64,000 nucleotides of DNA, taken from positions 62,001 to 126,000 of the forward strand of contig JACQZI010000010.1 in assembly GCA_016207825.1 (NCBI GenBank), in the 5' to 3' direction. Position 1 is the stretch's first letter, and the number at the start of each line of letters is the position of its first letter. This stretch comes from Planctomycetota bacterium. GTDB lineage: Bacteria; Planctomycetota; MHYJ01; JACQXL01; JACQZI01. Position numbers and translations under genes: made by a program. Positions 1 through 64,000 of this stretch are shown here, in pieces. The notes under the pieces were generated by a model. It had not been told where the DNA came from and searched no databases. It worked only from the letters and a program-made list of their open reading frames with translations.

Positions 1-30
1 GTCTGCCGACAGGCAGGCACGGAATGACAA
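1..30. repeat. Edge of a dispersed palindromic element
   Basis: The string gtctgccgacaggcaggc near the window edge recurs with one inserted base at 12938-12955, inside znuA. Related tgccggcagg or acaggcagg pieces occur near 18047-18075, 19096-19141 and 33920-33940. It is followed by acggaatgac, which also appears in the elements near 12400 and 22795. I read it as one end of a dispersed short palindromic element downstream of ddl. Confidence 0.5.
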
Positions 31-58
31 TCTGAACGGATAGCCATCACACCCCGCT

Positions 59-1000
59 TTATTCTAGCGAGGCAAGTATAATCCGCTCGCATAATTGCGG
101 AAAATCTATACCGATAGCTTTTGCCGCCTTTGGCAACAAACTCCGCTCGGTCAATCCCGGTATGGTATTGACCTCCAGAACAATAGCACCCTCTTTATCC
201 GAATAAATTATATCAACCCGCGCCGCACCTCTGCAATCGAGCGCCTTGTATGCGGCTAATCCGGCAGATTGTATTTCCTCAATGGCTTTCTCGGGAAAAT
301 TAGGGTTTACGATATATTCGGTTGAAGCATCCTGATACTTCGCCTTGTAATCATAAAACGCCTGCTTGGGCTTTAGTTCGATAACCGGCAACACCTTATC
401 CCCCAAAACGCCGACCGTGACTTCCCTGCCTGAAATATATTGCTCGGCCACGACATCTTTGCCGTATTTAAACGCCTCATCCAAGGCCGGTTTAATCTCA
501 ACCGGCTCCTTGATAATTGAAACTCCCACGCTGGACCCCTCCGCGCGGGGCTTAATAACCACCGGAAAGCCAAGCGGCCACTTCCTGAATTCAGTTCTCC
601 AATTCTCTTTATTAATCCTGCGATACGGCGCGGTCGGGACATCGTGCCTTTCAAACAATTCCTTGGTGGCGAATTTATCCATCGCATCGCGGCTCGCCTG
701 AACGCCTGAGCCGGTGTAAACAATGCCCTTCTCTTCAAGGAGCAACTGGATTCCGCCATCCTCTCCGAACTTCCCGTGCAGGGCAATGAAAGCGATATCG
801 AAATCAGGATTCTTGAGTTGCGGGATATCCGGCGCGGTTACATCTATATCAAGAACTTTATAACCCAACGACTTCAATGCCAAGCTCACCGCGGAGCCGG
901 ATTTAAGCGATATCTCCCGCTCTGAAGAAAACCCACCCATCAGAACAGTGATTACTGCCTTTTTCTTAACAAATAAATCCTTCAGCGCTTTTTTATCCAT
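59..1000 (-). CDS. ddl: D-alanine--D-alanine ligase
   Basis: This cytoplasmic ATP-grasp ligase joins two D-alanines to make the dipeptide used in peptidoglycan precursors. The 313-residue length is normal for the family. The N-terminal motif GGFSSEREIS lies at residues 22-31, the HGKFGEDG loop at 75-82, the ATP-grasp lysine region KPRAEGSSVGV near 150, and the metal/substrate motif EVNTIPGLTERSLLP from residue 276. All the usual catalytic segments are present. No clear Shine-Dalgarno precedes the ATG. It is divergent from bioA, with about 150 bp between the two starts, and its 3' end runs up to a dispersed repeat at the window edge. It supports a peptidoglycan-containing cell wall. Confidence 0.95.
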   Translation of the reverse strand: MDKKALKDLFVKKKAVITVLMGGFSSEREISLKSGSAVSLALKSLGYKVLDIDVTAPDIPQLKNPDFDIAFIALHGKFGEDGGIQLLLEEKGIVYTGSGVQASRDAMDKFATKELFERHDVPTAPYRRINKENWRTEFRKWPLGFPVVIKPRAEGSSVGVSIIKEPVEIKPALDEAFKYGKDVVAEQYISGREVTVGVLGDKVLPVIELKPKQAFYDYKAKYQDASTEYIVNPNFPEKAIEEIQSAGLAAYKALDCRGAARVDIIYSDKEGAIVLEVNTIPGLTERSLLPKAAKAIGIDFPQLCERIILASLE

Positions 1001-1104
1001 ATTGATATAATAATTTACTTCACAACGAAAAGCAAACGTTTTAAGTGTATTCTTTTATTTGTATCGTCTGATTATTATTTTTATAATATGGAAAAGTTAA
1101 TGGA

Positions 1105-1147
1105 CATCCCTCCCAGACCCCGCCTTGTGGGGTCGGGACGGGGCAGA
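1105..1147. repeat. GC-rich hairpin element upstream of bioA
   Basis: A hairpin with arms gacccc (1116-1121) and ggggtc (1129-1134) is followed by gggacgggg. The composition contrasts with the AT-rich surroundings and resembles the GC-rich elements near 22670, 31010 and 51330. The reading frame stays open through it, which produces a false N-terminal extension of bioA back to 1088. Confidence 0.45.
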
Positions 1148-1150
1148 AAA

Positions 1151-2548
1151 ATGAACCTGACACTAAAAGACAAAAAACACCTCTGGCATCCTTTTACCCA
1201 AACCTCCGAATGGGAAAAGGAGAATATCCTCGTCATCAATAAAGGCAAAGGCAATTACCTCTACGACACCAATGGCAGGCGTTATCTGGACGGCATCTCA
1301 TCTTTGTGGTGCAACGTCCACGGTCACCAAAAAGCTGAAATAGATAAAGCCATAGCGAAACAACTAAAGCAAATAGCGCATACCACCATGCTTGGGCTTG
1401 CCCATCCCGGCGCCATAGAGTTAGCCGAAAAGCTCATTAACATCGCGCCTAAAGGTTTAGCACGAGTATTTTATTCCGATAGCGGCGCGACCGCGGTAGA
1501 AATCGCCCTGAAAATCGCCTTCCAGTATTGGCAGCAATGTCTAAAAACTAACAACCAGCAACTAAAAACTAAATTCCTCACCTTCTCCAACGCCTATCAC
1601 GGCGATACTATCGGCTCGGTCAGCCTGGGCGGGATGGATTTATTCCACAGCACCTATCGTCCGCTCCTCTTTAAAACCATCCAAGCCCCGTCGCCTTATT
1701 GCTATCGATGCACTGAACCACGCAGGGTTCAGTGCTATGAACCCAACGCGGTTCATAGTCCATTCAAATCAACTACTAACAATGTTAATCCGCCTTGCCT
1801 CAAAAAAGCAGAGGCCCTTATAAAGAAACATCACCGCTCTTTGGCAGGAGTGGTCATCGAACCATTGATTCAGGGCGCGGCGGGAATGATAACCCAGCCC
1901 AAAGGATTCTTGAAGCGCCTGAGAACGCTCTGCACCAAATATAATATCATCCTGATTGCGGATGAAGTGGCAACCGGATTTGGAAGGACCGGAAGGATGT
2001 TTGCATGCGAACACAAGGGAGTATCACCTGACATCATATGTATAGCAAAAGGAATTACCGGCGGGTATCTGCCGCTTGCCGCCACGCTCACCACGGAAAA
2101 GATATTTAAAGCCTTTACCGCCCCGTATGAAGAAAACAAGACCTTCTTCCACGGGCATACATATACCGGGAATCCATTAGGCTGCGCCGCGGCACTGGCA
2201 AACCTGAAGCTATTTAAGGAAGAAAATATCATAGAACGACTGCAACCCAAAATCGTATACCTAAAAGAACACCTTAAACGGTTCTATGAGATTAATAATG
2301 TAGGCGATATCAGACAATGCGGGATGATGGTCGGGATAGAGCTGGTCAGGAACCGCGCCACAAAAGAACCATATCCGGTAAAAGAACGGGTAGGCAGGCA
2401 TGTCGTCTTGGAAGCCAGAAAGCACGGCGTGATTTTAAGGCCTCTGGGCGATGTCATCGTCCTTATGCCTCCTTTAAGCATCACCATACCGGAACTGGGA
2501 AAACTATTATCAGTTACCTATAAATCAATGGAGACAATTACCGGATAA
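1151..2548 (+). CDS. bioA: Adenosylmethionine--8-amino-7-oxononanoate aminotransferase
   Basis: This PLP-dependent class III aminotransferase makes 7,8-diaminopelargonate in biotin synthesis, with S-adenosylmethionine as amino donor. Visible motifs are LWHPFTQ near the start, LYDTNGRRYLDG, the PLP aspartate in DEVATGFGRTG (Asp271 from this start) and the Schiff-base lysine in IAKGITGGYLP (Lys300). I chose the ATG at 1151 because the family begins just before LWHPFTQ. The frame is open to an ATG at 1088, but that stretch is a GC-rich repeat. Two 24-bp hairpins (1711-1758) are inserted in frame after the PYCYRC motif and add 16 residues. No other biotin genes are in view. A 21-bp repeat array begins 24 bp after the stop. 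Confidence 0.93.
   Translation: MNLTLKDKKHLWHPFTQTSEWEKENILVINKGKGNYLYDTNGRRYLDGISSLWCNVHGHQKAEIDKAIAKQLKQIAHTTMLGLAHPGAIELAEKLINIAPKGLARVFYSDSGATAVEIALKIAFQYWQQCLKTNNQQLKTKFLTFSNAYHGDTIGSVSLGGMDLFHSTYRPLLFKTIQAPSPYCYRCTEPRRVQCYEPNAVHSPFKSTTNNVNPPCLKKAEALIKKHHRSLAGVVIEPLIQGAAGMITQPKGFLKRLRTLCTKYNIILIADEVATGFGRTGRMFACEHKGVSPDIICIAKGITGGYLPLAATLTTEKIFKAFTAPYEENKTFFHGHTYTGNPLGCAAALANLKLFKEENIIERLQPKIVYLKEHLKRFYEINNVGDIRQCGMMVGIELVRNRATKEPYPVKERVGRHVVLEARKHGVILRPLGDVIVLMPPLSITIPELGKLLSVTYKSMETITG
1711..1758. repeat. Twin 24-bp palindromes inside bioA
   Basis: Two adjacent perfect hairpins are present. One has arms cactgaacc (1711-1719) and ggttcagtg (1726-1734). The other has arms ctatgaacc (1735-1743) and ggttcatag (1750-1758). 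Both share the core TGAACC-N6-GGTTCA, both are exactly 24 bp, and the pair encodes an in-frame insertion (TEPRRVQC then YEPNAVHS) in a loop of BioA. Confidence 0.85.
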
Positions 2549-2571
2549 AGATTGCATCCTACACCCCTAAT

Positions 2572-2844
2572 AACCACCTAAAAGCTGGTTTTAACAACCT
2601 CTGAGCTGGTTTTAAGTACCTAAAAGGTGGTTTTTACCAGCTAAAAGGTGCTTTTAAGTACCTCTGAGGTGGTTTTAACCACCTAAAAGCTGGTTTTAAC
2701 AACCTCTGAGCTGGTTTTAAGTACCTAAAAGGTGGTTTTTACCAGCTAAAAGGTGCTTTTAAGTACCTCTGAGGTGGTTTTAACTACCTAAAAGCTGGTT
2801 TTAAGCACCTCAAAGCTGGTTTTTACTACCTTTGGGCTGGTTTT
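2572..2844. repeat. 21-bp tandem array, 13 units
   Basis: Thirteen units of exactly 21 bp fill 273 bp between bioA and the convergent gene at 2858. Each unit has a cctaaaagctggtttt-like core. Units 1-5 are repeated exactly as units 6-10, a 105-bp higher-order repeat, and units 11-13 diverge. Many units contain a short inverted pair, such as acctctgaggt. There are no spacers, so it is not a CRISPR. Read on the minus strand it encodes a few KTSFEVL heptads before a stop, so it does not look coding. Confidence 0.95.
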
Positions 2845-2857
2845 CCGATACTTTCCG

Positions 2858-3340
2858 TTATGGGTTAGGCGGAAGCGGAACCGATTTCGGCCTGCCCGGA
2901 AACTGCTGTGCCAAATCCTGATAAACGCCAGTCGAGCCCGGCACATTCGCCCGCGCCGCGGCTTTGACACTCTGGTAAAAAGCCAGGCAGTTTGTCAAGA
3001 CATCCGAGCCTAAAAGGAGGTTGGTATCGTCCAAGCTTTCAAGTATTGCCTTGGCGCGCCTGAGCCTGGGGCCGATATCACGTCGCGTATGCATATCGGC
3101 GTCGAGTTCGGGGAGATTAATATATCCGGGGACGATGGAAGGAAGCTGGCTCATATAGTTGCGGCATTTCTGCACCCATTGCGCCATCTCGCTGGAGACG
3201 GAGGCATAGCGAATCCTTTCATTGGGAGTCAAGTTGATGACCTTGCCCATTAAGGTTCCTTCTATGGAAGAGAGCGCCGCATCGAGCGCGGCCAGTTGTT
3301 CCGGAGTGAACGAGACCGAGATAAGATTATCCAATGCCAT
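2858..3340 (-). CDS. Hypothetical protein, 160 aa
   Basis: I do not recognise this protein. It is a soluble, largely helical 160-residue sequence with no signal peptide. It begins MALDNLISVSFTPEQ, carries Arg-rich helical segments in the middle and ends in a proline-rich tail (PKSVPLPPNP). A good Shine-Dalgarno (AAAGGAG, about 8 nt upstream) supports the ATG at 3340. It is the last gene of a minus-strand run that starts at the sigma-54 promoter near 6230, with 53 bp between it and the preceding gene. Membership in the same transcript is inferred from orientation and spacing only. Confidence 0.6.
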   Translation of the reverse strand: MALDNLISVSFTPEQLAALDAALSSIEGTLMGKVINLTPNERIRYASVSSEMAQWVQKCRNYMSQLPSIVPGYINLPELDADMHTRRDIGPRLRRAKAILESLDDTNLLLGSDVLTNCLAFYQSVKAAARANVPGSTGVYQDLAQQFPGRPKSVPLPPNP

Positions 3341-3393
3341 AACGCAACTCCTTTCTTCTCGCCTTATCGGCGGTTACTTCAAAGCAACTATTA

Positions 3394-3813
3394 TTAATGC
3401 ACTATCACTTTAAACGGAATGGTTAATCCACCATATTTTACCATGATATCCGTCGTGCCGGGTTTTAATCCCTTTATGCTAAATTGTGTACTGCCTTGCA
3501 TCAAATATTCTATGCTATCAGTCCGGTTAATATCCCAAACGGGGCTAACCTCAACCGGATTCCCAACAGTATCATACCCGTTAACGGAAAGAACCCGTTC
3601 ATCGCCAACCGACATGGTGATAATCCCATTACTTATATCACCAGCCTGGCTAAGAGGGAGGCTGCTTTGATAAACGGCTAAGTAGTTTAATTTATTTTCG
3701 ACCGGTATTTTTATTACATCTTTAACAGTGTAATTGGTAAAACCAACAAGCGCCACTGACGTTAACCCCAAAACCCCAAGGATACTTAATACCAATTTGG
3801 CTTTTGTCTTCAT
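3394..3813 (-). CDS. Secreted or membrane-anchored Ig-like (BIG2-type) protein
   Basis: The N-terminus is basic and followed by a hydrophobic segment (LVLSILGVLGLTSVALVGF), which fits a signal peptide or membrane anchor. The remaining ~100 residues resemble a bacterial Ig-like group 2 fold, with DERVLSVNGYD, a central PVWDIN and a final GLKPGTTDIMVKYGG strand pattern. I chose the ATG at 3813 because AAAGGG lies 6 nt upstream. The in-frame ATG at 3819 directly abuts that Shine-Dalgarno. It lies downstream of the glycine-rich secreted protein and may be co-expressed with it. Its role is unknown. Confidence 0.65.
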   Translation of the reverse strand: MKTKAKLVLSILGVLGLTSVALVGFTNYTVKDVIKIPVENKLNYLAVYQSSLPLSQAGDISNGIITMSVGDERVLSVNGYDTVGNPVEVSPVWDINRTDSIEYLMQGSTQFSIKGLKPGTTDIMVKYGGLTIPFKVIVH

Positions 3814-3857
3814 ATCCATCCCTTTCTTTTAATATTCGACGTCATGGGCTCCCGATA

Positions 3858-3876
3858 TTCCCGCTATTCAGCGGGA
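3858..3876. repeat. Palindrome at the 3' end of the glycine-rich gene
   Basis: The sequence ttcccgct-attc-agcggga forms a hairpin about 20 bp beyond the stop of the gene at 3898. No U-run follows on the minus strand, so it is not a classical terminator. It more likely belongs to the genome's dispersed cccgctNNNNagcggg elements, but it could still protect or end the transcript. Confidence 0.35.
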
Positions 3877-3897
3877 TTCCGGTTTTTCATCTTAAGG

Positions 3898-5889
3898 TTA
3901 AGGCGGAATCCCTACACATGCAGCATTCTCAAATTCTAAATAAGAGCTATCCGCTATTTCTACCCCGGCACGTTGACCACCTCCAATATCATTTGCCAGT
4001 TTATACACGATGTAATACGTCTTAGAAGTGGTCGTCACCTGCCATTGCCTCATATTGAGATAACACGTGCCGTTGGTGAAGTTGCCTTTGGCGATAAAGG
4101 TATCGTTGACACTCCAAAATCCGTTGTTATCATTATCACACCAGACCTGGATTTCGATTTTGTTATCAGGACAGGGTGTGTTAACACCGGTAACGCCCTT
4201 ATCAATCCTGAACCGTTTCCACTTAGCGGTGCCGGAAATAGTTGCTGCGTTAAACTTAACAAAGGCGATTGACTGCCCCATTTGAACCGGTGCATTCCCA
4301 TTAGTTAAAGAAGTCCAGTTCGTGGTAGTAACCAATATCTCTGTATTATTATAATAATCCACACTCCAGTCTGATAAACTTGGGGTTTGAGTGGTATCGG
4401 ATGTAGAAAAATTAGCCCTGAGCTTTATCCCGATGATATTAGTAAAGGTCGCCGGATAAGCGGCGGACAAACAGGTCCCGTACGGGACATTCGCTTGTAA
4501 CAGGGAGTTATTAGAAGAACTCAGAACATCAACCGTCAAAATCGTATTAGCCGGGATAGTTCGGGTATAACCCAGAATACCCCAGTAAGCAACACCGGCA
4601 GGTGTGATGGCGATTGAGGTATACAAACCCGGATTCTTATAAGGAACTACTGTTCCGTAATAATTCGGAACGGGGTTATTCCCTGAAAACGAAATATATT
4701 GCGCATGTGTCCGCCCGCCGCCGTTGGCCGAAACGCCACCTGAATTAGTGATTTGGTTTGAAAGAAATACAATTGAACCGCCTGCTCCGCTTCCTCCACT
4801 ACCACCAACAGCATGATAATCACCATTCCAACTCGATCCTCCGCCAGCACCCCCGCCACCGTTTGCGCAGACAGATGCACCTGCTACAATATCTAATGTA
4901 TCTGCGGCAATTATAACCATACCCCCTCCTCTGCCACCTGACCCACCGCCTGCGGCTGCACAATAATAATCCCCATCCTCAGCTACGGCACCGCCTCCGC
5001 CACCACCGCCGGCACCCAGATAGGATAACTGGTTAAGTATAATCTCGCTTGCCGGATTTGTTCCGTTGCCACCCCCTCCTGCGGTGGCAGTCCCAGGATC
5101 ACCATACAGATGAGCACCGCCGCCTCCTGCTCCCCCTCCAATTCCGGCAGGGGATTCTCCTACGCTACCATTATTCCAAGAACCGCCACCACCGCCGCCG
5201 GTAAAACCGCAACCATTCGTATGAATACCATTCGCCACATTAACTGTTACCGTACTGGTAGCGCGAAAAACCAAAACACCGCCTTTAGTCCCATCCCAAA
5301 CAGAACAAGTAAGTGAGCCACCGGCATTAACCGTTACATTCGTATAATTTGGAACACGCTGAACCATTATTTTATCAAGAGTGCCGTTATATCCATTGGT
5401 TAATGCTCTATTGAGATTTAGGGTATTCACGTTGACGGAAGTTATACGGGCAAATTCATAACGCCCGACATTACCGCTTGTCCCCTTAAGGCTGATAATA
5501 ATGATTTCATCGCCGACCGCCATTCCAGCGGGAACTGAGGTAACAACAATGGCTGTATCACCGCCTAAGGTATTCACCGTAGAAGTTGTATTAACCGCAT
5601 CAGCCGAGGCACGATTGAAAATATCAGTATTGATATTCTTCGCGGCGACAACTGTGATTGCTCCATCCGCACCGTTTCCACAGTCAATAGGAGAATGCTC
5701 TAATTTAATATCCGCCGAACCGATGGTAGTTGTGGTATTGGAAAAAGTGCCGGAGGTGAAGGCGGTTTCGGACCAGTTATCGGCGTAAAGATTCACTCCC
5801 GCCACGGCGGGACAAAGAACGCAGAGAAATCCGATAACTAAATTTCCCCAATGCAAACTGAGGTTATGTTTCACTTCGCAATTTTTCAT
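3898..5889 (-). CDS. Secreted glycine-rich surface protein
   Basis: The product is 663 residues, with a short N-terminal region and a hydrophobic segment (LVIGFLCVLCPAVAGV) that suggests export. It then has a beta-rich domain, a central Gly-rich region (about residues 225-390) with runs such as GAGGGGGGG and repeated NGGG and GSGG motifs, and a C-terminal Thr/Asn-rich beta domain with WKRFRIDKG and EIQVWCDNDNNG. Such architecture is common in large surface or matrix proteins of environmental bacteria. I cannot assign a specific function. A Shine-Dalgarno (AAAGGA) precedes the ATG. It is the second gene after a sigma-54 promoter and follows a 76-residue gene by 23 bp. Repetitive GGN codons make the region low-complexity. 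Confidence 0.75.
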   Translation of the reverse strand: MKNCEVKHNLSLHWGNLVIGFLCVLCPAVAGVNLYADNWSETAFTSGTFSNTTTTIGSADIKLEHSPIDCGNGADGAITVVAAKNINTDIFNRASADAVNTTSTVNTLGGDTAIVVTSVPAGMAVGDEIIIISLKGTSGNVGRYEFARITSVNVNTLNLNRALTNGYNGTLDKIMVQRVPNYTNVTVNAGGSLTCSVWDGTKGGVLVFRATSTVTVNVANGIHTNGCGFTGGGGGGSWNNGSVGESPAGIGGGAGGGGAHLYGDPGTATAGGGGNGTNPASEIILNQLSYLGAGGGGGGGAVAEDGDYYCAAAGGGSGGRGGGMVIIAADTLDIVAGASVCANGGGGAGGGSSWNGDYHAVGGSGGSGAGGSIVFLSNQITNSGGVSANGGGRTHAQYISFSGNNPVPNYYGTVVPYKNPGLYTSIAITPAGVAYWGILGYTRTIPANTILTVDVLSSSNNSLLQANVPYGTCLSAAYPATFTNIIGIKLRANFSTSDTTQTPSLSDWSVDYYNNTEILVTTTNWTSLTNGNAPVQMGQSIAFVKFNAATISGTAKWKRFRIDKGVTGVNTPCPDNKIEIQVWCDNDNNGFWSVNDTFIAKGNFTNGTCYLNMRQWQVTTTSKTYYIVYKLANDIGGGQRAGVEIADSSYLEFENAACVGIPP

Positions 5890-5912
5890 AAATTTTTTCC
5901 TTTCTTAAATAC

Positions 5913-6143
5913 TTATATACCAATAAGCGAAGTCCGTTCCCAGCCTATGAGATAACCATTTTTAAAGAAATAATGATCTTCATTATTTGTATGAAGAGAC
6001 ACATAAACCCATTTCTGTTCCCGCCGCTCAATAGGTAATTTTGAGTCTTTAGTCGGTTCAACCCATTTAGACAAAGGCTTGCCACGAAGGGCAAGAATGT
6101 CATCCGTGGTTAAAGGGGGACAAGCTAAAGTAGTTTTACTCAT
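5913..6143 (-). CDS. Small hypothetical protein, first gene after the sigma-54 promoter
   Basis: This is a 76-residue soluble protein with no recognised domain (MSKTTLACPPLTTDDILALRG...). It has a strong Shine-Dalgarno (AGGAGG, 6 nt before the ATG). It starts about 80 bp downstream of the -12 element of the sigma-54 promoter and precedes the glycine-rich secreted protein by 23 bp, so it is probably the promoter-proximal gene of that operon. The N-terminal half has a TTDDILALRGKPLSKW segment and the C-terminus is aromatic-rich. No function can be proposed. Confidence 0.65.
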   Translation of the reverse strand: MSKTTLACPPLTTDDILALRGKPLSKWVEPTKDSKLPIERREQKWVYVSLHTNNEDHYFFKNGYLIGWERTSLIGI

Positions 6144-6222
6144 AAAGACCTCCTGTTATAAGCGTCTTGTTCTTAAATAACGCCTAACGCATCACGCACA
6201 ACTCATAACGCCTACATTATAT

Positions 6223-6238
6223 AGCAAATATCGTGCCA
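6223..6238 (-). promoter_or_regulatory. Sigma-54 (-24/-12) promoter
   Basis: Read on the minus strand the sequence is TGGCACGATATTTGCT, a full match to the sigma-54 consensus TGGCAC-N5-TTGC with the invariant GG and GC at the right spacing. It lies about 80 bp upstream of the gene at 6143 and points at it. The neighbouring upstream gene is a sigma-54 activator, which strengthens the call. Confidence 0.88.
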
Positions 6239-6383
6239 AGTTTTCGGGAATTTGATGGAATAGTTACTATTGTATAACCCTATGTAAATAAAAAGGTTGG
6301 AAAGAATCTACTCTAAAAAAAAGGAAATGGGTTTGGATAAATTGGTGTATCCTTTGGGAACAGTTGTATTAATCAGATACAGC
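6239..6383. other. Possible enhancer region for the sigma-54 promoter
   Basis: This is 145 bp of AT-rich sequence between the activator stop and the -24 element, the zone where activator sites usually lie. I see only a short inverted pair, aatag-tta-ctatt (6259-6271), close to the promoter, and no convincing pair of long palindromes. Confidence 0.25.
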
Positions 6384-8336
6384 TTATAAATCTATCTTCA
6401 ATCGTTTTATCTTCTTATGTAGCACTGCTCTGGTGCAACCAAGATGCTGTGCAATGTAAGTTATATTGCCGTTATATTGCTGAATAGATGCATTGATTAT
6501 ATTCCTTTCCAAACTCTCCACGGCATTCTTAAGGTAAGAGTTTTTTGAGGCGCTAAAGACCGAGACCGGTATATAACAACGGATATTTTCTGAAAGCATT
6601 TTTTCAGTAATGGTTTTAGTATCCGGATATAAAACACAGATTCTTCTTATCTCGCTTTCCAGTTCGCGGACATTGCCGGGCCAGGGATAGGCGGAGAGAA
6701 GAGCAAGAACAGAAGGAGAAAGATGAGAGATGAGAGGCGAAGGACGACCATATTTTTGCAGAAAGTGCTGGACTAATAATGGAATATCATCTTTGCGGTC
6801 ACGGAGGGGCGGAAGATTTACTACGATAGTATTTATACGATAGAAAAGGTCTTCACGGAAGAATTTATTCTTAACCATTTGCTCAACATCCTGGTTAGAT
6901 GCAAACACAAAGCGGGTATCAACCGGAGTAGATTTTGAAGCGCCGACTCGATAGATGAGCTTTTCTTCCAAGACCCTTAAGAGTTTTTGCTGCATAGACA
7001 AAGACATATTAGCAATTTCATCTATAAAAAGCGTTCCGCCGGAGGCGAGTTCAATATAGCCTTTTTTATCCTCATGCGCACCGGTAAAAGCACCTTTAGT
7101 ATGGCCAAAAAGATGGCTTTCAATAAGAGTTTCCGGAAGCACCACGCAATTAAAAGGCAAGTAGGCTTTATTCACGCGTTGGCTATTTGTATGGATGGCA
7201 TTAGCAATCAGTTCCTTACCAGTCCCGGTTTCACCCTGAATTAAAACCGGTAAATCGGTTGGGGCAATCTTTTCTATAATTTGATAAACCTCTTGCATTA
7301 TCGGAGAGTTACCAATAAGAGTATATTTATCAGCCGACTTTTCGTAGCGGTCACTAAGAGTTTGAACCAAGACCTGGGGAATAAGTTTGGATTTATGTTT
7401 GGTTTTATCCTGTAATTGTTGGTAGAGCCTATCAAATTCCCGGGTTTTTTCATAGAGCCAAACCGTATCAAGTTTGGACAGTATCGGTTTAATGCGGTTT
7501 TCTATTATCCGCCCCTTATCAGGAAATCCGCAAATGTTATAACATTTGCTCAAAAGAAGCGATGCTTCACAAACAATCGCATTAAGCCTCAAACAACCGG
7601 CATCTTTAATAATATTTTTTAATCGTCTAATGGCTGGCTCAATTTGGCTTTCTAAAAGGCTAATTGTGGCGAGATGGATTTCTGCGCATAATCTTCCGCG
7701 GGGAAAATCAATCTGGTTGCTCATCTTGACACACTCGGTAAAGCACTGCTTTGCTTGTTCATATTTTTTTATTATTATAAAGTATTCTCCTTTGAAATGC
7801 GTATAGTCTATAACGCCTAAATTATTAGGTAAACACGGCAAATAAGCAGGTAATTTATTTTCAATAATTTCCTCACCTTTTTTGATTTCATTTTGATGCA
7901 AATAACAATATGCCAAGTCTATCAGCATATAACAATACGTTGTTTTATCATTAGCACGTAAGGCATTAATTGTTGAATCATAATATTGCCTTGCCGTTTG
8001 AAGCCGCTTTAAGGCTTGAGGAATATTTCCAATAAACACGAGATTACTTCCCATCAAGGAAAAAACACAGGCAACATCTAACACTGAAAACGCCTTCTTT
8101 AAGGCAATTAAATATGCTTTATGGCATAATTCTAAAGAGTGCGAATACTTTTCCAACGAATAATAAACGAGAGCTAATAACCTATATAATTGATATTCTT
8201 CATGCGGGGTATAAGAAAGCACAGGAAGCTTCTTTAAGGCGATTTCGCCAAGCCGTTTTGCTTTCATCTTTTCCTGCTTATCCGAAGCTGATTTGATTTG
8301 CTCCAGGTAATCAGACAATGGTTTTCGTTTCGGCAT
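6384..8336 (-). CDS. Sigma-54-dependent transcriptional activator with TPR sensor region
   Basis: An enhancer-binding protein that would remodel sigma-54 RNA polymerase by ATP hydrolysis. Numbering is from an upstream in-frame ATG at 8372. The first ~320 residues are tetratricopeptide-like helical repeats rather than a receiver domain. The AAA+ domain has Walker A GETGTGKE (380-387), the sigma-54-contacting loop GAFTGA (427-432) and Walker B GGTLFIDE (445-452). The last ~40 residues form a Fis-type helix-turn-helix (ITYIAQHLGCTRAVLHKKI). I prefer the ATG at 8336 (MPKRKPLSDYL), where the helical repeats begin. The ATG at 8372 adds 12 atypical residues. Neither has a clear Shine-Dalgarno. A sigma-54 promoter lies directly downstream, so a local regulatory circuit is likely. 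Confidence 0.93.
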   Translation of the reverse strand: MPKRKPLSDYLEQIKSASDKQEKMKAKRLGEIALKKLPVLSYTPHEEYQLYRLLALVYYSLEKYSHSLELCHKAYLIALKKAFSVLDVACVFSLMGSNLVFIGNIPQALKRLQTARQYYDSTINALRANDKTTYCYMLIDLAYCYLHQNEIKKGEEIIENKLPAYLPCLPNNLGVIDYTHFKGEYFIIIKKYEQAKQCFTECVKMSNQIDFPRGRLCAEIHLATISLLESQIEPAIRRLKNIIKDAGCLRLNAIVCEASLLLSKCYNICGFPDKGRIIENRIKPILSKLDTVWLYEKTREFDRLYQQLQDKTKHKSKLIPQVLVQTLSDRYEKSADKYTLIGNSPIMQEVYQIIEKIAPTDLPVLIQGETGTGKELIANAIHTNSQRVNKAYLPFNCVVLPETLIESHLFGHTKGAFTGAHEDKKGYIELASGGTLFIDEIANMSLSMQQKLLRVLEEKLIYRVGASKSTPVDTRFVFASNQDVEQMVKNKFFREDLFYRINTIVVNLPPLRDRKDDIPLLVQHFLQKYGRPSPLISHLSPSVLALLSAYPWPGNVRELESEIRRICVLYPDTKTITEKMLSENIRCYIPVSVFSASKNSYLKNAVESLERNIINASIQQYNGNITYIAQHLGCTRAVLHKKIKRLKIDL

Positions 8337-8437
8337 GGATATATTTATACAGGAAAAATGGGGAATTGTCAAGTAGGAAGGAATAGAAATCTACAAAATT
8401 TTTATGTATGTACTTCTAATATAGATATTAAAACAAC

Positions 8438-8503
8438 CTATGCACTGAATTCCCAGGCGCACCAGTATTCGTCACAGCTACTTATAGGGACGCCTTGCCA
8501 GAA
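8438..8503 (-). pseudogene. 3' remnant of a second DUF6125-like gene
   Basis: On the minus strand this stretch translates to ...CDEYWCAWEFSA followed by a stop. The intact gene at 9186-9695 ends ...PDSHWCAWEFSIA. The shared nucleotides actgaattcccaggcgcacc occur at 8444-8463 and again at 9195-9214. No open frame extends upstream, so this looks like the leftover 3' end of a duplicated copy. Confidence 0.65.
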
Positions 8504-8532
8504 TTAATAAGTCAGTGCTTTCTTTCGCCTGA

Positions 8533-9063
8533 TTATTTGGCTTTTAGTCTTTTGTCCTGCGGCTTTGCCAAATAGTTCTGGTGGCTGACCACCTTGCCGC
8601 CGGTTTCCTGCTCCAGTTTCTCGCGGGCGACGCCGGCAACATTACCGCCGCGTTTGGCAACGCCTTTATTTTCCACAAAGCCTTTCGGATGCTTCACCTT
8701 AGCCAGCCAGAGTTTAAATGGTTCTGCCTTAGGCGATGGGATTGATTGTATAATGCGAAACATTGCTTCTGTATTAGCGCAGTCCGTTTCATATCTTTTC
8801 CCGTCTGATGATTCCAATTTCAGTTGTCGACAAAATGTCGACAACTCAGCACCTTCCTCTGTTTTTACACGGATTTTCATTTTATACCAATAATCACGCG
8901 GGTTTTCGCTTCCCGTAAGCGCCGCAACAACATCAATAACCGAGAAAAACCATTCATTATTGCAAATAATCTTGCGTATTTTTATACCGCGGAAAACAGC
9001 TATTTTCGTTACCCTGCTTGGCGAGACTGCCTGCGGATTTGCCGGCATCAATTCTTTTCCCAT
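8533..9063 (-). CDS. BRO-N family (DinD-like) protein with apparent internal deletion
   Basis: Residues ~18-120 match a BRO N-terminal domain as found in phage antirepressors and DinD-like proteins: RGIKIRKIICNNEWFFSVIDVV, STFCRQLKL, YETDCANTEAMFRIIQSIP and PKAEPFKLWLAKV. The C-terminal 50 residues (GFVENKGVAKRGGNVAGVAREKLE) match the far C-terminal part of DinD-like proteins. In that family, as I recall it, about 90 residues separate these segments, and here they are joined directly. The length is 176 residues against roughly 270-290. A Shine-Dalgarno (AAGGAG) precedes the ATG. Function is uncertain; DNA-binding or SOS-linked roles are known for relatives. Confidence 0.75.
   Translation of the reverse strand: MGKELMPANPQAVSPSRVTKIAVFRGIKIRKIICNNEWFFSVIDVVAALTGSENPRDYWYKMKIRVKTEEGAELSTFCRQLKLESSDGKRYETDCANTEAMFRIIQSIPSPKAEPFKLWLAKVKHPKGFVENKGVAKRGGNVAGVAREKLEQETGGKVVSHQNYLAKPQDKRLKAK
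8822..8846. repeat. 11-bp perfect hairpin inside the BRO-N gene
   Basis: Arms agttgtcgaca and tgtcgacaact surround a 3-nt loop. The hairpin lies over the codons for the conserved STFCRQLK motif, so part of the symmetry may come from coding constraint. A related tgtcgac occurs about 30 bp upstream of the start codon, near 9093. Confidence 0.6.
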
Positions 9064-9185
9064 ATATCCGCTCCTTATTTACCAAATTAAGATGTCGACT
9101 ATTCTACCTTTCCCGCCAAAAGAGTCAATGATTTATCAGAGCTTAATGTTTAATAACTTAAAAGTTTAATAATTCAAAAGGCTTC

Positions 9186-9695
9186 TCAGGCAATACTGAA
9201 TTCCCAGGCGCACCAGTGCGAATCAGGATGCTTGTCAGGCGGGCAGCATATGCACTTGGTCTTGATTCTTGGGTCAATGGTCTTGGCAAAGTTGGTGTAT
9301 TCGACCAATCCGACCGGCTTACAAGGAAAATCCGGCAGGTTCTTCCGCTTCCTTGCCTCCTGCACCCGGCATTCGTTCATCCTGAAGACACATCTCGTTT
9401 CCGTCACCTCCACCACTTCCTGTTTATTAATGTAGGCGTATAGCCTGAATTGCAGAGCCTGGATAAGCGCGGGAATTCCGCCGTTGGGTTTTATATTATG
9501 CCGTTCCATTATCCGTTTCGCCTCGATGACGGTAAACTTTTCCCAGGCATTGGCGTCGAGCTTGAGCGCAATATCCATACTACACTCTTTTTCCACTTCC
9601 AAAAACCATAAACCGTCATGCGCCAGCCAGTTCTTGGCTGCATCCTGCAACATCTCAATCAACTCTTCTTTGGAACAATCATTCAGTTTCTTCAT
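9186..9695 (-). CDS. DUF6125-like cytosolic protein
   Basis: A 169-residue soluble protein of the type annotated DUF6125 (related to the L-2-amino-thiazoline-4-carboxylate hydrolase-like family). The N-terminal part has the GLWFLEVEKECSMDIALKLD segment with WEKFTVIEAKRI. The C-terminal part has conserved cysteines in RCVFRMNECRVQEAR, FPCKPVG, KTKCICCPPD and the terminal WCAWEF. These cysteines could bind a metal or cofactor, but the biochemical role is not known. The Shine-Dalgarno is weak. A partial second copy of the 3' end lies at 8438-8503, on the far side of the BRO-N gene, which suggests an old duplication or exchange at this spot. Confidence 0.75.
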   Translation of the reverse strand: MKKLNDCSKEELIEMLQDAAKNWLAHDGLWFLEVEKECSMDIALKLDANAWEKFTVIEAKRIMERHNIKPNGGIPALIQALQFRLYAYINKQEVVEVTETRCVFRMNECRVQEARKRKNLPDFPCKPVGLVEYTNFAKTIDPRIKTKCICCPPDKHPDSHWCAWEFSIA

Positions 9696-9729
9696 AGAGT
9701 ACTTTCTTTTATAAAATTATACACTTAAA

Positions 9730-10242
9730 TTATTTTATCTTTTTCAGTCCTCGCTGGTATCTTTTGGCTAATTTGACGTAGATGCCTTTGAGCTTGTTCC
9801 ATTCTTCGGTCCTATCTCCGACGATTTTAGCCGGGACGCCGACCGCCACTTTCTTGGCCGGAATGACCTGGCGCTGCTTGACGACACAGCCTTCGGCAAT
9901 GATGGCATTTTCTTCGACAACGGCCCAATCGCTGACAATCGCGCCCATCCCGATTACCGCGCTGTCTTTTATCGTGCAGTTATGTAGTATTGCCCCATGC
10001 CCGACATTTACCTGATTGCCGACCAAGCAGGTTTCATCAGGACGGGCGTGCAGGACGCAGTTTTCTTGTATTGCGGATTCGTTTCCGATGCGGATGGAGC
10101 CGTAATCGCCTTTTATCCGTGCGCCCGGGCCGATGTAGCATTTATCCCCGATAATGACATCACCTATGACATCCGCGCTTTCGGCGATATAGGTGTCATT
10201 TCCTATTTTAGGAGACTTGCCTTCAAACTCGTATAATGCCAT
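9730..10242 (-). CDS. Gamma-carbonic anhydrase family (PaaY/YrdA-like) hexapeptide protein
   Basis: The protein is a left-handed beta-helix of hexapeptide repeats (IGDVIIGDKCYIGPGARIKGD...). The three metal-ligand histidines of the family are present at His65 (LHARPDE), His82 and His87 (VGHGAILH). The C-terminal helix (EEWNKLKGIYVKLAKRYQRG) and the 170-residue length fit the YrdA/PaaY group. Relatives bind zinc or iron; some are carbonic anhydrases, and for others the substrate is unknown. No clear Shine-Dalgarno is visible. It is the last gene of the minus-strand run that begins with the zinc-uptake genes, though about 190 bp separate it from the decarboxylase upstream. Confidence 0.85.
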   Translation of the reverse strand: MALYEFEGKSPKIGNDTYIAESADVIGDVIIGDKCYIGPGARIKGDYGSIRIGNESAIQENCVLHARPDETCLVGNQVNVGHGAILHNCTIKDSAVIGMGAIVSDWAVVEENAIIAEGCVVKQRQVIPAKKVAVGVPAKIVGDRTEEWNKLKGIYVKLAKRYQRGLKKIK

Positions 10243-10430
10243 AACAAATACTGATGATAAATCACTTTTAAAATACTATGTTTTTACGCTTTATGAATCT
10301 TATCATAAGCCCGGCAGAAAGGGCAATATTTTTCTATTACTTTCATTATCCGGGAATAAAGCGAACCGGAAATGACCGCCGCACAATGCACAACGGGAAT
10401 ATCCGGACGCCTTTAGCATCACAATATTTT

Positions 10431-10976
10431 CTAAGGAATCAACACTGCGGCAGAAATAACCGTGGTCCAAAACCCTTTCTTGCCGATAGCCGACTGTGTG
10501 CAATTAGTGGTTTTAACAATCTGTCCGCTGATTTTCCATATCTCTTTTTTCTTATCCCAATTTGCTTCAGTATCGAATTTAAGCCCCAAAGTCGAGGCCA
10601 ACATGGAAGCGGCCAAATCCTCAGCATAATCACCCGTTTCTTCTTCTGTTTTGCCGAAATCATGATGCTCTGAAAGGTAGCCATGCTGATTTCTGTCTGT
10701 AGGGATAGCCAATCCGATAGAAGCTGAAATAAGCCGGTGGTGCTCATTGCTTTTATTGCGCGCAAGGACACAAAAAGTGGCCTGACCGTCCTTAAATTTG
10801 CTCAACCCTCTCTCGCGCGACACCAATACGCAATAAGGAGGGAATATACTGGACACATTTACTAGATTAAGAGGAGCGATTTTAGCGTCACGCAAAGCCT
10901 CCTCAAAACTAGCAAGCTCTTCTTTATGCCTGCCTATCCCTTTGGTCAGGAAAATCGCTCTTGGAACAAAAGACAT
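10431..10976 (-). CDS. pdaD: Pyruvoyl-dependent arginine decarboxylase
   Basis: This enzyme makes agmatine from arginine for polyamine synthesis, using a pyruvoyl group formed by self-cleavage rather than PLP. The 181-residue length and the cleavage motif NVSSIFPP (cut between Ser42 and Ser43) are diagnostic. Other family segments are GIGRHKEELASFEEALRDA near the start, EHHDFGKTEEETGDYAEDLAA and the terminal FWTTVISAAVLIP. The protein should mature into beta and alpha chains. It lies about 50 bp downstream of the NifX-like gene and could share its transcript. No agmatine-processing gene is in view. Confidence 0.93.
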   Translation of the reverse strand: MSFVPRAIFLTKGIGRHKEELASFEEALRDAKIAPLNLVNVSSIFPPYCVLVSRERGLSKFKDGQATFCVLARNKSNEHHRLISASIGLAIPTDRNQHGYLSEHHDFGKTEEETGDYAEDLAASMLASTLGLKFDTEANWDKKKEIWKISGQIVKTTNCTQSAIGKKGFWTTVISAAVLIP

Positions 10977-11027
10977 CTGATTATCTTTATTATTTGTCCG
11001 ACTTTATTTTGAATATGCCGCAAATAA

Positions 11028-11393
11028 TTAATGGCAGTCATGCTGAACACAGGAATTTTCCACGGTAATTTCCTCAAGGCCGCCTTTGGAAAACTGACCG
11101 GCGACATCAGCCACGGTGCCCTTAACCGCCCGATACGCTTTAATCCCTCCCTCGTTCAGTTTCATAACTGCACGTGCGCCCATTCCGCCGCAAACCACCG
11201 CATCGATTTCCTTGCCGTTTAGCGCGCTCATCGGCTGGCACATGCCATGCGAATGATGCTCATTAGCGTTCTTGATTACTTCAACTGCGTCCTTTTCGGT
11301 ATCATAAATGGTAAAATAAGGCGCGCTCCCGAAATGCCCATAAACCTGTGCTTGCTTGCCCTCTTTTGTTTCTGTCGGTATACATATTTTCAT
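11028..11393 (-). CDS. NifX/NifB-type (dinitrogenase Fe-Mo cofactor domain) protein
   Basis: A small stand-alone Nif11/NifX-type domain (121 residues) starting MKICIPTETKEG. It contains the family segments VYGHFGSAPYFTIYD, a His-rich loop HHSHGMC, VVCGGMGARAVMKLNEGGI and a short Cys/His tail (CVQHDCH). Relatives bind iron-sulfur or iron-molybdenum clusters, and many in non-diazotrophs have no known role. The AAAGGA Shine-Dalgarno is well placed. No nitrogenase genes are nearby. It lies 37 bp downstream of a metal-transport permease, and the His/Cys-rich regions would fit a general metal-handling role, which is an inference. Confidence 0.88.
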   Translation of the reverse strand: MKICIPTETKEGKQAQVYGHFGSAPYFTIYDTEKDAVEVIKNANEHHSHGMCQPMSALNGKEIDAVVCGGMGARAVMKLNEGGIKAYRAVKGTVADVAGQFSKGGLEEITVENSCVQHDCH

Positions 11394-11430
11394 ATATTTC
11401 CTTTCTTATATGTTATTAAATTCATAATGG

Positions 11431-12318
11431 TTATTTTAGCCATCCCAGTTTCGCAAAACCTAACCTGGCAAATACGCATAAGACCAGGATTAATCCGAAT
11501 ACACCCACAAGCGACGGCCCGACCGGATAGCCTTCCTGCCCGGTGGTGGAAAACCACAATCCGGCGACGATGGCAATAAACGAAACGCCCCAACCAAAGA
11601 GAAGCTGGTAAATAAACCTCCGGAAAAACATCAAGGCGCAGACATTGGGAATAATCAGGAAGCTAAAGACCACCAATACCCCGGCTATCCCGACCGATTG
11701 CGTTACCATCAAACCGAACGAGGCATAGAACAGGAAATCCCACCAGCGCACTGACATGCCGGCTTGCTCCGCCCGCTTAACATCGTCAGATATAGCAAAA
11801 AACTTCTTGCGGAAGAAAAAGTGAACCACGCCAAGCACGAAATAAAGCAGGAATATCTTTAAAACATCGCTTCCGTTAGCGAACAGGATATTCCCGACGA
11901 GCATTTCCTCCATCTTTTCGTGCCCGTGCGGCGCCTTGCTCAGGATAAGCACGGCAAGGGCAGCCGAAACCACATAGACAATCCCGATAATCGCCTCGTG
12001 CGGAACGCGCTCGTCGCGGAAACGGCTTAAGGCAAAAAGCGCGGCGGCCAGGAAGGCAAACGCCAAGGTAAGTATATAAGGGAAATGAGCCTGCAGAAAA
12101 CCGGCAAACGACCGGACCGCAACCGCGTCGTGGTCAGGCGCTTCCATTCCTAAAATCGGCATGAGAAGCAACGCCAGGACTCCGCCCAATGCGGCGGTTT
12201 GCGCCAGCGCCAAATCCACGAATATCACGCCGCGCTTGACGACATGCAATCCCATATAACAGTGCAGAGCGGTGATGACCAGGCAGGCTAAAAACGGATA
12301 CATCAAAACGTCTAACAT
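11431..12318 (-). CDS. Metal (zinc/manganese) ABC transporter permease
   Basis: A 295-residue polytopic inner-membrane protein of the ZnuB/MntB (ABC-3) family with about eight hydrophobic segments. The N-terminus (MYPFLACLVITALHCYMGLHVVKRG) and the GVIFVDLALAQTAALGG segment are typical of the family. Shine-Dalgarno GGAG is present. It lies downstream of the zinc-binding protein gene, and a dispersed repeat of about 120 bp occupies the gap. The matching ATP-binding subunit is not encoded in this locus. A His/acid-rich cytoplasmic loop (SKAPHGHEKMEE) sits mid-protein. Substrate specificity for zinc is inferred from the neighbouring genes. Confidence 0.9.
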   Translation of the reverse strand: MLDVLMYPFLACLVITALHCYMGLHVVKRGVIFVDLALAQTAALGGVLALLLMPILGMEAPDHDAVAVRSFAGFLQAHFPYILTLAFAFLAAALFALSRFRDERVPHEAIIGIVYVVSAALAVLILSKAPHGHEKMEEMLVGNILFANGSDVLKIFLLYFVLGVVHFFFRKKFFAISDDVKRAEQAGMSVRWWDFLFYASFGLMVTQSVGIAGVLVVFSFLIIPNVCALMFFRRFIYQLLFGWGVSFIAIVAGLWFSTTGQEGYPVGPSLVGVFGLILVLCVFARLGFAKLGWLK

Positions 12319-12354
12319 ATTTATTTCTCCATGCTTTTATTAACTGCTCACATC

Positions 12355-12473
12355 CCCTGTCATTCCGTGCTTGCCTCCTTTGGCAAGCCCCACAGGGGCA
12401 CGGTGTTGCCTCGCCTCTGGCGGGACACGGAATCCAGAAGAATAGATTCCCGCTTTTGCGGGAATGACAAGGT
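12355..12473. repeat. Composite dispersed repeat between znuA and permease genes
   Basis: The stretch contains cattccgtgc, ccccacaggggcacgg, gggacacggaatcc and the hairpin attcccgcttttgcgggaat. Pieces of it recur near 1-30 and 22755-22805. No gene is present. Confidence 0.7.
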
Positions 12474-12477
12474 AAAA

Positions 12478-13563
12478 TTATTTCTCCATACTTTTAACGA
12501 ATTTAGTGATTATATTATCAATCATTGAGACATAATCCTTGGCTGATTCGTCTCCGCCGACCGAATTGGTAATAACAACTATCTTAATACCGGTTTTTTC
12601 GGCAATCAAATCAGGGGCTTTACAACTGTAATAGTTTTCCATGATGAGGGCTTTTATCTTTTCCTCGTTCACTTTCTTGATAACCGCCACAAGGTGGTTG
12701 GGGCTGGGCGGAATTCCCGGCTTGGGTTCAAGCTCTTCCGCAACAACCAATCCGAACCGATTGGCGAAATAAGATAAACTGCGATGATAGGTGATTATCT
12801 TTGAGCCGCGATACGCCCTCATTTTGCCGGCCCATCCGCCAAGTGTAACCGACGGCTTGTCTTGCTTTTTGCGTTCCGTGTTCGTTTCGGTTATAAACTC
12901 ATCCAGCTTGCCGGCCAGTTCCAATTCCCAGAGCCTGTCTGCCGACGAGGCAGGCTTATCTCCTGATATTTCCTTAACCAGTTCGGCACCGAACATTGCT
13001 TCGTCTATCTTTTTAATAAAGGCATTGCAATTCTTATCAATGCCTCGACACTGCTCGGCATTCTCCGCAAGTAGTTTCTTTAGGCGTTCGGCAATGCTTT
13101 TGGCAATGATACGCCCGTTATAAGGGTCAAGCCAGTAATGGGGATTCCCCAAAGGATGAACGTCTCCCATGGAACGGTCAACCTGTTTAGTCGGAACTTC
13201 CAAAAGCAGAATGTGTTCCGAGGCATCCAGATGGCCGGTTTCACCTACCTTGATTTTCGGATTGCGCGAGCCTTCAAGAATAGGGGCTTCATAGCCGACT
13301 TCCAATTCGCGCCCGATTCTAATCCAAAGGTCGGCATCGCGCGCCCAAGTCATAAAAACCGGTTTCGCCTGGATAAAATGCGGGTCTTGCCCTCCCTGGC
13401 AAACGCTCTTTACATTGACGAAATCCCCGCCGATTGACTCGGTAATGGATTTTAGGTCCGTGGTGGTTGTTACCACATTCAGCTTTTTCTCCTCAGCCCA
13501 AATATTCAATAAGCCAATGACCAATAGCCCAATGACCAATAAGCATAGATATTTGTTTTTCAT
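12478..13563 (-). CDS. znuA: Zinc ABC transporter substrate-binding protein
   Basis: A periplasmic cluster A-I metal-binding protein that delivers zinc or manganese to the permease. A signal peptide covers the first ~23 residues (LLVIGLLVIGLLNIWA). The likely ligands are His62 (QDPHF), His142 (GNPHYWLDP), His260 (ITYHRSLSYF) and Asp338 (SVGGDES). The long acidic/His loop of classical ZnuA is only a short VHPLGN segment here. Shine-Dalgarno GGGGAGG is well placed. Residues ~201-218 are encoded by a dispersed palindromic element (12933-12955) inserted in frame. The gene is preceded by an outer-membrane barrel gene and a His-rich secreted protein, so the four form a plausible zinc-uptake set. 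Confidence 0.92.
   Translation of the reverse strand: MKNKYLCLLVIGLLVIGLLNIWAEEKKLNVVTTTTDLKSITESIGGDFVNVKSVCQGGQDPHFIQAKPVFMTWARDADLWIRIGRELEVGYEAPILEGSRNPKIKVGETGHLDASEHILLLEVPTKQVDRSMGDVHPLGNPHYWLDPYNGRIIAKSIAERLKKLLAENAEQCRGIDKNCNAFIKKIDEAMFGAELVKEISGDKPASSADRLWELELAGKLDEFITETNTERKKQDKPSVTLGGWAGKMRAYRGSKIITYHRSLSYFANRFGLVVAEELEPKPGIPPSPNHLVAVIKKVNEEKIKALIMENYYSCKAPDLIAEKTGIKIVVITNSVGGDESAKDYVSMIDNIITKFVKSMEK
12933..12955. repeat. Dispersed palindromic element inside znuA
   Basis: The piece gtctgccgacgaggcaggc (12937-12955) matches the element at 2-18 apart from one base. It is in frame and encodes part of the stretch PASSADRLWE of ZnuA. Confidence 0.6.
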
Positions 13564-13577
13564 AATCCAATCCTCCC

Positions 13578-13657
13578 CTATAACACTAAAACACGAAAAT
13601 GAACACCTGAAAACACAGAACTAATTTCGTGCTTTTGCGTCTCTTTCATATTTTCGT
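13578..13657. repeat. Empty inverted array of short units
   Basis: On one side are the units aacactaa, aacacgaa and aatgaaca. On the other are tttcgtgct and ttttcgtgtt in opposite orientation. No gene is enclosed. It is of the same type as the arrays around the GxxExxY genes. Confidence 0.6.
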
Positions 13658-13659
13658 GT

Positions 13660-14976
13660 TTAAAACTTATGCGCCCCGTGCGCACCCAGAGAAATCTGCA
13701 ATTGGATATAAAATTCATTAACCCATTCATCCGCCCCGGAGAGCTCATAATTCCCGCGGTTATACTGCATTCTTATTCTTGAGAATTCTGTCAAAGACCA
13801 ATCCGTCATCAGGGACATACGGCTGCTTGCATCCGGGGATTCGGATGTCCCGTCAGGCGAGTTTATTTCATTGCTTAATCCGATTTGCTCCCAGCGCAGG
13901 CCTATGCGCCACCTTTCGAAAAGGCCGTAAGTTGCCTGCAGGTAATAACCGTCCTGTTTTTCCATTTTATGCTTTCCGATAAGCGCGGCATTCAGGTCAT
14001 GGCTTTTCACGGTCAGGTCTTTTTGGCGCTGTAAGTATTCACCCTGGAAAGTGATATCCCCTTTGCCGTAAGCGCGCAGGTCATCATATTTATAGACGAA
14101 ATCGGCTCCGTAAAACTTGCTATAGCCGTTAAGCCAATGGTCCATAGTCCCGTCCGTATTTCCGTCGTGTTCTTCCTGATGAGCGCCTTTGCCGGCAAAG
14201 ATACCAAACTGCATGGCGTGATTGGGATTATCTATATTCGGCGCGAATTTCAGCCAGCCGGTAAAGACACGCGGACCGGGCTTATTAGGTAAGCCGTCAT
14301 TTGTGCCAAGATAATTAAACATAGTCTCATTATTACCCTGAAAAGCCTCTGCCCCGGCAAGCAGATAGAAACCGGTCGGCGCCAGCCAGGACACCTGAAC
14401 GCCTTTGTCATTTAAGCCATGCTGCCCCAAGGTTAAGCGATACATTAACGGTTGGTCGCTGAAATCCCAGGAGTGGGCATGCTGCGGATTAAGCCGCCCG
14501 ATATCGCTGAAGAATTTTCCCGCCTTTACCTGTAAGCCGTGAGGCAAAGCCGTAGTCTGGATTACCGCTTCCTCCATTTCCGCGCCTTCCTCTTCAATCG
14601 CGGCAATGCCCCATCCCTTAAAATACGGGTCGGCATTTGCGGAAAAATACAGCTCCATGTGACTAATATTGAAACCTTTGTCAGGCCCGTGCTCATGGCC
14701 TTCGGCACATTCATGCCCAAACCCTGATACTTCTTCAAAGATATGGGCAATCCCTTCACGAGAAGTATCGCCATGGTAAAAACCGTCGATTATCAGCGAG
14801 ATATCCGGGTTTAAACTCTGGAAGTAGCCTCCGCCTTGCCTGGTTGTTTGGATAGCCGGCTCATCGTCGGATAACAGCCTGCTGATTTCCGATTCCAGGT
14901 CTTTATCGTTATCCTCACCCATGGCAGGCAAACCGCTTAATAAAATTATAATTAATCCTAAGACAATGAATCGCAT
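13660..14976 (-). CDS. Outer-membrane beta-barrel protein linked to zinc uptake
   Basis: A 438-residue protein with a signal peptide (LGLIIILLSGLPAMG) and a long beta-rich region. Alternating aromatic strands continue up to the C-terminal EFYIQLQISLGAHGAHKF, as in outer-membrane barrels. It is rich in His (GHECAEGHEHGPD, NPQHAHSWDF, GAHQEEHDG). The NPDISLIIDGFYH segment resembles proteins often named zinc-regulated outer-membrane receptors or porins. No plug domain or TonB box is visible, so it is more likely a porin-like channel than a TonB receptor. It sits between the His-rich secreted protein and znuA on the same strand. The AAGGAG Shine-Dalgarno is good. Confidence 0.78.
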   Translation of the reverse strand: MRFIVLGLIIILLSGLPAMGEDNDKDLESEISRLLSDDEPAIQTTRQGGGYFQSLNPDISLIIDGFYHGDTSREGIAHIFEEVSGFGHECAEGHEHGPDKGFNISHMELYFSANADPYFKGWGIAAIEEEGAEMEEAVIQTTALPHGLQVKAGKFFSDIGRLNPQHAHSWDFSDQPLMYRLTLGQHGLNDKGVQVSWLAPTGFYLLAGAEAFQGNNETMFNYLGTNDGLPNKPGPRVFTGWLKFAPNIDNPNHAMQFGIFAGKGAHQEEHDGNTDGTMDHWLNGYSKFYGADFVYKYDDLRAYGKGDITFQGEYLQRQKDLTVKSHDLNAALIGKHKMEKQDGYYLQATYGLFERWRIGLRWEQIGLSNEINSPDGTSESPDASSRMSLMTDWSLTEFSRIRMQYNRGNYELSGADEWVNEFYIQLQISLGAHGAHKF

Positions 14977-15035
14977 AAATATACTCCTTGACTTGTAAAA
15001 TAGATAGAAACAATCCAGGAATTATTCTTTGCGGA

Positions 15036-15416
15036 TTAAATAACCGGAGGACCTCTAATCGGTTTGATGACCAGGAGTTCACGAGAATTGATTATTTCAG
15101 GGGTAACCGTGATTGATTCGCCGTTTTGACAACAAGAACCGCTCATCTGAACCGGTTCATAAGTTATCTGATAGCCTGATATCGAGTTGCATATCTGGCA
15201 ATTATGCGCGTCATGTGAAGAATGCGTATGATGATGCTCCGGATTGCCGCATGGCTTATCAGGAGAGCAAGCCTGGGTTAAAGATGTTTCGGGGTCTTGG
15301 GTTGCATTTTCGCAAACAGTGCAATAAGATTGAGCGGACGTTTCTAAAAGATGAAAAACACCTTCCAGGAGAACTAAACAGTATAGTAACAAGACAAGAG
15401 GTATTATTTTTTTCAT
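15036..15416 (-). CDS. Secreted His/Cys-rich metal-binding protein (DUF2946-like)
   Basis: The N-terminus is a signal peptide (PLVLLLYCLVLLEGVF). The mature part has several cysteine pairs (CTVCE, CSPDKPC, NCQIC, SCC) and a histidine cluster (HHHTHSSHDAH), and it ends RGPPVI. The short length, the Cys/His layout and the RGPP end resemble DUF2946-like proteins seen with copper or zinc genes. It is probably a periplasmic metal buffer or sensor, and its place as first gene of the zinc-uptake run supports that. No Shine-Dalgarno is visible. A TATAAT-containing palindrome lies just upstream of the ATG. Confidence 0.72.
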   Translation of the reverse strand: MKKIIPLVLLLYCLVLLEGVFHLLETSAQSYCTVCENATQDPETSLTQACSPDKPCGNPEHHHTHSSHDAHNCQICNSISGYQITYEPVQMSGSCCQNGESITVTPEIINSRELLVIKPIRGPPVI

Positions 15417-15425
15417 ACTATTTAT

Positions 15426-15440
15426 TTGTTATTATAACCA
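15426..15440 (-). promoter_or_regulatory. Possible Zur-type operator overlapping a -10 box
   Basis: The perfect palindrome GTTATAATAAC (15428-15438) resembles the core of Zur/Fur-family boxes. On the minus strand it includes TATAAT, a good -10, about 10 bp before the ATG of the His-rich gene. The transcript would have almost no leader. No clear -35 is seen. Confidence 0.4.
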
Positions 15441-15520
15441 TGCCCCTGAACAAAGTCAAGCAAAATTCATTTCATGCGGTATAACTTGACAGATTACGTA
15501 ATTTTTATAGTAATACTATC

Positions 15521-17761
15521 ATGATAAATTATCCGGAGGAGGTAAAGAAACTTGGCTGGCTGAAACAATATTTCAGCAAAAACATTATTTTCCATATCCT
15601 GGGCATTTTTACATTTATTCTATTTCTCGGTTATCTTTCTTTCGTTTCATCTGCGAACACAACCAAAAACGGAGTAAAACAAACCGTGACATCGTCAGCT
15701 GGAATATTCAGCCATCTCATCAGCAACTATTTCACGGAAGACTTAAGCTGCGTCAATTCACATTTAAAAATATTTGATTATGCGGGAATCGCGAAAAGGC
15801 AGGATAAAAAAAGGGCGGCCGATTTAGCCAAACAAATTCTTACCCGTCATAACAAATTCACTTATATTATTTATTGCGATAAAAACGGGAAAACCTGGCA
15901 TAGCGAACCCGGTAATATTATACCAGCTAATTACAATATTGACCGTGAAGCATGGTTTTCAAAGGCTTTAAAAACCTCTAACCCGTATATAGCAAAAACA
16001 ACTGTCGGGCGGCAAAATTCCTTCGCGCTCATAACCCCTTATTATGAAAATAACCAGCTGCTCAATATTATAGTTACCGGATACAAACACTCTTTCCTTT
16101 CTGAATTATTGCTGGAATACGGCACTGACGCACAGATTTCATTCTGTATCTTTGACGACACCGGTGATGTAATCTTTAACTCGGAGCCTTCCCAGGAAAA
16201 TATTGCCGATTACCCGGCAGTTAAGAAAGCGCTGGCCGGCAACAGCGGCACGGAAGAATTCGTTTTCGCCCCCTATAAAAACGAAAGGATTATCGCGGCG
16301 TATTCACCGCTCAAGGAATTAGACCTCGGTATATTCGCTTACCAGACAACGCGCACGGCTTACCGCCCTTTCCGCCTGCAAATAGTGCAAATGATAATAC
16401 TGCTTTTTTTATTCTTCATACTGGCAAGCATTGCCGCAATCACGCTGATTAACATCTCGCAGAGAAACAGGAACCTTTATGAGCAAACGTCCAAACACGC
16501 CGATGAGTTGAATATCCTTTACAAAATATCGCGTGTGGCAACGGAATCATTGAAATTAAGCGAAGTTTTAAACAATTCGTGTAACGAAATCATGGAACTT
16601 CTCGGAATGGATGTAGTCGCAATATATCTATATGAGGAAAACATAAAGCGCCTGGCCTTGAAAAGTTACTGCGGCCGTGTAAAAGCGGCTTCGGCCGGGC
16701 TGATACAAAGTGGAACGATATTAGAACCGACCAAAGGCATAACAGGGGAAGCTTTTACCACGGGCAAACTGGTCGTCTGTGATGACCTGGGAACGATTTC
16801 TTCTACCCCATTTGCAGCCGGGCTTAAAAAGGAAGGTTTCAAAACAGCCATGGCAATTCCTATCAAAGGACGCCTTAAAATATACGGCGCGATGATTGTT
16901 TCGATTAAAATAACACGCCCGATAACACCGGCGGAAAAAGAGATAATCAAGGTCATCGGCACAATCATAGGCAACGCCATTGATAATATCAACGCATTGG
17001 AATACGATAAAGAACTCCAGAAAGAGACTCGTAAAAATCAGCAGTTGAAAACCGATTTCATTTCCATGATTTCCCACGGATTGCGTACGCCATTAAACAT
17101 ATTAAAGGAGGAAATCTCGCATACACTGGCAAACCCGTCGGGCACAATGGGACAAGATATTGCCCAGCACCTGTTATCCGTAAGGATGGAATTGGAAAGG
17201 CTGACGCACCTCGCAAATAATCTTTTATCATTTTCCCTGCTTGAATCGGGTAATATAGAACTTAAACAACGCTCTCTGGATATTAATACACTATTCAAAA
17301 ACGCCATCGCATTGCTTAATCCTTACGCCACAGTTAAGAAGGTTGCAATTAATACCGATATTCCGGAAAATCTTCCCAACGCCATGGCAGATATTGACCG
17401 GATATTCCAGATAGTCGTTAATCTCATCGATAACGCCATCAGGTTTAACCGGGAAAGCGGATGGGTATCGATTAAAGTGAAACAAATAGAACAGAAATCG
17501 CTGGAAATCAGGATAACCGATACCGGACAGGCCTTCCCTGATGAAGAAACCGTGAAACTGATGAAAGAACCGATAGAACAGATTTTAGACAAGCAAAAAG
17601 GCGTAAGGTTTGAACTCTTTGCCGGCAAGAAAGGCGTGAGACGCCTGGAATTGGTAATGAATAAACTTATCATCGAACTCCATAGGGGAAAATTCTGGAC
17701 AGAAAGCACGCCTGAAGGAAACGCCAGTTTTTGCTTCACTTTGCCGATACATTTGGTATAA
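15521..17761 (+). CDS. Membrane sensor histidine kinase (dCache-GAF) with degenerate ATPase motifs
   Basis: A 746-residue inner-membrane sensor. TM1 is at about residues 22-44, followed by a periplasmic dCache-like domain (~50-270), TM2 (~287-312), a GAF domain (~345-490) and a dimerisation/phosphoacceptor domain with His519 in ISHGLRTPLN. The ATPase domain keeps an N box (VVNLIDNAIRF). The G1 motif is DTGQAF instead of DTGxGI, and the GLGL loop is replaced by GVRRLEL. ATP binding may be altered. No response regulator is adjacent. The gene is divergent from the zinc-uptake run. A GGAGGAGG string occurs after the ATG and does not precede any in-frame start. Confidence 0.88.
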   Translation: MINYPEEVKKLGWLKQYFSKNIIFHILGIFTFILFLGYLSFVSSANTTKNGVKQTVTSSAGIFSHLISNYFTEDLSCVNSHLKIFDYAGIAKRQDKKRAADLAKQILTRHNKFTYIIYCDKNGKTWHSEPGNIIPANYNIDREAWFSKALKTSNPYIAKTTVGRQNSFALITPYYENNQLLNIIVTGYKHSFLSELLLEYGTDAQISFCIFDDTGDVIFNSEPSQENIADYPAVKKALAGNSGTEEFVFAPYKNERIIAAYSPLKELDLGIFAYQTTRTAYRPFRLQIVQMIILLFLFFILASIAAITLINISQRNRNLYEQTSKHADELNILYKISRVATESLKLSEVLNNSCNEIMELLGMDVVAIYLYEENIKRLALKSYCGRVKAASAGLIQSGTILEPTKGITGEAFTTGKLVVCDDLGTISSTPFAAGLKKEGFKTAMAIPIKGRLKIYGAMIVSIKITRPITPAEKEIIKVIGTIIGNAIDNINALEYDKELQKETRKNQQLKTDFISMISHGLRTPLNILKEEISHTLANPSGTMGQDIAQHLLSVRMELERLTHLANNLLSFSLLESGNIELKQRSLDINTLFKNAIALLNPYATVKKVAINTDIPENLPNAMADIDRIFQIVVNLIDNAIRFNRESGWVSIKVKQIEQKSLEIRITDTGQAFPDEETVKLMKEPIEQILDKQKGVRFELFAGKKGVRRLELVMNKLIIELHRGKFWTESTPEGNASFCFTLPIHLV

Positions 17762-17762
17762 T
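17754..17762 (+). promoter_or_regulatory. Extended -10 promoter for tRNA-Val
   Basis: TGGTATAAT is an extended -10 (TGN plus TATAAT) located 25 bp before the tRNA and overlapping the kinase stop. The best -35 candidate has a poor 20-bp spacing. Confidence 0.45.
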
Positions 17763-17786
17763 ATCCCTCGTTCTTTGTGATTATAA

Positions 17787-17861
17787 GGGCGGTTAGTTCA
17801 GTGGTAGAACGCTTCGCTTACACCGAAGAGGTCGCAGGTTCGAGTCCTGCACCGCTCACCA
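17787..17861 (+). tRNA. tRNA-Val (anticodon TAC)
   Basis: The acceptor arms gggcggt and accgctc pair, with CCA encoded. The D-arm gttc/gaac, anticodon stem cttcg/cgaag with loop cttacac (anticodon TAC) and T-arm gcagg-ttcgagt-cctgc all fold. Confidence 0.96.
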
Positions 17862-17876
17862 TTAAAATAAATGGCC

Positions 17877-17899
17877 GTCCCGACCGAAAGTATCGGGAC
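17877..17899. repeat. Short dispersed hairpin
   Basis: Arms gtcccga and tcgggac lie just after tRNA-Val. They are like the cccga/tcggg hairpin in the tRNA-Asp partial copy at 48541-48557. Confidence 0.45.
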
Positions 17900-17941
17900 A
17901 CCGTTCATATAATCTAACTGAGAATCTCGTTTGACATATCA

Positions 17942-19129
17942 ATGCGCATTTTACATATACTTACCGAATGGAAATGGACTGGGCTTTCAGAGCCCGTCTT
18001 CAATCTCGCCTCGTCATTAAAAACCTTTGGCCATGATATAATATTCGCCTGCCTGCGTCCCGCGGACAGGCAGGCCTGCCTGGAAACGCCCAAGCAAAAC
18101 AAAGGAAGCCAATATTTACCGGAACGCCTGCTGGAAAAAGGAATCGAAACCATATTCTTAAAGCACCAGGGCAAACTCACCGCGCTTTTCTCACTGATTT
18201 CCAATATTAATAAGATAGAAAAGCTTATCCAAGAACGGAAAATAGATATCATCCACACCCATAACAACCTAACCCACTTTATCGCGGCAAAAGCGATACG
18301 CCACATAGAAAAACCACCGAAAATTATAAGGACTAACCATAAAGGCATCCCTCTCATGCCGTCTTTGATTACCAACTGGCTCATCCGGAATAAAACCGAC
18401 GTCTACACCACCCTTTCAAAAGGACTGTTGCTGGTGGACAGGGAAATGTTTAACATTCCTCCGGAGAAAAGCTGGCATGTCGAAGGCGCGATTAACCTGG
18501 AAAGGTTTAATCCGGTGAATGTAACCAAAAACCTTCGCGCTGAATTTGGGATTCAGGATAACGACATCGTATTCGGCGTGGTTGCCCGCATCCAGCGCCA
18601 CCGCCGTTTCGAAATACTCCTTGCCGCTTTTTACAAGCTGGTTAAGGAATTCCCGAATCTCAAACTGCTCGTCATCGGACGAGGAACCCATCAGCATGAG
18701 CTTCTTACAGAACCGGTAAAAGAGCTGGGATTGAAAAAGAATATCATCCATGCAGGCTACCGAAAAGATGATTACGTTAATGTAATCGCCATGATGGATG
18801 CCGGGATATTCCTGGTGCCCGGCTCGGATGGTTCCTGCCGCGCGGCGCGCGAGATGATGGCGATGGGCAAACCCCTTATCGTATCGCGACGCGGAATCCT
18901 TCCGGAACTTATCCAAAATAATCTTAACGGTTTAGTTATTGACGATACGATTGAAAACCTTATTAATGCCGTAAAACAACTGATAAACAACCGTGCTCTT
19001 ATCACCCAATACGGCAAGGCCGCCCGCGCCAGGGCAATTGAAAACTTCTCGCTCGATAAACAAGTAAAACAGATTGAACAAATATACCAATCAGTCCTGC
19101 CTGCCGGCAGCCAGCAGGTCGCCCCTTGA
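17942..19129 (+). CDS. Glycosyltransferase family 4 protein
   Basis: A GT-B fold glycosyltransferase that would transfer a sugar from a nucleotide donor, probably for surface polysaccharide or glycolipid. The N-terminal domain starts MRILHILTEWKWTG and has DIIHTHNNLTHF. The C-terminal donor domain has FGVVARIQRHR, LLVIGRG, NIIHAGYR and the acidic/Arg motif GSCRAAREMMAMGKPLIVS. Residues ~38-50 are encoded by an in-frame palindromic element (arms at 18047-18055 and 18067-18075). The last ~11 residues and the stop lie inside another such element (19096-19141), so the native C-terminus may have been replaced. No clear Shine-Dalgarno is seen. The acceptor is unknown. Confidence 0.88.
   Translation: MRILHILTEWKWTGLSEPVFNLASSLKTFGHDIIFACLRPADRQACLETPKQNKGSQYLPERLLEKGIETIFLKHQGKLTALFSLISNINKIEKLIQERKIDIIHTHNNLTHFIAAKAIRHIEKPPKIIRTNHKGIPLMPSLITNWLIRNKTDVYTTLSKGLLLVDREMFNIPPEKSWHVEGAINLERFNPVNVTKNLRAEFGIQDNDIVFGVVARIQRHRRFEILLAAFYKLVKEFPNLKLLVIGRGTHQHELLTEPVKELGLKKNIIHAGYRKDDYVNVIAMMDAGIFLVPGSDGSCRAAREMMAMGKPLIVSRRGILPELIQNNLNGLVIDDTIENLINAVKQLINNRALITQYGKAARARAIENFSLDKQVKQIEQIYQSVLPAGSQQVAP
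18047..18075. repeat. Palindromic element inside the glycosyltransferase gene
   Basis: Arms gcctgcctg and caggcaggc flank an 11-bp centre. The element is in frame and expands the loop after HDIIFAC. Confidence 0.7.
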
Positions 19130-19141
19130 TGGACAGGCAGG
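19096..19141. repeat. Palindromic element at the glycosyltransferase 3' end
   Basis: Arms cctgcctg (19096-19103) and caggcagg (19134-19141). The gene's stop codon lies inside. Confidence 0.65.
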
Positions 19142-19208
19142 TTTAACATAATTATTTTATTGATTCCGCCTTAAACAAAAGCTATATTAAGCCCCATAAC
19201 ATTTTTAT

Positions 19209-20012
19209 ATGAAAATTATCGCCATTGAAACATCCGGGATAAAAGGCGGAGTGGCTTTGATGGACTGTCCCATTCCAACTGTCCCGATGAAATCGGGATT
19301 AATCGGGCGTCCCCGAACCACGCATAAGCGGGGTGAGCGGGGTACCGCCACAGGACGCACCACGGAATACCGATTTACCAAAGGCATGGTGCACGGGAGA
19401 TACCTCGTCCCGGCAATACAGAAAGGACTCAAAGAACTCAAATGGAAAACATCTGATATCGATATGATAGCGGTCGATATCGGTCCCGGCTCCTACACCG
19501 GCTTACGGGTCGGCGTGGCAACCGCCAAGACATTAGTTTATACATTAAACAAGCTGAGACATAAAAAAACTGTTTTGACTACGGTTGTTTCTCTGGATGC
19601 CATGGTGAAAAATATCCGCCAAGACTATAAGTTTATCTGCCCGATGATAGACGCGCGCTGGAACCAGGTTTACAGCGCCATATATAAAAACACCAACGGG
19701 ATTTATAAAAGGATATCCGATTACCTTGCTATCAGACCGGAAGAATTAGTAAAACGATTACCGCCGGAGGTACATATTTTCGGGGACGGATTAACCAGAC
19801 CTGCCCGACCTGACGACCGTTCAGGCGGGTACAAGGATATATTCAAAGGCAAGGGAATTACTTTCGGCGATGAAAAGACCTGGTATCCGCGGCCGAAATA
19901 TATTGCCCAACTCGGGCTGGAAGAGTTTAATAGGGGAAAGAAAACGGACCCGATAAAACTGGTGCCGTTGTATTTAAGATTGACCGAAGCAGAAATGAAG
20001 AAAAAGATATGA
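19209..20012 (+). CDS. tsaB: tRNA threonylcarbamoyladenosine synthesis protein TsaB
   Basis: TsaB is the inactive ASKHA partner that supports TsaD in making t6A at position 37 of ANN-decoding tRNAs. The N-terminus MKIIAIETSGIKGGVALMD and the IGPGSYTGLRVGVATAKTL motif (from about residue 91) are diagnostic. Between them the family normally has a short beta-hairpin. Here residues ~20-50 are an inserted Gly/Arg/Thr-rich stretch encoded by a dispersed GC-rich element (19266-19358). The HGRYLVPAI helix follows normally, so the frame is intact. The stop overlaps the start of the GxxExxY gene (ATGA). tsaD is not in view. Confidence 0.9.
   Translation: MKIIAIETSGIKGGVALMDCPIPTVPMKSGLIGRPRTTHKRGERGTATGRTTEYRFTKGMVHGRYLVPAIQKGLKELKWKTSDIDMIAVDIGPGSYTGLRVGVATAKTLVYTLNKLRHKKTVLTTVVSLDAMVKNIRQDYKFICPMIDARWNQVYSAIYKNTNGIYKRISDYLAIRPEELVKRLPPEVHIFGDGLTRPARPDDRSGGYKDIFKGKGITFGDEKTWYPRPKYIAQLGLEEFNRGKKTDPIKLVPLYLRLTEAEMKKKI
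19266..19358. repeat. Dispersed GC-rich element inserted in tsaB
   Basis: It contains attaatcgggcgtccccgaa followed by aagcggggtgagcggggt. An intergenic copy at about 22867-22910 has the same order with a few changes, and a third copy is in the sigma factor gene (33050-33095). It adds about 31 in-frame codons. Confidence 0.8.
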
Positions 20013-20404
20013 CCACAGAGAACACAGAGAAAACCTATTTATTTAAAGATATAACCGATAAGATTATCGGGGCAGCAATAGAAGCCCATAAAATATTAGG
20101 TCCAGGATTGCTAGAAGGAATTTATGAAGCAGCGCTAATCAGGGAATTCGCCCTGCGAAATATTAAATACGAACAGCAAAAAGAAATAGCATTAACGTAT
20201 AAAAACTCTAATATAGGAAACCATAGGATTGATTTATTAGTTGAAAACGAAATTATCGTAGAATTAAAATCCGTGGAAGAATTACACCCTATTAATGATG
20301 CGCAACTTATAACCTATCTTAAAACGACCGGTAAAAGAGTCGGCTTATTAATAAACTTTAATGTTAATCGCCTTAAAGACGGAATTAAAAGAATTATAGT
20401 TTAG
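20009..20404 (+). CDS. GxxExxY protein (PD-(D/E)XK nuclease-like), copy 1
   Basis: A 131-residue protein with the family signature GPGLLEGIYEAAL (GxxExxY) and the nuclease-like core RIDLLVENEIIVELKSV (Asp, then Glu-x-Lys). The family belongs to the PD-(D/E)XK superfamily by fold, and its biological role is unknown. The first residues (MTTENTEKT) are encoded by the left arm of an 18-bp perfect inverted repeat that brackets the gene. The stop lies just before the right arm. The ATG overlaps the tsaB stop. It is separated from asnS by 35 bp that include the right arm. A divergent second copy is at 24323. Confidence 0.9.
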   Translation: MTTENTEKTYLFKDITDKIIGAAIEAHKILGPGLLEGIYEAALIREFALRNIKYEQQKEIALTYKNSNIGNHRIDLLVENEIIVELKSVEELHPINDAQLITYLKTTGKRVGLLINFNVNRLKDGIKRIIV

Positions 20405-20422
20405 CTCTGTGTTCTCTGTGGT
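20012..20422. mobile_element. Candidate cassette: GxxExxY gene bracketed by inverted 9-bp units
   Basis: The left arm accacagagaacacagag (20012-20029) and right arm ctctgtgttctctgtggt (20405-20422) are perfect inverted repeats of 18 bp, each made of two 9-bp units. They enclose only the GxxExxY gene and abut the tsaB stop. No transposase is present. Mobility is an inference from the repeated pattern in this window. Confidence 0.65.
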
Positions 20423-20439
20423 AAAAGAAAGGAATAAAT

Positions 20440-21732
20440 ATGACTAACGCTTATGTATCCGAACTATCCAAACACGTCGGCAAAGAAGTTACTATCAAAG
20501 GCTGGCTCTATAACAACCGCTCCAGCGGGAAGATTCAGTTCATGCAGGTGCGCGACGGCACCGGAATCGTCCAGTGCGTCTTCTCACCCAAGGACGTGGG
20601 AGAAGAGACCTTTAAGGCCTGCGACAAGCTTCCGCAGGAAAGCTCACTGGCCGTTACCGGCTCGGTGCGGGAAGACAAACGCGCCCCCGGCGGCTACGAA
20701 CTGACCGTAAAGGCAGTCCAGATTTTCCAGCAGGCAGAGCCATACCCGATTGCCCTGCAGGAACACGGCGTCGGATTCCTCATGGAACAGCGCCACTTGT
20801 GGCTGCGCTCCAAGAAACAGGTCGCCGTCCTGAAAATCCGGGCGGAAATCATACGCGCCATCCGCGACTTCTTTGATAATAACGGATTTACCCTTGTTGA
20901 TACGCCGATACTTACCCCGGCCGCCTGCGAAGGCACGACCACCCTTTTTGAAGTGACTTACTTTGATGACAAGGCATATCTTACCCAGAGCGGACAGCTT
21001 TATAACGAAGCCAACGCCATGGCGCTGGGCAAGGTCTATTGCTTCGGTCCCACTTTCCGCGCGGAGAAATCCAAGACCAGGAAGCACCTGATGGAATTCT
21101 GGATGGTCGAACCGGAAGTCGCTTATGCCGAGCTTAACGACATCATGGATTTGGCGGAGAATTTCGTGGAATATATCGTCCAGCGCGTCCTTGAAAAACA
21201 TCAGGAAAACCTGAAGGTTCTGGAACGCGATACCAAACCATTGGAAAAGGTCAGGAAACCGTTCCCGCGCGTTGCTTACAGCGAGCTCATGAAATCATTT
21301 GATGAATGGAAACATCCCTTTAAGAAAGGCGATGACCTGGGCGCGCCGGAAGAAAGCGTTATCGGGCAAAAGTTTGATAAGCCGGTACTGATTCACCGCT
21401 TCCCCATGGCGGTCAAGGCGTTTTATATGAAGCCCGACCCGGCTGACCCGACCTATGCACTGTGCGTAGATATGATTGCGCCGGAAGGCTACGGCGAAAT
21501 CATCGGCGGCGGACAGCGTGAAGACGATGTCAACAAACTCACCGCCAAGATTAAGGAATGCAAGCTCCCGATGGCGTCGTTTGAATGGTATCTGGATTTA
21601 CGGAGATACGGCTCTGTCCCGCACGGCGGATTCGGGCTGGGTGTCGAGCGCACCGTAGCGTGGATTTGCGGAAGGGAACATATCAGGGAATGCATCCCTT
21701 ATCCGAGGATGCTTTATAAGATTTATCCGTAG
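20440..21732 (+). CDS. asnS: Asparaginyl-tRNA synthetase
   Basis: Class II synthetase charging tRNA-Asn. The N-terminal OB-fold ([24 protein letters not shown]) is followed by the catalytic domain with motif 2 [21 protein letters not shown] and motif 3 [16 protein letters not shown]. The Asn-type active site ([19 protein letters not shown]) distinguishes it from AspRS. The length of 430 residues is normal. Shine-Dalgarno AAAGGA is well placed. It is downstream of the GxxExxY cassette, so its native promoter spacing may have been altered. Confidence 0.96.
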
Positions 21733-21744
21733 GAATCATGAAAC

Positions 21745-21825
21745 CATCCCGCTTCGTCCCCCGACGCTACGTCGTGAGACTACGGGGACTCCCGATTTAT
21801 ATCCCGATAAAATCGGGATAACGCC
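21745..21825. repeat. Dispersed repeat with hairpin after asnS
   Basis: It contains cgtcccccgacgctacgtcg, ctacggggactccc and the perfect hairpin atcccgat/atcgggat (21801-21819). It resembles the elements at 51330 and 22670. No gene is present. Confidence 0.6.
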
Positions 21826-21893
21826 TGGAATGGTGCAGATTACACGGATTAAAACGACATGAGGTCTTTTGATTATACGCTAACTCATTGAAT

Positions 21894-22133
21894 ATGACAC
21901 CGTTAGAAATTAAATTAATGGTAACAGGATTTATCTTTTTTATTGGAATAGCTGTTTGTTTTATCGATATGAAAAAAGAAAAAGCTCTTCCAGATTATAT
22001 GTGGCGTTTAGGTCATGATGATCCAATGAAAAATCTTTCCTATAAAGAAAATGGGTCACCAAGAAAGTATCTTAAACATTCTATCTTAATATTGCTTGCA
22101 ATATGTATTGGTGTAATATGGGTATTTTTTTAG
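21894..22133 (+). CDS. Small membrane protein, hypothetical
   Basis: A 79-residue protein with two predicted membrane helices (LMVTGFIFFIGIAVCFI and SILILLAICIGVIWVFF) joined by a charged loop of about 40 residues (MKKEKALPDYMWRLGHDD...). I chose the ATG at 21894. A TTG two codons upstream is also possible. No Shine-Dalgarno is visible and no family is recognised. It lies between asnS and a 22-bp repeat array. It is not certain that the gene is expressed. Confidence 0.45.
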   Translation: MTPLEIKLMVTGFIFFIGIAVCFIDMKKEKALPDYMWRLGHDDPMKNLSYKENGSPRKYLKHSILILLAICIGVIWVFF

Positions 22134-22169
22134 TTATGTTTAATTCTCTCTGATTTAAAGAATAATTAT

Positions 22170-22280
22170 TCACTTCCCAGATAACTTAGCGGCATTCCCG
22201 GATGATTTAAGGGATATCCCCAGATGATTTAGGCAACCGCGTGGACGGTCTACGCAACCGTGTGAATGGCCCAAATATGC
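22170..22280. repeat. Weak 21-bp periodic stretch before array B
   Basis: Partly similar 21-bp segments such as cattcccggatgatttaagg, then atatccccagatgatttagg, lead into the 22-bp array. Similarity between units is low. Confidence 0.4.
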
Positions 22281-22295
22281 CTAAAAATAAATAAA

Positions 22296-22581
22296 ACCGC
22301 TTTACACCACTCTCTATATCATTTAGGTATACAGAGGTTGCCGTTTAGGCACACTATCCATGCCGTTTAACTATACAAAGATTATCGTTTAGGTATACTC
22401 TCCTTGCCGTTTTCCTATACTATCTATATCATTTACCCCTACCATCTATACCGTTTTACGCCGCCATCCATGCCGTTTGGATATACTAAGATTGCCATAT
22501 AACCATACAGGGATTACCGCATAACTATATAGATTATACCGCATAGATACACAGATTATATGGTTTACCCCCACCGGGATA
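22296..22581. repeat. 22-bp tandem array, about 13 units
   Basis: Thirteen consecutive 22-bp units (286 bp) have the loose consensus gccgtttaggtatac followed by a c/a/t-rich end in -at or -tt. Starts fall at 22318, 22340, 22362, 22384, 22406, 22428, 22450 and so on. Units differ by several bases, but the period is kept exactly. No spacers and no open frame. Confidence 0.88.
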
Positions 22582-22665
22582 GGGGTAGTCCCCCCCCTGT
22601 TTGGCTATAACCTTATGATTTATAATAGGTAATATTCAAATTCAGTCTCCCCTAAAACCGGCTGG

Positions 22666-22925
22666 AAGTGCCCCGATGGGTCGGGACTCCACTGCTGTTT
22701 CGCCTTATATTTAAGATGAAGATAAAATGTCCTTTTTACCATCATTCCAGCAAACGCGGGAATCCAGACTTAAATACTGGATTCCGTGTCAAGCACGGAA
22801 TGACACCGACACTTTGTGTCGGAATTCGTCTTTATTCGCCCCCTGCCTACCGGCGGGGACTCCCCATTAATCGGGTGCCCCCGAACCCCGCCTAAGCGGG
22901 GGGAGCGGGGTGTTATTCGTGTTCT
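22666..22925. repeat. Cluster of dispersed GC-rich palindromic elements
   Basis: This 260-bp stretch has no gene. It contains ccccgatgggtcgggactcc, a hairpin with arms ggaatccag and ctggattcc, cacggaatgacacc, and attaatcgggtgcccccgaa followed by aagcggggggagcggggtg. The last is the intergenic relative of the insertions in tsaB and the sigma factor. Confidence 0.75.
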
Positions 22926-22939
22926 AATTCTACCGCACC

Positions 22940-24262
22940 TCAAATAACCCGATATAGCATCCCCAGAAACTGGGTGGCGTTAAATGGTTTCGGGGCGTAG
23001 TCGTCCAACCCTTTTTCAGAGGCTATCATCACGGCGAACTGGTTATCATTCTCAGTCGGTAACCCATGAGACCCTTTAATCAATTCCGGGCTTAACGGAA
23101 TTGACATGGTCTTCATATCGACAAACAATTCGCACGGGTCATAACCGGGTTTATTGTGGATATCAACTGTTCTGGCATAAAGCGGAGTCCTGGCGTCATC
23201 CTCCCAGTAATAATAGGCAAACCATTTATCTTTCTTGCTTAAGGCAATAAGCTGTCCACTGCGAGGATTGTGAATCTGCAATCCTTTTTGCCCGTTCCGG
23301 TCAAGCACTTTATCAACCCCCTCTGCCGATTCAAGGGCTTTCTTCGCCTTTTCTATCGCATCAGGCTTGCAATAAATATGGGCAATCTGGTGGTCAACCA
23401 CGGCAAAGGCATCGCTCCCTTCAAAATCTATGTATTCAGCGCCGCTTATTTCGCGCGTCTTTAATAATCCGGCTTTCCGCAATATCCTGTTCGGAAAAAC
23501 CGCGCCGCTTACCGGAACCAGCCCGTATTCGGAAATAATAAATAGAACGGCATTCTCCTTGCCGTATGCTTCCCTGAATTCCATAAACCTGCCGGCGATA
23601 TCGTCCGCCACTTTGAGTTCTTTTTCCACTGCCGCTGAATCGGGCGCGTGGCGCTGGGAAACGTAATCCAGGTGAGGGATATACGCCAATAACATATCAG
23701 GCGCTTCCTCTTTCAATGTGCGCAACGAGGCTTCGGCAATCCATTGGCTGGACTTTGCGTTTGCCATAGGACCCCAATAATCCCTTAAGCTAAAAGGCCC
23801 AATTTTCGCGGTAAGTTTTTCATAATATCCGTCCGGTTTGGAATAGCACCATTCGGTCATGCCTTTATCCGTATGAATCGGAGACGGGGTGACCACGATA
23901 TCGGCATTGATGTATTTACTGTTCTGCCAGAAGAGAACCGCCACTTTGGAAGCCTTGTTCCTTTCGCGCATGATATCCCAGATGCGGGGGCCATTGACAA
24001 GCGCGTTTTCCTGTCGCCAGAATTCCGGTTTCATGGTGCCGCTGTCAAAATACCCGTTGCCGACAATACCGTGGTCTGCCGGCGGCTTGCCGCTTAACAA
24101 AGTCGCCTGGACCGAGCAGGTTACCGCCGGGAAAGACGGTATCATGGCACGATAGGTTCCGCTTGCTTTAAGCCTGGTTATATTCGGTATCAATGATTTC
24201 TTCTTTAATAAAGCCGGAGAAAGCCCGACGATATCCAGGACGATTACTATTTGCTTTTTCAT
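22940..24262 (-). CDS. Alkaline phosphatase/phosphodiesterase superfamily protein (EboF-like)
   Basis: A nucleotide pyrophosphatase/phosphodiesterase-type protein of about 440 residues. It has the metal aspartate in IVLDIVGLSP (Asp10), the nucleophile threonine in PAVTCSVQATLLSG (Thr48), a PHLDYVSQRHAP motif and a C-terminal SHGLPT. The usual SDHGM metal motif is SEYGL, which I recall as a feature of the subfamily found in Ebo/EDB clusters. I chose the ATG at 24262, 9 nt after AAAGG. The ATG at 24271 abuts the Shine-Dalgarno. It is the last gene of the operon and is separated from UbiA by a GxxExxY cassette. The substrate is unknown. Confidence 0.88.
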   Translation of the reverse strand: MKKQIVIVLDIVGLSPALLKKKSLIPNITRLKASGTYRAMIPSFPAVTCSVQATLLSGKPPADHGIVGNGYFDSGTMKPEFWRQENALVNGPRIWDIMRERNKASKVAVLFWQNSKYINADIVVTPSPIHTDKGMTEWCYSKPDGYYEKLTAKIGPFSLRDYWGPMANAKSSQWIAEASLRTLKEEAPDMLLAYIPHLDYVSQRHAPDSAAVEKELKVADDIAGRFMEFREAYGKENAVLFIISEYGLVPVSGAVFPNRILRKAGLLKTREISGAEYIDFEGSDAFAVVDHQIAHIYCKPDAIEKAKKALESAEGVDKVLDRNGQKGLQIHNPRSGQLIALSKKDKWFAYYYWEDDARTPLYARTVDIHNKPGYDPCELFVDMKTMSIPLSPELIKGSHGLPTENDNQFAVMIASEKGLDDYAPKPFNATQFLGMLYRVI

Positions 24263-24280
24263 CCAGACCATCCTTTCTTA

Positions 24281-24735
24281 AACACGAATCAGACGAATAG
24301 AACGAATCCCACGAATAATAATTCAATTAGCGATACGTTTATATTCGACCTTCTTCTTCCCGAAATTTATAAGGATTCCGAGTTTCAACCCGGTTGCCTT
24401 TAAGTATGAGTATAATTGCGCTTCAAACACTTCATTTAATTCTGAAACGGCTTTAAGTTCCAGTATAACCTTATCTTCTACTATTAAATCTAACCTAAAA
24501 TCGCCCAAATCTTCATCCTTATAAATAACTTTTACCGGTTTCTGTGTTTCATAACTAATCTTCCGGTCACGAAATTCCCGGCATAGCGCTTTCTCATACT
24601 TATCCTCCGGAAAACCGGGACCAAGAATATTATGAACCTCAAATACCGCTTCCATTATTTTATAGGATATATCCTTGTAAATAAAATCGTCCATATTCGT
24701 GTTATTCGTCTAATTCGTGTTATTCGTGTTATTCT
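24281..24735. mobile_element. Candidate cassette: GxxExxY gene bracketed by inverted 9-bp units, copy 2
   Basis: The left arm (24281-24318) is four 9-bp units: aacacgaat, cagacgaat, agaacgaat, cccacgaat. The right arm (24694-24735) is the same type inverted: attcgtgtt, attcgtcta, attcgtgtt, attcgtgtt. They enclose only a GxxExxY gene inside the Ebo-like operon. Confidence 0.68.
24323..24694 (-). CDS. GxxExxY protein (PD-(D/E)XK nuclease-like), copy 2
   Basis: A 123-residue relative of the protein at 20009, with GPGFPEDKYEKAL (GxxExxY) and the core RLDLIVEDKVILELKAV (Asp, Glu-x-Lys). The C-terminal QLYSYLKATGLKLGILINFG segment is conserved between the copies. The ATG directly follows an acgaat unit of the flanking array, and no separate Shine-Dalgarno is seen. 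It interrupts a run of five metabolic genes on the same strand (UbiA upstream, phosphodiesterase downstream) with which it has no obvious link. Function is unknown. Confidence 0.88.
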   Translation of the reverse strand: MDDFIYKDISYKIMEAVFEVHNILGPGFPEDKYEKALCREFRDRKISYETQKPVKVIYKDEDLGDFRLDLIVEDKVILELKAVSELNEVFEAQLYSYLKATGLKLGILINFGKKKVEYKRIAN

Positions 24736-25440
24736 TTACGTCATCTCGAAAATTATTCCTAATACCAAAGCCGGTATCATCAACGATGCTATTATACCTG
24801 CCTGCCAGTAATATCCGTTCATAAAAACCAGCAATCCGTCTATAAGCGGGATAATCAGGATTCCTGTTTTCACTATCTTGCGAAGCGCGGGCTTATCATT
24901 CTCTAATCTAGCCAGTGCTGTGGTTATTGCAATGTAGATAAATATTATTACAGGGAATATTATAAACTCTTTGGGGAATGCCCCCCCGATATTTAATCCC
25001 AATTCCCAATTAAAAGCGCGGCATAGCGGCATGAATATGATGGCGGTAATAAACCATCTCTTAAACAATGAATCATAAAGAAACGCGCTTAATGCGATAA
25101 CGGAACAAATAACGCCTGCGCTTGCCGAAATCATAAACCCGCAAACAATTCCCGCCATGAGCAAAAGGATTCCAAAGGACAAAGCTATTGACGGCTTGAT
25201 AACGCCCGAAGGCAAAACCCGATTGGGACGCTCTTTTTTATCACGTTTCAAATCGAAGTAATCATTAAGCGCCATCCCGCCGCTGTAAAGCGCGGCTGAG
25301 GCAACCGAGCCGAATATGATGTGGGCGGTTGCCGGGAAAACGCTCCCTGCAACAACCATCCCTGCCCAGACATTTGATATGGCAGTGAAAATATTGGGCA
25401 GGCGGATTAATCTTAACAAACCAATGATAAAACGAAACAT
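24736..25440 (-). CDS. UbiA family prenyltransferase (EboC-like)
   Basis: A polytopic inner-membrane enzyme of 234 residues with about seven to eight hydrophobic segments. It carries the first Asp-rich motif NDYFDLKRDKKERPNR (Asp60, Asp63, Asp67), where the family binds Mg-prenyl diphosphate. The second region is reduced to YDSLFKRW. The short length and this motif fit EboC-type members. It would prenylate an aromatic or polyol acceptor. Given the inositol-phosphate synthase in the operon, an inositol-type acceptor is conceivable but unproven. The downstream cassette array begins at its stop. Confidence 0.88.
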   Translation of the reverse strand: MFRFIIGLLRLIRLPNIFTAISNVWAGMVVAGSVFPATAHIIFGSVASAALYSGGMALNDYFDLKRDKKERPNRVLPSGVIKPSIALSFGILLLMAGIVCGFMISASAGVICSVIALSAFLYDSLFKRWFITAIIFMPLCRAFNWELGLNIGGAFPKEFIIFPVIIFIYIAITTALARLENDKPALRKIVKTGILIIPLIDGLLVFMNGYYWQAGIIASLMIPALVLGIIFEMT

Positions 25441-25449
25441 ATTTTACGA

Positions 25450-25503
25450 AATACAGAACACGAATCTTACCCCGAAAACATTCGGGGTGCTATTCGTGTT
25501 ACT
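25450..25503. repeat. Small inverted repeat between UbiA and TIM-barrel genes
   Basis: Arms aacacgaat and attcgtgtt surround an inner hairpin ccccgaa/ttcgggg. No gene is enclosed. It uses the same 9-bp unit as the cassette at 24281-24735. Confidence 0.6.
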
Positions 25504-26332
25504 CTTTCTCTGAAACAAACTGTTTAAGGTGTTGTAAGCTTTGGCTCCCGACTTCCACCGGATTATCCTGATAAGGATACAATTCAACGCTGATAAATCC
25601 ATCATAGCCTATATCTTTTAACGCCGTGAATACCGGGGGAAAATCTATTTCACCCTGCCCGCATATCTTGTGGTTATGGACCCTGCCTGAAATATCTTCT
25701 ATATGGACGTGATGGATATAAGGCGCGAGTTTATTTATGACCTCCGCGGGGTTTTCACCGGCGCACCAGAAATGGCCGATATCGCAGTTTAATCCGATAA
25801 TTGATGTATCAACCTTCCTGATAAACTCCCCGAATTGGACTGAGTTCTCCATCAGTAAATCCGGTTCCGGCTCAACCAGTATTTTCACACCCAATTCTTT
25901 GGCAAGAGGGATAACTTCTTCCAATCCTCTGATAAATATCTCCATTGCGTCCTTGCGGGTAAAATGCTCCAAACGGCCCCCGGGCTGGATGGAAATATTC
26001 GGGCAATCAAGCTCTTTGGCAAGGTGCAAGCATTGCTTTGTATGTTGGATGCGCATGTCCCTGTCTTTCGCTTCCTTCTCAATCCATGAAGGATGATGCA
26101 TATCCCCTATGGCAAACAGGGTGAAGGTATTCAGATTGGAAACCGCCAGATTTTCTTTCTTTAAGAGCGATTTTAAAGCACTGAGCTTTCGAGCATCTTG
26201 ATAATCTGGGGGGTAAAGGTGGGGACGGTCTGCCATGATTTCCACCCCGGCAAAGCCTATTTCCCTGATAAGGCGTATGGTTTCTTCCAGGCTGTATTTC
26301 TTAAAAGCATTCGTGCTGTAAGCGAATTTCAT
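25499..26332 (-). CDS. Sugar-phosphate isomerase/epimerase-like TIM barrel (EboE-like position)
   Basis: An AP-endonuclease-2 fold TIM barrel of 277 residues, starting MKFAYSTNAFKKYSLEETIRLIREIGFAGVEIM. Metal-ligand motifs visible are VEPEPD (Glu), GLNCDIGHFW (Asp, His), HVHIEDI (His) and a terminal ISVELYPY (Glu). Such proteins isomerise or epimerise sugars or inositols. Family members act on inosose, so a role in modifying an inositol derivative would match the neighbouring inositol-phosphate synthase. This is an inference. About 140 bp, including a dispersed repeat, separates it from the TatD gene upstream. Confidence 0.85.
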   Translation of the reverse strand: MKFAYSTNAFKKYSLEETIRLIREIGFAGVEIMADRPHLYPPDYQDARKLSALKSLLKKENLAVSNLNTFTLFAIGDMHHPSWIEKEAKDRDMRIQHTKQCLHLAKELDCPNISIQPGGRLEHFTRKDAMEIFIRGLEEVIPLAKELGVKILVEPEPDLLMENSVQFGEFIRKVDTSIIGLNCDIGHFWCAGENPAEVINKLAPYIHHVHIEDISGRVHNHKICGQGEIDFPPVFTALKDIGYDGFISVELYPYQDNPVEVGSQSLQHLKQFVSEKE

Positions 26333-26371
26333 TTACATACCCAAATCTTTCTTAATCAGATTACGCCACAT

Positions 26372-26455
26372 TGTCATTGCGAATCCCGATTTATCGGGAT
26401 GAAGCAATCCCTTTTAAAATGGGATTACTTCGTCACTATGTTCCTCGTAATGACA
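26372..26455. repeat. Dispersed repeat (tgtcattgcgaa...cgtaatgaca)
   Basis: Imperfect inverted ends tgtcattgcgaa and ctcgtaatgaca enclose the hairpin atcccgatttatcgggat and gaagcaatccc. It occupies the gap between the TIM-barrel and TatD genes. Confidence 0.65.
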
Positions 26456-26473
26456 TTATAACAAAACTATGGT

Positions 26474-27274
26474 TTAATCCTCCAGCCGGAATTTAGGCGA
26501 TTGGGAGAAAAAGCCAAAGGCATTCCGGAAAACCACCTTTTCTATCTCCTCTTCGCTTAGCCCGAAACCCGGGAATTGCCTTGCCGCTTCCGCCACATTC
26601 AAGGGGTAAGATTTCCCCCAATCAGCCGAGCTGTTTATCAGGATGCGGCCTGCCCCGTATTCTTTTATCATCTTAGCGGCGCGCTCGTTGCTTACCTTGG
26701 TCGGATAAAGGGTCATCCCGGCAATGATATCCGGTTCTTTCAAAGTAACGCCGATTGTTTCCTCGGTATTATGGTCCATCACGTAGCGCTTCATATCCAC
26801 CCCGACCTTTTTCATGATAGCAAGCATCCTCTCCACCCCGACCCGCTTATTGGTATGGGGGGAATGGATTATCACGAGCGACTTATGTTTCTCCGCCAGC
26901 TCCACCTGGCGTTTAAATACTTCTTCCTCATCCGGGGTAATCAAATCCAGCCCGATTTCCCCGACACCGATGCAATTAGGGTGTTCCAGATATTTCCCCA
27001 GGTTATTGACCACCTCAAATGCAATCTCGGTATGGCGGGCTTCTTTGGCATTGACTCCGAGCAGGCTGTAATGGTATAAGCCGTATTTGCGCGCCCGGCC
27101 GTTCTCAAAGTTAAGCAAATGCTGGAAATAATCGTAATAACTGCCAGCCGATGTCCGGTCTGTCCCCGACCAGAAAGCCGGTTCAATCACCGCGACATAA
27201 CCGGATTTCTTCATCGCTTCGTAATCATCGGTAGTCCGGGCATACATGTGAATATGCGGCTCGATAATTTTCAT
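26474..27274 (-). CDS. TatD-family metal-dependent hydrolase (EboB-like)
   Basis: A 266-residue amidohydrolase-fold protein. Metal ligands are visible at His7 and His9 (PHIHM), Glu106 (GVGEIGLD), His137 (IIHSPH), a MDHNTE motif and Asp in SSADWG. It is more divergent from housekeeping TatD than usual, in the way EboB-type proteins are. In Ebo/EDB clusters this gene goes with UbiA and a phosphodiesterase, as here. The substrate is not known. It ends 2 bp from the end of the inositol-phosphate synthase gene region, so the two are probably translationally coupled. Confidence 0.87.
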   Translation of the reverse strand: MKIIEPHIHMYARTTDDYEAMKKSGYVAVIEPAFWSGTDRTSAGSYYDYFQHLLNFENGRARKYGLYHYSLLGVNAKEARHTEIAFEVVNNLGKYLEHPNCIGVGEIGLDLITPDEEEVFKRQVELAEKHKSLVIIHSPHTNKRVGVERMLAIMKKVGVDMKRYVMDHNTEETIGVTLKEPDIIAGMTLYPTKVSNERAAKMIKEYGAGRILINSSADWGKSYPLNVAEAARQFPGFGLSEEEIEKVVFRNAFGFFSQSPKFRLED

Positions 27275-27276
27275 CT

Positions 27277-28485
27277 TTATCTCTCTTTCTTAGTTTTACT
27301 TAAATATTCCTCCAACAAATGCCACTGCTGGTGTAAATCGGAAACGTCCGTCCCCAGCGGCTGTTTGAAAAAGAGCCCCAGATGGCTTAAAATGCCGGAT
27401 TCCTTCCGGCGATGCGCCAGGTCAACCAACCGGATTAAGTCAATGACCAGCGGAGCCGCCAGCATCGAGTCGCAACCCTGCCAGATAAACTGCATTGACA
27501 TCTTGGTCCCCAGGAATCCTTCGAAATGTATGAAATCCCAGGCAACTTTCCATTCGCCCAGGGACGGGACATAATCAATGCCGGTATGTGTATGCGGCTT
27601 ATATCCAAGCGCCTGCGGAAGCACCGTGTCCTTGGCGCTGAGCTTGGACTTCAGGCTTTCCGGGTCAGCCAGCACCTTGCCATCCATATTTCCCAGGATA
27701 TTATAACCCTGCCAGGAAAGTATTTTCAGCGCCCGGTATTTGAACATGCCTGCCAAGACGGCCTTGATAAGCGTTTCTCCGGTCTTGCCGTCTCTTCCGG
27801 CATGCGGTATCGCCTGTTGTTTGGCAAGCTGGAAAAGCGCCGGGATATCCGACCCGACAGAAGGAGTAAAATTAATATAAGGGCAATTGCATTTGAAAGC
27901 GACATACGCGTAAAGCGAGCTTGCCCGCGCTATTTCCTTATGGTTAGTCTTAAGCATTTCCTCAAATCCATCGATGCTTTCGGTATGGATACCCGTCATG
28001 GCAGGCGGTTCGGTGGATGCCAGGTTTAGGACAATTACCCGCTCCAGATTATTTGATTCCTTGAACTCGGTAATATCCCGGCTTAATTGCCCGACTATTT
28101 CCGCAAGAGACAACGCATCCAGCTTGCTGGTTTCGCCGACTGCCTCGGAAACGCCTTTCCCGCACCCGACGGTTATTCCCAGGCGCGTGTTCTTTTGGAG
28201 GGTCTCAAAATACGCGCCGATACTTTCCACGACCCGGCGGCCAATATGCGCCTCTTCAGCGAGACGTTCAAAGCTTTCCCGTGCATTGCCTTTGCGCACC
28301 TCATGCCCGCCAAAGATTATCCGGTCAAATGGGGTGAAACCAACATTCTTAAAATCGGGGAGTTCAGTAATCAATCCGATTGGCTCGGCAAGCTGCCGGG
28401 CAAATATCTCGGCTCCGGCAACCGCGGCGGAAGCGACCGAGCCGGACGCGCCGATTATCCAAACACCAAGAGATTTATTTCCCAT
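27277..28485 (-). CDS. ino1: Inositol-3-phosphate synthase
   Basis: The enzyme cyclises glucose 6-phosphate to inositol 3-phosphate with bound NAD. Visible features are the Rossmann motif WIIGASGSVASAA at the start, LNLASTEPP, YINFTPSVGSDIPAL, GRDGKTGETLIKAVL (the KTG active-site lysine region) and YNILGNMDGKVLADP. The length of 402 residues is normal. It lies 13 bp after the TonB receptor stop and directly upstream of the TatD gene. In classical Ebo clusters the cyclase is a dehydroquinate-synthase-like EboD. Here the cyclitol-forming enzyme is Ino1 instead, which suggests a different cyclitol product. Confidence 0.92.
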   Translation of the reverse strand: MGNKSLGVWIIGASGSVASAAVAGAEIFARQLAEPIGLITELPDFKNVGFTPFDRIIFGGHEVRKGNARESFERLAEEAHIGRRVVESIGAYFETLQKNTRLGITVGCGKGVSEAVGETSKLDALSLAEIVGQLSRDITEFKESNNLERVIVLNLASTEPPAMTGIHTESIDGFEEMLKTNHKEIARASSLYAYVAFKCNCPYINFTPSVGSDIPALFQLAKQQAIPHAGRDGKTGETLIKAVLAGMFKYRALKILSWQGYNILGNMDGKVLADPESLKSKLSAKDTVLPQALGYKPHTHTGIDYVPSLGEWKVAWDFIHFEGFLGTKMSMQFIWQGCDSMLAAPLVIDLIRLVDLAHRRKESGILSHLGLFFKQPLGTDVSDLHQQWHLLEEYLSKTKKER

Positions 28486-28498
28486 TTTCTATCCATTA

Positions 28499-30616
28499 TT
28501 AGAATAAACCTTCGATTGTGACAATAAAATTCGTTCCTGATTCGTTGTTGCCGGAACCATGAATGCGGTAATCACGGCCGGTAATATTTTCCACCCCCGC
28601 CGAGATATTAAAGTATTTATTTAGCCTGGTTCCTCCTTTAAGATTATAAATCGTGTAGCCGGGCGTGCCGTCCGGTGGTATTCTTTGCGTATCCAGTTTA
28701 TCCAAAGGAGATAATCTATCCTGCCGGTCGGCTATCTTAACCATGCCTTCAAGCCATGTTTTACTATCAACATTTTCCCATCGGCCGCCAAAGGTAAATG
28801 CCGGAGGCGGTATTTTGGACATGGGTTTTTCTTCTTTAACCAAGGCCGAGGTCGGATAAGTATCCACCGCGCCTCTCTGGCAACCGGCGCCGGCAAAAAT
28901 ACTCCACTGGTTATCTATCTCGTATTTCCCGCTTAATTCGCCGCCGTAAATAAAGCCGTCCCCGATATTCGCTTTTTGCACCTCGTTCTTGCCGCTGACG
29001 ACATTACCGGTCGGATAACGGACAATCATATCCTTGATATTGGTATGGAAAACCGCGCCTTGTACGCTGAATGTTTCGTATCTTGCCTTGGCTCCGGTTT
29101 CTATGGTGGTAAAATATTCCGGCTTCAATCCGGGAGAAGGCATTTCTATCTCATTGGAAAGCGCGATATCCAGCCGTGACAGGTCGGAAAGGTTCGGCGC
29201 CCTGAACCCCTGGGAAACACCGCCGAATATATTCCAATTCTCATTCGCTAAGTATGCCAGGCGCAAATTACCCACCAAACTGCTCCAGTTATCTTCCAGG
29301 GAAATCTGCTTCTTTGTATTCGGGTCGTAACCCTTATCCGCAGAGACATCAACCTTGGTATAACGCGTGCCGGCGGTCACTGTCATCTTTTGCGTCAGCG
29401 CGTATTCATCCTGGATATAAACGCCGCCCATATCATACGTGGCGTTATCCGCGATTGAGCCCTGGATTCCAATCGATTCCAATGTACCGTCGGATTTGTA
29501 ATTTCGGGCAAAGGAATTGGCGTTGTCGCGGTAAAACTCCACGCCGTAACTGAGGTAACCCAAAGAAGACTTACATTCAGCCTGCGCAAAGAACCCGGCT
29601 GTGCCGATGGTAAAGCCCTGCGTCTCTATTTTATCATTGGAACGCAGGCGGAACTGCTCCTCATCCTGCGCCTGGTAAGAAAAGCTGAATTTCGCCTTGT
29701 CTCCCATCCAGCCGGCTTCATCCTTATGATATTGGACGTAAAAAAGCTCTCTGGCATGGTCCAATGAACGCTCCTTATCCGTTCCGATGGCTGTCCCACG
29801 CCATGATATGCCGTAAACGGTCGAATGCGTGCGCCAGGCATCCGGCTGGGTAACCTTTTGGTAAACCAGGACCAGCTTATCGACTGAAGATAATTTATAA
29901 TCCAGCCTGATATCATAATCATTTTCCCGATAGCCTGTTTCGGGTTGTAAACCGACATACCTGCCTCCGGCGAGGTCGCCAAAATCCTTGCCTGAAGCTC
30001 CGGCAATAAACGACAACGATTTATTGACTGTGTATGACGATTCCAATCTTGTTACGGCTGATTTATCCGCACTTGAATAACGCTGAACCATCCGGCCATG
30101 CCATCCATCTTTCTCTGGGACGGGAGTCAGGGCATTGACCGCGCCGCCGATTGAATCGCTCCCGTAAAGGACGGAAGAAGGGCCTTTGACTATTTCCAGT
30201 TGTCCGATGGTAAAAGAATCAACCGTATTCCAATATTCATTCGGCCCATCGCGGAAGGCGGAGTTATTCAAACGGACACCGTCTATCATAAAAAGGGTGC
30301 GGAAGCCGGTAAACCCGCGCAGGAACGGGGCGCCCTGCCCCTGCGAGGTCTTCTGGACGGTGATTGAGGGGTCGGATGAAAATATTTCGGGGGTCGTCCG
30401 GCTCATCTGTTGGTTCTGGATTTCCTCTGCGCTAATAACCTCAGCGATATAAGGCGACTCCAAAACCTTCTCCTCATGGCGCGAGGCGGTCACGATTATC
30501 TCATCGGCTTCCTCGCGTTTGACCCCTATAGTTTCTGAATCATCAGCTAAGGCAACCGGAATACAAGGAGTTATCACCACAAAGGCGCAAAGGGCACCAA
30601 GAAATACATGCTTCAT
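28499..30616 (-). CDS. TonB-dependent outer-membrane receptor
   Basis: A ligand-gated outer-membrane transporter of about 705 residues. It has a signal peptide (FLGALCAFVVITPCIPVALA), a TonB box EIIVTASR, a plug domain (IQNQQMSRTTPEIFSSDPS, FLRGFTG, LEIVKGPSSVLYGSDSIGG) and a beta-barrel ending in TNFIVTIEGLF. It is closest in style to FepA/CirA/BtuB-type receptors. The ligand is not evident. I chose the ATG at 30616, which follows AAAGGA and starts the signal peptide; an ATG at 30640 adds eight residues. It is first in the operon with ino1, TatD, TIM barrel, UbiA and the phosphodiesterase, which links it to that pathway's product or to a metal. Confidence 0.93.
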   Translation of the reverse strand: MKHVFLGALCAFVVITPCIPVALADDSETIGVKREEADEIIVTASRHEEKVLESPYIAEVISAEEIQNQQMSRTTPEIFSSDPSITVQKTSQGQGAPFLRGFTGFRTLFMIDGVRLNNSAFRDGPNEYWNTVDSFTIGQLEIVKGPSSVLYGSDSIGGAVNALTPVPEKDGWHGRMVQRYSSADKSAVTRLESSYTVNKSLSFIAGASGKDFGDLAGGRYVGLQPETGYRENDYDIRLDYKLSSVDKLVLVYQKVTQPDAWRTHSTVYGISWRGTAIGTDKERSLDHARELFYVQYHKDEAGWMGDKAKFSFSYQAQDEEQFRLRSNDKIETQGFTIGTAGFFAQAECKSSLGYLSYGVEFYRDNANSFARNYKSDGTLESIGIQGSIADNATYDMGGVYIQDEYALTQKMTVTAGTRYTKVDVSADKGYDPNTKKQISLEDNWSSLVGNLRLAYLANENWNIFGGVSQGFRAPNLSDLSRLDIALSNEIEMPSPGLKPEYFTTIETGAKARYETFSVQGAVFHTNIKDMIVRYPTGNVVSGKNEVQKANIGDGFIYGGELSGKYEIDNQWSIFAGAGCQRGAVDTYPTSALVKEEKPMSKIPPPAFTFGGRWENVDSKTWLEGMVKIADRQDRLSPLDKLDTQRIPPDGTPGYTIYNLKGGTRLNKYFNISAGVENITGRDYRIHGSGNNESGTNFIVTIEGLF

Positions 30617-30717
30617 AATAAATTTTCCTTTATTTAACATTACCTATATAAGCGCAGGGAACGGGGAAAAGGTTCGGTCCGATAAATAGAATTTTAGTTT
30701 TTGTTTATGGGGTAGAC

Positions 30718-31003
30718 TGGCTCGCACCATGGAGCATAGTAGTTATTATAATGGGGTCGGGTAGCTTTTAGAATGGGGTCTGGTAGCTCTTACCTATACG
30801 TATTATAGCTTTTAGAATGGAGTCAGGTAGCTTTTACCTATATGTATTATAACTTTTAGGGGTGAGTAATATAGCTTTTACCCGTATGTATTATGGCTTT
30901 TAGAGGGGAGTAATATAGCCTTTACCCGTATGTATTATAGCCTTTAAGATGGGGTCGGGTAGCTTTTATAATGGAGTCTGGTAGCCTTTAGGGGGGTGTA
31001 TAC
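30718..31003. repeat. 22-bp tandem array with alternating unit types, 13 units
   Basis: Thirteen units of exactly 22 bp (286 bp) all begin tagcttttag or a close variant. Two unit types largely alternate (one continuing aatggagtcagg, the other cctatatgtatta), giving a 44-bp higher-order period. It lies upstream of the TonB receptor. There are no spacers and no coding frame. Confidence 0.93.
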
Positions 31004-31211
31004 CCGCCCCCTCCGCTACGTTGCGGGGGCTATAGCCCCCATTTTAATTCATTACGGGGACGCCTGATTCTAATATATAAGTAGGAAAGCCCCGACATTC
31101 GTCGGGATGCCGATTGATTATAAGATTGAATAGCAAGGACAGCCCCTTCGTCTGAAACCAGCTTATATTGAGTTTAGGGTGCTCCTCTATATATGGGGTA
31201 GGGTGGGGAGG
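31004..31211. repeat. GC-rich palindromic element between arrays C and D
   Basis: The gap holds cgccccctccgctacgttgc and gggggctatagccccc, a perfect 16-bp palindrome (31026-31041), then ttacggggacgcc and ccccgacattcgtcgggatg. The rest is unremarkable. No gene is seen. Confidence 0.55.
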
Positions 31212-31497
31212 CGGCTCTAAAAGCTATCCCAAACGGCTCCAAGAGTTATCCCAAGCGGCTCGAAGAGCTACCCCGAACGGCTCCAAGAGTTACGGGAAAC
31301 TGCACCAAAGGGTATGGAAAGCGACTCCAAGAATCCCGGGGAGCGGCTCCAAAATCCCTATGGAACGGCACCTAAAGGTATAGGGAACGGCTTTAAAAGG
31401 GCTGGGAACCCGCACCTAAATCTATCCGGGACTGCACGAAGAGGTATGGGGTACGGCTCCAAAAAGTATCCCGACCGGCACCTTAAAAATCAGGTAA
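31212..31497. repeat. 22-bp tandem array, 13 units
   Basis: Thirteen units of 22 bp (286 bp) have the loose consensus cggctccaagagctatccc. Starts at 31212, 31454 and 31476 confirm that the period holds without drift. Units are more degenerate in the second half. On the opposite strand the core reads agcttttagag, close to array C. A frame stays open through part of it, but I do not regard it as a gene. Confidence 0.9.
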
Positions 31498-31593
31498 TCG
31501 GATTTACCCAGTTCCAGGGACAGTTTCAGGAACGCTTTACTTAATCCATAATTCGGCATGCTGTCCCCAGCGAACTTTTACTTTTATTATAAG

Positions 31594-32160
31594 TTATGGT
31601 AAATTTACCGTATCACCCTCTTTATACGCTTTGGTCATTTCTATACCATTAACCTTATAGGTAATAATTCCTTTTTTAGGCACATTAATATGAGGGTCGC
31701 CTTTAAGATTATTATCAACCTTCATAACCAATTTCCCGTTTTTTATATGCCCACGAGCAATATCGGTTATGTCAAGAGTTTTATCCGACGTACCATAAGT
31801 TGCCCTTATAATCTCAAATGGCTCTATAGAACTTGTTTTAGCAAAAGATTTTACTTCGCCAGAAGTTGCAATCTTTTTTATAGTTGTATCTCTTTGGAGG
31901 AAGAAATAAATGGTAAGTAATAAAAATAGCACTCCAACAATCAAAAAAAGCCAGATCAATAAACTTAAAGCACCTGTTTCTTTAGCAATAAAAACAGAAA
32001 CGAATCCCCCCAGTCCTAGTGAACAAAATAGCATAAAAATATCACCTAATACGCTCTTGCTTTTAATATCATTCAAATCATTCTCTGTTACCAAATAATA
32101 AATCACTTCTCGTTCTTTAATAGTCGTTTTAATTAGTTCGTTTGTATTATTAGTATTCAT
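31594..32160 (-). CDS. Membrane protein with DUF3395-like C-terminal domain
   Basis: A 188-residue protein with an N-terminal cytoplasmic stretch, two membrane helices (DIFMLFCSLGLGGFVSVFIA and LLIWLFLIVGVLFLLLTIYFFL) and a C-terminal beta-rich domain. That domain (IIRATYGTSDKTLDITDIAR...GDPHINVPKKGIITYKVNG) resembles the DUF3395 domain best known from DNAJC11-type proteins. The role of that domain is unclear. Strong Shine-Dalgarno AGGAGG precedes the ATG. A 16-codon open frame (MSSEYEVKYL...) ends 2 bp before the start and could be a leader peptide. There is no obvious operon partner. Confidence 0.7.
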   Translation of the reverse strand: MNTNNTNELIKTTIKEREVIYYLVTENDLNDIKSKSVLGDIFMLFCSLGLGGFVSVFIAKETGALSLLIWLFLIVGVLFLLLTIYFFLQRDTTIKKIATSGEVKSFAKTSSIEPFEIIRATYGTSDKTLDITDIARGHIKNGKLVMKVDNNLKGDPHINVPKKGIITYKVNGIEMTKAYKEGDTVNLP

Positions 32161-32743
32161 TTTATTCTCCTCCTATGTTAATAGTCAAATATTTTACTTC
32201 GTACTCCGAAGACATGTTTTTTAAGTGCTTATCCTCCCCGCCAAAAGCGGGGCGGATAACTTAAATTTATTAAAGTCTTCGCATATTTAATTGTTCTTTA
32301 AACTTCAATACTTTTTCCCTTTCTTATTGTAGTCTTCGGAGTAGAATTATTGTCGGTGAACACCATCCTCCTATTCAGGCTCCCCGATATTCATCGGGGG
32401 CCTATGGTGACTATTCGGTTACAGGTCCAGTTAATCTCCTTCTCGGGGTCAATTAAGCCCCATACAAAAATGCAACCTATAACCTATCTACTCCAGACCA
32501 CGGTTTTATTATACCAATGATCCAAAGTTTCCACCAACCTATTTGGCTATTATCGTATCATCTCCTTTGTAATATATACACTCACAGTTCCAAAGACACC
32601 ATACCGATTGGTTTAATTGCAGGTAGAATATCACAATTACTAGGAATGTCAAGGGAAAAAGATTAAGGTTAAGGAAAAGGCTGAGGGTTTTGGAGGTGAT
32701 TTTTATTTGATTAGCCCCGGCGGGATTGTTTTAATGTCCGTCA
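32161..32743. other. 580-bp intergenic region with long inverted repeats
   Basis: I find no protein gene of normal size here. A perfect 12-bp inverted pair, tactccgaagac (32202-32213) and gtcttcggagta (32332-32343), brackets about 120 bp that include the hairpin ccccgcc/ggcgggg-like element at 32237-32254. A further hairpin, ctccccgat/atcggggg, lies at 32381-32400. The region upstream of the sigma factor is AT-rich. It could hold a small RNA or a leader, but no known class is recognised. Confidence 0.4.
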
Positions 32744-33340
32744 ATGAGCAATACGCCTGACGACATCCAATTAATGGCGCTGGTAAAAGACGGCAATCTT
32801 GACGCCTTCCGCCAGATTATGGAGCGCCACCAGAATTCCTTACTGAACTTTTTCCGGCGTTCGGGCGCTGATATATATAGGGCCGAAGATTGCGTCCAGG
32901 AGACCTTTATAAAGCTCTATAATTACAGGAGGAAATATAAGGCGACTGCTAAGTTTACCACGTTTTTGTATACGCTGGCAAGGCATAGCTGGGCGGATGA
33001 ATGCAGGAAGAATAAATTCCGCCACAGAGACACCCCCTACCTTCGGTATGGGACTCCCTATTATTCGGGTGTCCCCGAAGCGAAGCGGAGCGGGGCAGAG
33101 GACACTGAGGCAATATCGGATTCTAAACAGGATTGTTCGGATAAGAAACTGGATATAGAGATGGCTCTGGGAAAACTATCGGATAAGTTGAGAGAAACAA
33201 TAATATTAAACGTTTACCAGGGGCTTGATTACCAGGAGATTGCCGAGGTCTTGGAAATCCCACTGGGTACGGTGAAGTCGAGGATGTCTGCGGCGTTTGA
33301 GGAGTTAAGAAAAATTTTAGGAGAGGATGAACACGAATGA
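32744..33340 (+). CDS. ECF-type RNA polymerase sigma factor
   Basis: A 198-residue sigma-70 family factor. Region 2 spans ~10-92, with AEDCVQETFIKLYNYRRKY and FTTFLYTLARHSWADECRK. Region 4 spans ~138-192, with LRETIILNVYQGLDYQEIAEVL and LGTVKSRMSAA as the helix-turn-helix. The linker between them is lengthened by a palindromic element (residues ~97-119) in frame. The stop codon lies inside an inverted array of cacgaat units. It is followed after 100 bp by an anti-sigma-like gene, the usual regulator pairing. No Shine-Dalgarno is visible before the ATG. Confidence 0.93.
   Translation: MSNTPDDIQLMALVKDGNLDAFRQIMERHQNSLLNFFRRSGADIYRAEDCVQETFIKLYNYRRKYKATAKFTTFLYTLARHSWADECRKNKFRHRDTPYLRYGTPYYSGVPEAKRSGAEDTEAISDSKQDCSDKKLDIEMALGKLSDKLRETIILNVYQGLDYQEIAEVLEIPLGTVKSRMSAAFEELRKILGEDEHE
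33032..33100. repeat. Dispersed GC-rich element inserted in the sigma factor gene
   Basis: It contains tatgggactccc, attattcgggtgtccccgaa and gcgaagcggagcgggg. This matches, in order, the elements in tsaB and at about 22855-22910. It adds about 23 in-frame codons to the sigma2-sigma4 linker. Confidence 0.75.
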
Positions 33341-33415
33341 CACTAATGGGACGAATACCACGAATATAAATTCTTATTAGTGTAATTCGCTCTTATTCGT
33401 CCTATTCGTGTTAAT
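33328..33415. repeat. Empty inverted array of 9-bp units between sigma and anti-sigma genes
   Basis: The left side reads aacacgaat, gacactaat, gggacgaat, accacgaat. The right side reads attcgctct, tattcgtcc, tattcgtgtt in opposite orientation. It encloses nothing but contains the stop of the sigma gene. Confidence 0.75.
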
Positions 33416-33440
33416 CTTTTAATCTCTCGGAGGAATAAAT

Positions 33441-34895
33441 ATGAAATGCAAATGGCAAGATGAAATAATCGCTTATCTTCAGAATGAGCTGGATGAGGCA
33501 CCCGGGATTAGCTTTGAGCAACACCTTAAAGGCTGCCCGGATTGCTCTAAAAGGCTAGATGATTACCGACAAATCAACCAAAAGCTAAAGTGCGTGCCTC
33601 AAGATACTGTAAAAGGGAATATTCAGGAAAAGGTGTTGGCGGCTATTAAGTCACAACCTTCAACAAAACCCCAACTTCGTCGGGACAACTTAACACACCC
33701 CGTCCCTTCGGGACACCCCTCTCAAGAGGGGATTTTCCCACAAGTCCCCTCTAAAAAGAGGGGATTCAGGGGTGTGTTTATGTTTTCCTCTATCTCAAGC
33801 AAATCGTCAACATTTTTACGTTTGGTAATCGCGGCCGGTATTTTACTTCTGCTGGGCGCAGGGATTTTTATCTTAAGCCAATCACGGGAAATAAAACCCG
33901 TTATCCAAAACACCCCTGCCTGTGCTACGGCAGACAGGCCTGCCAATAGCGAAACCATCACCAAGGCATTGGACTGGCTGGCTAACAATCAGGACGAAAC
34001 GGGCAAGTGGCCCGCGGAGAAATGGGGAGGCGATAAGCAATACGAAATCGCCCTGACTGGGCTTTCAATCATGGCATTGGACGGAGCCGAGCCCAACTTA
34101 AGAAAGAGATACGTTCCTAATATCGATAAAGGAATAAAATACCTGATTGACCGGCAGTCAGCGGATGGAAGCTTCGGACCAAAGTTTACCGGGACGCCTT
34201 ATAACCACGGCATCGCCACGGTCTGTCTCTTGGAAAACTACGCCCTGAGTAAAGATAATAAATTAAAAGCTCCTGTTAATGGAGCGCTAAACTATATCTC
34301 ATGGACTCAAAAAGCAGACGGCGGCTGGGGATATCTGGCAAGCCAGGACGAACTGCCCAATACGGCTGTTTCTTTCTGGTCTATCCATGCGTTGCTCCTG
34401 GCTAATTCCATGGACTTCGGCGATTTAACGCCCTCAATCAAAAAGGGATTCGAGTGGCTCTCCGGCATCTCGGATGAGACAGGCCGGCCGGGCTACAGCA
34501 AGACATCAGAATTCCCATACGGCGCTGAGACGCTTTCGGCGATGACGGCTTTCTGCTACACTTACGGAGGGGAGAAGTATTTGCCGGATAAAGAGAAATA
34601 CCGGAAGCTATTCAATTACCTGTCAGTTGAAACGACCGCGTCAAACGAAGTGAATTATTACCGCTCGTATTTCATGTCATACGTCCGGCATCCGTCCATG
34701 GATGCGTGGCGCAATAACCTCTTTGCCACTTTGTCCAAAACGCAATGCCAGGCCGATATTTTAACAGGCAGTTGGGACCCATCGGATAAATGGGGCGAGG
34801 TGGGCGGCAGGGTTTATACGACAGCCTTGGCATCGCTTTCGCTTGAGGCAACGACGCGGGGAGAACGGCTGAAGAACCAGTTCACTACAAGGTAA
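33441..34895 (+). CDS. Transmembrane anti-sigma factor fused to a prenyltransferase/squalene-oxidase-type repeat domain
   Basis: A 484-residue single-pass membrane protein. The cytoplasmic N-terminus has a zinc anti-sigma motif (His28, Cys32, Cys35 in EQHLKGCPDC). One membrane helix lies at ~126-146. The outer part (~172-470) is an alpha/alpha-barrel repeat domain like those of squalene-hopene cyclase or terpene-type proteins: ALDWLANNQDETGKW, LIDRQSADGSFG, WTQKADGGWGY, GSWDPSDKWGEVGG. It probably holds the upstream sigma factor and senses something in the periplasm. Residues 77-113 are encoded by a dispersed element and 160-168 by another, both in frame. The GGAGG Shine-Dalgarno is strong. 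Confidence 0.9.
   Translation: MKCKWQDEIIAYLQNELDEAPGISFEQHLKGCPDCSKRLDDYRQINQKLKCVPQDTVKGNIQEKVLAAIKSQPSTKPQLRRDNLTHPVPSGHPSQEGIFPQVPSKKRGFRGVFMFSSISSKSSTFLRLVIAAGILLLLGAGIFILSQSREIKPVIQNTPACATADRPANSETITKALDWLANNQDETGKWPAEKWGGDKQYEIALTGLSIMALDGAEPNLRKRYVPNIDKGIKYLIDRQSADGSFGPKFTGTPYNHGIATVCLLENYALSKDNKLKAPVNGALNYISWTQKADGGWGYLASQDELPNTAVSFWSIHALLLANSMDFGDLTPSIKKGFEWLSGISDETGRPGYSKTSEFPYGAETLSAMTAFCYTYGGEKYLPDKEKYRKLFNYLSVETTASNEVNYYRSYFMSYVRHPSMDAWRNNLFATLSKTQCQADILTGSWDPSDKWGEVGGRVYTTALASLSLEATTRGERLKNQFTTR
33669..33779. repeat. Dispersed element inserted in the anti-sigma gene
   Basis: It contains cccgtcccttcgggacaccc, ctctcaagaggggatt and cccctctaaaaagagggg, ending caggggtgtg. An intergenic relative at 51320-51411 has the same order of parts (acacacccctgtcccc, cctcttattagagggg, ctcccctcttgagagggg, gggggtgtg). 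It encodes the linker just before the membrane helix. Confidence 0.8.
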
Positions 34896-34897
34896 AT

Positions 34898-34967
34898 AGT
34901 TTCCGCCACAGAGGCACAGAGGTCACCGAGTGAGAGACAAATTGTTTAATTCTCCACGCCTCAGCGG
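34898..34967. repeat. Weak inverted array before nuoN
   Basis: The units gccacagagg and cacagaggtc face a short cctcagcggt. It is of the cacagag type seen at 20012, but the right side is poor. Confidence 0.35.
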
Positions 34968-36461
34968 TTATATTTGTATCAAATCTCCGATTGACGCCTT
35001 GACGATATTCCAGAGCGGGACCCAATATACGCCCAGGGCCAGAACCGGAATTACAAAGATGACCAGGAGGATTGAATAGTATAAAGAAACGCGTGACGGC
35101 AATCCAGCCGCCTCGGACGGTGTTTCCAGGAACATGGCTCTAATCACACGGGCATAATAATATAACGCGATAACGCTGTTCATCGCTCCGATTACGGCAA
35201 GCCAATACCAGACGTTTATTCCCAGATAATACCAGCCTGTCTCAAGCAAGGCTTTTTCTATAACGGCCTTGAAAATATACAGTTTGCCGATAAATCCGGC
35301 CAGCGGAGGCAATCCGGTTAAAGAAAATAAGAATATTGCCATAATGATACCGACCAAAGGCATCCTCCAGCCAAGCCCGCGATATTCCTTTATATCCGCA
35401 CTGCCTGTTTTTTCCTCTACGGCAATAACCACCAAAAACGCCCCTAAATTCATAAAGAAATACACCACGAAATAGAGGATAACCGCTTCCCATCCTTCCC
35501 GCGTGGATAAAACAACACCCATCAGCATATAGCCGCAATGGGCAATGCTGGAATATGCGAGCAGGCGTTTAAGGTTTGTCTGTTTAAGCGCCCCTAAATT
35601 ACCCACAACCATGGTGAGAATGCTTATTACAATCAGCATCGGCTGCCAGACAAACGCGACATTAAACATAGTAGGCCCGGACGGTTCGAATAAAATCGAT
35701 AAAAACCTGATAAGTATGGCAAAACCTGCCGCCTTGGGCCCGACCGACAAGAAAGCGGTAATCGGGGTGGGAGCGCCTTCGTATACATCCGGACACCACA
35801 TATGGAAAGGCACAGCGGCAATTTTGTAACCGAATCCGACCAATATCAAAAGCGTAATCGTTATCAACAGCGGGCTCGTTGAAGCGCCGCTGAGATATTG
35901 CCTGATTGCCATAAAGTTCGTGCTTCCGGCAACCCCATAAAGCAGTGACATACCGTAAATCATTATGCCGGAGGCAATCGCCCCGTAAATGACGTATTTC
36001 AAACCGGCCTCGCTCGACTTGCTGTTGCCTTTGACAAATGAAGTCAGGATGTAAGAAGAAATACTGACTGTCTCAATGGCGACATAAGCCATTAATAAAT
36101 CATTAGCGCTGACTAATAGGCACATCCCGACCGTGGCAAACAGAAGAATGACGTAATATTCAGGCGCGATTTTATAGGAAGATTTCAAGGAGAATAAAAT
36201 CGTAAAGAACGTTACCGCGATGCAAAACGCCTTAAAGAATATGGTGAATTTTCCCAACGCTATAGCACCGGAAAACAATGTATTTACGACGTCATTATGC
36301 CGGATGGACATCAAAACGACAAACGCCACGACCAAACCCATCAGGGCAAGCGGCGCCGCCATCCGCTTGCCCTTGCAGATGACGACTATAAGGATGACCA
36401 GCGCTTCAATGGACAGGACAAGCTCCGGCGTAAAGTAACGGACGCTTTCTAATAAATTCAT
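34968..36461 (-). CDS. nuoN: NADH-quinone oxidoreductase subunit N
   Basis: An antiporter-like membrane subunit of complex I that contributes a proton channel. It has 497 residues with about 14 hydrophobic helices. The family segments VSISSYILTSFVKGNSKSSEAGLKYVIYGA, KIAAVPFHMWCPDVYEGAPTP and LAYSSIAHCGYMLMG are clear. The buried lysines and the glutamate in VAIETVSI needed for proton transfer are present. It is the last gene of the nuo operon. About 90 bp separate it from nuoM, and a short inverted array fills that gap, the only wide gap in the operon. Confidence 0.96.
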   Translation of the reverse strand: MNLLESVRYFTPELVLSIEALVILIVVICKGKRMAAPLALMGLVVAFVVLMSIRHNDVVNTLFSGAIALGKFTIFFKAFCIAVTFFTILFSLKSSYKIAPEYYVILLFATVGMCLLVSANDLLMAYVAIETVSISSYILTSFVKGNSKSSEAGLKYVIYGAIASGIMIYGMSLLYGVAGSTNFMAIRQYLSGASTSPLLITITLLILVGFGYKIAAVPFHMWCPDVYEGAPTPITAFLSVGPKAAGFAILIRFLSILFEPSGPTMFNVAFVWQPMLIVISILTMVVGNLGALKQTNLKRLLAYSSIAHCGYMLMGVVLSTREGWEAVILYFVVYFFMNLGAFLVVIAVEEKTGSADIKEYRGLGWRMPLVGIIMAIFLFSLTGLPPLAGFIGKLYIFKAVIEKALLETGWYYLGINVWYWLAVIGAMNSVIALYYYARVIRAMFLETPSEAAGLPSRVSLYYSILLVIFVIPVLALGVYWVPLWNIVKASIGDLIQI

Positions 36462-36471
36462 AGTATTACCA

Positions 36472-36552
36472 CGAAAGCACGAAAGATCTCATCACGAAGA
36501 CACGAAAAATAAATATTCCGTGATTTCGTAACCATTTCGTGTTTTAGTGTTC
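36472..36552. repeat. Empty inverted array of 9-bp units between nuoM and nuoN
   Basis: The units accacgaaa, gcacgaaag and cgaagacac on one side face tttcgtaac, catttcgtg and ttttagtg on the other. No gene is enclosed, though it sits inside an otherwise tightly packed operon. Confidence 0.65.
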
Positions 36553-38043
36553 CTATTTAATTAATTTTACCAGCTCGACAACCGAGCCGTTTATCAGGTT
36601 AATTATCGGCGTGGCATAGACGCCGACGTAGATAACTATCAAGCCCAAAGGCACCAGGGTAAACATCTCGCGGAAGTTTATTTCCGGCAAGTCCGCGTAT
36701 TTCTCGTTCAAGAGGCCCAAGAACATCCTCTGCATTGCCCAGAGAAAATATCCGGCGGTCAAGACCACGCCGGTAACCGAGGCGATGGTGAATGCGGTAT
36801 AGACCTTGAATGCGCCCAGGAAAACCAGTATTTCGCTGATGAATCCGCTCAATCCCGGTAATCCCATCGAGGCGAAGAAGGCAAACGAGGTCATCGCGGT
36901 ATACAAAGGCATCCGGCTGGCCAAGCCGCCGAAGCCGTTGATATCGCGGTGATGCGCCCGGTCATAAATAACACCGGCTATCAAGAAGAGCATCGCGCTG
37001 ATACAACCGTGGTTAAACATCTGAAGTATTGCGCCGTTTAATGCCATCTGCGCGCTTTCCGTCGGCGCATTAGCGGCTTTCATTCCGCAGGCCGCGGCAA
37101 TGCCCAAGAGGCAAAAACCCATATGGCTGATGCTGGAATAGGCAATCATGCGCTTCAAATCAGTCTGCGCCATGGTGCACAATGCGCCGTAGATAATATT
37201 TATCATCCCGATGATTGCCATGACGATGGCAAAAGACATAGCCGCTTCCGGCAACATCGGAATTGAAATCCTCAAGATTCCGTAAACGCCCATCTTCAAG
37301 AGTATTGCCGCCAGGATAACGCTGATGGCGGTAGGCGCTTCGGTATGCGCATCCGGCAGCCACGTATGGAACGGGAAAGCCGGTATTTTTATGGCAAAGG
37401 CAATGTATAATCCGATAAATCCAACCAGCCACATTCCGCCTTTGAACATTCCGGCATTTTGAATCAATTGCGGGATGGAAAAAGTATTCGGCGTTGAGGC
37501 AAAATATAACGCCAGCATGACCAAGAGCATCAGGACGCTTCCTAATAAAGTGTAGAGGAAAAACTTGATGGCAGCATATTCACGGCGCGGACCGCCCCAG
37601 ACGCCGATTAAGAAATACATCGGCAGTAATGTCAATTCCCAGAATACGTAAAAGAGAAAAAAGTCCAGCGCGCAGAAAACCCCCATCATGCCGGTATTGA
37701 GAATCATGTAAAGGATGTGATACCCCTTAACTCCTTTCTGGATATTCCAAGAGGCAAACAGCCCCAGGAAACAGACAAGCGGGGTTAAGAGAACCATGAG
37801 AATGCTGATGCCGTCAACTCCCAGATAATACTGGACATTAAAAGCCGGAATCCATTTGTATTGTTCCGTAAGCTGGAAACCGGTTGCATCGTTTTTATAT
37901 ATGGTTAAAAGATAAACTGTCAAAACCAACTGGACGGCCGTAAAGACTATCGATGTCCAGCGGATAGCCTTATGCCATTTGCCGGGCATAAAGAGAAGAA
38001 GAGGCACCGCCATGAGCGGCAGGAATATTAACAGGCTTAACAT
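36553..38043 (-). CDS. nuoM: NADH-quinone oxidoreductase subunit M
   Basis: The second antiporter-like subunit of complex I, with 496 residues. The segments YYLGVDGISILMVLLTPLVCFLG, FYVFWELTLLPMYFLIGVWGG, PAFPFHTWLPDAHTEAPTAISV and MIAYSSISHMGFCLLG are typical of NuoM. The conserved Glu in FWELTLLP and the lysines of the proton path are visible. It starts 21 bp after the nuoL stop. The TEAPTAISV form, rather than TAAPTPVSA, separates it from NuoL and NuoN. Confidence 0.97.
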   Translation of the reverse strand: MLSLLIFLPLMAVPLLLFMPGKWHKAIRWTSIVFTAVQLVLTVYLLTIYKNDATGFQLTEQYKWIPAFNVQYYLGVDGISILMVLLTPLVCFLGLFASWNIQKGVKGYHILYMILNTGMMGVFCALDFFLFYVFWELTLLPMYFLIGVWGGPRREYAAIKFFLYTLLGSVLMLLVMLALYFASTPNTFSIPQLIQNAGMFKGGMWLVGFIGLYIAFAIKIPAFPFHTWLPDAHTEAPTAISVILAAILLKMGVYGILRISIPMLPEAAMSFAIVMAIIGMINIIYGALCTMAQTDLKRMIAYSSISHMGFCLLGIAAACGMKAANAPTESAQMALNGAILQMFNHGCISAMLFLIAGVIYDRAHHRDINGFGGLASRMPLYTAMTSFAFFASMGLPGLSGFISEILVFLGAFKVYTAFTIASVTGVVLTAGYFLWAMQRMFLGLLNEKYADLPEINFREMFTLVPLGLIVIYVGVYATPIINLINGSVVELVKLIK

Positions 38044-38064
38044 AAATTGTCTCCCTTATTTATA

Positions 38065-40092
38065 TCAACTAATTATAATAAGTAAAAACAGGATAACCAA
38101 AACGAACACGCCGCCGGCTGCCCAAGCGAGATAGGTTTTAAGGTTTCCGGTCTGGGTCTGATTAACTGCTTCACCGCTGACCAGAACCGCCTGGCCGGTG
38201 GCGTTCACTGCCCCATCGACAAAGGTCTTATCGGTCCAGCCTGAACCAAAGGCAACGCCGACCGTCCCTTTGCCAAAGGCATTAACAATCCAATCTATGA
38301 TTCCCAAATCTATCTTGTAAGCAAGCAGCCTGTTCAACCGCAAGAGATTATTCACGATAAGCGCCTGATAAATCTCATCCACATAATATTTATTGAGGAG
38401 CAAATTATACGCCAGCGGGAACCTCTGCGCTATCTTAACCGGCAGGTCCTTGCGTTTCATATAAAGATAGTAGGCAATAAAGATACTGAATAATACCACG
38501 ATAACGGAAACAACCATAAGCATAATTTCCAAGCCGGCTTCTGACTGGTGGCTTTCAGCGGGCATTGTCATCTCTTGGTGCGAAGCGAATGCTGGTTCCA
38601 TGAAATGTTCTATATGATTGCCGCCGCCCAAAACATAAGGAATACCAATCCAACCGCCGATGACTGAAAGAATCGCCAACACAATCAAAGGAATGGTCAT
38701 TACCTTGGGCGATTCGTGGATCCCGTTATGCCCGTCATGGCTGTTATGTCCGTTATGTTTCTCGTCGCGGTTTTCTCCGTAGAACGTCACGAACACCAGC
38801 CTGAACATATAAAGCGCGGTCAAGCCGGCGCCAAAAACCCCTGCCACCCAGAGTATCCAATGCCCATTATGGCTGGAAAATGCCTTCCAAAGTATTTCAT
38901 CCTTGCTGAAGAATCCTGATAATCCGGGAATACCGGCAATAGCCAGAGTAGCTATCAGGAATGTCCAGAAGGTTATAGGCATATATTTCTTAAGTCCTCC
39001 CATCTTCCTGATATCCTGCTCACCGCCTGTTCCGTGAATCACACTGCCCGAACCCAGGAAGAGAAGCGCCTTAAAGAATGCATGGGTCATAAGGTGGAAA
39101 ATACCGGAGGCAAATGCACCAACGCCAACGCCGAGGAACATATAACCCAGCTGGCTGATAGTAGAATACGCCAGCACTTTCTTGATATCATTCTGCACGA
39201 GACCAATGGTCCCGGCAAATACAGCCGTGGTGACACCGACAATCGCCACGACCATCATAGCAGTCGGAGTCAATACGAACAGGAAATTCATCCGGGCAAT
39301 CATATAAACGCCAGCCGTAACCATGGTGGCAGCATGGATAAGCGCGCTCACCGGGGTTGGGCCTGCCATGGCATCGGGCAGCCATACATATAATGGTATC
39401 TGGGCTGATTTGCCGGTGGCACCGACGAATAGAAGCAATCCGATAGCGGTTGCCATTGGGGCAAAGACATGGCTGTTTTTCGCTAATCCGGCAAAGTCAA
39501 GCGTTCCGCCGTACCAGAACAACATCAACACCCCAAGAGCGAATCCAAAATCACCGATGCGGTTAACGATGAAGGCTTTCATGCCGGCAATGGCGTTTTC
39601 CTTCTTCTCAAACCAGAATCCGATTAAGAGATACGAACATAACCCCACGCCTTCCCAACCGACAAACATGAGAAGCAGATTATTGCCCATCACCAGGATA
39701 AGCATGGCAAAGGCAAAGAGGTTGAGGAATCCGAAATATCTGGCGTAACGCTTGTCATCCGCCATGTAACCGATGGAATAGACGTGAATCAGGAATCCGA
39801 CACCGCTCACCACCAGCATCATGATAATTGAAAGCGGGTCAATCAGAAAGGCAAAGCTTATCTTAATGCCGCTAAAGCTAATCCAATCATAAAATGACTT
39901 ATCAATCACCCTTTGGGCGGTCGGGAGGTTCATTAAGCCAAAGAACGTTATGGCTGATAAGACAAACGAGCCGAAGATAGTTCCGCAGGCAAGCCAGCTG
40001 ACCAGCTTTTTGGGGAGAAACCTGCCGACCAGCATATTAATCACCGCACCAAATGCCGGCAGCAACGGAATCAGCCACAAATAATCTTGCAT
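38065..40092 (-). CDS. nuoL: NADH-quinone oxidoreductase subunit L
   Basis: The distal antiporter-like subunit of complex I, with 675 residues including the long lateral helix region. Motifs seen are FAFLIDPLSIIMMLVVSGVGFLIHVYSIGYM, WEGVGLCSYLLIGFWFEK, VWLPDAMAGPTPVSALIHAATMVTAGVYM and LAYSTISQLGYMFLG. A His-rich cytoplasmic or periplasmic insert (GHNSHDGHNGIHESPK) lies between helices 13 and 14. The segment ERFPLAYNLLLNKYYVDEIYQ-like near residue 570 is the usual start of the C-terminal extension. It begins 7 bp after the nuoK stop. Confidence 0.97.
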   Translation of the reverse strand: MQDYLWLIPLLPAFGAVINMLVGRFLPKKLVSWLACGTIFGSFVLSAITFFGLMNLPTAQRVIDKSFYDWISFSGIKISFAFLIDPLSIIMMLVVSGVGFLIHVYSIGYMADDKRYARYFGFLNLFAFAMLILVMGNNLLLMFVGWEGVGLCSYLLIGFWFEKKENAIAGMKAFIVNRIGDFGFALGVLMLFWYGGTLDFAGLAKNSHVFAPMATAIGLLLFVGATGKSAQIPLYVWLPDAMAGPTPVSALIHAATMVTAGVYMIARMNFLFVLTPTAMMVVAIVGVTTAVFAGTIGLVQNDIKKVLAYSTISQLGYMFLGVGVGAFASGIFHLMTHAFFKALLFLGSGSVIHGTGGEQDIRKMGGLKKYMPITFWTFLIATLAIAGIPGLSGFFSKDEILWKAFSSHNGHWILWVAGVFGAGLTALYMFRLVFVTFYGENRDEKHNGHNSHDGHNGIHESPKVMTIPLIVLAILSVIGGWIGIPYVLGGGNHIEHFMEPAFASHQEMTMPAESHQSEAGLEIMLMVVSVIVVLFSIFIAYYLYMKRKDLPVKIAQRFPLAYNLLLNKYYVDEIYQALIVNNLLRLNRLLAYKIDLGIIDWIVNAFGKGTVGVAFGSGWTDKTFVDGAVNATGQAVLVSGEAVNQTQTGNLKTYLAWAAGGVFVLVILFLLIIIS

Positions 40093-40099
40093 AATTATA

Positions 40100-40420
40100 T
40101 CAGTGTTTCAAATCGTCCGCTTTATCCACGTCAACGGATTTCAAGTTCCGATAAATATTAAGTATAATGGCAAAAGCCACGGCCGCTTCGGCCGCAGCCA
40201 GGATAATCACGAATATGGCAAAGACCTGCCCGGAAATATTATTCGCCGTGTAACGCGCAAAGGCGACGAAATTGATATTGGTGGAATTGAGAATGAGTTC
40301 GATGCCCATTAATATTGCCACCGCATTCTTGCGCGTTAAGACAATATACAAACCAAGCGCAAACAGTATCGCGCCGATAATTAAATAATGCTGCAAGGGA
40401 TAAGCCTGTAATAATGTCAT
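40100..40420 (-). CDS. nuoK: NADH-quinone oxidoreductase subunit K
   Basis: A small three-helix complex I membrane subunit of 106 residues (YLIIGAILFALGLYIVLTRKNAVAILMGIELILNSTNINFVAFAR). The two buried glutamates needed for proton coupling are seen in MGIELILN and AAEAAVAFAI. Its start overlaps the nuoJ stop by one base, so the pair is translationally coupled. The length is normal for the family. Confidence 0.96.
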   Translation of the reverse strand: MTLLQAYPLQHYLIIGAILFALGLYIVLTRKNAVAILMGIELILNSTNINFVAFARYTANNISGQVFAIFVIILAAAEAAVAFAIILNIYRNLKSVDVDKADDLKH

Positions 40421-40923
40421 TACTTTTTCTCACTCCGGGCTAAATACGCCGCGCCGATAAGCGCGACTAATAACACCACAGAAACCGCTTCAAAAGGCAA
40501 GAGATACTGCCCCATTATCGACATCCCAATCTGAGCCGTGGTCGGAGTATCCTGCAAGGGAACAGTTTCCCACGGAGTCTTTACGATTACCCAGATTAAC
40601 ACCGCCAGTACAGACAGCGATATCAATCCGCCCAGCCACGGTTTCGCCGCGGGATTTGACAGGTTTACATCACTGATTTTATTCGTAAGCATGACCGCAA
40701 AGAGGATTAAAACCAGAATGCCGCCGACGTATATCAGTAGCTGCAGCGCCGCCAGGAAATCAGCCGCTAAAAACACATATAGCCCTGCCACTCCGAAGAA
40801 AGTCAAGAGCAGCGCAAACGCCGAATGGGTAATATTCCTGGAAAACGCCACGATAAAGGCGGAGTTTAGAACCAGCAACACTAACCCATAAAATATAACG
40901 TGGTGAATTATCTCACTTAGCAT
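40420..40923 (-). CDS. nuoJ: NADH-quinone oxidoreductase subunit J
   Basis: A complex I membrane subunit of 167 residues with five predicted helices. The segment LTFFGVAGLYVFLAADFLAALQLLIYVGGILVLILFAVML includes the pi-bulge helix region typical of NuoJ. The C-terminal part (PFEAVSVVLLVALIGAAYLAR) is also typical. It overlaps the end of nuoI by 11 bp. Confidence 0.96.
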   Translation of the reverse strand: MLSEIIHHVIFYGLVLLVLNSAFIVAFSRNITHSAFALLLTFFGVAGLYVFLAADFLAALQLLIYVGGILVLILFAVMLTNKISDVNLSNPAAKPWLGGLISLSVLAVLIWVIVKTPWETVPLQDTPTTAQIGMSIMGQYLLPFEAVSVVLLVALIGAAYLARSEKK

Positions 40924-41353
40924 AATGCTTGATTAATTCCTCGCGCGATAAAGCCGAGTTTTCATGTTCCTTGCTCAAGTAAATCGCCGCGGTCGGGCAG
41001 CCTTCGGCGCAAAACCCGCACTGGATGCACTGGGCGATATTTACGTCAAACTTGGTTACAGTTTTTATCCGCTTCATTGCCTTACCTTCTTTGTTCATAA
41101 CCTTGGCAGGAGCATCACTTTTTTCTCCTTCCAAATCTATACAACTTACCGGGCAGATATTCACGCAATAAAGGCAGCTGATGCATTTATCCGTATCCGC
41201 CTTGACCATCCCTCTAAACCGTTCGGTCATCTGTATCCTTTCTTCCGGATACTGCACGGTTGTGGGTTTGGCGAAAAAGTATTTTATCGTTATCTTCATC
41301 CCTTTGAGGATGCTCCATAACTCCGTTATAATCTGCTTAAAATATTTTATCAT
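40913..41353 (-). CDS. nuoI: NADH-quinone oxidoreductase subunit I (2x[4Fe-4S])
   Basis: The ferredoxin-like subunit that carries clusters N6a and N6b between the redox arm and the quinone site. The 146-residue protein has two complete CxxCxxCxxxC motifs, at Cys57-60-63-67 and Cys109-112-115-119, each followed by CP. The N-terminal helix (IITELWSILKGMKITIKYFF) is the membrane-surface helix. It overlaps the nuoH stop by 4 bp and nuoJ by 11 bp. Confidence 0.97.
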   Translation of the reverse strand: MIKYFKQIITELWSILKGMKITIKYFFAKPTTVQYPEERIQMTERFRGMVKADTDKCISCLYCVNICPVSCIDLEGEKSDAPAKVMNKEGKAMKRIKTVTKFDVNIAQCIQCGFCAEGCPTAAIYLSKEHENSALSREELIKHYAK

Positions 41354-42438
41354 ATTAGCATCCAGATTCCGATTCCCATTATATTAACAAAGGCAAACGG
41401 CAAAAGGACCTTCCAAGCCAGGTGCATCAACTGGTCAACCCGATAGCGCGGCAATGTCCAGCGCAGCCACATCTGGACAAAGACCAGAAATAATGCCTTG
41501 CCGAAGAACCAGCATAACCCTTCTATGACAAACCAATTACCCGGTAAAATATGAAAAGGCAAAACGCTCTGGAATCCGCCCAGGAAAACGATTGTGGCGA
41601 GTGATGAAACCGCCAGCATATTGCCGTATTCGGACATATAGAAGAAAGAAAACCTCATGCCGCTGTATTCGGTGTGGTATCCGGCAACGATTTCAGATTC
41701 CGCTTCCGGGATATCAAAAGGAACTCGGTTGGTTTCGGCCAGCGATGCCACGAAATATATAAAAAAGGCACTCATGGTAAAGGGCGGATAACGAAAAACA
41801 AACCACCTCCAAAATCCGCCATCCTGCTGGCGGGTAATCTCAAAGAGGTCAAGCGTCCCGGCAATCATGACAATAGTCAGGAATGAAACGCCGATGGGAA
41901 CTTCGTAGCTCACTATCTGGGCGGCCGAACGTAATCCGCCCAAAAGCGACCATTTGTTTCCCGAAGCCCAGCCGGCCATGATAATTCCCACCACAACGAT
42001 ACTGGAAATCGCCAATACATATAATAAGCCTATATTGAGATTGGTAATACCAAGCGACTGACCGAATACCATGCTGAACGGAAAAGCGGCAAATACGGCA
42101 AAACAACCAAGAAACACGATATAAGGAGCAAAACGGAAAAGTATTTTATCCGCCGCATCAGGAATCAGGTCTTCTTTAAGCACCAGTTTAATCCCATCCG
42201 CAACAAACTGCAAAACACCATGCGGGCCAACCCGGTTCGGCCCATGGCGCGACTGCATATGACCGGCAACTTTCCTTTCCGCGTAAGAAGCCACTCCGGC
42301 AAACAACATCACCATGCCTAAAACGACTCCGGCAAAGATAAACATAAAAAGAATGTACCATATCTCAATCGGAACGGGTTCCAGGAATTGGAGGTATCCG
42401 GCCACCCATTTTTGAACTATATCAATCAGTTGTTGCAT
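41350..42438 (-). CDS. nuoH: NADH-quinone oxidoreductase subunit H
   Basis: The membrane subunit that forms the quinone chamber with NuoB and NuoD. It has 362 residues. Motifs include ERKVAGHMQSRHGPNRVGPHG, FVADGIKLVLKEDLIPDAADK, AETNRVPFDIPEAESEIVAGYHTEYSGMRF and RWTLPRYRVDQLMHLAWK. All are characteristic of the conserved quinone-chamber loops. It begins just 4 bp after nuoD ends. In many bacteria nuoEFG lies between nuoD and nuoH, and here it does not. Confidence 0.97.
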   Translation of the reverse strand: MQQLIDIVQKWVAGYLQFLEPVPIEIWYILFMFIFAGVVLGMVMLFAGVASYAERKVAGHMQSRHGPNRVGPHGVLQFVADGIKLVLKEDLIPDAADKILFRFAPYIVFLGCFAVFAAFPFSMVFGQSLGITNLNIGLLYVLAISSIVVVGIIMAGWASGNKWSLLGGLRSAAQIVSYEVPIGVSFLTIVMIAGTLDLFEITRQQDGGFWRWFVFRYPPFTMSAFFIYFVASLAETNRVPFDIPEAESEIVAGYHTEYSGMRFSFFYMSEYGNMLAVSSLATIVFLGGFQSVLPFHILPGNWFVIEGLCWFFGKALFLVFVQMWLRWTLPRYRVDQLMHLAWKVLLPFAFVNIMGIGIWMLI

Positions 42439-42442
42439 ATTT

Positions 42443-43618
42443 TTATCTGTCTATTTCGGGGACAACGAGATCAAGGCTTCCAAACGCCACAATCAAATCG
42501 GAAATCATTCCTCCGGTGCTTATTTCCGGCAAGACCCAAAGGTGGGCAAACGAAGGTGTTCGTATTTTCAGGCGATAAGGGCTTTTCCCGCCGTCGCTTA
42601 TAAGGTAAAATCCCAGTTCGCCACGTGGATTCTCAAAACGGCAATATACTTCGCCGGGAGGAGCCTTGAATAGACGCGGCACCTTAGTAAGGTAATCACC
42701 TTCCGGAATTTTATCCAAGCATTGGCGTATTATTTTCACACTCTCTTCCATTTCACGCATGCGGATAATATAACGGTTCCAGGTATCGCCTACCATACCC
42801 TTTTCTCCTGAACTGACCGGTATATCAAAATCAATTTCCGGATAAATGCTATAAGGCTCGTTCTTCCGCAAGTCCCATTTGACGCCGGATGCTCTTAAGT
42901 TAGGACCGGTAACGCTGTATTTAACTGCCGTCTCTGGCGGCAACACCGCTACATTAGCCGTACGTTTTATAAATATTTCATTATATGATAAAAGCTCGTT
43001 ATATTCTTTTATCTTGGGTTCGAAGTAATCACAAAACGCCCGCGCCTTTTCCATGAACCCTTTTGGCAAATCATCCGCCACCCCGCCGATGCGGAAATAG
43101 TTGTATGTAAGGCGCTGGCCGCAGGTCATATCGAAAAGGTCAACGATATATTCCCTTTCGCGGAACGCATAAACGATCGGCGTCCAGGCGCCTGATTCCA
43201 ATCCGGCCGTCCCGAAAAACACCAAGTGACTGGCAATCCTATTAAGCTCAGCCATTATCACCCGGATATACTCGGCGCGCTTGGGGATTTCTATTCCGGC
43301 AAGTTTTTCCACGGTGGCTGCATAGGCAAAATTGCAGTTCATCGACGCCAGGTAATCTATCCTATCTGTATACGGCATGAACTGGTGGTAATTCAACCTC
43401 TCGGCAATCTTTTCCATACCGCGGTGGAGATAACCGATAACCGGGGTTATTTCGCTGACGATTTCACCTTCGGATTTTACGATAAGCCTCAAAACCCCGT
43501 GCATGCTCGGATGCTGTGGGCCGAAATTAATTACCAGTTCTTCCCCGACGAAAGTCGAAACGGCTCTGCTGAGCTCGCTGAAACCTTCACTTTGCTTCGC
43601 TGTTTCTGATTCAGGCAT
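42443..43618 (-). CDS. nuoD: NADH-quinone oxidoreductase subunit D
   Basis: The 49-kDa-type subunit lining the quinone site, derived from the hydrogenase large subunit. It has 391 residues. Motifs INFGPQHPSMHGVLRLIVKSEGE, GYLHRGMEKIAE, MPYTDRIDYLASMN and GGKSPYRLKIRTPSFAHL are intact, including the quinone-site His in GPQHPSMHG. It overlaps the nuoC stop by 8 bp and is not fused to it. The C-terminus ends in SLDLVVPEIDR, as is usual. Confidence 0.97.
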   Translation of the reverse strand: MPESETAKQSEGFSELSRAVSTFVGEELVINFGPQHPSMHGVLRLIVKSEGEIVSEITPVIGYLHRGMEKIAERLNYHQFMPYTDRIDYLASMNCNFAYAATVEKLAGIEIPKRAEYIRVIMAELNRIASHLVFFGTAGLESGAWTPIVYAFREREYIVDLFDMTCGQRLTYNYFRIGGVADDLPKGFMEKARAFCDYFEPKIKEYNELLSYNEIFIKRTANVAVLPPETAVKYSVTGPNLRASGVKWDLRKNEPYSIYPEIDFDIPVSSGEKGMVGDTWNRYIIRMREMEESVKIIRQCLDKIPEGDYLTKVPRLFKAPPGEVYCRFENPRGELGFYLISDGGKSPYRLKIRTPSFAHLWVLPEISTGGMISDLIVAFGSLDLVVPEIDR

Positions 43619-44129
43619 AATTATCCCTATTTACAATCCGATGAGTACCGGGACTCCTCCCTGCTGCGTTAATCCCGTGATAAAACGCCGGGAATTTATA
43701 ATCTTTCCTTAGGGGATATCCTTCCCAATCATCCGGCATAAGAAGCCTTTCCAAATTAGGATGTCCGTAAAAAATTATACCAAAAAGATCGAATGTTTCT
43801 CTTTCATACGAAACAGCCCCCGGCCAGACATTTGATACGGTTGGCACCGAAGGATTTTCCCTATCCGTGTTTACTTTTATAACTGTTTTATGCAATTTCT
43901 TGGTGGAAAACAGGTGATAAGCCACACTGAATCGATCCGGATAATCAACCCCGCTCAGGCACACGAGGCTATCCATCAGCAATTGCCCATCATCCTTCAG
44001 GAAAGTGGTAATTTCAGGCAGGCTTTTCGCATCAACAACGATAAAAGCGTCTTTAGGAGGCTCATTATAAGCCAAAACCTTCCCGTTAAACTTTGCTTTG
44101 AGCAAATCGTATATTTCTTTTGTATTCAT
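43611..44129 (-). CDS. nuoC: NADH-quinone oxidoreductase subunit C
   Basis: The 30-kDa-type peripheral subunit of complex I. The diagnostic segment VSNVWPGAVSYERETFDLFGIIFYGHPNLERLLMPDDWEGYPLRKDY is complete. I chose the ATG at 44129 (MNTKEIYDLLKAKFN), which gives 172 residues. An upstream ATG at 44162 adds eleven residues coded partly by a 16-bp palindrome and is less likely. No clear Shine-Dalgarno is seen. It overlaps nuoD. Confidence 0.95.
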   Translation of the reverse strand: MNTKEIYDLLKAKFNGKVLAYNEPPKDAFIVVDAKSLPEITTFLKDDGQLLMDSLVCLSGVDYPDRFSVAYHLFSTKKLHKTVIKVNTDRENPSVPTVSNVWPGAVSYERETFDLFGIIFYGHPNLERLLMPDDWEGYPLRKDYKFPAFYHGINAAGRSPGTHRIVNRDNYA

Positions 44130-44141
44130 TGTGTTATGGTG

Positions 44142-44157
44142 TAGGACTATAGTCCTA
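44142..44157. promoter_or_regulatory. 16-bp perfect palindrome between nuoB and nuoC
   Basis: The sequence taggactatagtccta is perfectly self-complementary and lies 12 bp before the nuoC start. It may be an RNA hairpin that tunes nuoC translation, a protein-binding site, or a dispersed element. No loop bases are left, so cruciform or dimeric protein binding fits better. Confidence 0.45.
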
Positions 44158-44179
44158 ACCACTGAAAATCACATTAAAG

Positions 44180-44686
44180 TTATTCATGTAACGATTTTCT
44201 TGCTTTCGCTATAGTTTTCCTCTTGATTACCTGCTGTAATTTTATTAATCCTTCCAAAAGGCTATCCGGCCTGGGAGGGCAACCCGGTATATACACATCC
44301 ACCGGAACAATTAAATCCACTCCTTGCACCACTGAATATGTATTCTTGCTAATAAAGGGTCCACCGCTACAAGCACAGGTCCCCATGGCGATCACATATT
44401 TCGGCTCGGCCATCTGGTCATAGACAAGTTTTAACCGTTCCGCCATCTTATATGTAAGCGTCCCTGAAACTATCATCAAATCCGCTTGGCGCGGAGACGG
44501 CCTGAAAGCCTCAGCCCCGAAACGGGCGATATCAAACCGGCTCATCCCGGTTGCCATCATTTCTATAGCACAGCATGCTAGACCAAATGTCACCGGCCAG
44601 AGTGAATTACGCCTGCCCCAGTTGATGAAATAATCCGCGCTGGTAACGATAAAATTCTTTTCAAACCTGTTTTCTATTAACCCCAT
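44180..44686 (-). CDS. nuoB: NADH-quinone oxidoreductase subunit B
   Basis: The PSST-type subunit that carries cluster N2, the last iron-sulfur cluster before quinone. The ligands are Cys38 and Cys39 (LACCAIEMM), the cysteine in MGTCACSGG and the one in PGCPPRPD. The 168-residue length is normal. It starts 2 bp after the nuoA stop. All residues expected for a functional N2 site are present. Confidence 0.97.
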
Positions 44687-44688
44687 AA

Positions 44689-45072
44689 CTAATCACTGCT
44701 ATCTTTATTATCCGGCTTTACCCAATCAAGATCGCCATGATACCAGAGATATGCCAATCCGATAAGCAACATCAAAACAAAGACAAACATTTCGATAAAG
44801 CCAACCCAACCGAGTAATTTATAAACGACCGCCCAAGGGAAAAGAACGGCGATTTCCACCGCACATATGATGTATATGAGCGCGATGACGTAAAATCTTA
44901 TATTGAACTGGACCATGACCGGGCCAAGTATGTGTTCACCGCATTCGTAGGTGGATGATTTATTCTGGTTCGGTTTGCGTGGACTGACTATCCACACGAA
45001 AACAAGGGTAAAAAAAACGAAACCAATCCCCATAAGGATAAAGACCAGGATGTTAGCAAAATCAAAAAGCAC
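44689..45072 (-). CDS. nuoA: NADH-quinone oxidoreductase subunit A
   Basis: A three-helix complex I membrane subunit of 127 residues and the first gene of the operon. Motifs [44 protein letters not shown] contain the quinone-site loop with its conserved Cys (the A/D form switch). The start is a GTG at 45072, with GGGGGA about 7 nt upstream. The 190 bp upstream is shared with the divergent FmdB-like gene. Confidence 0.96.
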
Positions 45073-45189
45073 GCTACTTTCCCCCGTCTAAAACAATATT
45101 TGATTTTCTAATTGCCGTGACTAATCTATAAACATAGCTTTATCTATTCAAGAAAATAGTATATAAAATTCCGGCAATCAACAAAATTC

Positions 45190-45218
45190 TTGACACCTTC
45201 CATTCAAACTAATATAGT
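45190..45218 (+). promoter_or_regulatory. Sigma-70 promoter for the FmdB-like gene
   Basis: TTGACA (45190-45195) and TATAGT (45213-45218) are separated by exactly 17 bp. A start near 45225 would leave a leader of about 37 nt before the ATG at 45262. Confidence 0.8.
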
Positions 45219-45261
45219 TACGCATTAAACAAAATAATTCCGATAATACTATATAATAATT

Positions 45262-45558
45262 ATGCCTACTTACCAATACGAATGTAAAAAATGCGGACAT
45301 AGCTTTGAACAGTTCCAGTTAATCAAAGCCGCAACTCTGGAAAAATGCCCGAAATGCGGCTTCAAAGGACTGAAAAGGCTGATTGGTTCGGGCGGCGCCC
45401 TTATATTCAAAGGCTCCGGATTTTATATCAACGATTATTGCCGTCCCAAAAGCCAGGGCGCTAAAGCGAAAACACGCTTAAAATCTTCTGAGAATTCTAC
45501 TAAAAAAGATAGACAAACAAATAATAAAGATTACAATAGTAGCCATAATAAAAAATAA
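45262..45558 (+). CDS. FmdB/CxxC_CxxC_SSSS family zinc-ribbon protein
   Basis: The first 50 residues are a zinc ribbon with Cys8-x2-Cys11 and Cys29-x2-Cys32 (YECKKCGHSFEQF, EKCPKCGFKG), followed by the GSGFYINDY motif. This is the putative regulatory-protein family named after FmdB. The tail is Lys/Asn/Ser-rich and probably disordered. The role in the cell is not established. It has a good sigma-70 promoter and is followed after 33 bp by a membrane protein gene on the same strand. Confidence 0.88.
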   Translation: MPTYQYECKKCGHSFEQFQLIKAATLEKCPKCGFKGLKRLIGSGGALIFKGSGFYINDYCRPKSQGAKAKTRLKSSENSTKKDRQTNNKDYNSSHNKK

Positions 45559-45591
45559 TATTACGCCTTCTGGCGAGGAAAGGAGAAAACT

Positions 45592-46770
45592 ATGCGAGAA
45601 CTACGCGGAGACTGGAGAGATATCTTTAACGGCTTCTCCGTTGCGCTTGACCTGAAAAAATTATTGCTGGGTTTTATCGGGATCGCGCTCACCTGGATAA
45701 TCGCCGTGGCAGGCCCCTTCTACATGGCCACCATAAAAAACCCGTCGCTTTTGAATGATTTCAAAATGGGCTCTTACGGTTATGCCTGCAAGTTATTCTT
45801 TACGGCCTGGCAGACCCTTTCGACAATCGCGCTCTGGAAACTGCTTGTCGCCGTTGCCGCAGTATACCTGATGCTCTTAATCGTATGGGCGTTTTTCGGT
45901 GGAGCCATCACACGGATCGCCGCAATCAACCTGGCTAAAGATGAAGGATTGGAACTGGGGAAATCACTTTCTTTCACTACTAAAAAATACGTATCGTTCC
46001 TGATGCCTATCATCATCAGCTTCCTGGGATTTCTTTTCTTCTTCTTCTGGAATTTCCTGGGCGGCTTGGTCGGCCGGATTCCTTTTGTCGGCGAAATACT
46101 CGTCATGGTCTTTTTACCGCTGGCCATACTTTCAGGATTCATCATGGTATTCATCATTATCGGATTCCTTTTCAGCGCCCATATGTTCTACCCGACCATC
46201 GGCGTTGAGGGAAGCGATAGTTTTGATGCCATCTCCAGAAGTTTTTCCTACCTGTACTCCAGGCCATGGCATTATATCTGGTACCAGCTTGTAGCGCTTG
46301 TCTACGGAGCTGTCACCACCGCTTTCGTCTGGCTCTTCGGGTATTTCATGATTATCATATCATTATGGGCAGGAGCCGTCGGAATGGGCGCAAAATTCAC
46401 CGTCATCATGAACAGCATCGGAATCGGCGGGAAATTAGGAGCCCTTAACTGTCCCCTCAGCCATTTCGGGATTTCATTGCCGGTTGCTTGGCTGCCGGAT
46501 GCTCAAATGAGCACTATCCCGACCACTTACCACATCGCTGCATTTATCCTGATGGTCTGGCTGGTGCTAGTCGTCGGATTTATCCTGGCTTATTCAGTTT
46601 CATATTTTTTCTCATCTCAAACCATTATTTATCTCTTGATGCGCAAGAAAGTGGATGAAATCGATGTAAAAGAAGTGTGGGATGAAGAAGAGGAAACCAA
46701 TGAACTTCCCGCTCCGGAAACAAAACCGGAAGAGAAAAAAGAAGAACCCAAACCTGAGGAGAAAAAATAA
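45592..46770 (+). CDS. Polytopic membrane protein, hypothetical
   Basis: A 392-residue inner-membrane protein with about seven or eight hydrophobic segments (for example LLLGFIGIALTWIIAVAGPF, IIISFLGFLFFFFWNFLGGLVG, YIWYQLVALVYGAVTTAFVW). The C-terminal tail is cytoplasmic-looking and Glu/Lys/Pro-rich (PEEKKEEPKPEEKK). I do not recognise the family, though helix spacing resembles DUF-type glycerophosphoryl-membrane-domain proteins. Shine-Dalgarno AAAGGAG is strong. Its stop overlaps the rpmB start by one base, so the two are coupled. Confidence 0.75.
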   Translation: MRELRGDWRDIFNGFSVALDLKKLLLGFIGIALTWIIAVAGPFYMATIKNPSLLNDFKMGSYGYACKLFFTAWQTLSTIALWKLLVAVAAVYLMLLIVWAFFGGAITRIAAINLAKDEGLELGKSLSFTTKKYVSFLMPIIISFLGFLFFFFWNFLGGLVGRIPFVGEILVMVFLPLAILSGFIMVFIIIGFLFSAHMFYPTIGVEGSDSFDAISRSFSYLYSRPWHYIWYQLVALVYGAVTTAFVWLFGYFMIIISLWAGAVGMGAKFTVIMNSIGIGGKLGALNCPLSHFGISLPVAWLPDAQMSTIPTTYHIAAFILMVWLVLVVGFILAYSVSYFFSSQTIIYLLMRKKVDEIDVKEVWDEEEETNELPAPETKPEEKKEEPKPEEKK

Positions 46771-47000
46771 TGGCATGGATTTGCGCAATATGCGGCAAGA
46801 AATCTTCGGTCGGTAATGTTATCACCCGGCGCGGTCTCGCCAAGAAAAAAGGCGGCGTCGGTAAAAAGACCACCGGTATAACCAAAAGGAAATTCCGCCC
46901 GAATTTGCAGAGAATCAGGATAATCCTTGACGGTAAAGCCGTCCGGGCAAAAGTCTGCACTGGTTGCATTAAAAAGGGCAAGATAGTAAAACCGGCTTAA
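46770..47000 (+). CDS. rpmB: 50S ribosomal protein L28, zinc-binding form
   Basis: A 76-residue ribosomal protein with the L28 segments MAWICAICGKKSSVGN, TKRKFRPNLQRIRI and VRAKVCTGCIKKGKI. Cysteine pairs Cys5-x2-Cys8 and Cys63-x2-Cys66 form the zinc-binding (C+) type. The start overlaps the preceding stop (TAATG). The genome could also hold a zinc-free paralogue regulated by zinc, but none is in this window. Confidence 0.95.
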   Translation: MAWICAICGKKSSVGNVITRRGLAKKKGGVGKKTTGITKRKFRPNLQRIRIILDGKAVRAKVCTGCIKKGKIVKPA

Positions 47001-47065
47001 GATAGATATTCCGCATATCCATCTTGCAGGTCCATCTGTCCGGGGCTGTCTGGCAGATATATCGT

Positions 47066-48394
47066 ATGCCAAATCATATCCTGTTAATCAATCCGTGGAT
47101 ACACGATTTCTCCGCCTATGATTTATGGCTAAAGCCATTGGGACTGCTTTATATCGGCTCTGCTCTGAAGCGTCATGGGTACAAAATAAGCCTCATAGAT
47201 TGCCTGGATACACATCTTGAAGAAAAACCATACGGCTGCGGAGAATTTCCGCGCGCTGAAATACCTAAACCGGTTGTCTATAAAAATATTTCCAGGAAAT
47301 ATAAGCGCTACGGCATTACTCCTGAAGAATTCTCCGCAAGGCTCATGTCTCTGGAACAGCCTGCTCTTATCTGCATAACTTCCATCATGACCTATTGGTA
47401 TCCGGGATTGTTCGAAACTATCCAAAATATCAGGAACGTATTTCCCAAAACGCCCATCGCCCTGGGAGGGATTTACGCGACGCTCTGTTATGAACATGCC
47501 GTTAAATATTCCGGCGCTGATTACGTCATTAAAGGCCCGGGAGAACAAACTGTTTTGGAAATAGCGGCTGAATTAACAGGCAAGCCAAATACAACCACTC
47601 CGCCAACAGATGATAAACTCCCCTATCCAGCGTATCATTTATATTCAACAAGGCTTAAGTCTATTTCCATGATTACATCACGGGGATGCCCTTTTAAGTG
47701 CACCTATTGCGCATCAGGATTGCTCTATCAGGGATTCCATCAGCATAAACCAGAAAAAGTAATACATGAAATAGAATATTATACGATAGGCCTCGGTGTT
47801 AAAGACATCGCCTTTTACGATGATGCGCTTCTGATTAATCCGGAAAGGCATATCGAACCGATACTTAACCTGATTATCGCACGGGGCATTAATAAGAAAG
47901 TCCGTTTCCACACACCGAACGGATTACATATAAAATATATCACCGAACCGCTCGCCAAAAAACTATATCAGGCGGGGTTTAAAACCATACGCCTCGGTTT
48001 CGAAAGCAGCCAGTCACGCTGGCAGGAAAAATCAAGCTATAAAACGACTAACGATGAATTCCGGCAAGCCTTAAGCAACCTGAAAAAAGCCGGATATTCT
48101 TCTGATGATATCGGGGTATATGTCATGGTCGGCATGCCCGGCCAAACGCTCAAAGAGATAAACGAGAGCATAGATTTCGTCCACGGCTGCGGCGGACACG
48201 TAAAAATAGCCCAGTATACGCCCATCCCAGGGACAAAAGACTTTGAACTGGCTGTTACCGAATACGGGGTTAATCCTAATGAACCTCTGCTTCACAATAA
48301 AAGCATCTATCCTTTGAAGCCGCAAAATATATCGTTTAAAGATATGGAATCAATCAAAGACCGGGTAAAACAATTCACACCCTCCTCTATATAG
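47066..48394 (+). CDS. B12-binding-domain radical SAM protein
   Basis: A 442-residue protein with an N-terminal cobalamin-binding-like domain (MPNHILLINPWIHDF, GLLYIGSALKRHGYKISLIDCLD, PIALGGIYATL) and a radical SAM core. The [4Fe-4S] motif is SRGCPFKCTYCASG (CxxxCxxC), followed by DIAFYDDALLINPER and FKTIRLGFESSQ. I chose the ATG at 47066. A TTG at 47024 would add fourteen unlikely residues. Such enzymes often methylate or rearrange lipids, hopanoids or natural products. No biosynthetic partner is adjacent, so the substrate is unknown. Confidence 0.9.
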   Translation: MPNHILLINPWIHDFSAYDLWLKPLGLLYIGSALKRHGYKISLIDCLDTHLEEKPYGCGEFPRAEIPKPVVYKNISRKYKRYGITPEEFSARLMSLEQPALICITSIMTYWYPGLFETIQNIRNVFPKTPIALGGIYATLCYEHAVKYSGADYVIKGPGEQTVLEIAAELTGKPNTTTPPTDDKLPYPAYHLYSTRLKSISMITSRGCPFKCTYCASGLLYQGFHQHKPEKVIHEIEYYTIGLGVKDIAFYDDALLINPERHIEPILNLIIARGINKKVRFHTPNGLHIKYITEPLAKKLYQAGFKTIRLGFESSQSRWQEKSSYKTTNDEFRQALSNLKKAGYSSDDIGVYVMVGMPGQTLKEINESIDFVHGCGGHVKIAQYTPIPGTKDFELAVTEYGVNPNEPLLHNKSIYPLKPQNISFKDMESIKDRVKQFTPSSI

Positions 48395-48404
48395 CCAAAA
48401 TTCC

Positions 48405-48433
48405 TTGACGAAACAGGCTTTTTAAGGTAAGTT
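48405..48433 (+). promoter_or_regulatory. Possible promoter upstream of the tRNA-Asp region
   Basis: TTGACG (48405-48410) and TAAGTT (48428-48433) have 17-bp spacing. The -10 is weak. It lies upstream of both the partial and the full tRNA-Asp. Confidence 0.3.
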
Positions 48434-48504
48434 CGTCTCTTTCTGCCGCCCTCGGCTTTATGTCGTGGGCGAGCCTCGCCTCGAAATTATGTCGGGGCGG
48501 GATA

Positions 48505-48590
48505 ACCGACACGGGGGCGTAGCTCAAATGGTTAGAGTATCCCGACAGCCGGTCGGGAATATTGGGTAGTTTGAATTCCCTATGTTTTAG
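48505..48590 (+). pseudogene. Partial tRNA-Asp copy interrupted by a palindrome
   Basis: Bases ccgacacgggggcgtagctc and the following aaatggttagagta are identical to the leader and 5' half of tRNA-Asp at 48631-48664. After the D-arm the copy changes to cccgacagccggtcggg, a dispersed hairpin in the anticodon-stem position, then a T-arm-like gggtagtttgaattccc. There is no matching acceptor 3' strand. It cannot make a normal tRNA. Confidence 0.75.
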
Positions 48591-48613
48591 CGCAAGGAAC
48601 AATAAAACATAGG
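48579..48613. repeat. 11-bp hairpin between tRNA copies
   Basis: Arms cctatgtttta (48579-48589) and taaaacatagg (48603-48613) are perfect. No T-run follows. Confidence 0.5.
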
Positions 48614-48637
48614 ATTAATTATAAGTAATGCCGACAC

Positions 48638-48714
48638 GGGGGCGTAGCTCAAATGGTTAGAGTACCAGACTGTCGATCTGGATGTTGGGGGTTCGAATCC
48701 CCTCGCCCTCGCCA
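48638..48714 (+). tRNA. tRNA-Asp (anticodon GTC)
   Basis: The acceptor arms gggggcg and cgccctc pair, with discriminator G and CCA encoded. The anticodon stem ccaga/tctgg has loop ctgtcga (anticodon GTC), and the T-arm ggggg-ttcgaat-cccct folds. Confidence 0.96.
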
Positions 48715-48770
48715 TTTTCCTTATTTATTGTATAAACCCTGAATGATTCCACTTCTAGCGTATTAAGATT

Positions 48771-49955
48771 ATGAACCCTTTATCCGTTAACTTCGCAGGT
48801 CTTAACCTGATAAACCCGTTTCTCCTGGCTTCGGGTCCGGCAACCCGTGATAAAGATTCTATCCGCTCGGCATTCAAAGCTGGCTGGGCAGGTGCGGTAA
48901 CCAAGACCATTTCCCTAAAACCGCCTGTAAGCCCGACCCCGCGTTTATACCTCTTTGAATCTATTGACAGCCTTATCAATATAGAACTAATCTCGGAATT
49001 TACCCATCGCCAGTGGGCTAACTGGATAAAACTCATAAAGAAGGAATTTCCCAAGCAAGCGCTTATTGCCAGTATCATGGGTTCCGTTGAAATGACAGAA
49101 TGGCAAACCCTGGCGAAAGAGATGGAGAAATCCGGTGCCGACGCCTTGGAACTGAATGTCTCCTGCCCGCACGGGATGCCGGAAAAGGCTATGGGTAGCC
49201 TTATCGGTCAGGATAAAACGCTCGTTGCCGAAATAGTCATGTCGGTCAAGGAATGCGTAAAGATTCCGGTCATCGTCAAACTTACTCCTAATGTAACCGA
49301 CCTCGCAGAAATCGCCCGTTCCTGCGAGATATCCGGCGCGGATGCCCTTTCCGGAATAAACACGGTCAAGGCATTTACCGGAATTGATATCAACACTTTC
49401 TCGCCTAAGCTTTCTGTTTACGGGAAATCAGCCTTTGGCGGTTACGGAGGCAAAGCCATTAAACCCATCGCCCTGCGCTGCACAGCGGAAATGGCCCTCT
49501 CCACCAAGCTCCCGGTCAGTGCCATCGGCGGGATTTCAACATGGGAAGACGCGGTTGAGTTCATGCTCATCGGCGCTTCCTGCATACAGGTTTGCACCGC
49601 CGCCATCGCTTACGGGATTAACATCATAGAAGATTTGAAGGACGGATTAAGCAGCTATCTCAAGAAGCACAAATTCAAATCCATCCGCGACATCATCGGC
49701 AAATCAAAGGATAAAATAGTCAGGTTTTCCGAGCTTACCCTGCACCCCAAGCAGGTTTCTGTTATCAATAAATCCAAATGTATTGCCAATTGCCACCAGT
49801 GCTATATCGTCTGCCGCGCCGCCGGATTCAACGCCATTACCCTGGACAACGCCCAAAAACCATTTGTCAATATTTCCTTGTGTAAAGGCTGCGGATTGTG
49901 TATAAGTGTATGTCACTTTAACGCAATCAGGATAACGCCATGCAAGCGAAAATAA
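48771..49955 (+). CDS. preA: Dihydropyrimidine/dihydroorotate dehydrogenase with C-terminal ferredoxin domain (PreA-like)
   Basis: An FMN TIM barrel (PFLLASGPATRDKDSI, AVTKTISLKP, ALELNVSCPHGMPEKAMG, INTVKAFTGID, SAIGGISTWEDA) followed by a ferredoxin domain. The second cluster motif CKGCGLCISVC is standard. The first, CIANCHQCYIVC, is CxxxCxxCxxxC, a known variant in PreA. Together with the dihydropyrimidinase that overlaps its end by 16 bp, it would act in reductive pyrimidine breakdown (uracil to dihydrouracil and on). The PreT partner that passes electrons from NADH is not adjacent. The active-site Cys in NVSCPHG supports dihydropyrimidine rather than dihydroorotate. Confidence 0.9.
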   Translation: MNPLSVNFAGLNLINPFLLASGPATRDKDSIRSAFKAGWAGAVTKTISLKPPVSPTPRLYLFESIDSLINIELISEFTHRQWANWIKLIKKEFPKQALIASIMGSVEMTEWQTLAKEMEKSGADALELNVSCPHGMPEKAMGSLIGQDKTLVAEIVMSVKECVKIPVIVKLTPNVTDLAEIARSCEISGADALSGINTVKAFTGIDINTFSPKLSVYGKSAFGGYGGKAIKPIALRCTAEMALSTKLPVSAIGGISTWEDAVEFMLIGASCIQVCTAAIAYGINIIEDLKDGLSSYLKKHKFKSIRDIIGKSKDKIVRFSELTLHPKQVSVINKSKCIANCHQCYIVCRAAGFNAITLDNAQKPFVNISLCKGCGLCISVCHFNAIRITPCKRK

Positions 49956-51319
49956 TCGGCGGGACAGTCGTTACCTCTGAAAAAGCCTTCCGGGCGGATA
50001 TTGCCATAGACAAAGGCAAGATAAAGAAAATCGCCCCGGCCATCACCGAAGAAGCGCTGGAAGTAATCGATGCCACGGACCAGTTTATCCTGCCCGGCGG
50101 AATAGACGCCCATACGCACTTTGATATGCCTTTCGGCGGGACGGTTACCTCGGACGATTTCTTCACCGGAACGGTCGCCGCGGCCTGCGGCGGCACGACC
50201 TCCATCATAGATTTCGCCATACAGGAAAAAGGCAAATCGCTCAAAGACGCACTGGATACTTGGCACCAGAAAGCGGATAATAAAAGCGTGGTGGATTACG
50301 GATTCCATATCGCCATCACAGATTTAAACGAAGATACCTGGGATGAACTTCATACGCTTACCACACAGGGCATCTCCTCCATCAAAGTATTCCTGGCGTA
50401 TAAAAACTCCCTGATGATTAATGACGAAACTGTCTTTAAACTCCTGCAGGAATCAAACAGGCTGGGATTGCTTGTCATGGCGCACTGCGAAAACGGAGAT
50501 GTCATAGATGTCCTGTCCAAACAGCTTCTGGAACAAGGCAAAACACTGCCGATTTACCACGCGCTGTCACGCCCGGCTGAACTGGAAGACGAGGCAACCA
50601 ACCGCGCAATCAAGCTGGCCGCGGTCGCCAATGCGCCGCTTTATATCGTGCATTTATCGTCACAGGGAGCGCTGGAAAGCGTCCGACAGGCGCATCTCAA
50701 TAAACAGCCGGTATACGCGGAGACCTGCCCCCATTACCTGGTGCTTTCCATGGACCAATATAGCAAGCCCGCCTTTGAAGGCGCTAAATACGTGATGTCT
50801 CCGCCATTGCGCGGTAAACACCACCAGGCTGCCCTCTGGAAAGGGCTGGCGGAAAAGACATTAAGCACCATCGGTTCAGACCACTGTGCCTTTAACATGA
50901 AAGAGCAAAAGGAATTAGGCAAGGACGATTTCTCGAAAATCCCCAACGGCATCCCCGGAGTGGAAACAAGAATTCCTCTCCTTTACAGCGAAGGAGTCAC
51001 TAAAAACAAGATTAACTTAAACCAGCTGGTGGATATCACCTCAACAATGCCGGCAAAACTCTTCGGCTTATATCCGGCTAAAGGCGAAATCGCCGAGGGA
51101 AGCGATGCGGATATCGTAATCATTAATCCTAAAAAGCGGATAGAGCTTACCGTCAATAAACTCCACCAGAATGTTGATTATTGTCCCTATGAAGGAATGA
51201 CACTAAAGGGAATGATTTATTACGTACTTTTAAGGGGACAAACTATCGTGCGCAAAGGCAGTTTCCTCGGGACCAAAGGCATGGGAGAATTTCTTAAACG
51301 AAGGGTTTTTAAACTTTAA
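49940..51319 (+). CDS. hydA: Dihydropyrimidinase (D-hydantoinase)
   Basis: A zinc amidohydrolase that opens dihydrouracil or dihydrothymine to the N-carbamoyl acid. Ligands seen are His58 and His60 (GIDAHTHFDMP), the carboxylated Lys149 (SSIKVFLAYK), His in LLVMAHCENGD, His in YIVHLSSQGAL and Asp in IGSDHCAFN. The length of 459 residues is normal. It overlaps preA by 16 bp, so the two are expressed together. The third enzyme of the pathway (beta-ureidopropionase) is not in the window. Confidence 0.95.
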   Translation: MQAKIIGGTVVTSEKAFRADIAIDKGKIKKIAPAITEEALEVIDATDQFILPGGIDAHTHFDMPFGGTVTSDDFFTGTVAAACGGTTSIIDFAIQEKGKSLKDALDTWHQKADNKSVVDYGFHIAITDLNEDTWDELHTLTTQGISSIKVFLAYKNSLMINDETVFKLLQESNRLGLLVMAHCENGDVIDVLSKQLLEQGKTLPIYHALSRPAELEDEATNRAIKLAAVANAPLYIVHLSSQGALESVRQAHLNKQPVYAETCPHYLVLSMDQYSKPAFEGAKYVMSPPLRGKHHQAALWKGLAEKTLSTIGSDHCAFNMKEQKELGKDDFSKIPNGIPGVETRIPLLYSEGVTKNKINLNQLVDITSTMPAKLFGLYPAKGEIAEGSDADIVIINPKKRIELTVNKLHQNVDYCPYEGMTLKGMIYYVLLRGQTIVRKGSFLGTKGMGEFLKRRVFKL

Positions 51320-51411
51320 CACACCCCTGTCCCCCGACGTTACGTCGGGAGACATCCCCTCTTATTAGAGGGGAATTAAAACTCCCCTCTTGAGAGGGGG
51401 TAGGGGGTGTG
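51320..51411. repeat. Dispersed palindromic element between hydA and ribE
   Basis: The sequence acacacccctgtcccc, cgacgttacgtcgggag, atcccctcttattagagggg and ctcccctcttgagagggg ends ggggtgtgtg. The outer ends cacaccccc and gggggtgtg are inverted. A relative sits in frame inside the anti-sigma gene (33669-33779). Confidence 0.8.
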
Positions 51412-51436
51412 TGATTTTGTTATAGACTATTAAAAT

Positions 51437-52081
51437 ATGTTTACAGGAATAATACAAACTATCGGCAAAGTCGCCAATATCAGGAAGACAAAAAGCGACT
51501 CCCAGATTGCCATTAACCTGAAAGCCCTATCACGCAAAGTGGCTTTGGGCGATAGCGTCGCTATTAATGGCGTTTGCCTGACCGCCACCAGGAAAACCGG
51601 AGAGACCGTATTGTTTGACGCGGTCAAGGAAACCATTTCACACACCAATCTCGGAAAGCTAAAAAGAGGCAACCCGGTAAATATAGAGCTTGCCATCAGG
51701 GCAGGAGAGCCGTTCGGAGGACATTTTGTCCAGGGACATGTGGACGGAATAGGCACGATTTCCCGCAAATATAAAGAAGGCAATGGATTTGTTATTGAGA
51801 TAAAGACCACTCCTCAAATAACAGGACAGATGATAGAAAAAGGCTCGGTGGCGATAGACGGCATTAGTCTCACCATTACCGGAATCGGGAAAGACCGGTT
51901 TACCATCGCGATTATTCCGCATACATTAAAGCACACAACCCTGCTCGGGAAACGAATCGGGGAAACGGTCAACCTGGAAACAGATATGCTGGGCAAGTGG
52001 CTGAAGAAACTTCTGGACCCCAAGTCCGTGAAAAGCTCTCTAAACCCCATCCCCAGAGAAATCCTCAAACAACTGCTTTAA
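51437..52081 (+). CDS. ribE: Riboflavin synthase, alpha subunit
   Basis: The enzyme dismutates two 6,7-dimethyl-8-ribityllumazine molecules to riboflavin. It starts with the diagnostic MFTGIIQTIGKV, has two lumazine-binding domains and the motif GGHFVQGHVDGIG in between, with repeats of SVAINGVCLT and GSVAIDGISLT. The length of 214 residues is normal. No other rib genes lie nearby. A dispersed element separates it from hydA, and an inverted repeat follows its stop. Confidence 0.96.
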   Translation: MFTGIIQTIGKVANIRKTKSDSQIAINLKALSRKVALGDSVAINGVCLTATRKTGETVLFDAVKETISHTNLGKLKRGNPVNIELAIRAGEPFGGHFVQGHVDGIGTISRKYKEGNGFVIEIKTTPQITGQMIEKGSVAIDGISLTITGIGKDRFTIAIIPHTLKHTTLLGKRIGETVNLETDMLGKWLKKLLDPKSVKSSLNPIPREILKQLL

Positions 52082-52084
52082 TAT

Positions 52085-52160
52085 TTAACAGGGACTCTTA
52101 AGAGACTCTAACGAGACAAAGATTTCAGTCTCTTAAAAATCTCGTCCAAGTCCCTGTTAA
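52085..52160. repeat. Inverted repeat downstream of ribE
   Basis: Arms ttaacagggact (52085-52096) and agtccctgttaa (52149-52160) are perfect, with further aagagactc/gtctctta pairing inside. It may serve as a terminator-like hairpin. Its right arm is also inverted against 52542-52558, beyond the next gene. Confidence 0.75.
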
Positions 52161-52250
52161 TAATTTTCCCTAAAATCTCATTTCCCAGTTGACAAAAGCC
52201 CTAATATCAGTTATACTTGTAATGTCCACTGAAAATAGAAAGGAGCGCGT

Positions 52251-52520
52251 ATGATGAAAGACTTCCGTGTTGCCCAGGAGTTCTTTGAACTGACCAAAAA
52301 CTACTGGATAATGACCACTGAGATGCTCATATCATTCCAGGAACAAAACGAAAAGATGTGGAAAACATTGGTGGAACAAGGCTGCGTTAAACACGATGAA
52401 GCCAGAGAAATGATGGAAAAATGGTTGACTTGGACCAAGGAGCAAAGGGAGCAGTTTAATAAATTAATGGAAGAAAACTGGAAAAAAGCCGAGAATCTGT
52501 TTAATAATAAGAAGAAATAA
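52251..52520 (+). CDS. Small helical protein, possibly phasin-like
   Basis: An 89-residue, almost wholly helical and charged protein (MMKDFRVAQEFFELTKNYWIMTTEMLISFQEQNEKMWKT...). The heptad-like spacing of hydrophobics and the pattern of Phe/Trp near Lys/Glu resemble small phasin-like or coiled-coil proteins. I see no specific motif and cannot name a function. Shine-Dalgarno AAAGGAG is well placed. The gene is bracketed by 17-bp perfect inverted repeats (52142-52158 and 52542-52558), a layout like the GxxExxY cassettes. Confidence 0.7.
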   Translation: MMKDFRVAQEFFELTKNYWIMTTEMLISFQEQNEKMWKTLVEQGCVKHDEAREMMEKWLTWTKEQREQFNKLMEENWKKAENLFNNKKK

Positions 52521-52541
52521 GACACGGAATTCAAGATATTC

Positions 52542-52558
52542 AACAGGGACTTGGACGA
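52542..52558. repeat. Right arm of inverted repeat around the 52251 gene
   Basis: aacagggacttggacga is the exact inverse of 52142-52158. It is followed by a one-sided run of attcgtg units (52588-52622). Confidence 0.7.
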
Positions 52559-52660
52559 GACTTGTAACCTAAAAACATAATTTTGTATTCGTGGAATTCG
52601 CTCTATTCGTGAAATTCGTGTTTAATCTCCAGCGGTCTTTGAAAATTTATACCGGATAGG

Positions 52661-52946
52661 GCTATACGGATAGTCTACTGTAACTATCATGGAGCCTCTC
52701 CGCAGCTATCATAGAGCCCCTCCGCAGCTACCATGGAGTCTGGGTGCGGCTATGATGAGGTCTCACCACGGCTATCATTGAGCCTGACCACAGCTATCAT
52801 GGAGCATAGGCGTAGCTATGATGCAGTCTCTCCGCAGCTACCATGGAGTCTCTCCATGGCTATAATAGAGTCTGGGCGTAGCTATGATGGAGTCTGGGCG
52901 CGGCTATCATGGAGTCCCTCCGCGGCTATCATGGAGTCTCGCCATG
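52661..52946. repeat. 22-bp tandem array, 13 units
   Basis: Thirteen units of 22 bp (286 bp) have the consensus gctatcatggagtctctccg, with alternating C/G in the fifth-to-sixth positions and ggg/ctc in the second half. Starts at 52683, 52705 and 52925 keep phase. A partial unit follows (gctatagatg). No spacers and no coding frame. Confidence 0.94.
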
Positions 52947-53122
52947 GCTATAGATGTATGGCACTAAGGGAGGGGACGTATGGGACTGGGGTAGTACCAC
53001 CCCTGATAACGATTCTGAAAAGAATAATAGGCTTTTTTGAGAGTAATTCTCAATATACCGATGATTCGGGCATGTATCAATATATCCCTTTAATGATGGG
53101 AAACAAGCTAATTATATGAACC

Positions 53123-53154
53123 GAGTTGACAAATTATCTAAATTGAGTTGACAA
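53123..53154. repeat. Direct repeat of gagttgacaaa
   Basis: Two copies, at 53123-53133 and 53144-53154, are 21 bp apart. Each includes TTGACA, a good -35, but no clear -10 follows at the right distance. The rest of 52960-53160 holds only a small hairpin (ttgaga/tctcaa). Confidence 0.5.
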
Positions 53155-53162
53155 AAACCATT

Positions 53163-53244
53163 TTCACCACAAAGACGCAGAGCTCACAAAGAGGAAAAAC
53201 ATATGATTTTCTTTGTGTTCTTTGTGCCCTTTGTGGTAAAGAAA
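53163..53244. repeat. Empty inverted array of 9-bp units upstream of the HTH gene
   Basis: The units accacaaag, acgcagagc, tcacaaaga face ctttgtgtt, ctttgtgcc, ctttgtggt. No gene is enclosed. It resembles the cacagag arrays around the GxxExxY gene at 20009. Confidence 0.75.
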
Positions 53245-53254
53245 CAGTTAATGT

Positions 53255-53692
53255 ATGGTAAGAAAACACAAGTTCGCTGAAATTGACCAGAGCGCCATGG
53301 GCAGTTTGAGCGCCTATATGAAGAAGATGGCACTGGAAGGAAACATCCGCGCCCGCACACGCGCCCAGGCAGTTTATTTCTCCTATAAATACCTGACCGT
53401 TGCCCAGATTGCACAACAAATGAACCGCTCCCCCAACACGGTCTATATGTGGCTGAGAAAATACCGGGAAAAAGGACTTGCCGGTATTATGGATAAAACT
53501 CCGCCGACCAAATTAGCCCCGGCGCAGGTGGATGAGATGATGAAGGCAAGCGGCTGGGATAAGGCGCACAAAGACGGCAGGACATACCAGCGCGCCTGGC
53601 CATTGCGCAAGATTGCCCAATGGATAAAAGACAGATGGAATATCAAACTCTCCCATGAGGGCGTCAGAAAGATTCTCAAACGAACAAAATAA
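53255..53692 (+). CDS. Winged helix-turn-helix protein, like the N-terminal half of IS630-type transposases
   Basis: A 145-residue protein with an HTH (LTVAQIAQQMNRSPNTVYMWLRKYREKGLAGIMDKTPP) and a second winged helix (PLRKIAQWIKDRWNIKLSHEGVRKILKRTK). This matches the DNA-binding half of IS630-family transposases or free-standing regulators made of it. No DDE catalytic half follows, and the gene ends in a normal stop, so I read it as a stand-alone DNA-binding protein or a domesticated fragment. An empty inverted array lies directly upstream. Confidence 0.78.
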   Translation: MVRKHKFAEIDQSAMGSLSAYMKKMALEGNIRARTRAQAVYFSYKYLTVAQIAQQMNRSPNTVYMWLRKYREKGLAGIMDKTPPTKLAPAQVDEMMKASGWDKAHKDGRTYQRAWPLRKIAQWIKDRWNIKLSHEGVRKILKRTK

Positions 53693-53744
53693 ATGAGGTC
53701 ATAGATTACACAGATATAGGATTTATTATTGGATTCCTCTGCCC

Positions 53745-53789
53745 CCTCTGAGTCCCTGCCTCGCCGGCAGGCGGGTCGGTGGGAATTAT
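53745..53789. repeat. Short dispersed palindromic element
   Basis: ctgcctcgccggcaggcggg follows the HTH gene, a relative of the tgccggcagg elements. It lies in the 97-bp gap before cooC. Confidence 0.45.
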
Positions 53790-54548
53790 TTAATTTAGAA
53801 TCCTCTCCACTATCTCCCCCACTGCCTTCATAAACGGTGAGGTGTCGGCGAGGGCTGATATGGGTTTTCCTTCCAGTTCCAGCTTCTGTAATTCCTTTTC
53901 CACCGGCACCAAGCCGATAAGTTCCAATTCAATTCCCTTAACATAAGACTCTAAAAACTCTTTAGACTCCCTAGGCTCTTCAGACTTATTTAATATCAGA
54001 TATTTCTTCTTAATCCTAAGAAACGTCAGTTTATCAATAAGCTCCTTGATATTCTTCGTCGTGCGCAGTCCTATCCTTGTCGGGTCGCTTACCAGAAGTA
54101 ATGCGTCAATATCCTGGGTGGTCTTCCTGTTAAGGTGTTCCATCCCGGCTTCGTTATCCAAAACGACATAGGGATAACTTTCCGCCAGTTCCGTAATATA
54201 GCCCCGGAGCATATTATTTGCCATGCAATAGCAATCAGGTCCTTCCGGCCTGCCCATGACCAGCAAATCCACTCCTTTTGATTCGACAAGCGTGCGCTGA
54301 ATCTGGAATTCTAGGTGCGCCGGCTTGGAAACACCCTCAGGCAGATTTCTTAATCCCTTGGTTTCTTCTATAATATCCGCGACGGCACAGGAACATTTAA
54401 TGCCGAGCCAGTCGCCGAGGGTAGAGTTCGGGTCTGCATCCACGGCGAGGATAGGCCTTTTGCCCTTCCGGCGCATGGATTCGATAATCGCCGCGGCGAC
54501 GGTTGTTTTGCCCATCCCGCCTTTGCCGGCAACAGCTATTGTAAACAT
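53790..54548 (-). CDS. cooC: CooC/AcsF-like nickel-insertion ATPase
   Basis: A MinD-type dimeric ATPase that loads nickel into CO dehydrogenase or acetyl-CoA synthase. The deviant Walker A GKGGMGKTT is at 8-16, VDADPNSTLGDWLG follows, and the metal-binding CxC motif is Cys106-x-Cys108 (GPDCYCMANN). These agree with CooC rather than plain MinD. A second CSC at 52-54 is unusual. It lies downstream of the RACo-like gene with a four-helix-bundle cassette between them. No CO dehydrogenase gene is in the window. Confidence 0.9.
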   Translation of the reverse strand: MFTIAVAGKGGMGKTTVAAAIIESMRRKGKRPILAVDADPNSTLGDWLGIKCSCAVADIIEETKGLRNLPEGVSKPAHLEFQIQRTLVESKGVDLLVMGRPEGPDCYCMANNMLRGYITELAESYPYVVLDNEAGMEHLNRKTTQDIDALLLVSDPTRIGLRTTKNIKELIDKLTFLRIKKKYLILNKSEEPRESKEFLESYVKGIELELIGLVPVEKELQKLELEGKPISALADTSPFMKAVGEIVERILN

Positions 54549-54553
54549 ATAAG

Positions 54554-54994
54554 CCTAAGAGACTAAAAGACTAAGAGTCTAAGAGTTAGAAAACCCTATT
54601 TTAGAAATCAGAGAATTAAGCATCTTTCTTATTTCATCAAGCAGTTCAAATCGGCATTTAACTGTCTTTTCATCTAACCACTTCAATCTTAAAACCTTTT
54701 CATACCAATCAACACTTTCAGCAGCAGAACCTTTTGCGACACCCAGATGATAAGAATATTCTTTTTTGCCTCTTCTTCCAAAACCTTCAGCGATATTAGC
54801 GCTGACAGAACCAACCGCCCTAAGTAATTGGTCCTGGATGACAAAACCGGCTCTTGTCTTGGGAAAGCTCTCTACATCTTTAACAGTTAATATAAATAAA
54901 TCTATTGCCTTTTGCCAGACTATTAAATCCCTAAAACTTTCTATCGCCATGCTTTTAGCCTCCTAGCCTCTTAGTCTCTTAGCCTCTTAGACTC
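54554..54994. mobile_element. Candidate cassette: four-helix-bundle gene bracketed by inverted 8-bp units
   Basis: The left arm (54554-54588) has the units ctaagaga, ctaaaaga, ctaagagt, ctaagagt. The right arm (54956-54994) has tcctagcc, tcttagtc, tcttagcc, tcttagac in opposite orientation. The arms contain the stops of both the cargo gene and the RACo-like gene and supply AGGAGG as the cargo's Shine-Dalgarno. Confidence 0.66.
54579..54950 (-). CDS. Four-helix-bundle protein (S23/IVP family)
   Basis: A 123-residue protein of the family found in 23S rRNA intervening sequences and near diversity-generating retroelements (Avd). It has IESFRDLIVWQKAIDLFILTVKDVE, LLRAVGSVSANIAEGFGRRGKKEYSYHLGVAKGSAAE and a final helix pair. 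The role is unknown; relatives bind nucleic acid. The gene lies in a spot where the RACo-like and cooC genes would otherwise be adjacent. Its Shine-Dalgarno and its stop are both in the surrounding repeat arms. Confidence 0.9.
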   Translation of the reverse strand: MAIESFRDLIVWQKAIDLFILTVKDVESFPKTRAGFVIQDQLLRAVGSVSANIAEGFGRRGKKEYSYHLGVAKGSAAESVDWYEKVLRLKWLDEKTVKCRFELLDEIRKMLNSLISKIGFSNS

Positions 54995-56616
54995 TGAAAC
55001 AGCTTAATATCCGTGTGCGGCAGGAACATCGCCGAGATAAACTCCTCATGGAAAATATTGTCGCCGCTTAAATCGACATAAGCCATTTTATCAGCCAGTT
55101 CCTCGGCCTTTTCCATACAACTCTTATCCAAGAGAATCATCGAAGCGCCCGCAACCGAGCCGTTCCCGATATACTTGAATTTACTGCGCGTGATATCAGG
55201 AAGCATCCCGATGGCAATGCTCTTTTCGATGTCCAGGTGGCTCCCGAAAGCGCCGGCAATATAAAACCTTTTGATATCTTTAAATGTAAGATTCATCTTA
55301 TTAAGAAGCGTCCGCGCACCCGCATAAACTGCCGCCTTAGAGCGTATGATATTATCTATATCCGGCTGGGTTATCACGATATCGCGCCCGGAGAGCGAAT
55401 CTTTTGCGGGCACGACGACATATTCCGTCCCTTCATCGCCTTTGCGGATAAACGGCGACTTTATATCAGTGGAGATTTTGCCTGCCTTGTTTATAATCCG
55501 CGCCTTCAGCATCTCCGAAATAAGCTCAATCAGGCCTGAGCCGCAAATGCCTTTGGGTTTCCCTTTGCCGATAGTTCTGACTAAAGCTTTGCAACCGGAT
55601 TTATTTATGGAAACGTCATCAATTGCGCCTTTGACGGCGCGGGTGCCGGATTTGATGCCGCTTCCTTCGAATGCCGGGCCGACTGAACAGGCAACCGATG
55701 CCAGCCATTCTTTATTGCCCAAAACCATCTCCCCGTTTGTGCCCATATCCACGTATAAGGCAAGCTCATCTTTTTCCGCCATGCCGCAAGCGACCAGTCC
55801 CGCAATAACATCCCCGCCGACATAACTGGAAACATTCGGAACACATGATAACAGCCCTTTCGGATTTATCTTTATGCCAAGCTCCGAGGCGCGGATTGGC
55901 TCCACGCGTTTTGACTTGGGCAAATAAGGCTCACGGCGCAGGTATCCGGGATCCTGCTTCATTAATAGATGTATCATCGTGGTATTTCCCGCAACCGTGA
56001 TTGATTTAATATCATCCGGCTTAATCTTGCTTTCGAAAGCCAGCGCGGTGATTAGATTATTGATATTTCCAATAACCGCCTGGTGGAGTTTCTCCATCCC
56101 GCCTTTTTCTCCGGCAAAGATGATGCGGGTGATGATATCATCCCCGTAAGTAATCTGGCGGTTGAAAGCGCCCATGGCACCGAGCGTCTTACCGCTAGAT
56201 TGGTTTATCAAATAAGCCACCACCGTCGTTGTTCCGATATCCACAGCAAGCCCGTAATCCCCTTTTACGGATGATTTTTGGCAGGATGTCTTCCTGAAAG
56301 CCTTGCCTTTAAGAAGCACCTCGCCTTCTTCAGCGCGCGATTCGGGCGGAATCTCTACAACGATGTCTTCAATAACATTACTATAGCAGGCAAGGACGAC
56401 ACCTTCCTTTATTTCTTGAGGAGTAAGAAGCCCGGTCGGTTCAGTCTTAACCTTTCCCGATTTTATAATCACCCGGCACTTGCCGCAAACAACATCTCCC
56501 CCGCAGACACCGGTGATATATATGCCTGACTTTTGAGCCGTTTCCAGGATTGTGGAACCGGCTTGGGCAATAACGGTTTTGTTATCAGGGAGAAAGGTTA
56601 TCTTATAAGTTTTCAT
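54979..56616 (-). CDS. ASKHA-domain ferredoxin protein, RACo-like corrinoid activator
   Basis: A protein that would reductively activate the corrinoid iron-sulfur protein or a methyltransferase corrinoid by ATP-driven electron transfer. The N-terminal [2Fe-2S] domain has Cys38, Cys44, Cys47 and Cys77 (VCGGDVVCGKCRVI, VLACYSN). The rest is the DUF4445 ASKHA fold, with YGLAVDIGTTTVVAYL, NGEMVLGN, SVGPAFEGSGIKSGTRA and FYIAGAFGSHLD. The C-terminal residues SLRG and the stop are inside the right arm of the cassette, so the natural end may have been altered. It is co-oriented with the CooC-like gene. Confidence 0.9.
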   Translation of the reverse strand: MKTYKITFLPDNKTVIAQAGSTILETAQKSGIYITGVCGGDVVCGKCRVIIKSGKVKTEPTGLLTPQEIKEGVVLACYSNVIEDIVVEIPPESRAEEGEVLLKGKAFRKTSCQKSSVKGDYGLAVDIGTTTVVAYLINQSSGKTLGAMGAFNRQITYGDDIITRIIFAGEKGGMEKLHQAVIGNINNLITALAFESKIKPDDIKSITVAGNTTMIHLLMKQDPGYLRREPYLPKSKRVEPIRASELGIKINPKGLLSCVPNVSSYVGGDVIAGLVACGMAEKDELALYVDMGTNGEMVLGNKEWLASVACSVGPAFEGSGIKSGTRAVKGAIDDVSINKSGCKALVRTIGKGKPKGICGSGLIELISEMLKARIINKAGKISTDIKSPFIRKGDEGTEYVVVPAKDSLSGRDIVITQPDIDNIIRSKAAVYAGARTLLNKMNLTFKDIKRFYIAGAFGSHLDIEKSIAIGMLPDITRSKFKYIGNGSVAGASMILLDKSCMEKAEELADKMAYVDLSGDNIFHEEFISAMFLPHTDIKLFQSLRG

Positions 56617-56702
56617 TCAATTTAACAACAGGATTAAACGGATTTAACAGATAATGTTCAGTTTATATCAATTATTTCAGGCAGGGTCAATATAAACCTG
56701 TT

Positions 56703-58475
56703 TCACAGGGAAAGCGGGGAGTTTTCGAGCGGCTTGAAGTCCTTGAGATTAAGCACTATTTCGGTCTGGTTATTCCAGAAATTAACTTCAGGCGTATAGA
56801 CAATCTGGAAAGGCTTGTCGGTAAGTTTTAGGAGTTCCTGCTGGCGCTCGCTCATCCAATAGGCGATGACGCGGACAGAGTTCTTGCCGGAAGAAGCATC
56901 AAAATCCCTGACCACAAAGGCGCAGTGGTCATCGTTATTGCCGCACAGGCGCGGCTGGCCGGCAATCCGGACATTGCGGGATAAAAGCACCGGTTCACGA
57001 TTCCCCTCTCCGAATGGTGCCATCTGTTGGATTAGCTGAACGGTATTCATGGAGAGCTCTTCCAGGTTAACTTCGGCATCGATATCGATAGAGGGAACCA
57101 GGTCTTCGGGCGTAAGATTTTCCCGCGCGTAGATATTGATATCATTCCTAAGCACGCCGATATTTTCCGCTTTTATTTCCATGCCGGCGGCGTAGGCATG
57201 TCCGCCAAGCGAATCCAGTAATGTGGAACATGTCTGCAAGGCATTATATAAATGAAAGGAATCAATTGACCGGGCAGAGCCTTTTGCCTTTTCGCCTTTC
57301 AGGGCTAAGAGGATGACCGGCCGGTGGAATTCATCAGCCAGCTTGGAAGCCACAATCCCTATGACGCCCTCGTGCCAGTCTTTATCCGCCAGGACGATGA
57401 CATATTCCTTTTCCAAATCTATTTCTTCCGCGATTTTTATCCGGGCTGATTCAATAATCTTTTTCTCAATGCGCTGGCGCTGCTGGTTGGATTTCTCCAG
57501 CTCGTCAGCCAGCTCAAGCGCGCGCTCTTTGGAATCCGTCATCAATAATTCCGCGGCGGCCAGAGCGGTTCCCAAGCGGCCGCTGGCATTCAGGCGCGGA
57601 CCGATGCGGAAACTGATATCGCGCGGAGAAAACAAGTTACGCTTAATGCGGCTTTTTTCTATGAGCGCATCCAGCCAGGGAATGGAAAGGCTTTTTAGGA
57701 GCGGCACCCCGTAAGCGGTCAGTATCCGGTTCTCGCTGCTTAACGGAACGACATCGGTAATCGTGCCGACCACGACCAGGGCAATGCTTTCAGCCAGGAA
57801 TTTCTGGAAGTAGCCTGAGCGCTTTTTATCGTTAGACAGGCGCTGGGTAAAAGCCCAGAGCAGCTTAAACGCCACGCCGACCCCGGAAAGCTCCTTAAAC
57901 GCGCCCGGGCTTATCTTGGGATTGATAATAACAAACGCCTCGGGCAAAATAAGGCTGCCTGATTTATCGCGCAAGGGCTCGTGATGGTCGGTAATAATAA
58001 TATCCAGACCAAGCGTTTTGGCATAAGTAACTTCTTCCAAGCCGGTGATGCCGCAATCAACCGTGATAATAAGCTTGGCTCCGCCTTTAGCAAGTTTTTC
58101 CAGGGCTTTCTGATTAAGGCTGTAACCTTCCTCAAGGCGATGGGGGATATAGAAATCCACCTCGACCCCGATAAATTTGAACATATTCTTCAGGAGCACG
58201 GTTGCGGTGATTCCATCCGTATCGTAATCGCCGTAAATGACGATTTTTTCTTTATCTTTTAACGCCCTATCAATGCGCTCGAGCGCTTTGGTCACGCCGA
58301 CAATCTCGTTAGGGTCCTGCAAATCATTAAGGCTGGGCTTAAAGAAAGCGCGGGCGCCTTCGGCATCCGTCACCTTGCGGTTGATTAAAAGCTGTGCGAC
58401 AACCGGAGGGATTCCCAATGCGGCTGTTAAAGTTGCCTGGATGGATTCATCCGCAGGCAGCAAATTCCAATTCAT
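56703..58475 (-). CDS. recJ: Single-stranded-DNA exonuclease RecJ
   Basis: A 5'-3' ssDNA exonuclease for recombination and mismatch repair. It has the DHH-family motifs IYGDYDTDG (Asp83, Asp85, Asp87), DCGITG (Asp140) and TDHHEP (Asp163, His164, His165), and the DHHA1 motif GGHAYAAGMEI. The segment SFRIGPRLNASGRLG lies between. The length of 590 residues is normal. Shine-Dalgarno AAAGG precedes the ATG. Nine bp separate it from cinA upstream, so they are probably co-transcribed. Confidence 0.96.
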   Translation of the reverse strand: MNWNLLPADESIQATLTAALGIPPVVAQLLINRKVTDAEGARAFFKPSLNDLQDPNEIVGVTKALERIDRALKDKEKIVIYGDYDTDGITATVLLKNMFKFIGVEVDFYIPHRLEEGYSLNQKALEKLAKGGAKLIITVDCGITGLEEVTYAKTLGLDIIITDHHEPLRDKSGSLILPEAFVIINPKISPGAFKELSGVGVAFKLLWAFTQRLSNDKKRSGYFQKFLAESIALVVVGTITDVVPLSSENRILTAYGVPLLKSLSIPWLDALIEKSRIKRNLFSPRDISFRIGPRLNASGRLGTALAAAELLMTDSKERALELADELEKSNQQRQRIEKKIIESARIKIAEEIDLEKEYVIVLADKDWHEGVIGIVASKLADEFHRPVILLALKGEKAKGSARSIDSFHLYNALQTCSTLLDSLGGHAYAAGMEIKAENIGVLRNDINIYARENLTPEDLVPSIDIDAEVNLEELSMNTVQLIQQMAPFGEGNREPVLLSRNVRIAGQPRLCGNNDDHCAFVVRDFDASSGKNSVRVIAYWMSERQQELLKLTDKPFQIVYTPEVNFWNNQTEIVLNLKDFKPLENSPLSL

Positions 58476-58484
58476 ACCAAGCCT

Positions 58485-59753
58485 TTAGGGTAATTGTAGC
58501 AATCTTAATCTAAGTAGGTTAAGTGCGGTAGCGGCCGAGCGCTCCTGAATCATAATGCGCGGGCCGAAAAACCGGTAATGCAATACGCGGTCTGCGGTGC
58601 TTCTGGCTCCGGAGTTTATGGCGATATAAACCAGCCCGACCGGTTTTTCCGGCGTGCCGCCATCCGGCCCGGCAATGCCGGTAACTCCAACCCCTAAATT
58701 GGATTTAGTCAGGCGTGCGATATTGCGCGCCATCAAGGAAGCCACTTCTTCCGAAACAGCGCCGTAACGGTTAATAATCCGTCTGGGAATAGCCAAGCGG
58801 TTTATCTTACTTTCGTTGCTGTAACAAACCATGCCTTCCTTAAACACTTTAGAAACGCCGGAAATCTTGGTCAGCTTGTGGCTCAACAAGCCGCCGGTGC
58901 AGGATTCGGCAACCGAAAGCGAACGCCTGCGGTCAATCAGCATCCGGGCAACAACGCCTTCAAGGGTATCTTCATCAATCCCGAAAATCACCTTGCCCAA
59001 AACGCCTTTAGTCATGCTGACTGCGCGGTTAAGAAGTTTGGCGGATGCCTCATAAGAGGCAGAACTCTTCACCGGTTTTGAGATAAAAAGGCGCAATGAT
59101 ATCACCCCATTATTCGCCGCGGTCATGCTCGGAACAATCTCTTCCGGCAATTCCAGATTATTAATATGTTCCTGAAGATGAGATTCGGAAATACCAAAGA
59201 GTAAAAACTTGTCGGAAAGCAATGTCCTGGCTTTCGGGGAATAAAACGATAATATCCTCGTAAGGTTACGCCGGCACATATCTTTTAATTCCAGAGGCAC
59301 GCCGGGCAGCGCAATGATTATTTTACCTTTCATTTTGAGCCAGAAACCCGGGGCGGTGCCGACGCAGTTGGGTATCACGCTGGCGCCATCCGGTATTTTA
59401 GCCTGTATACGGTTAATCGGCGGAACGGGTATTTTAAGCTTATCAAAAAATGAAGTAACTGTCTTATAAGCAAGCGCGTTAAAGCACAGTTCGCGCTTGG
59501 TGGCAAGCGAAACGGCAAAACGGGTCAGGTCGTCGGAAGTGGGGCCTAAGCCGCCTGTAACGATGATTAAATCCGCCCGCTTCAAAGCCGTATGCAATGC
59601 GGAAATCAGATGGTCAAGGTTATCCGGCACAGTCGTATGAAAAACCGGTTCATAGCCGATTTCCACCAACCGGTTGGAAAGATAAGCCAAATTGATGTTG
59701 GTAATTTCGTCAAAGAACAACTCGGTGCCGGTATTGATTATTTCTGCTTTCAT
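58485..59753 (-). CDS. cinA: CinA-like protein (MoCF plus nicotinamide-nucleotide amidase domains)
   Basis: A 422-residue protein with an N-terminal molybdopterin-binding-like domain (EIINTGTELFFDEITNINLAYLS, VTGGLGPTSDD) and a C-terminal CinA/PncC domain (SVAESCTGGLLSHKLTKISGVSKVFKEGMVCYSNESK, GVTGIAGPDGGTPEKPVGLVYIAI). It is probably an NMN deamidase and/or ADP-ribose pyrophosphatase for pyridine-nucleotide recycling. Its start overlaps the argG stop by 4 bp (ATGA). The MoCF catalytic GGLGPTSDD is intact. Confidence 0.94.
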   Translation of the reverse strand: MKAEIINTGTELFFDEITNINLAYLSNRLVEIGYEPVFHTTVPDNLDHLISALHTALKRADLIIVTGGLGPTSDDLTRFAVSLATKRELCFNALAYKTVTSFFDKLKIPVPPINRIQAKIPDGASVIPNCVGTAPGFWLKMKGKIIIALPGVPLELKDMCRRNLTRILSFYSPKARTLLSDKFLLFGISESHLQEHINNLELPEEIVPSMTAANNGVISLRLFISKPVKSSASYEASAKLLNRAVSMTKGVLGKVIFGIDEDTLEGVVARMLIDRRRSLSVAESCTGGLLSHKLTKISGVSKVFKEGMVCYSNESKINRLAIPRRIINRYGAVSEEVASLMARNIARLTKSNLGVGVTGIAGPDGGTPEKPVGLVYIAINSGARSTADRVLHYRFFGPRIMIQERSAATALNLLRLRLLQLP

Positions 59754-60817
59754 CGGGCTTTCCTTTCTACAACCGATACATTACCTTTGTATAATTTAAG
59801 TTTTACCACGCCGTTCATCGGCTGCTGGACATGCTCAAAAAACTGAGCCAGTCCTTTCCTGAGCGCGCTGAACCACAAGCCGTTGTAAACCAACTCGCCG
59901 TATTTTTGGGAAAGCGCGGTTTTGAAATGCATAAGTTCCTTGTATAATATCAGCTCTTCCAGCGCCCGGTGCGCGGCATATAAAACAGTGGCGGACGGCT
60001 CTTCATGGATTTCGTAAGATTTTTCCCCCGTGATTTTATTTTCTATCATCTCTGTCCGGCCGACAGCATTGCGGCCGGCTATTTTATTAAGCAGGTTAAT
60101 CATATCCAAAAGCTCGATATTATCGCCATCCAGCGTAACCGGCTCACCGTTGGCAAAACCTATTTCAACCAGCGTGGGTTTATCCGGCGTTTCCGGCAAA
60201 GGAGTGGTGATAATATATGTATCTCGCGGAGATTCATGGGCCGAATCCTTAACCGCCTGCAACTGGATATTAACACCCCAAATATTTTCCTCGATATTAT
60301 AAAACGTATGCCTGACATGGTCGGCAGGAAGTTTGTTTTTCTTGGCATAATCCAGGTCTTCCGCCACGGTTTTTAAGTCTAGTTCTTTCATGGGGGTTAA
60401 TATTTCGACATCCGGCGCCAGGGCAAAAATAGATTTATTAAACCTTATATGCTCATTGCCGATGGACCGCGCACCGTGCGCGATGACGGAACAATTTTCC
60501 TCCTCGGCAACCCGGACGAGTTCCTCGGCTATCAACGGGCGGCTAAGCGCGGAAGAAAGAAAATATCTTGATTCATAGGTGGCATCCGCCTTGATTAAAG
60601 GCAGGATAAACTCTTTGGCAAACCGGTTGCGCACATCGCAGATATGGACCGTTGCCGCACCGATACCCAGTGCCTTCTCCCCTTTTGGTTCCAGGTGATA
60701 TCCCTGCCCCACCTGCGCTAGGACGGGAATAACCTCATATCCCCTTTCCTGCAGCCAGTGGATGCAAATCACCGTATCAATCCCGCCGGAATACGCTAAA
60801 ACAACCTTCTTACTCAT
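59750..60817 (-). CDS. argG: Argininosuccinate synthase, short form
   Basis: It joins citrulline and aspartate with ATP in arginine synthesis. The ATP pyrophosphatase loop is AYSGGIDTV (residues 8-16), and a second motif is AHGARSIGNEHIRF where most ArgG proteins have a GCTGKGNDQVRF-like sequence. It is 355 residues long against about 400 in the usual enzyme. The deviations are in substrate-contacting loops, so it may be a divergent ArgG clade or a related ligase. There is no other arg gene in view. It is first of a run argG-cinA-recJ. Confidence 0.85.
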   Translation of the reverse strand: MSKKVVLAYSGGIDTVICIHWLQERGYEVIPVLAQVGQGYHLEPKGEKALGIGAATVHICDVRNRFAKEFILPLIKADATYESRYFLSSALSRPLIAEELVRVAEEENCSVIAHGARSIGNEHIRFNKSIFALAPDVEILTPMKELDLKTVAEDLDYAKKNKLPADHVRHTFYNIEENIWGVNIQLQAVKDSAHESPRDTYIITTPLPETPDKPTLVEIGFANGEPVTLDGDNIELLDMINLLNKIAGRNAVGRTEMIENKITGEKSYEIHEEPSATVLYAAHRALEELILYKELMHFKTALSQKYGELVYNGLWFSALRKGLAQFFEHVQQPMNGVVKLKLYKGNVSVVERKAR

Positions 60818-60922
60818 CGCATTTACCTTTTAATTAAATCTTGTATATCATAACAACTTTTAATCAATTGTCCAATTATTATTTCACTTAATCAGCCGTT
60901 TTTATAAGAAGCATCCCGATAT

Positions 60923-61675
60923 TCACACCTTATTTTTCCTCTTGATTAGAAATGACAGGAAAATCCCCAATCCGTATAACCCGACAAGAGGCAAAGCCAG
61001 AAAAGTCATGGTAAAGGGATCGCTGGTCGGCGTAATAACCGCGGCAAAAATGAATATAAGCACGATGGCTAATCTTAACTTGCGGATGTAAAAACTGGTC
61101 GAAGCCAGCCCTATGGCTGAAAAGAAAAGCATGACCACGGGCAATTCAAAACTCACGCCGAAAGCCAATGTAAGGATTACAAACAACGAAAGGTAATCCC
61201 CCAGAGTTATCATCATTTTTATATGCTCGCTGCCGCCGTAACCGGCCAGGAATTGGAAAGCAGTTGGGATTAAATAAAAATACCCGAAAAGAACGCCTGT
61301 AATAAACAAAACCAACGAAAGCAATAAATACGGCAGGACATATTTCCGCTCGCGCGGGTAGAGTCCCGCACCGATAAAACGCCACGCCTGCCACAACCCA
61401 AACGGAGAAGAAAAAACCAAGGCAACGATAAAATTGACCTTAAGAAAGACCAGCATCGTTTCCGGGTATTCAAGCGCGAACAAATCGGCGGGCAATTTAA
61501 GCGCACTCATCGCCTCATGATGCGGCCACCAGATTATCTGGAAGATTTGCTCCTGGAAGAAAAATGAGGTAATGAAAAACGCCAGGAAAAATATGCTGAA
61601 ACAAATAAGACGGGCCCTAAGTTCCCTGAGGTGTTCGCCTAATGTCAGGCGTTTTTCCTGCACTACATCTACCAT
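60923..61675 (-). CDS. tatC: Sec-independent protein translocase TatC
   Basis: The core membrane subunit of the twin-arginine pathway that exports folded proteins. It has 250 residues with six helices. Motifs are LGEHLRELRARLICFS (with the conserved Glu/Arg region), FQEQIFQIIWWPH, PFGLWQAWRFIGAGLYPRERKYV and SFELPVVM. Its start overlaps the end of the coiled-coil gene upstream by 7 bp, so it is part of that operon. No tatA is adjacent. Confidence 0.95.
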   Translation of the reverse strand: MVDVVQEKRLTLGEHLRELRARLICFSIFFLAFFITSFFFQEQIFQIIWWPHHEAMSALKLPADLFALEYPETMLVFLKVNFIVALVFSSPFGLWQAWRFIGAGLYPRERKYVLPYLLLSLVLFITGVLFGYFYLIPTAFQFLAGYGGSEHIKMMITLGDYLSLFVILTLAFGVSFELPVVMLFFSAIGLASTSFYIRKLRLAIVLIFIFAAVITPTSDPFTMTFLALPLVGLYGLGIFLSFLIKRKNKV

Positions 61676-62961
61676 GTAAGCCCTAAGATACCGTAGAGTT
61701 CCTTTTCCCTAATGATTAATGCGCCAAATTGTTTGGATAAATCAAAATTCTTATCCTGGGCATATCCTTCGCCGATTATCAGGTAATTTATTTCAGGAAC
61801 AATTTCTTCCAACACTGTCCCGCCGAAATCCTGTATTTTCTTGGTTAAATCAGCCTGGGTATACCGCCCAATCGGTTTGCCGGCAAACCCAAAAACCTTT
61901 GACTTAGTCCGGCTGTAAATCTGGCTGCTAACCATATCGCCGACTTTCATGGGAACATTGGGATCAAAAGTGCCTTCAATTACCGACGCTTCGCAATAGG
62001 TATCGTACGACTTGAAAATCTTTACCTTGCCTTTATTCATATGCATGCCGCCTTTTTCGATATTGAATACATCAAACTCCATTCCGTCGAGCACCGCATT
62101 CTTTTTGCCGAGATTAACGTAAACATAACCGTTGGTAAAATCAGAGAAAATGACTTCTCCATCCACCTCAACCGTTTCCCTGTTAAGGCGTATTTTCTGC
62201 CTTATTTTATCCAGGCGATCCTGGGCTTCTACCAGCTGCTGGGTAAGCCCGATAATATCCTGTTCTTCCTTCTTTGTATTAAAGCTCAGTTCCTGCGCAA
62301 TACTCTTGATTTCACGCACACGGCTTTGGAGATCCGACTCTCCCTGGTCTATAATACCCTTAATCCTGTTCAAAGTAGTAATAACCGATTCGATCTGGGC
62401 GTTTATTTCAGCGTTTTTGCTTTCCCACAACTGGCTCACTTCCTGGATTACCTGCAGCTTCTGTTTGCGGGCGGAATCTCGTTCGGAAACGGCGCTGGTT
62501 TCCTTCGTTTCGTTGTTCTTGACAATCTGCTCAAGTTCGACGATAAGCTTATCGATTGTCAGGTATTTATCCAGGCTCCCCATGGATGATTCTTCTTCCG
62601 GCCAGGAATCGTATTTTTCCAGCTTATGATTTTCCTTAAGGTACGCCACCCACCAGTTAAGATGATCCCTTAGCTTGGCTTTATTGGTCCAGCCGCCTTT
62701 TATCTTACGCCACTTACCCTCTTCCCGCCAGCCGACCATCCGGGAAAGCAACAATAACATGTTTTCTTCGGTGGAACATTCGGCAACTGAAACCGATTTT
62801 TTATTTATTGCCTGTTCAAGCTTCTTTTCGACCTCTTCGCGCTCTTTTATGCCGGAATAAATGACTATCCCGGTAATTATGATAATCAACCCGCAGACAA
62901 TACTGATGTATAACCCGGTTGCTTCTTTGCGGATTTTCTTTTTTATTACTTTACGCGCCAT
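61669..62961 (-). CDS. Membrane-anchored coiled-coil protein with beta-barrel and C-terminal BRCT-like domain
   Basis: A 430-residue protein with a basic N-terminus, one membrane helix (~17-38), a long coiled coil (~145-265), a small beta domain (~270-352, IFSDFTNGYVYVNLGKKNAVLDGMEFDVF, like the C-terminal barrel of FlgT-type proteins) and a final ~75-residue domain (355-430). The last domain has the BRCT pattern: a start strand VFGFAGKPIG, helix ADLTKKIQDFGG, TVLEEIVPEINYLIIGEG, then a final GALIIREKELYGIL. This is a motif-level judgement. The gene is coupled to tatC. It likely faces the periplasm if the anchor is N-in, which would be odd for a BRCT domain. Confidence 0.6.
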   Translation of the reverse strand: MARKVIKKKIRKEATGLYISIVCGLIIIITGIVIYSGIKEREEVEKKLEQAINKKSVSVAECSTEENMLLLLSRMVGWREEGKWRKIKGGWTNKAKLRDHLNWWVAYLKENHKLEKYDSWPEEESSMGSLDKYLTIDKLIVELEQIVKNNETKETSAVSERDSARKQKLQVIQEVSQLWESKNAEINAQIESVITTLNRIKGIIDQGESDLQSRVREIKSIAQELSFNTKKEEQDIIGLTQQLVEAQDRLDKIRQKIRLNRETVEVDGEVIFSDFTNGYVYVNLGKKNAVLDGMEFDVFNIEKGGMHMNKGKVKIFKSYDTYCEASVIEGTFDPNVPMKVGDMVSSQIYSRTKSKVFGFAGKPIGRYTQADLTKKIQDFGGTVLEEIVPEINYLIIGEGYAQDKNFDLSKQFGALIIREKELYGILGLTW

Positions 62962-62971
62962 AATTCATATC

Positions 62972-64000
62972 TCAATCGCTTAGATAAAACGTCACGCTTT
63001 CTTCCGCTTCCTTGTTTTCCAGGTAAGGGATATTCAAGAGCCTCATGGTTTCATAGGTGGGTAATATCTCATAGTTCCGGCCCAGGATTGCAAAATCCGT
63101 CATCAAAGAAACCTCTGTTTCCACCACCACACCCAGGCTGTTTAATTTGCGCTTGATTTGCTCCAGGTTATAATGGAACATATCCCGTTCAATACTGCCT
63201 ATTAATGCGACATAAAGCGTTTTGTTCGGACGGTAGAAAACATTGGTGATATAATCCCCTTCCAGAATCGGATCCAACTCATCTTCTAACTTATTGATGG
63301 AAACCTGGCTGTATGTTTCGAAAATCTTTTTAACCTCAACCAACCCTTTCCATTTTCTCTTGCCGTTTTTATCACGCCGGAATACCCTGAATTTCATTCC
63401 GAGCTTTAAGTTATCTTTTTCCCCCAGGTTTACGAAAGCGTACCAATCCTTGACCGCCGGGTTAATGATTTTCCCCTGGATTTCAATGATATCACGGTTA
63501 ACCGCTCCTCTTGAAGAATTGGATTCTATTTCCTGCTTGGTCAACTGTATTTTATATTCTATTTTCCTGCGTTCCTCCTGCAATTCGGCTATTTTCTTGT
63601 CACGTACCGCCGTTAATTCGTTTCTTTTACGGTTCAATTCGTCAATCCGGGTGTTATAATTGACGTTTTCATTGGTTTCGATTGCGGAAACCTGATTTTT
63701 CTTGGCGGAAATATCATCGATTTCGGATTTTTTATACTCGTCGATTTTATCGCGAGTTTCCGTAAATTTACGGTAACGCGCCTCGGCAGAAACCTTGCCT
63801 GATTCGGCCAAATTCACCCCAAGGTAGGATGAAGTCACTTTAATCCCCACTATCCCGATAATATCCTCAAGGGTCGAATCTTCGCCCCCGATTTGCTCCT
63901 CACTTGTAATATTGGATTGCAAATTATATAACTTTATTTTATCTTCCAAAAGCTTGCGCACTTTTTCCTTATCCACGACCATACCGTATTGGCTGATTTC
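62972..64000 (-). CDS. Paralogue of the coiled-coil/BRCT-like protein, 5' end outside window
   Basis: At least 342 codons are open to the window edge. Six in-frame codons precede the first ATG at 63982, so the real start may lie outside. The visible part has a coiled coil (~70-165), the same type of beta domain (~170-250, WYAFVNLGEKDNLKLGMKFRVFRRDKNG) and a C-terminal domain (~256-336) with VALIGSIERDMF, IKRKLNSLGVVVETEV, TDFAILGRNYE. That matches the order seen in the neighbour. Eleven bp separate it from the neighbour. It may be the first gene of the tatC operon. Confidence 0.6.
   Translation of the reverse strand, partial: EISQYGMVVDKEKVRKLLEDKIKLYNLQSNITSEEQIGGEDSTLEDIIGIVGIKVTSSYLGVNLAESGKVSAEARYRKFTETRDKIDEYKKSEIDDISAKKNQVSAIETNENVNYNTRIDELNRKRNELTAVRDKKIAELQEERRKIEYKIQLTKQEIESNSSRGAVNRDIIEIQGKIINPAVKDWYAFVNLGEKDNLKLGMKFRVFRRDKNGKRKWKGLVEVKKIFETYSQVSINKLEDELDPILEGDYITNVFYRPNKTLYVALIGSIERDMFHYNLEQIKRKLNSLGVVVETEVSLMTDFAILGRNYEILPTYETMRLLNIPYLENKEAEESVTFYLSD

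Follow-up and report, generated by a model that had tools for sequence, protein, structure and literature searches.

Five intergenic tandem arrays in one stretch of a planctomycete genome nearly agree in period and number of units, and the question they raise is what could hold spacing and number constant while unit sequence varies. The window, by which we mean the whole 64,000-nucleotide stretch analysed here, comprises bases 62001-126000 of contig C10 in a 2.89-Mb genome of 42 contigs (97.6% complete), and the nearest named relatives of its asnS gene are Planctomycetota MAGs, a groundwater isolate among them. The original prediction described five arrays of about 13 units with a fixed period of 21 or 22 bp, and proposed either a constraint on spacing or a copying mechanism that produces fixed-size arrays. 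All five arrays are present at those periods and positions, and shuffled sequence scanned in the same manner as the real DNA yielded none, placing them beyond chance. As had also been predicted, they are not CRISPR arrays, the units being contiguous with no unique spacers between them.

Four of the five arrays have a 22-bp period and hold 12-14 units each by profile scoring. Array 2 (22296-22581, + strand; 13 x 22 bp, non-coding) occupies a convergent gap past asnS (20440-21732, +) and ends on the right in a palindrome made of a G-run and a C-run (AGGGGTAGTCCCCCCCCT, 22581-22598, +). Array 3 (30718-31003, +; 13 x 22 bp), upstream of a TonB-dependent receptor gene (28499-30640, -), alternates two unit types in a 44-bp superperiod and bears a right-end palindrome of the same kind (GGGGGGTGTATACCCGCCCCC, 30991-31011, +); the complete element 3 spans 30698-31015 (+), its limits being set by two other genomic copies, at locus L108 on contig C23 and locus L109 on contig C38. 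Array 4 (31212-31497, -; 12-13 x 22 bp, non-coding) has a G-rich end (ATATATGGGGTAGGGTGGGGAGG, 31189-31211, -) and adjoins a tail motif, t1 (CTGAAACCAGCTTATATTGAGTT, 31152-31174, +), which is present beside five more array families. Array 5 (52661-52963, +, with the predicted array at 52661-52946; 13 x 22 bp) lies past ribE (51437-52081, +), has a G-run/C-run palindrome to its right (GGGGTAGTACCACCCC, 52988-53003, +), and its unit is related to that of an array elsewhere in the genome (L111).

The prediction had treated the five arrays as one group, which holds for these four and fails for array 1 (2571-2844, unstranded), which has bioA (1088-2548, +) on its left and a convergent ORF (2858-3340, -) on its right. 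Array 1 consists of 13 units of 21 bp with a 5-unit (105-bp) superperiod and an internal dyad in each unit (ACCACCTAAAAGCTGGTTTT). Its 21-bp period, its hairpin-like units and the absence of a G-run end place it in another class than the 22-bp elements, with units of its type giving folding z-scores of about -3, against an average of about -0.9 for the 22-bp arrays. Loci of the 21-bp class (L093 4228-4552, L104 13229-13396, L128 3866-4075, L097 4048-4446 and window 2571-2844) mostly hold 7-19 units of hairpin-like type and often lie in or next to ORFs, close to gene starts or ends. One such locus in genome G003 (L217) strings together about 27 units of several kinds. A 21-bp period is also seen in an uncultured Acidobacteria MAG, in a 16-unit array with no spanning ORF (L057 9748-10085).

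Other short dispersed intergenic repeats also occur in the window (22740-22911, 33009-33115, about 24280-24740 and 44118-44206), with many copies in the genome and across the order, and include runs of a 9-bp TATTCGTGT unit. A further dispersed repeat of ~450 bp has at least five copies (L105 12553-13037, L020 18214-18664, L110 9970-10503, L022 17389-17811 and L109 11307-11637), two of which end within 100 bp of an array.

Whether the 22-bp arrays of the window are a chance sample was addressed with a scan for self-match at each period from 8 to 60 bp and at multiples of 21 and 22, covering, in sampled stretches, 1.17 Mb (40%) of the window genome together with 0.48 Mb of a genome of the same genus (G001). 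Genes were called as heuristic ORFs, and one array split at a sampled-stretch boundary (L200/L094) is a single array. Across periods 8-60, non-coding arrays were almost only of 22 bp, with sporadic arrays at 9, 24, 46 and 49 bp. The 22-bp arrays are intergenic, occurring about once every 37 kb over the 40% sampled, and the 26 complete ones in the window genome contain 9-15 units (mean 12.2, SD 1.4). The spread of period and copy number is thus narrow rather than broad, as the prediction required, so that 22 bp stands as the dominant period and the number as a restricted one; the count of 13 is not exact. A coding origin was rejected, since 22 bp shifts the reading frame and most of these arrays have no spanning ORF.

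The class also extends beyond the window genome. Among the comparison genomes, which comprise the congener G001 and G002-G008 from the same order, ten 22-bp arrays in G001 have 10-17 units, and G003 and G007, two genera of another family, carry arrays of the same kind with about 13-19 units, some of those in G003 reaching 18-19. Recurrence of the class is therefore order-wide; about 0.96 Mb scanned from other phyla contained no 22-bp arrays. Several contigs of these MAGs have a terminus within an array or repeat (L019, L134, L135, and L022 at its start), and the arrays therefore probably break assemblies and are undercounted.

What the arrays share is not the unit. A circular-profile search for a common motif in 41 arrays scored 4.67 bits against 4.60 +- 0.10 for a reversed-sequence null, and the GCTTTTA-like core noticed earlier is accordingly not general, some arrays being related as copies. 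When the flanks were compared all against all, 72 of 7482 pairs scored higher than any of 3000 shuffled pairs; the 72 include some overlaps of one region or known duplicates. Arrays show an enrichment of about 15-fold in runs of at least six G or C, with 29 of 198 G6/C6 runs falling in the 1% of sequence located there. One end of the elements is a G-run followed by a C-run in palindrome (for example GGGGGGTGTGCCTACCCCCC), a strong form of which was scored, mostly at one end, in only 23 of 46 arrays, a set that includes a few short or edge arrays. A G-rich form of this end (GGGGGTAGGGTATAGGGGG) is common to elements of G001 and G003 and is partly shared by L195 in the window genome. AT-rich tails form a second component, of types t1 (CTGAAACC.CATTTAATTGAGAT) and t2 (CTAACC.CTTATAAATCAAGATGATA), and six of seven t1 and all seven t2 profile matches adjoin arrays; both profiles were built from array flanks, and the informative part is the near-absence of matches elsewhere. 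The opposite end is often, judged by eye, a T-run with a short G- or C-run. Imperfect GGGGTAT / ATACCCCC-like ends, possibly terminal inverted repeats, occur in some elements only.

The end motif also had predictive value, since used alone as a query it led to a new 22-bp array beside the motif at locus L254 in G003, a successful blind prediction. In other Planctomycetota it was found only in G003, apart from one weak class-level match without an array, and viral contigs contained none. Outside the sampled stretches of the window genome, end-motif and tail matches fall at C10:130385-130473 and C30:56877-56945, each of which would be expected to have a 22-bp array no more than about 70 bp away. 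Orientation relative to flanking genes, counted by eye, was about 14 with and 7 against, which is not significant; element orientation was in part judged by eye, and few complete elements have both ends defined.

Whole elements, and not only their ends, recur at separate loci. The copies of element 3 at L108 and L109 are 90.6% and 86.2% identical to it over 318-319 bp, with the unequal units in identical order in all three and with different neighbours. In G001, the pairs L179/L124 and L120/L127 are likewise whole-element copies, the second pair being the more divergent. Array families group by genome, and of the intervals between aligned orthologous genes of the two congeners most have an array in just one species, with one interval carrying arrays of unrelated families in both. 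Taken together, these observations indicate that copies arise within lineages and inherit the old unit differences. Constancy of the arrays is thus at least partly due to descent, whole heterogeneous arrays having been duplicated to new loci along with their ends. Some of this copying may be segmental duplication, as loci L026 and L211 also have about 350 bp of downstream sequence in common.

Neither a clean empty site nor a target-site duplication was found, the intergenic regions of the congeners aligning too poorly. No autonomous partner was found with the PF01797 profile; the sole Y1 transposase match in the genome is a 94-aa RAYT-like fragment (L232 1492-1773) with no adjoining array. Beside this fragment, at L232 1133-1300, lie two G-rich tracts resembling array ends.

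The second regularity lies in the register. Only 2 phase shifts were counted in 447 units from 36 arrays, although mean unit identity is often 0.5-0.7, while simulated neutral arrays of equal divergence, passed through the same detector filter, accumulated about 2-3 shifts per array. The simulations used indel/substitution ratios of 0.03-0.06, the higher value being that measured on other non-coding repeats of this genome, and were star-like, ignoring the shared ancestry of units, so that the true expectation is lower and the gap still large. The claim that ordinary slippage is insufficient and that spacing is constrained is supported by this comparison. Superperiods of 44, 66, 88 and 110 bp occur in the arrays, and a helical sub-period at 10-11 bp was absent from them.

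These results bring together dispersed whole elements, conserved ends, free unit sequence, a fixed register and a narrow number of units. We consider it probable that the 22-bp arrays are the bodies of dispersed, presumably non-autonomous MITE-like mobile elements of ~320-370 bp, being short, non-coding, multi-copy and situated at unlinked loci. Such an element would often carry a T-run with a short G- or C-run on one side and the G-run/C-run palindrome with an AT-rich tail on the other, and would duplicate whole to new sites. Exchange in whole-unit steps may homogenise the units, leaving the superperiods of 44, 66, 88 and 110 bp, and by such steps unit sequence could drift freely while period and number are inherited. 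Selection would then reject off-register indels and hold both. A period of 22 bp corresponds to about two helical turns. The simplest cause would be a protein multimer of roughly a dozen, touching every unit on one face of the helix and so contacting or wrapping the array, either in transposition or on the chromosome of the host. Within the mobile-element reading, we advance this two-turn protein spacing as a tentative step.

The alternative that survives best keeps the protein and assigns it to the host. Here the arrays would be architectural or regulatory DNA, a platform on which a nucleoid, partition or regulatory protein would need two-turn spacing more than any particular sequence, with copying incidental. 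The strict register, the narrow unit number, the intergenic location (roughly one array per 37 kb) and persistence across the order would all suit such a platform. Against it, most arrays have no counterpart at the same place in the other of two congeners, the genes of which are about 82-88% identical when aligned, no common binding motif exists, and the 10-11-bp sub-period that phased bends would give is missing. We regard it as unlikely.

Ordinary minisatellites, arising by replication slippage in place and sharing a period through coincidence or detection bias, are a distinctly poorer explanation. Units of one array are clearly of common descent and form multi-unit superperiods, and the young arrays show transition-rich differences, as ordinary mutation would produce. 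However, 22 dominates among all the periods of 8-60 scanned, whole arrays travel with their ends, those ends are conserved, and phase shifts are almost lacking, which leaves the slippage account very improbable.

An array RNA gene, its transcript processed to 22-nt units with the palindrome as terminator or processing hairpin, draws on the occurrence of the palindrome mostly at one end and on a unit size resembling that of small guides. Yet on either strand the 22-bp arrays fold about as column-shuffled controls do, no T-run follows the palindrome, and an Rfam search returned only tRNAs, with no match at arrays. Nor do long matches to the units clearly exceed expectation in the rest of the sampled genome: 20 of at least 18 nt were found, against 7-12 for shuffled units, and 5 of at least 20 nt, against none. 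We rejected a guide function on this basis, the matches being only slightly above shuffled and possibly undetected array copies. Transition bias was also rejected as an RNA signature, as only the arrays of lowest divergence reach a ts/tv of about 2 or more, which fits ordinary mutation. RNA genes of this kind seem scarcely more credible than the one explanation still to be named.

Least probable of all is a dedicated machine, reverse transcriptase or rolling circle, writing about 13 copies of a 22-nt template that then decay: it would account for unrelated units within the same frame of ends and count, but the genome, 97.6% complete, has no match to the reverse transcriptase profile PF00078, short and perfectly repeated nascent arrays were not seen in its sampled stretches, and new copies carry old unit differences. 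The same result removes a retroelement product (DGR, retron, DRT or group II intron), and the copying mechanism offered in the original prediction as a source of fixed-size arrays is not supported, whole arrays being duplicated instead.

The mobile-element reading can be set beside several known systems. Plasmid iterons and centromere repeats are direct repeats of ~20-22 bp with two-turn spacing, each with one binding sequence and placed beside a rep or par gene; the present arrays differ in occupying dozens of loci with unrelated units and, in the window, in lying beside housekeeping genes. REP/RAYT palindromes (compare PMC8266576) are intergenic non-autonomous repeats with hairpins that are mobilised in trans. 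The likeness lies in the intergenic, non-autonomous, hairpin-bearing repeat. They differ in that they are not known to have a body of tandem units, and the single RAYT-like fragment of this genome is not near an array.

The closest known system in build is BrickBuilt of P. gingivalis, a minisatellite-bearing MITE with 23-bp repeats and about 19 copies per genome (PMC4596501). It shares with the present elements a dispersed, intergenic, non-coding organisation with a spacer-less tandem body between a leader and a tail. BrickBuilt has one unit sequence in all copies, 1 to 22.8 units, and 12-bp terminal repeats matching IS5-family elements (PMC4596501), whereas here the units are unrelated (no common motif in 41 arrays), the period is 22 rather than 23, the number is narrow, and the elements end in G/C-run palindromes, without a known parent transposon. 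None of the listed element ends resembles the IS5-like, GAGACCTT-type terminal inverted repeats (PMC4596501, table 2). With one unit for all copies and no set number of units, BrickBuilt is a separate family from the present elements. MITEPgRS/464, also of P. gingivalis, has 41-bp tandem repeats inside a MITE as cited in PMC4596501, and is similar as a minisatellite within a MITE-like element; its 41-bp unit is family-wide, and the passage citing it reports no fixed-number, variable-sequence behaviour. Our literature search, which was not exhaustive, found no published description of 22-bp arrays, whether from Planctomycetota or from other sources.

These elements escape sequence-similarity tools because their units are unrelated. 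Slightly more doubtfully than for the two-turn spacing, they may form a class of mobile DNA, spread across the order, whose only informative parts are the ends and the 22-bp metre, period and count being read by a protein and selection acting on spacing alone. The arrays would add a class of satellite-like mobile element in bacteria and offer an unusually clear example from nature of non-coding DNA kept in spacing and number, not in sequence. With them it becomes possible to test whether metre alone is enough for a protein or transposition complex to select DNA.

Follow-up and report, generated by a model that had tools for sequence, protein, structure and literature searches.

The ebo cluster, eboABCDEF (PMC5133447), which has also been described in a scytonemin-linked form and as the EDB cluster of Pseudomonas fluorescens, has been tied to the export of scytonemin precursors and to nematode deterrence (PMC6282210). 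In the literature that we searched, neither a product nor in vivo chemistry of the Ebo pathway was found. A 64 kb stretch of a Planctomycetota genome, hereafter the window, raises the question of whether this pathway exists in a second version, built around a different cyclase. Next to homologs of EboB and EboF and an EboC-like UbiA protein, it encodes a myo-inositol-1-phosphate synthase (Ino1) in place of EboD. The genes of the locus are all on the minus strand:

28499-30640, minus strand: TonB-dependent receptor (PF00593/PF07715)
27277-28485, minus strand: Ino1, myo-inositol-1-phosphate synthase type, 402 aa (PF07994 and PF01658)
26474-27274, minus strand: EboB-type TatD-like metal-dependent hydrolase, 266 aa (EboB identity and tree placement)
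25499-26332, minus strand: short xylose-isomerase-like TIM barrel, 277 aa (PF01261, 151.7 bits)
24736-25440, minus strand: EboC-like UbiA prenyltransferase, 234 aa (PF01040; EboC is the top NCBIfam match)
24323-24694, minus strand: GxxExxY (PDDEXK_3) gene (TIGR04256, 147.9 bits)
22940-24271, minus strand: EboF-type SEYG phosphodiesterase, 443 aa (PF01663, 203 bits)

The initial annotation had named six of these genes, those for the TonB receptor, Ino1, the TatD and TIM-barrel proteins, the UbiA protein and the phosphodiesterase, and all are present at the stated positions, on the minus strand. Its view that the locus is a variant Ebo/EDB cluster is supported by the core proteins. The TatD-like protein shares 41–45% identity over its full length with EboB from five EboD-type clusters and is placed inside the EboB tree, among the EboB sequences, and the phosphodiesterase is 38–41% identical to EboF from EboD-type clusters over nearly its full length. 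The UbiA protein, which is shortened near its C-terminus, matches the NCBIfam EboC model (NF035940) best, with 148 bits and thus under the cut-off of 250. It retains the NDxxDxxxD and YDxxxK motifs, and its predicted structure (pLDDT 88.6) matches UbiA structures and is similar to archaeal lipid prenyltransferases. The locus is an Ino1-type ebo set as defined here, with Ino1, a short TIM barrel, EboB, UbiA and EboF and without EboD.

The absence of EboD, a dehydroquinate synthase-like protein, had been claimed at the outset and extends beyond the locus: no homolog was found within the window and none genome-wide at E ≤ 1e-60, and the sole dehydroquinate synthase of the genome is AroB (TIGR01357, 378.7 bits, cut-off 305). 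EboD and EboA encoded elsewhere in the same genome in a full cluster had been named as evidence against the proposed variant; no such EboD was found at this threshold. EboA likewise has no homolog within the 64 kb window; its loss is not tied to Ino1, given that Streptomyces Ino1 clusters retain EboA. The assignment of the TIM barrel as EboE has to be corrected. It scores 32.9 bits with the EboE model (NF035939, cut-off 250) and belongs to a short family of its own that co-varies with Ino1; no EboE was found genome-wide at E ≤ 1e-30. Judged by its sequence, the short TIM barrel is related to IolO, IolE and hydroxypyruvate isomerase and separate from EboE, with scores below the NCBIfam equivalog cut-offs for IolO (88.5 of 300 bits) and IolE (64.8 of 290), and it groups with the first TIM barrel of haloarchaeal clusters.

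Ino1 itself has both its family domains (PF07994/PF01658) and its catalytic lysines intact: K285 and K374 occupy invariant columns and align with the lysines mutated in 3qvw and 3qvx. Its closest solved structure is the A. fulgidus Ino1 1u1i (422 bits, profile). Family knowledge suggests that it makes inositol phosphate, and the same family also takes in a synthase of a five-membered cyclitol phosphate (6k96).

The TonB receptor, whose stop codon lies 13 bp upstream of the Ino1 start, could point to a quite different function, i.e. a catabolic or salvage route in which the receptor imports a cyclitol or sugar and the TIM barrel, given its similarity to IolO, IolE and IolI, degrades it together with the TatD-like protein. 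We regard this as very improbable: Ino1 acts in biosynthesis and UbiA proteins are prenyltransferases, the same ebo core is required for scytonemin export in Nostoc (PMC6282210), and the receptor scores best with heme receptor families and is not conserved. No homolog of it was found in two relatives from the same taxonomic order (L037 and L038), in a planctomycete of another class (L197) or in the other Ino1-type clusters examined. We therefore reject the receptor as a part of the system, to which it had initially been assigned, while at this particular locus it may be co-transcribed with Ino1. Promoter and terminator scans gave results near chance.

The GxxExxY gene, located between the UbiA and phosphodiesterase genes, did not figure in the reasoning of the initial annotation. 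The source genome carries six or more full-length copies of it, and it is absent from the L037 locus, and on these grounds it was also rejected as a part of the system. In L037, the same gap contains a methyltransferase gene and a second, restriction-like gene, as assigned by reading their translations.

The gene set is not confined to the source genome. L037 and L038 have the same gene order to the extent that their contigs cover it, and L197, from another planctomycete class, has this order plus a second TIM barrel. Related Ino1 sets are found in haloarchaea, Streptomyces, Saccharothrix and Gemmatirosa. With such recurrence in Archaea and in several phyla, the linkage of these genes is far beyond chance. 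Furthermore, the two cyclases exclude each other almost completely. None of the 29 complete EboD-type clusters contains Ino1 or a short TIM barrel and each has one EboE, while all 13 complete Ino1-type clusters have at least one short TIM barrel and lack EboD. Among 246 genomes of the phylum, 137 have only Ino1, 49 only EboD and 2 both (p = 4e-19, Fisher's test, shared ancestry ignored), and the short TIM barrel occurs in 130 of the 137 Ino1 genomes versus 4 of the 49 EboD genomes (p = 7e-31, likewise by Fisher's test and ignoring shared ancestry). Even within a single family of the phylum (f31), there is a clean 7 to 5 split. Genomes reached from other loci give a similar picture, with both cyclases at good scores in 1 of 26. 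Neither cyclase was found in 17 of the 190 EboB-bearing genomes of the phylum, perhaps partly owing to incomplete assemblies, and in Haloarcula and Nitrososphaerales the core and the TIM barrel are present with neither cyclase detected.

The EboB tree places these exchanges in an evolutionary context. The cyclase type changes seven times along the tree, with at least five changes forced by strongly supported branches, and its 69 rows show no mismatch between the TIM barrel and Ino1. Independent pairs on the tree agree in 4 of 4 cases, although with only four pairs this amounts to p = 0.125. The occurrence of Ino1 in the place of EboD is thus a genuine, repeated exchange.

Ino1 is known in other roles, too. 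It could accordingly function in the usual synthesis of inositol lipids or osmolytes and be a mere neighbor of the ebo-like genes, outside their pathway; the Ino1 of the window is the only copy in its genome, and most planctomycetes encode Ino1 away from EboB. Yet, linkage of Ino1 to the core is seen in haloarchaea, Actinobacteria, Gemmatirosa and two planctomycete classes. Even where it is unlinked, Ino1 excludes EboD and goes with the short TIM barrel, and Saccharothrix has a separate, distant Ino1 in addition to the linked one. We therefore consider an unrelated role unlikely.

Compared to known systems, the locus is distinct from each of its nearest relatives. It resembles the canonical ebo cluster in its EboB, EboC-like UbiA and EboF-type homologs and in combining them with a TIM enzyme and a cyclitol-forming enzyme, but it lacks EboA, EboD and EboE and carries Ino1 and the short TIM barrel instead. 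The eboG variant (PMC5133447) is also devoid of EboA, but retains EboD and EboE, as seen in a Deinococcus locus (L081). The Streptomyces clusters, marked by a prenyltransferase of the SCO3242 family (NF045897), share Ino1, UbiA, the short TIM barrel, EboB, the phosphodiesterase and the lack of EboD. They differ in gene order and in also encoding EboA and EboE, and their UbiA proteins score above the SCO3242 cut-off, whereas that of the window falls below it. Finally, the clusters of the haloarchaea Halobaculum, Natronococcus, Halocatena, Halobellus and Halorussus have EboB, the short TIM barrel, UbiA, Ino1 and the phosphodiesterase and, like the window, no EboA, EboD or EboE; however, they contain two short TIM genes, and their Ino1 and phosphodiesterase genes are often found on the opposite strand. 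In a literature search covering mainly open-access papers, we found no earlier description of Ino1 in ebo clusters, and the word "inositol" is absent from the main text of PMC5133447, PMC6282210 and PMC9235831.

What might such a gene set make? We favor, with reasonable though not high confidence, a pathway in which EboD on the one hand and Ino1 with the short TIM barrel on the other are alternative cyclitol modules feeding a single EboB/EboC/EboF core. This core, consisting of a metal-dependent hydrolase (EboB), an EboC-like membrane prenyltransferase and a phosphodiesterase or phosphatase (EboF), would together with one TIM enzyme (EboE or the short TIM barrel) build a prenylated polyol, probably a prenylated cyclitol. 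In the Ino1 module, Ino1 would convert glucose 6-phosphate to a myo-inositol phosphate, and the short TIM barrel would adjust the ring or a precursor. From what is known of their families, EboC would then prenylate the cyclitol and the phosphodiesterase trim a phosphate, and the product could be a lipid carrier or a protective lipid. PMC5133447 reports a lack of eboD in two of three Planctomycetes and that actinobacterial EboA can be fused to a xylose-isomerase-like domain; both are expected from a model of Ino1 acting with a TIM barrel. The model would also lead one to expect a second short TIM barrel elsewhere in the source genome, where none was found; with a single short TIM barrel and neither EboE nor a second one, this genome would have a reduced version.

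The two modules need not yield the same compound. In the family tree, EboD is close to enzymes acting on sedoheptulose 7-phosphate (PMC5133447), so that EboD and Ino1 may give different rings. More tentatively, and at somewhat less than even chances, Bacteria and Archaea would share a second, hitherto unrecognized ebo chemotype, in which Ino1 and a dedicated isomerase make prenylated inositol-derived lipids; it would have been swapped repeatedly with the EboD chemotype, the products being prenyl-cyclitols with C6 or C7 rings. Alternatively, both modules could supply the shared core with an identical ring, in which case EboD would cyclize glucose 6-phosphate, like 2-deoxy-scyllo-inosose synthase, rather than sedoheptulose 7-phosphate. 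The repeated swaps within an otherwise shared core fit such an isofunctional replacement, as does the fact that Ino1 is always accompanied by one or more additional kinds of isomerase, as if it needed a second enzyme to do the job of EboD. Moreover, the structures homologous to EboD include that of 2-deoxy-scyllo-inosose synthase. Still, we judge it rather doubtful, given the sedoheptulose 7-phosphate users in EboD's part of the tree and its better match to dehydroquinate synthases than to 2-deoxy-scyllo-inosose synthase.

We read the Ino1-type gene set, which recurs in bacteria and archaea, as a second version of the widespread ebo pathway that has received little notice. That the uncharacterized EboD has repeatedly been exchanged for Ino1, whose family has a known chemistry, supports the presence of a cyclitol in the ebo product, predicts inositol in the product of some organisms and would account for the apparent absence of eboD in planctomycetes. 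Streptomyces and haloarchaea are hosts in which inositol labeling could reveal the ebo product.

The initial annotation had read this operon as a variant of the ebo cluster (eboABCDEF), in which Ino1, an enzyme of the myo-inositol-1-phosphate synthase type, replaces EboD, the usual cyclitol-forming sugar-phosphate cyclase, and which is headed by a TonB receptor. In transcription order, its genes are:

28499-30640, minus strand, TonB-dependent receptor
27277-28485, minus strand, Ino1
26474-27274, minus strand, TatD-like protein (EboB)
25499-26332, minus strand, TIM-barrel protein
24736-25440, minus strand, UbiA prenyltransferase
24323-24694, minus strand, GxxExxY gene
22940-24271, minus strand, phosphodiesterase (EboF-type)

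The genome (2.9 Mb, 97.6% complete) encodes a single Ino1 and one EboB-type protein at E<=1e-25, but no EboE, the usual TIM barrel, and no EboD at E<=1e-60; AroB (378.7 bits, cut-off 305) is the sole dehydroquinate synthase it encodes. The phylum is taken to be Planctomycetota, a label borne by many of the best-matching named relatives of the window's EboB. Judged by sequence, the set is related to ebo but falls outside the six-gene definition: its EboB and phosphodiesterase are close to those of EboD-type clusters (41-45% and 38-41% identity, respectively, over nearly the full length), whereas its UbiA shows less similarity (38% over 178 residues to the best EboD-type match) and reaches only 148 bits with its top model, NCBIfam EboC (cut-off 250), and its TIM barrel is ruled out as EboE (32.9 bits, cut-off 250). 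It belongs instead to a separate family of short, xylose-isomerase-like TIM barrels.

The linkage to Ino1 recurs elsewhere. The order Ino1-TatD-TIM-UbiA is kept in two genomes of the same order, together with the phosphodiesterase in the one whose contig reaches far enough. Outside the class, locus L197 reads Ino1-EboB-TIM-UbiA-TIM-phosphodiesterase, its Ino1 spanning two frames in that assembly. Haloarchaeal clusters comprise TatD, TIM, UbiA, TIM and Ino1 plus the phosphodiesterase, and Streptomyces plasmids carry Ino1-UbiA-TIM-EboA-EboB-EboE-phosphodiesterase. The Gemmatirosa and Saccharothrix clusters resemble the latter and include EboE; EboA was not detected in them. SCO3241-SCO3243 of S. 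coelicolor (isomerase, transferase and myo-inositol phosphate synthase, annotated in the CDA region) presumably represent another such cluster. One paper lists SCO3242 as a transferase and SCO3243 as a myo-inositol phosphate synthase.

Ino1 and EboD nearly exclude each other. Among loci showing EboB, UbiA and the phosphodiesterase, all 29 EboD-type clusters contain EboE and none a short TIM or Ino1 (e.g. Mycetohabitans, Deinococcus, Aureibacter, Roseivivax, Ketogulonicigenium, cyanobacteria and Bacteroidota), while all 13 Ino1-type clusters contain one or more short TIMs and lack EboD. Eleven further clusters have neither cyclase within view; for four of them (L113, L146, L151, L165), Ino1 is encoded elsewhere in the genome. 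L151 and L189, both from Streptomyces pseudovenezuelae, are two ebo-like clusters apparently in one genome, with a single Ino1 of this clade. Counted without regard to shared ancestry, 137 of 246 genomes of the phylum have only Ino1 (one partial 46-bit match left out), 49 only EboD, two both and 58 neither, and the short-TIM profile (E<=1e-32, fixed before the search; both subclades pooled) matches 130 of the 137 versus 4 of the 49. The tabulated genomes of family f31, likewise uncorrected for ancestry, divide without exception into seven with Ino1 and TIM and five with EboD.

On the EboB tree (117 rows), the cyclase label changes seven times, compared to about 24 in shuffles, and at least five of these changes are forced by branches with SH-aLRT >=95. 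Ino1 and short-TIM labels show no mismatch in the 69 rows carrying both, where TIM absence was judged at the locus only for most EboD rows; all four independent pairs agree (p = 0.125), a number with which significance is out of reach on its own. Of the 26 genomes behind the other loci, ten have EboD, and one of these, an acidobacterium, also has a more distant Ino1 (286 bits). Three archaeal clusters (L115 and L125, Nitrososphaerales; L124, Haloarcula) hold EboB, short TIM, UbiA and phosphodiesterase, with neither a good Ino1 nor an EboD match in their genomes; these may take up a cyclitol or obtain it from a third source.

The short TIMs fall into two subclades with moderate support (81-87). 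The window's TIM belongs to the first, along with the Nitrososphaerales TIMs and the first of the two in haloarchaea; this subclade occurs where EboE is absent. The Streptomyces and Gemmatirosa TIMs fall into the second, as does the other haloarchaeal one. Tentatively, the first subclade may replace EboE and the second may go with Ino1. As the window's genome has a subclade 1 TIM only, it would, on this two-role reading, possess either a reduced set or a single TIM performing both jobs.

The enzymes retain characteristic residues. The Ino1 group is closest to A. fulgidus Ino1 (422 bits) and keeps the lysines that are altered in two mutant structures, 3qvw and 3qvx. The TIM barrel keeps the Glu, Asp and His motifs (EPEP, DIGH, HVHIED, VEL) of the metal site in its superfamily. 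UbiA retains NDxxDxxxD and YDxxxK; in the window's order, L037 included, it lacks about 60 residues near the C-terminus compared to relatives, which may remove membrane helices. Its predicted model is nevertheless confident (pLDDT 88.6) and matches A. fulgidus UbiA and digeranylgeranylglyceryl phosphate synthase (TM ~0.64 by query length). The latter prenylates a hydroxyl of a polyol phosphate, which would be compatible with cyclitol prenylation.

Two neighbors were rejected as parts of the system: the TonB receptor, contrary to the initial annotation, as it adjoins the cluster only in the window, and the GxxExxY (PDDEXK_3) gene, as the genome carries six or more copies of it at full length, as well as fragments. 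The latter gene adjoins a TATTCGTGT repeat at 24694-24734. At L037, the locus of a same-order relative (genome G211), the corresponding gap between UbiA and phosphodiesterase (15926-17457) is filled by two genes that, judging by their translations, encode a DNA methyltransferase and a restriction-like protein. Degenerate tandem arrays fill several intergenic regions, those on both sides of the operon among them, with units of 21-22 bp, longer super-periods of 44, 66, 88 and 105 bp, and a consensus that differs from array to array. They are listed here together with a second GxxExxY gene of the window:

2571-2831, intergenic tandem array
20009-20404, second GxxExxY (PDDEXK_3) gene
22328-22560, intergenic tandem array
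30739-31289, intergenic tandem array
52680-53155, intergenic tandem array

An isoprenoid-cyclitol has been proposed as the ebo product, eboD was found missing in two of three Planctomycetes, where ebo genes are unclustered, and xylose-isomerase-EboA fusions were described in Actinobacteria (PMC5133447). Both the EDB cluster and the periplasmic export of a scytonemin precursor have been linked to ebo (PMC6282210), and an EboC homologue has been shown in vitro to farnesylate 8-hydroxyquinoline-2-carboxylic acid (PMC9235831). The word 'inositol' is absent from the main text of all three papers. The central proposal of Ino1 in place of EboD is confirmed at the level of gene content and generalized. 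Three points are new: the arrangement spans two domains of life, Ino1 and EboD nearly exclude each other when counted in many genomes, and a short TIM enzyme accompanies Ino1.
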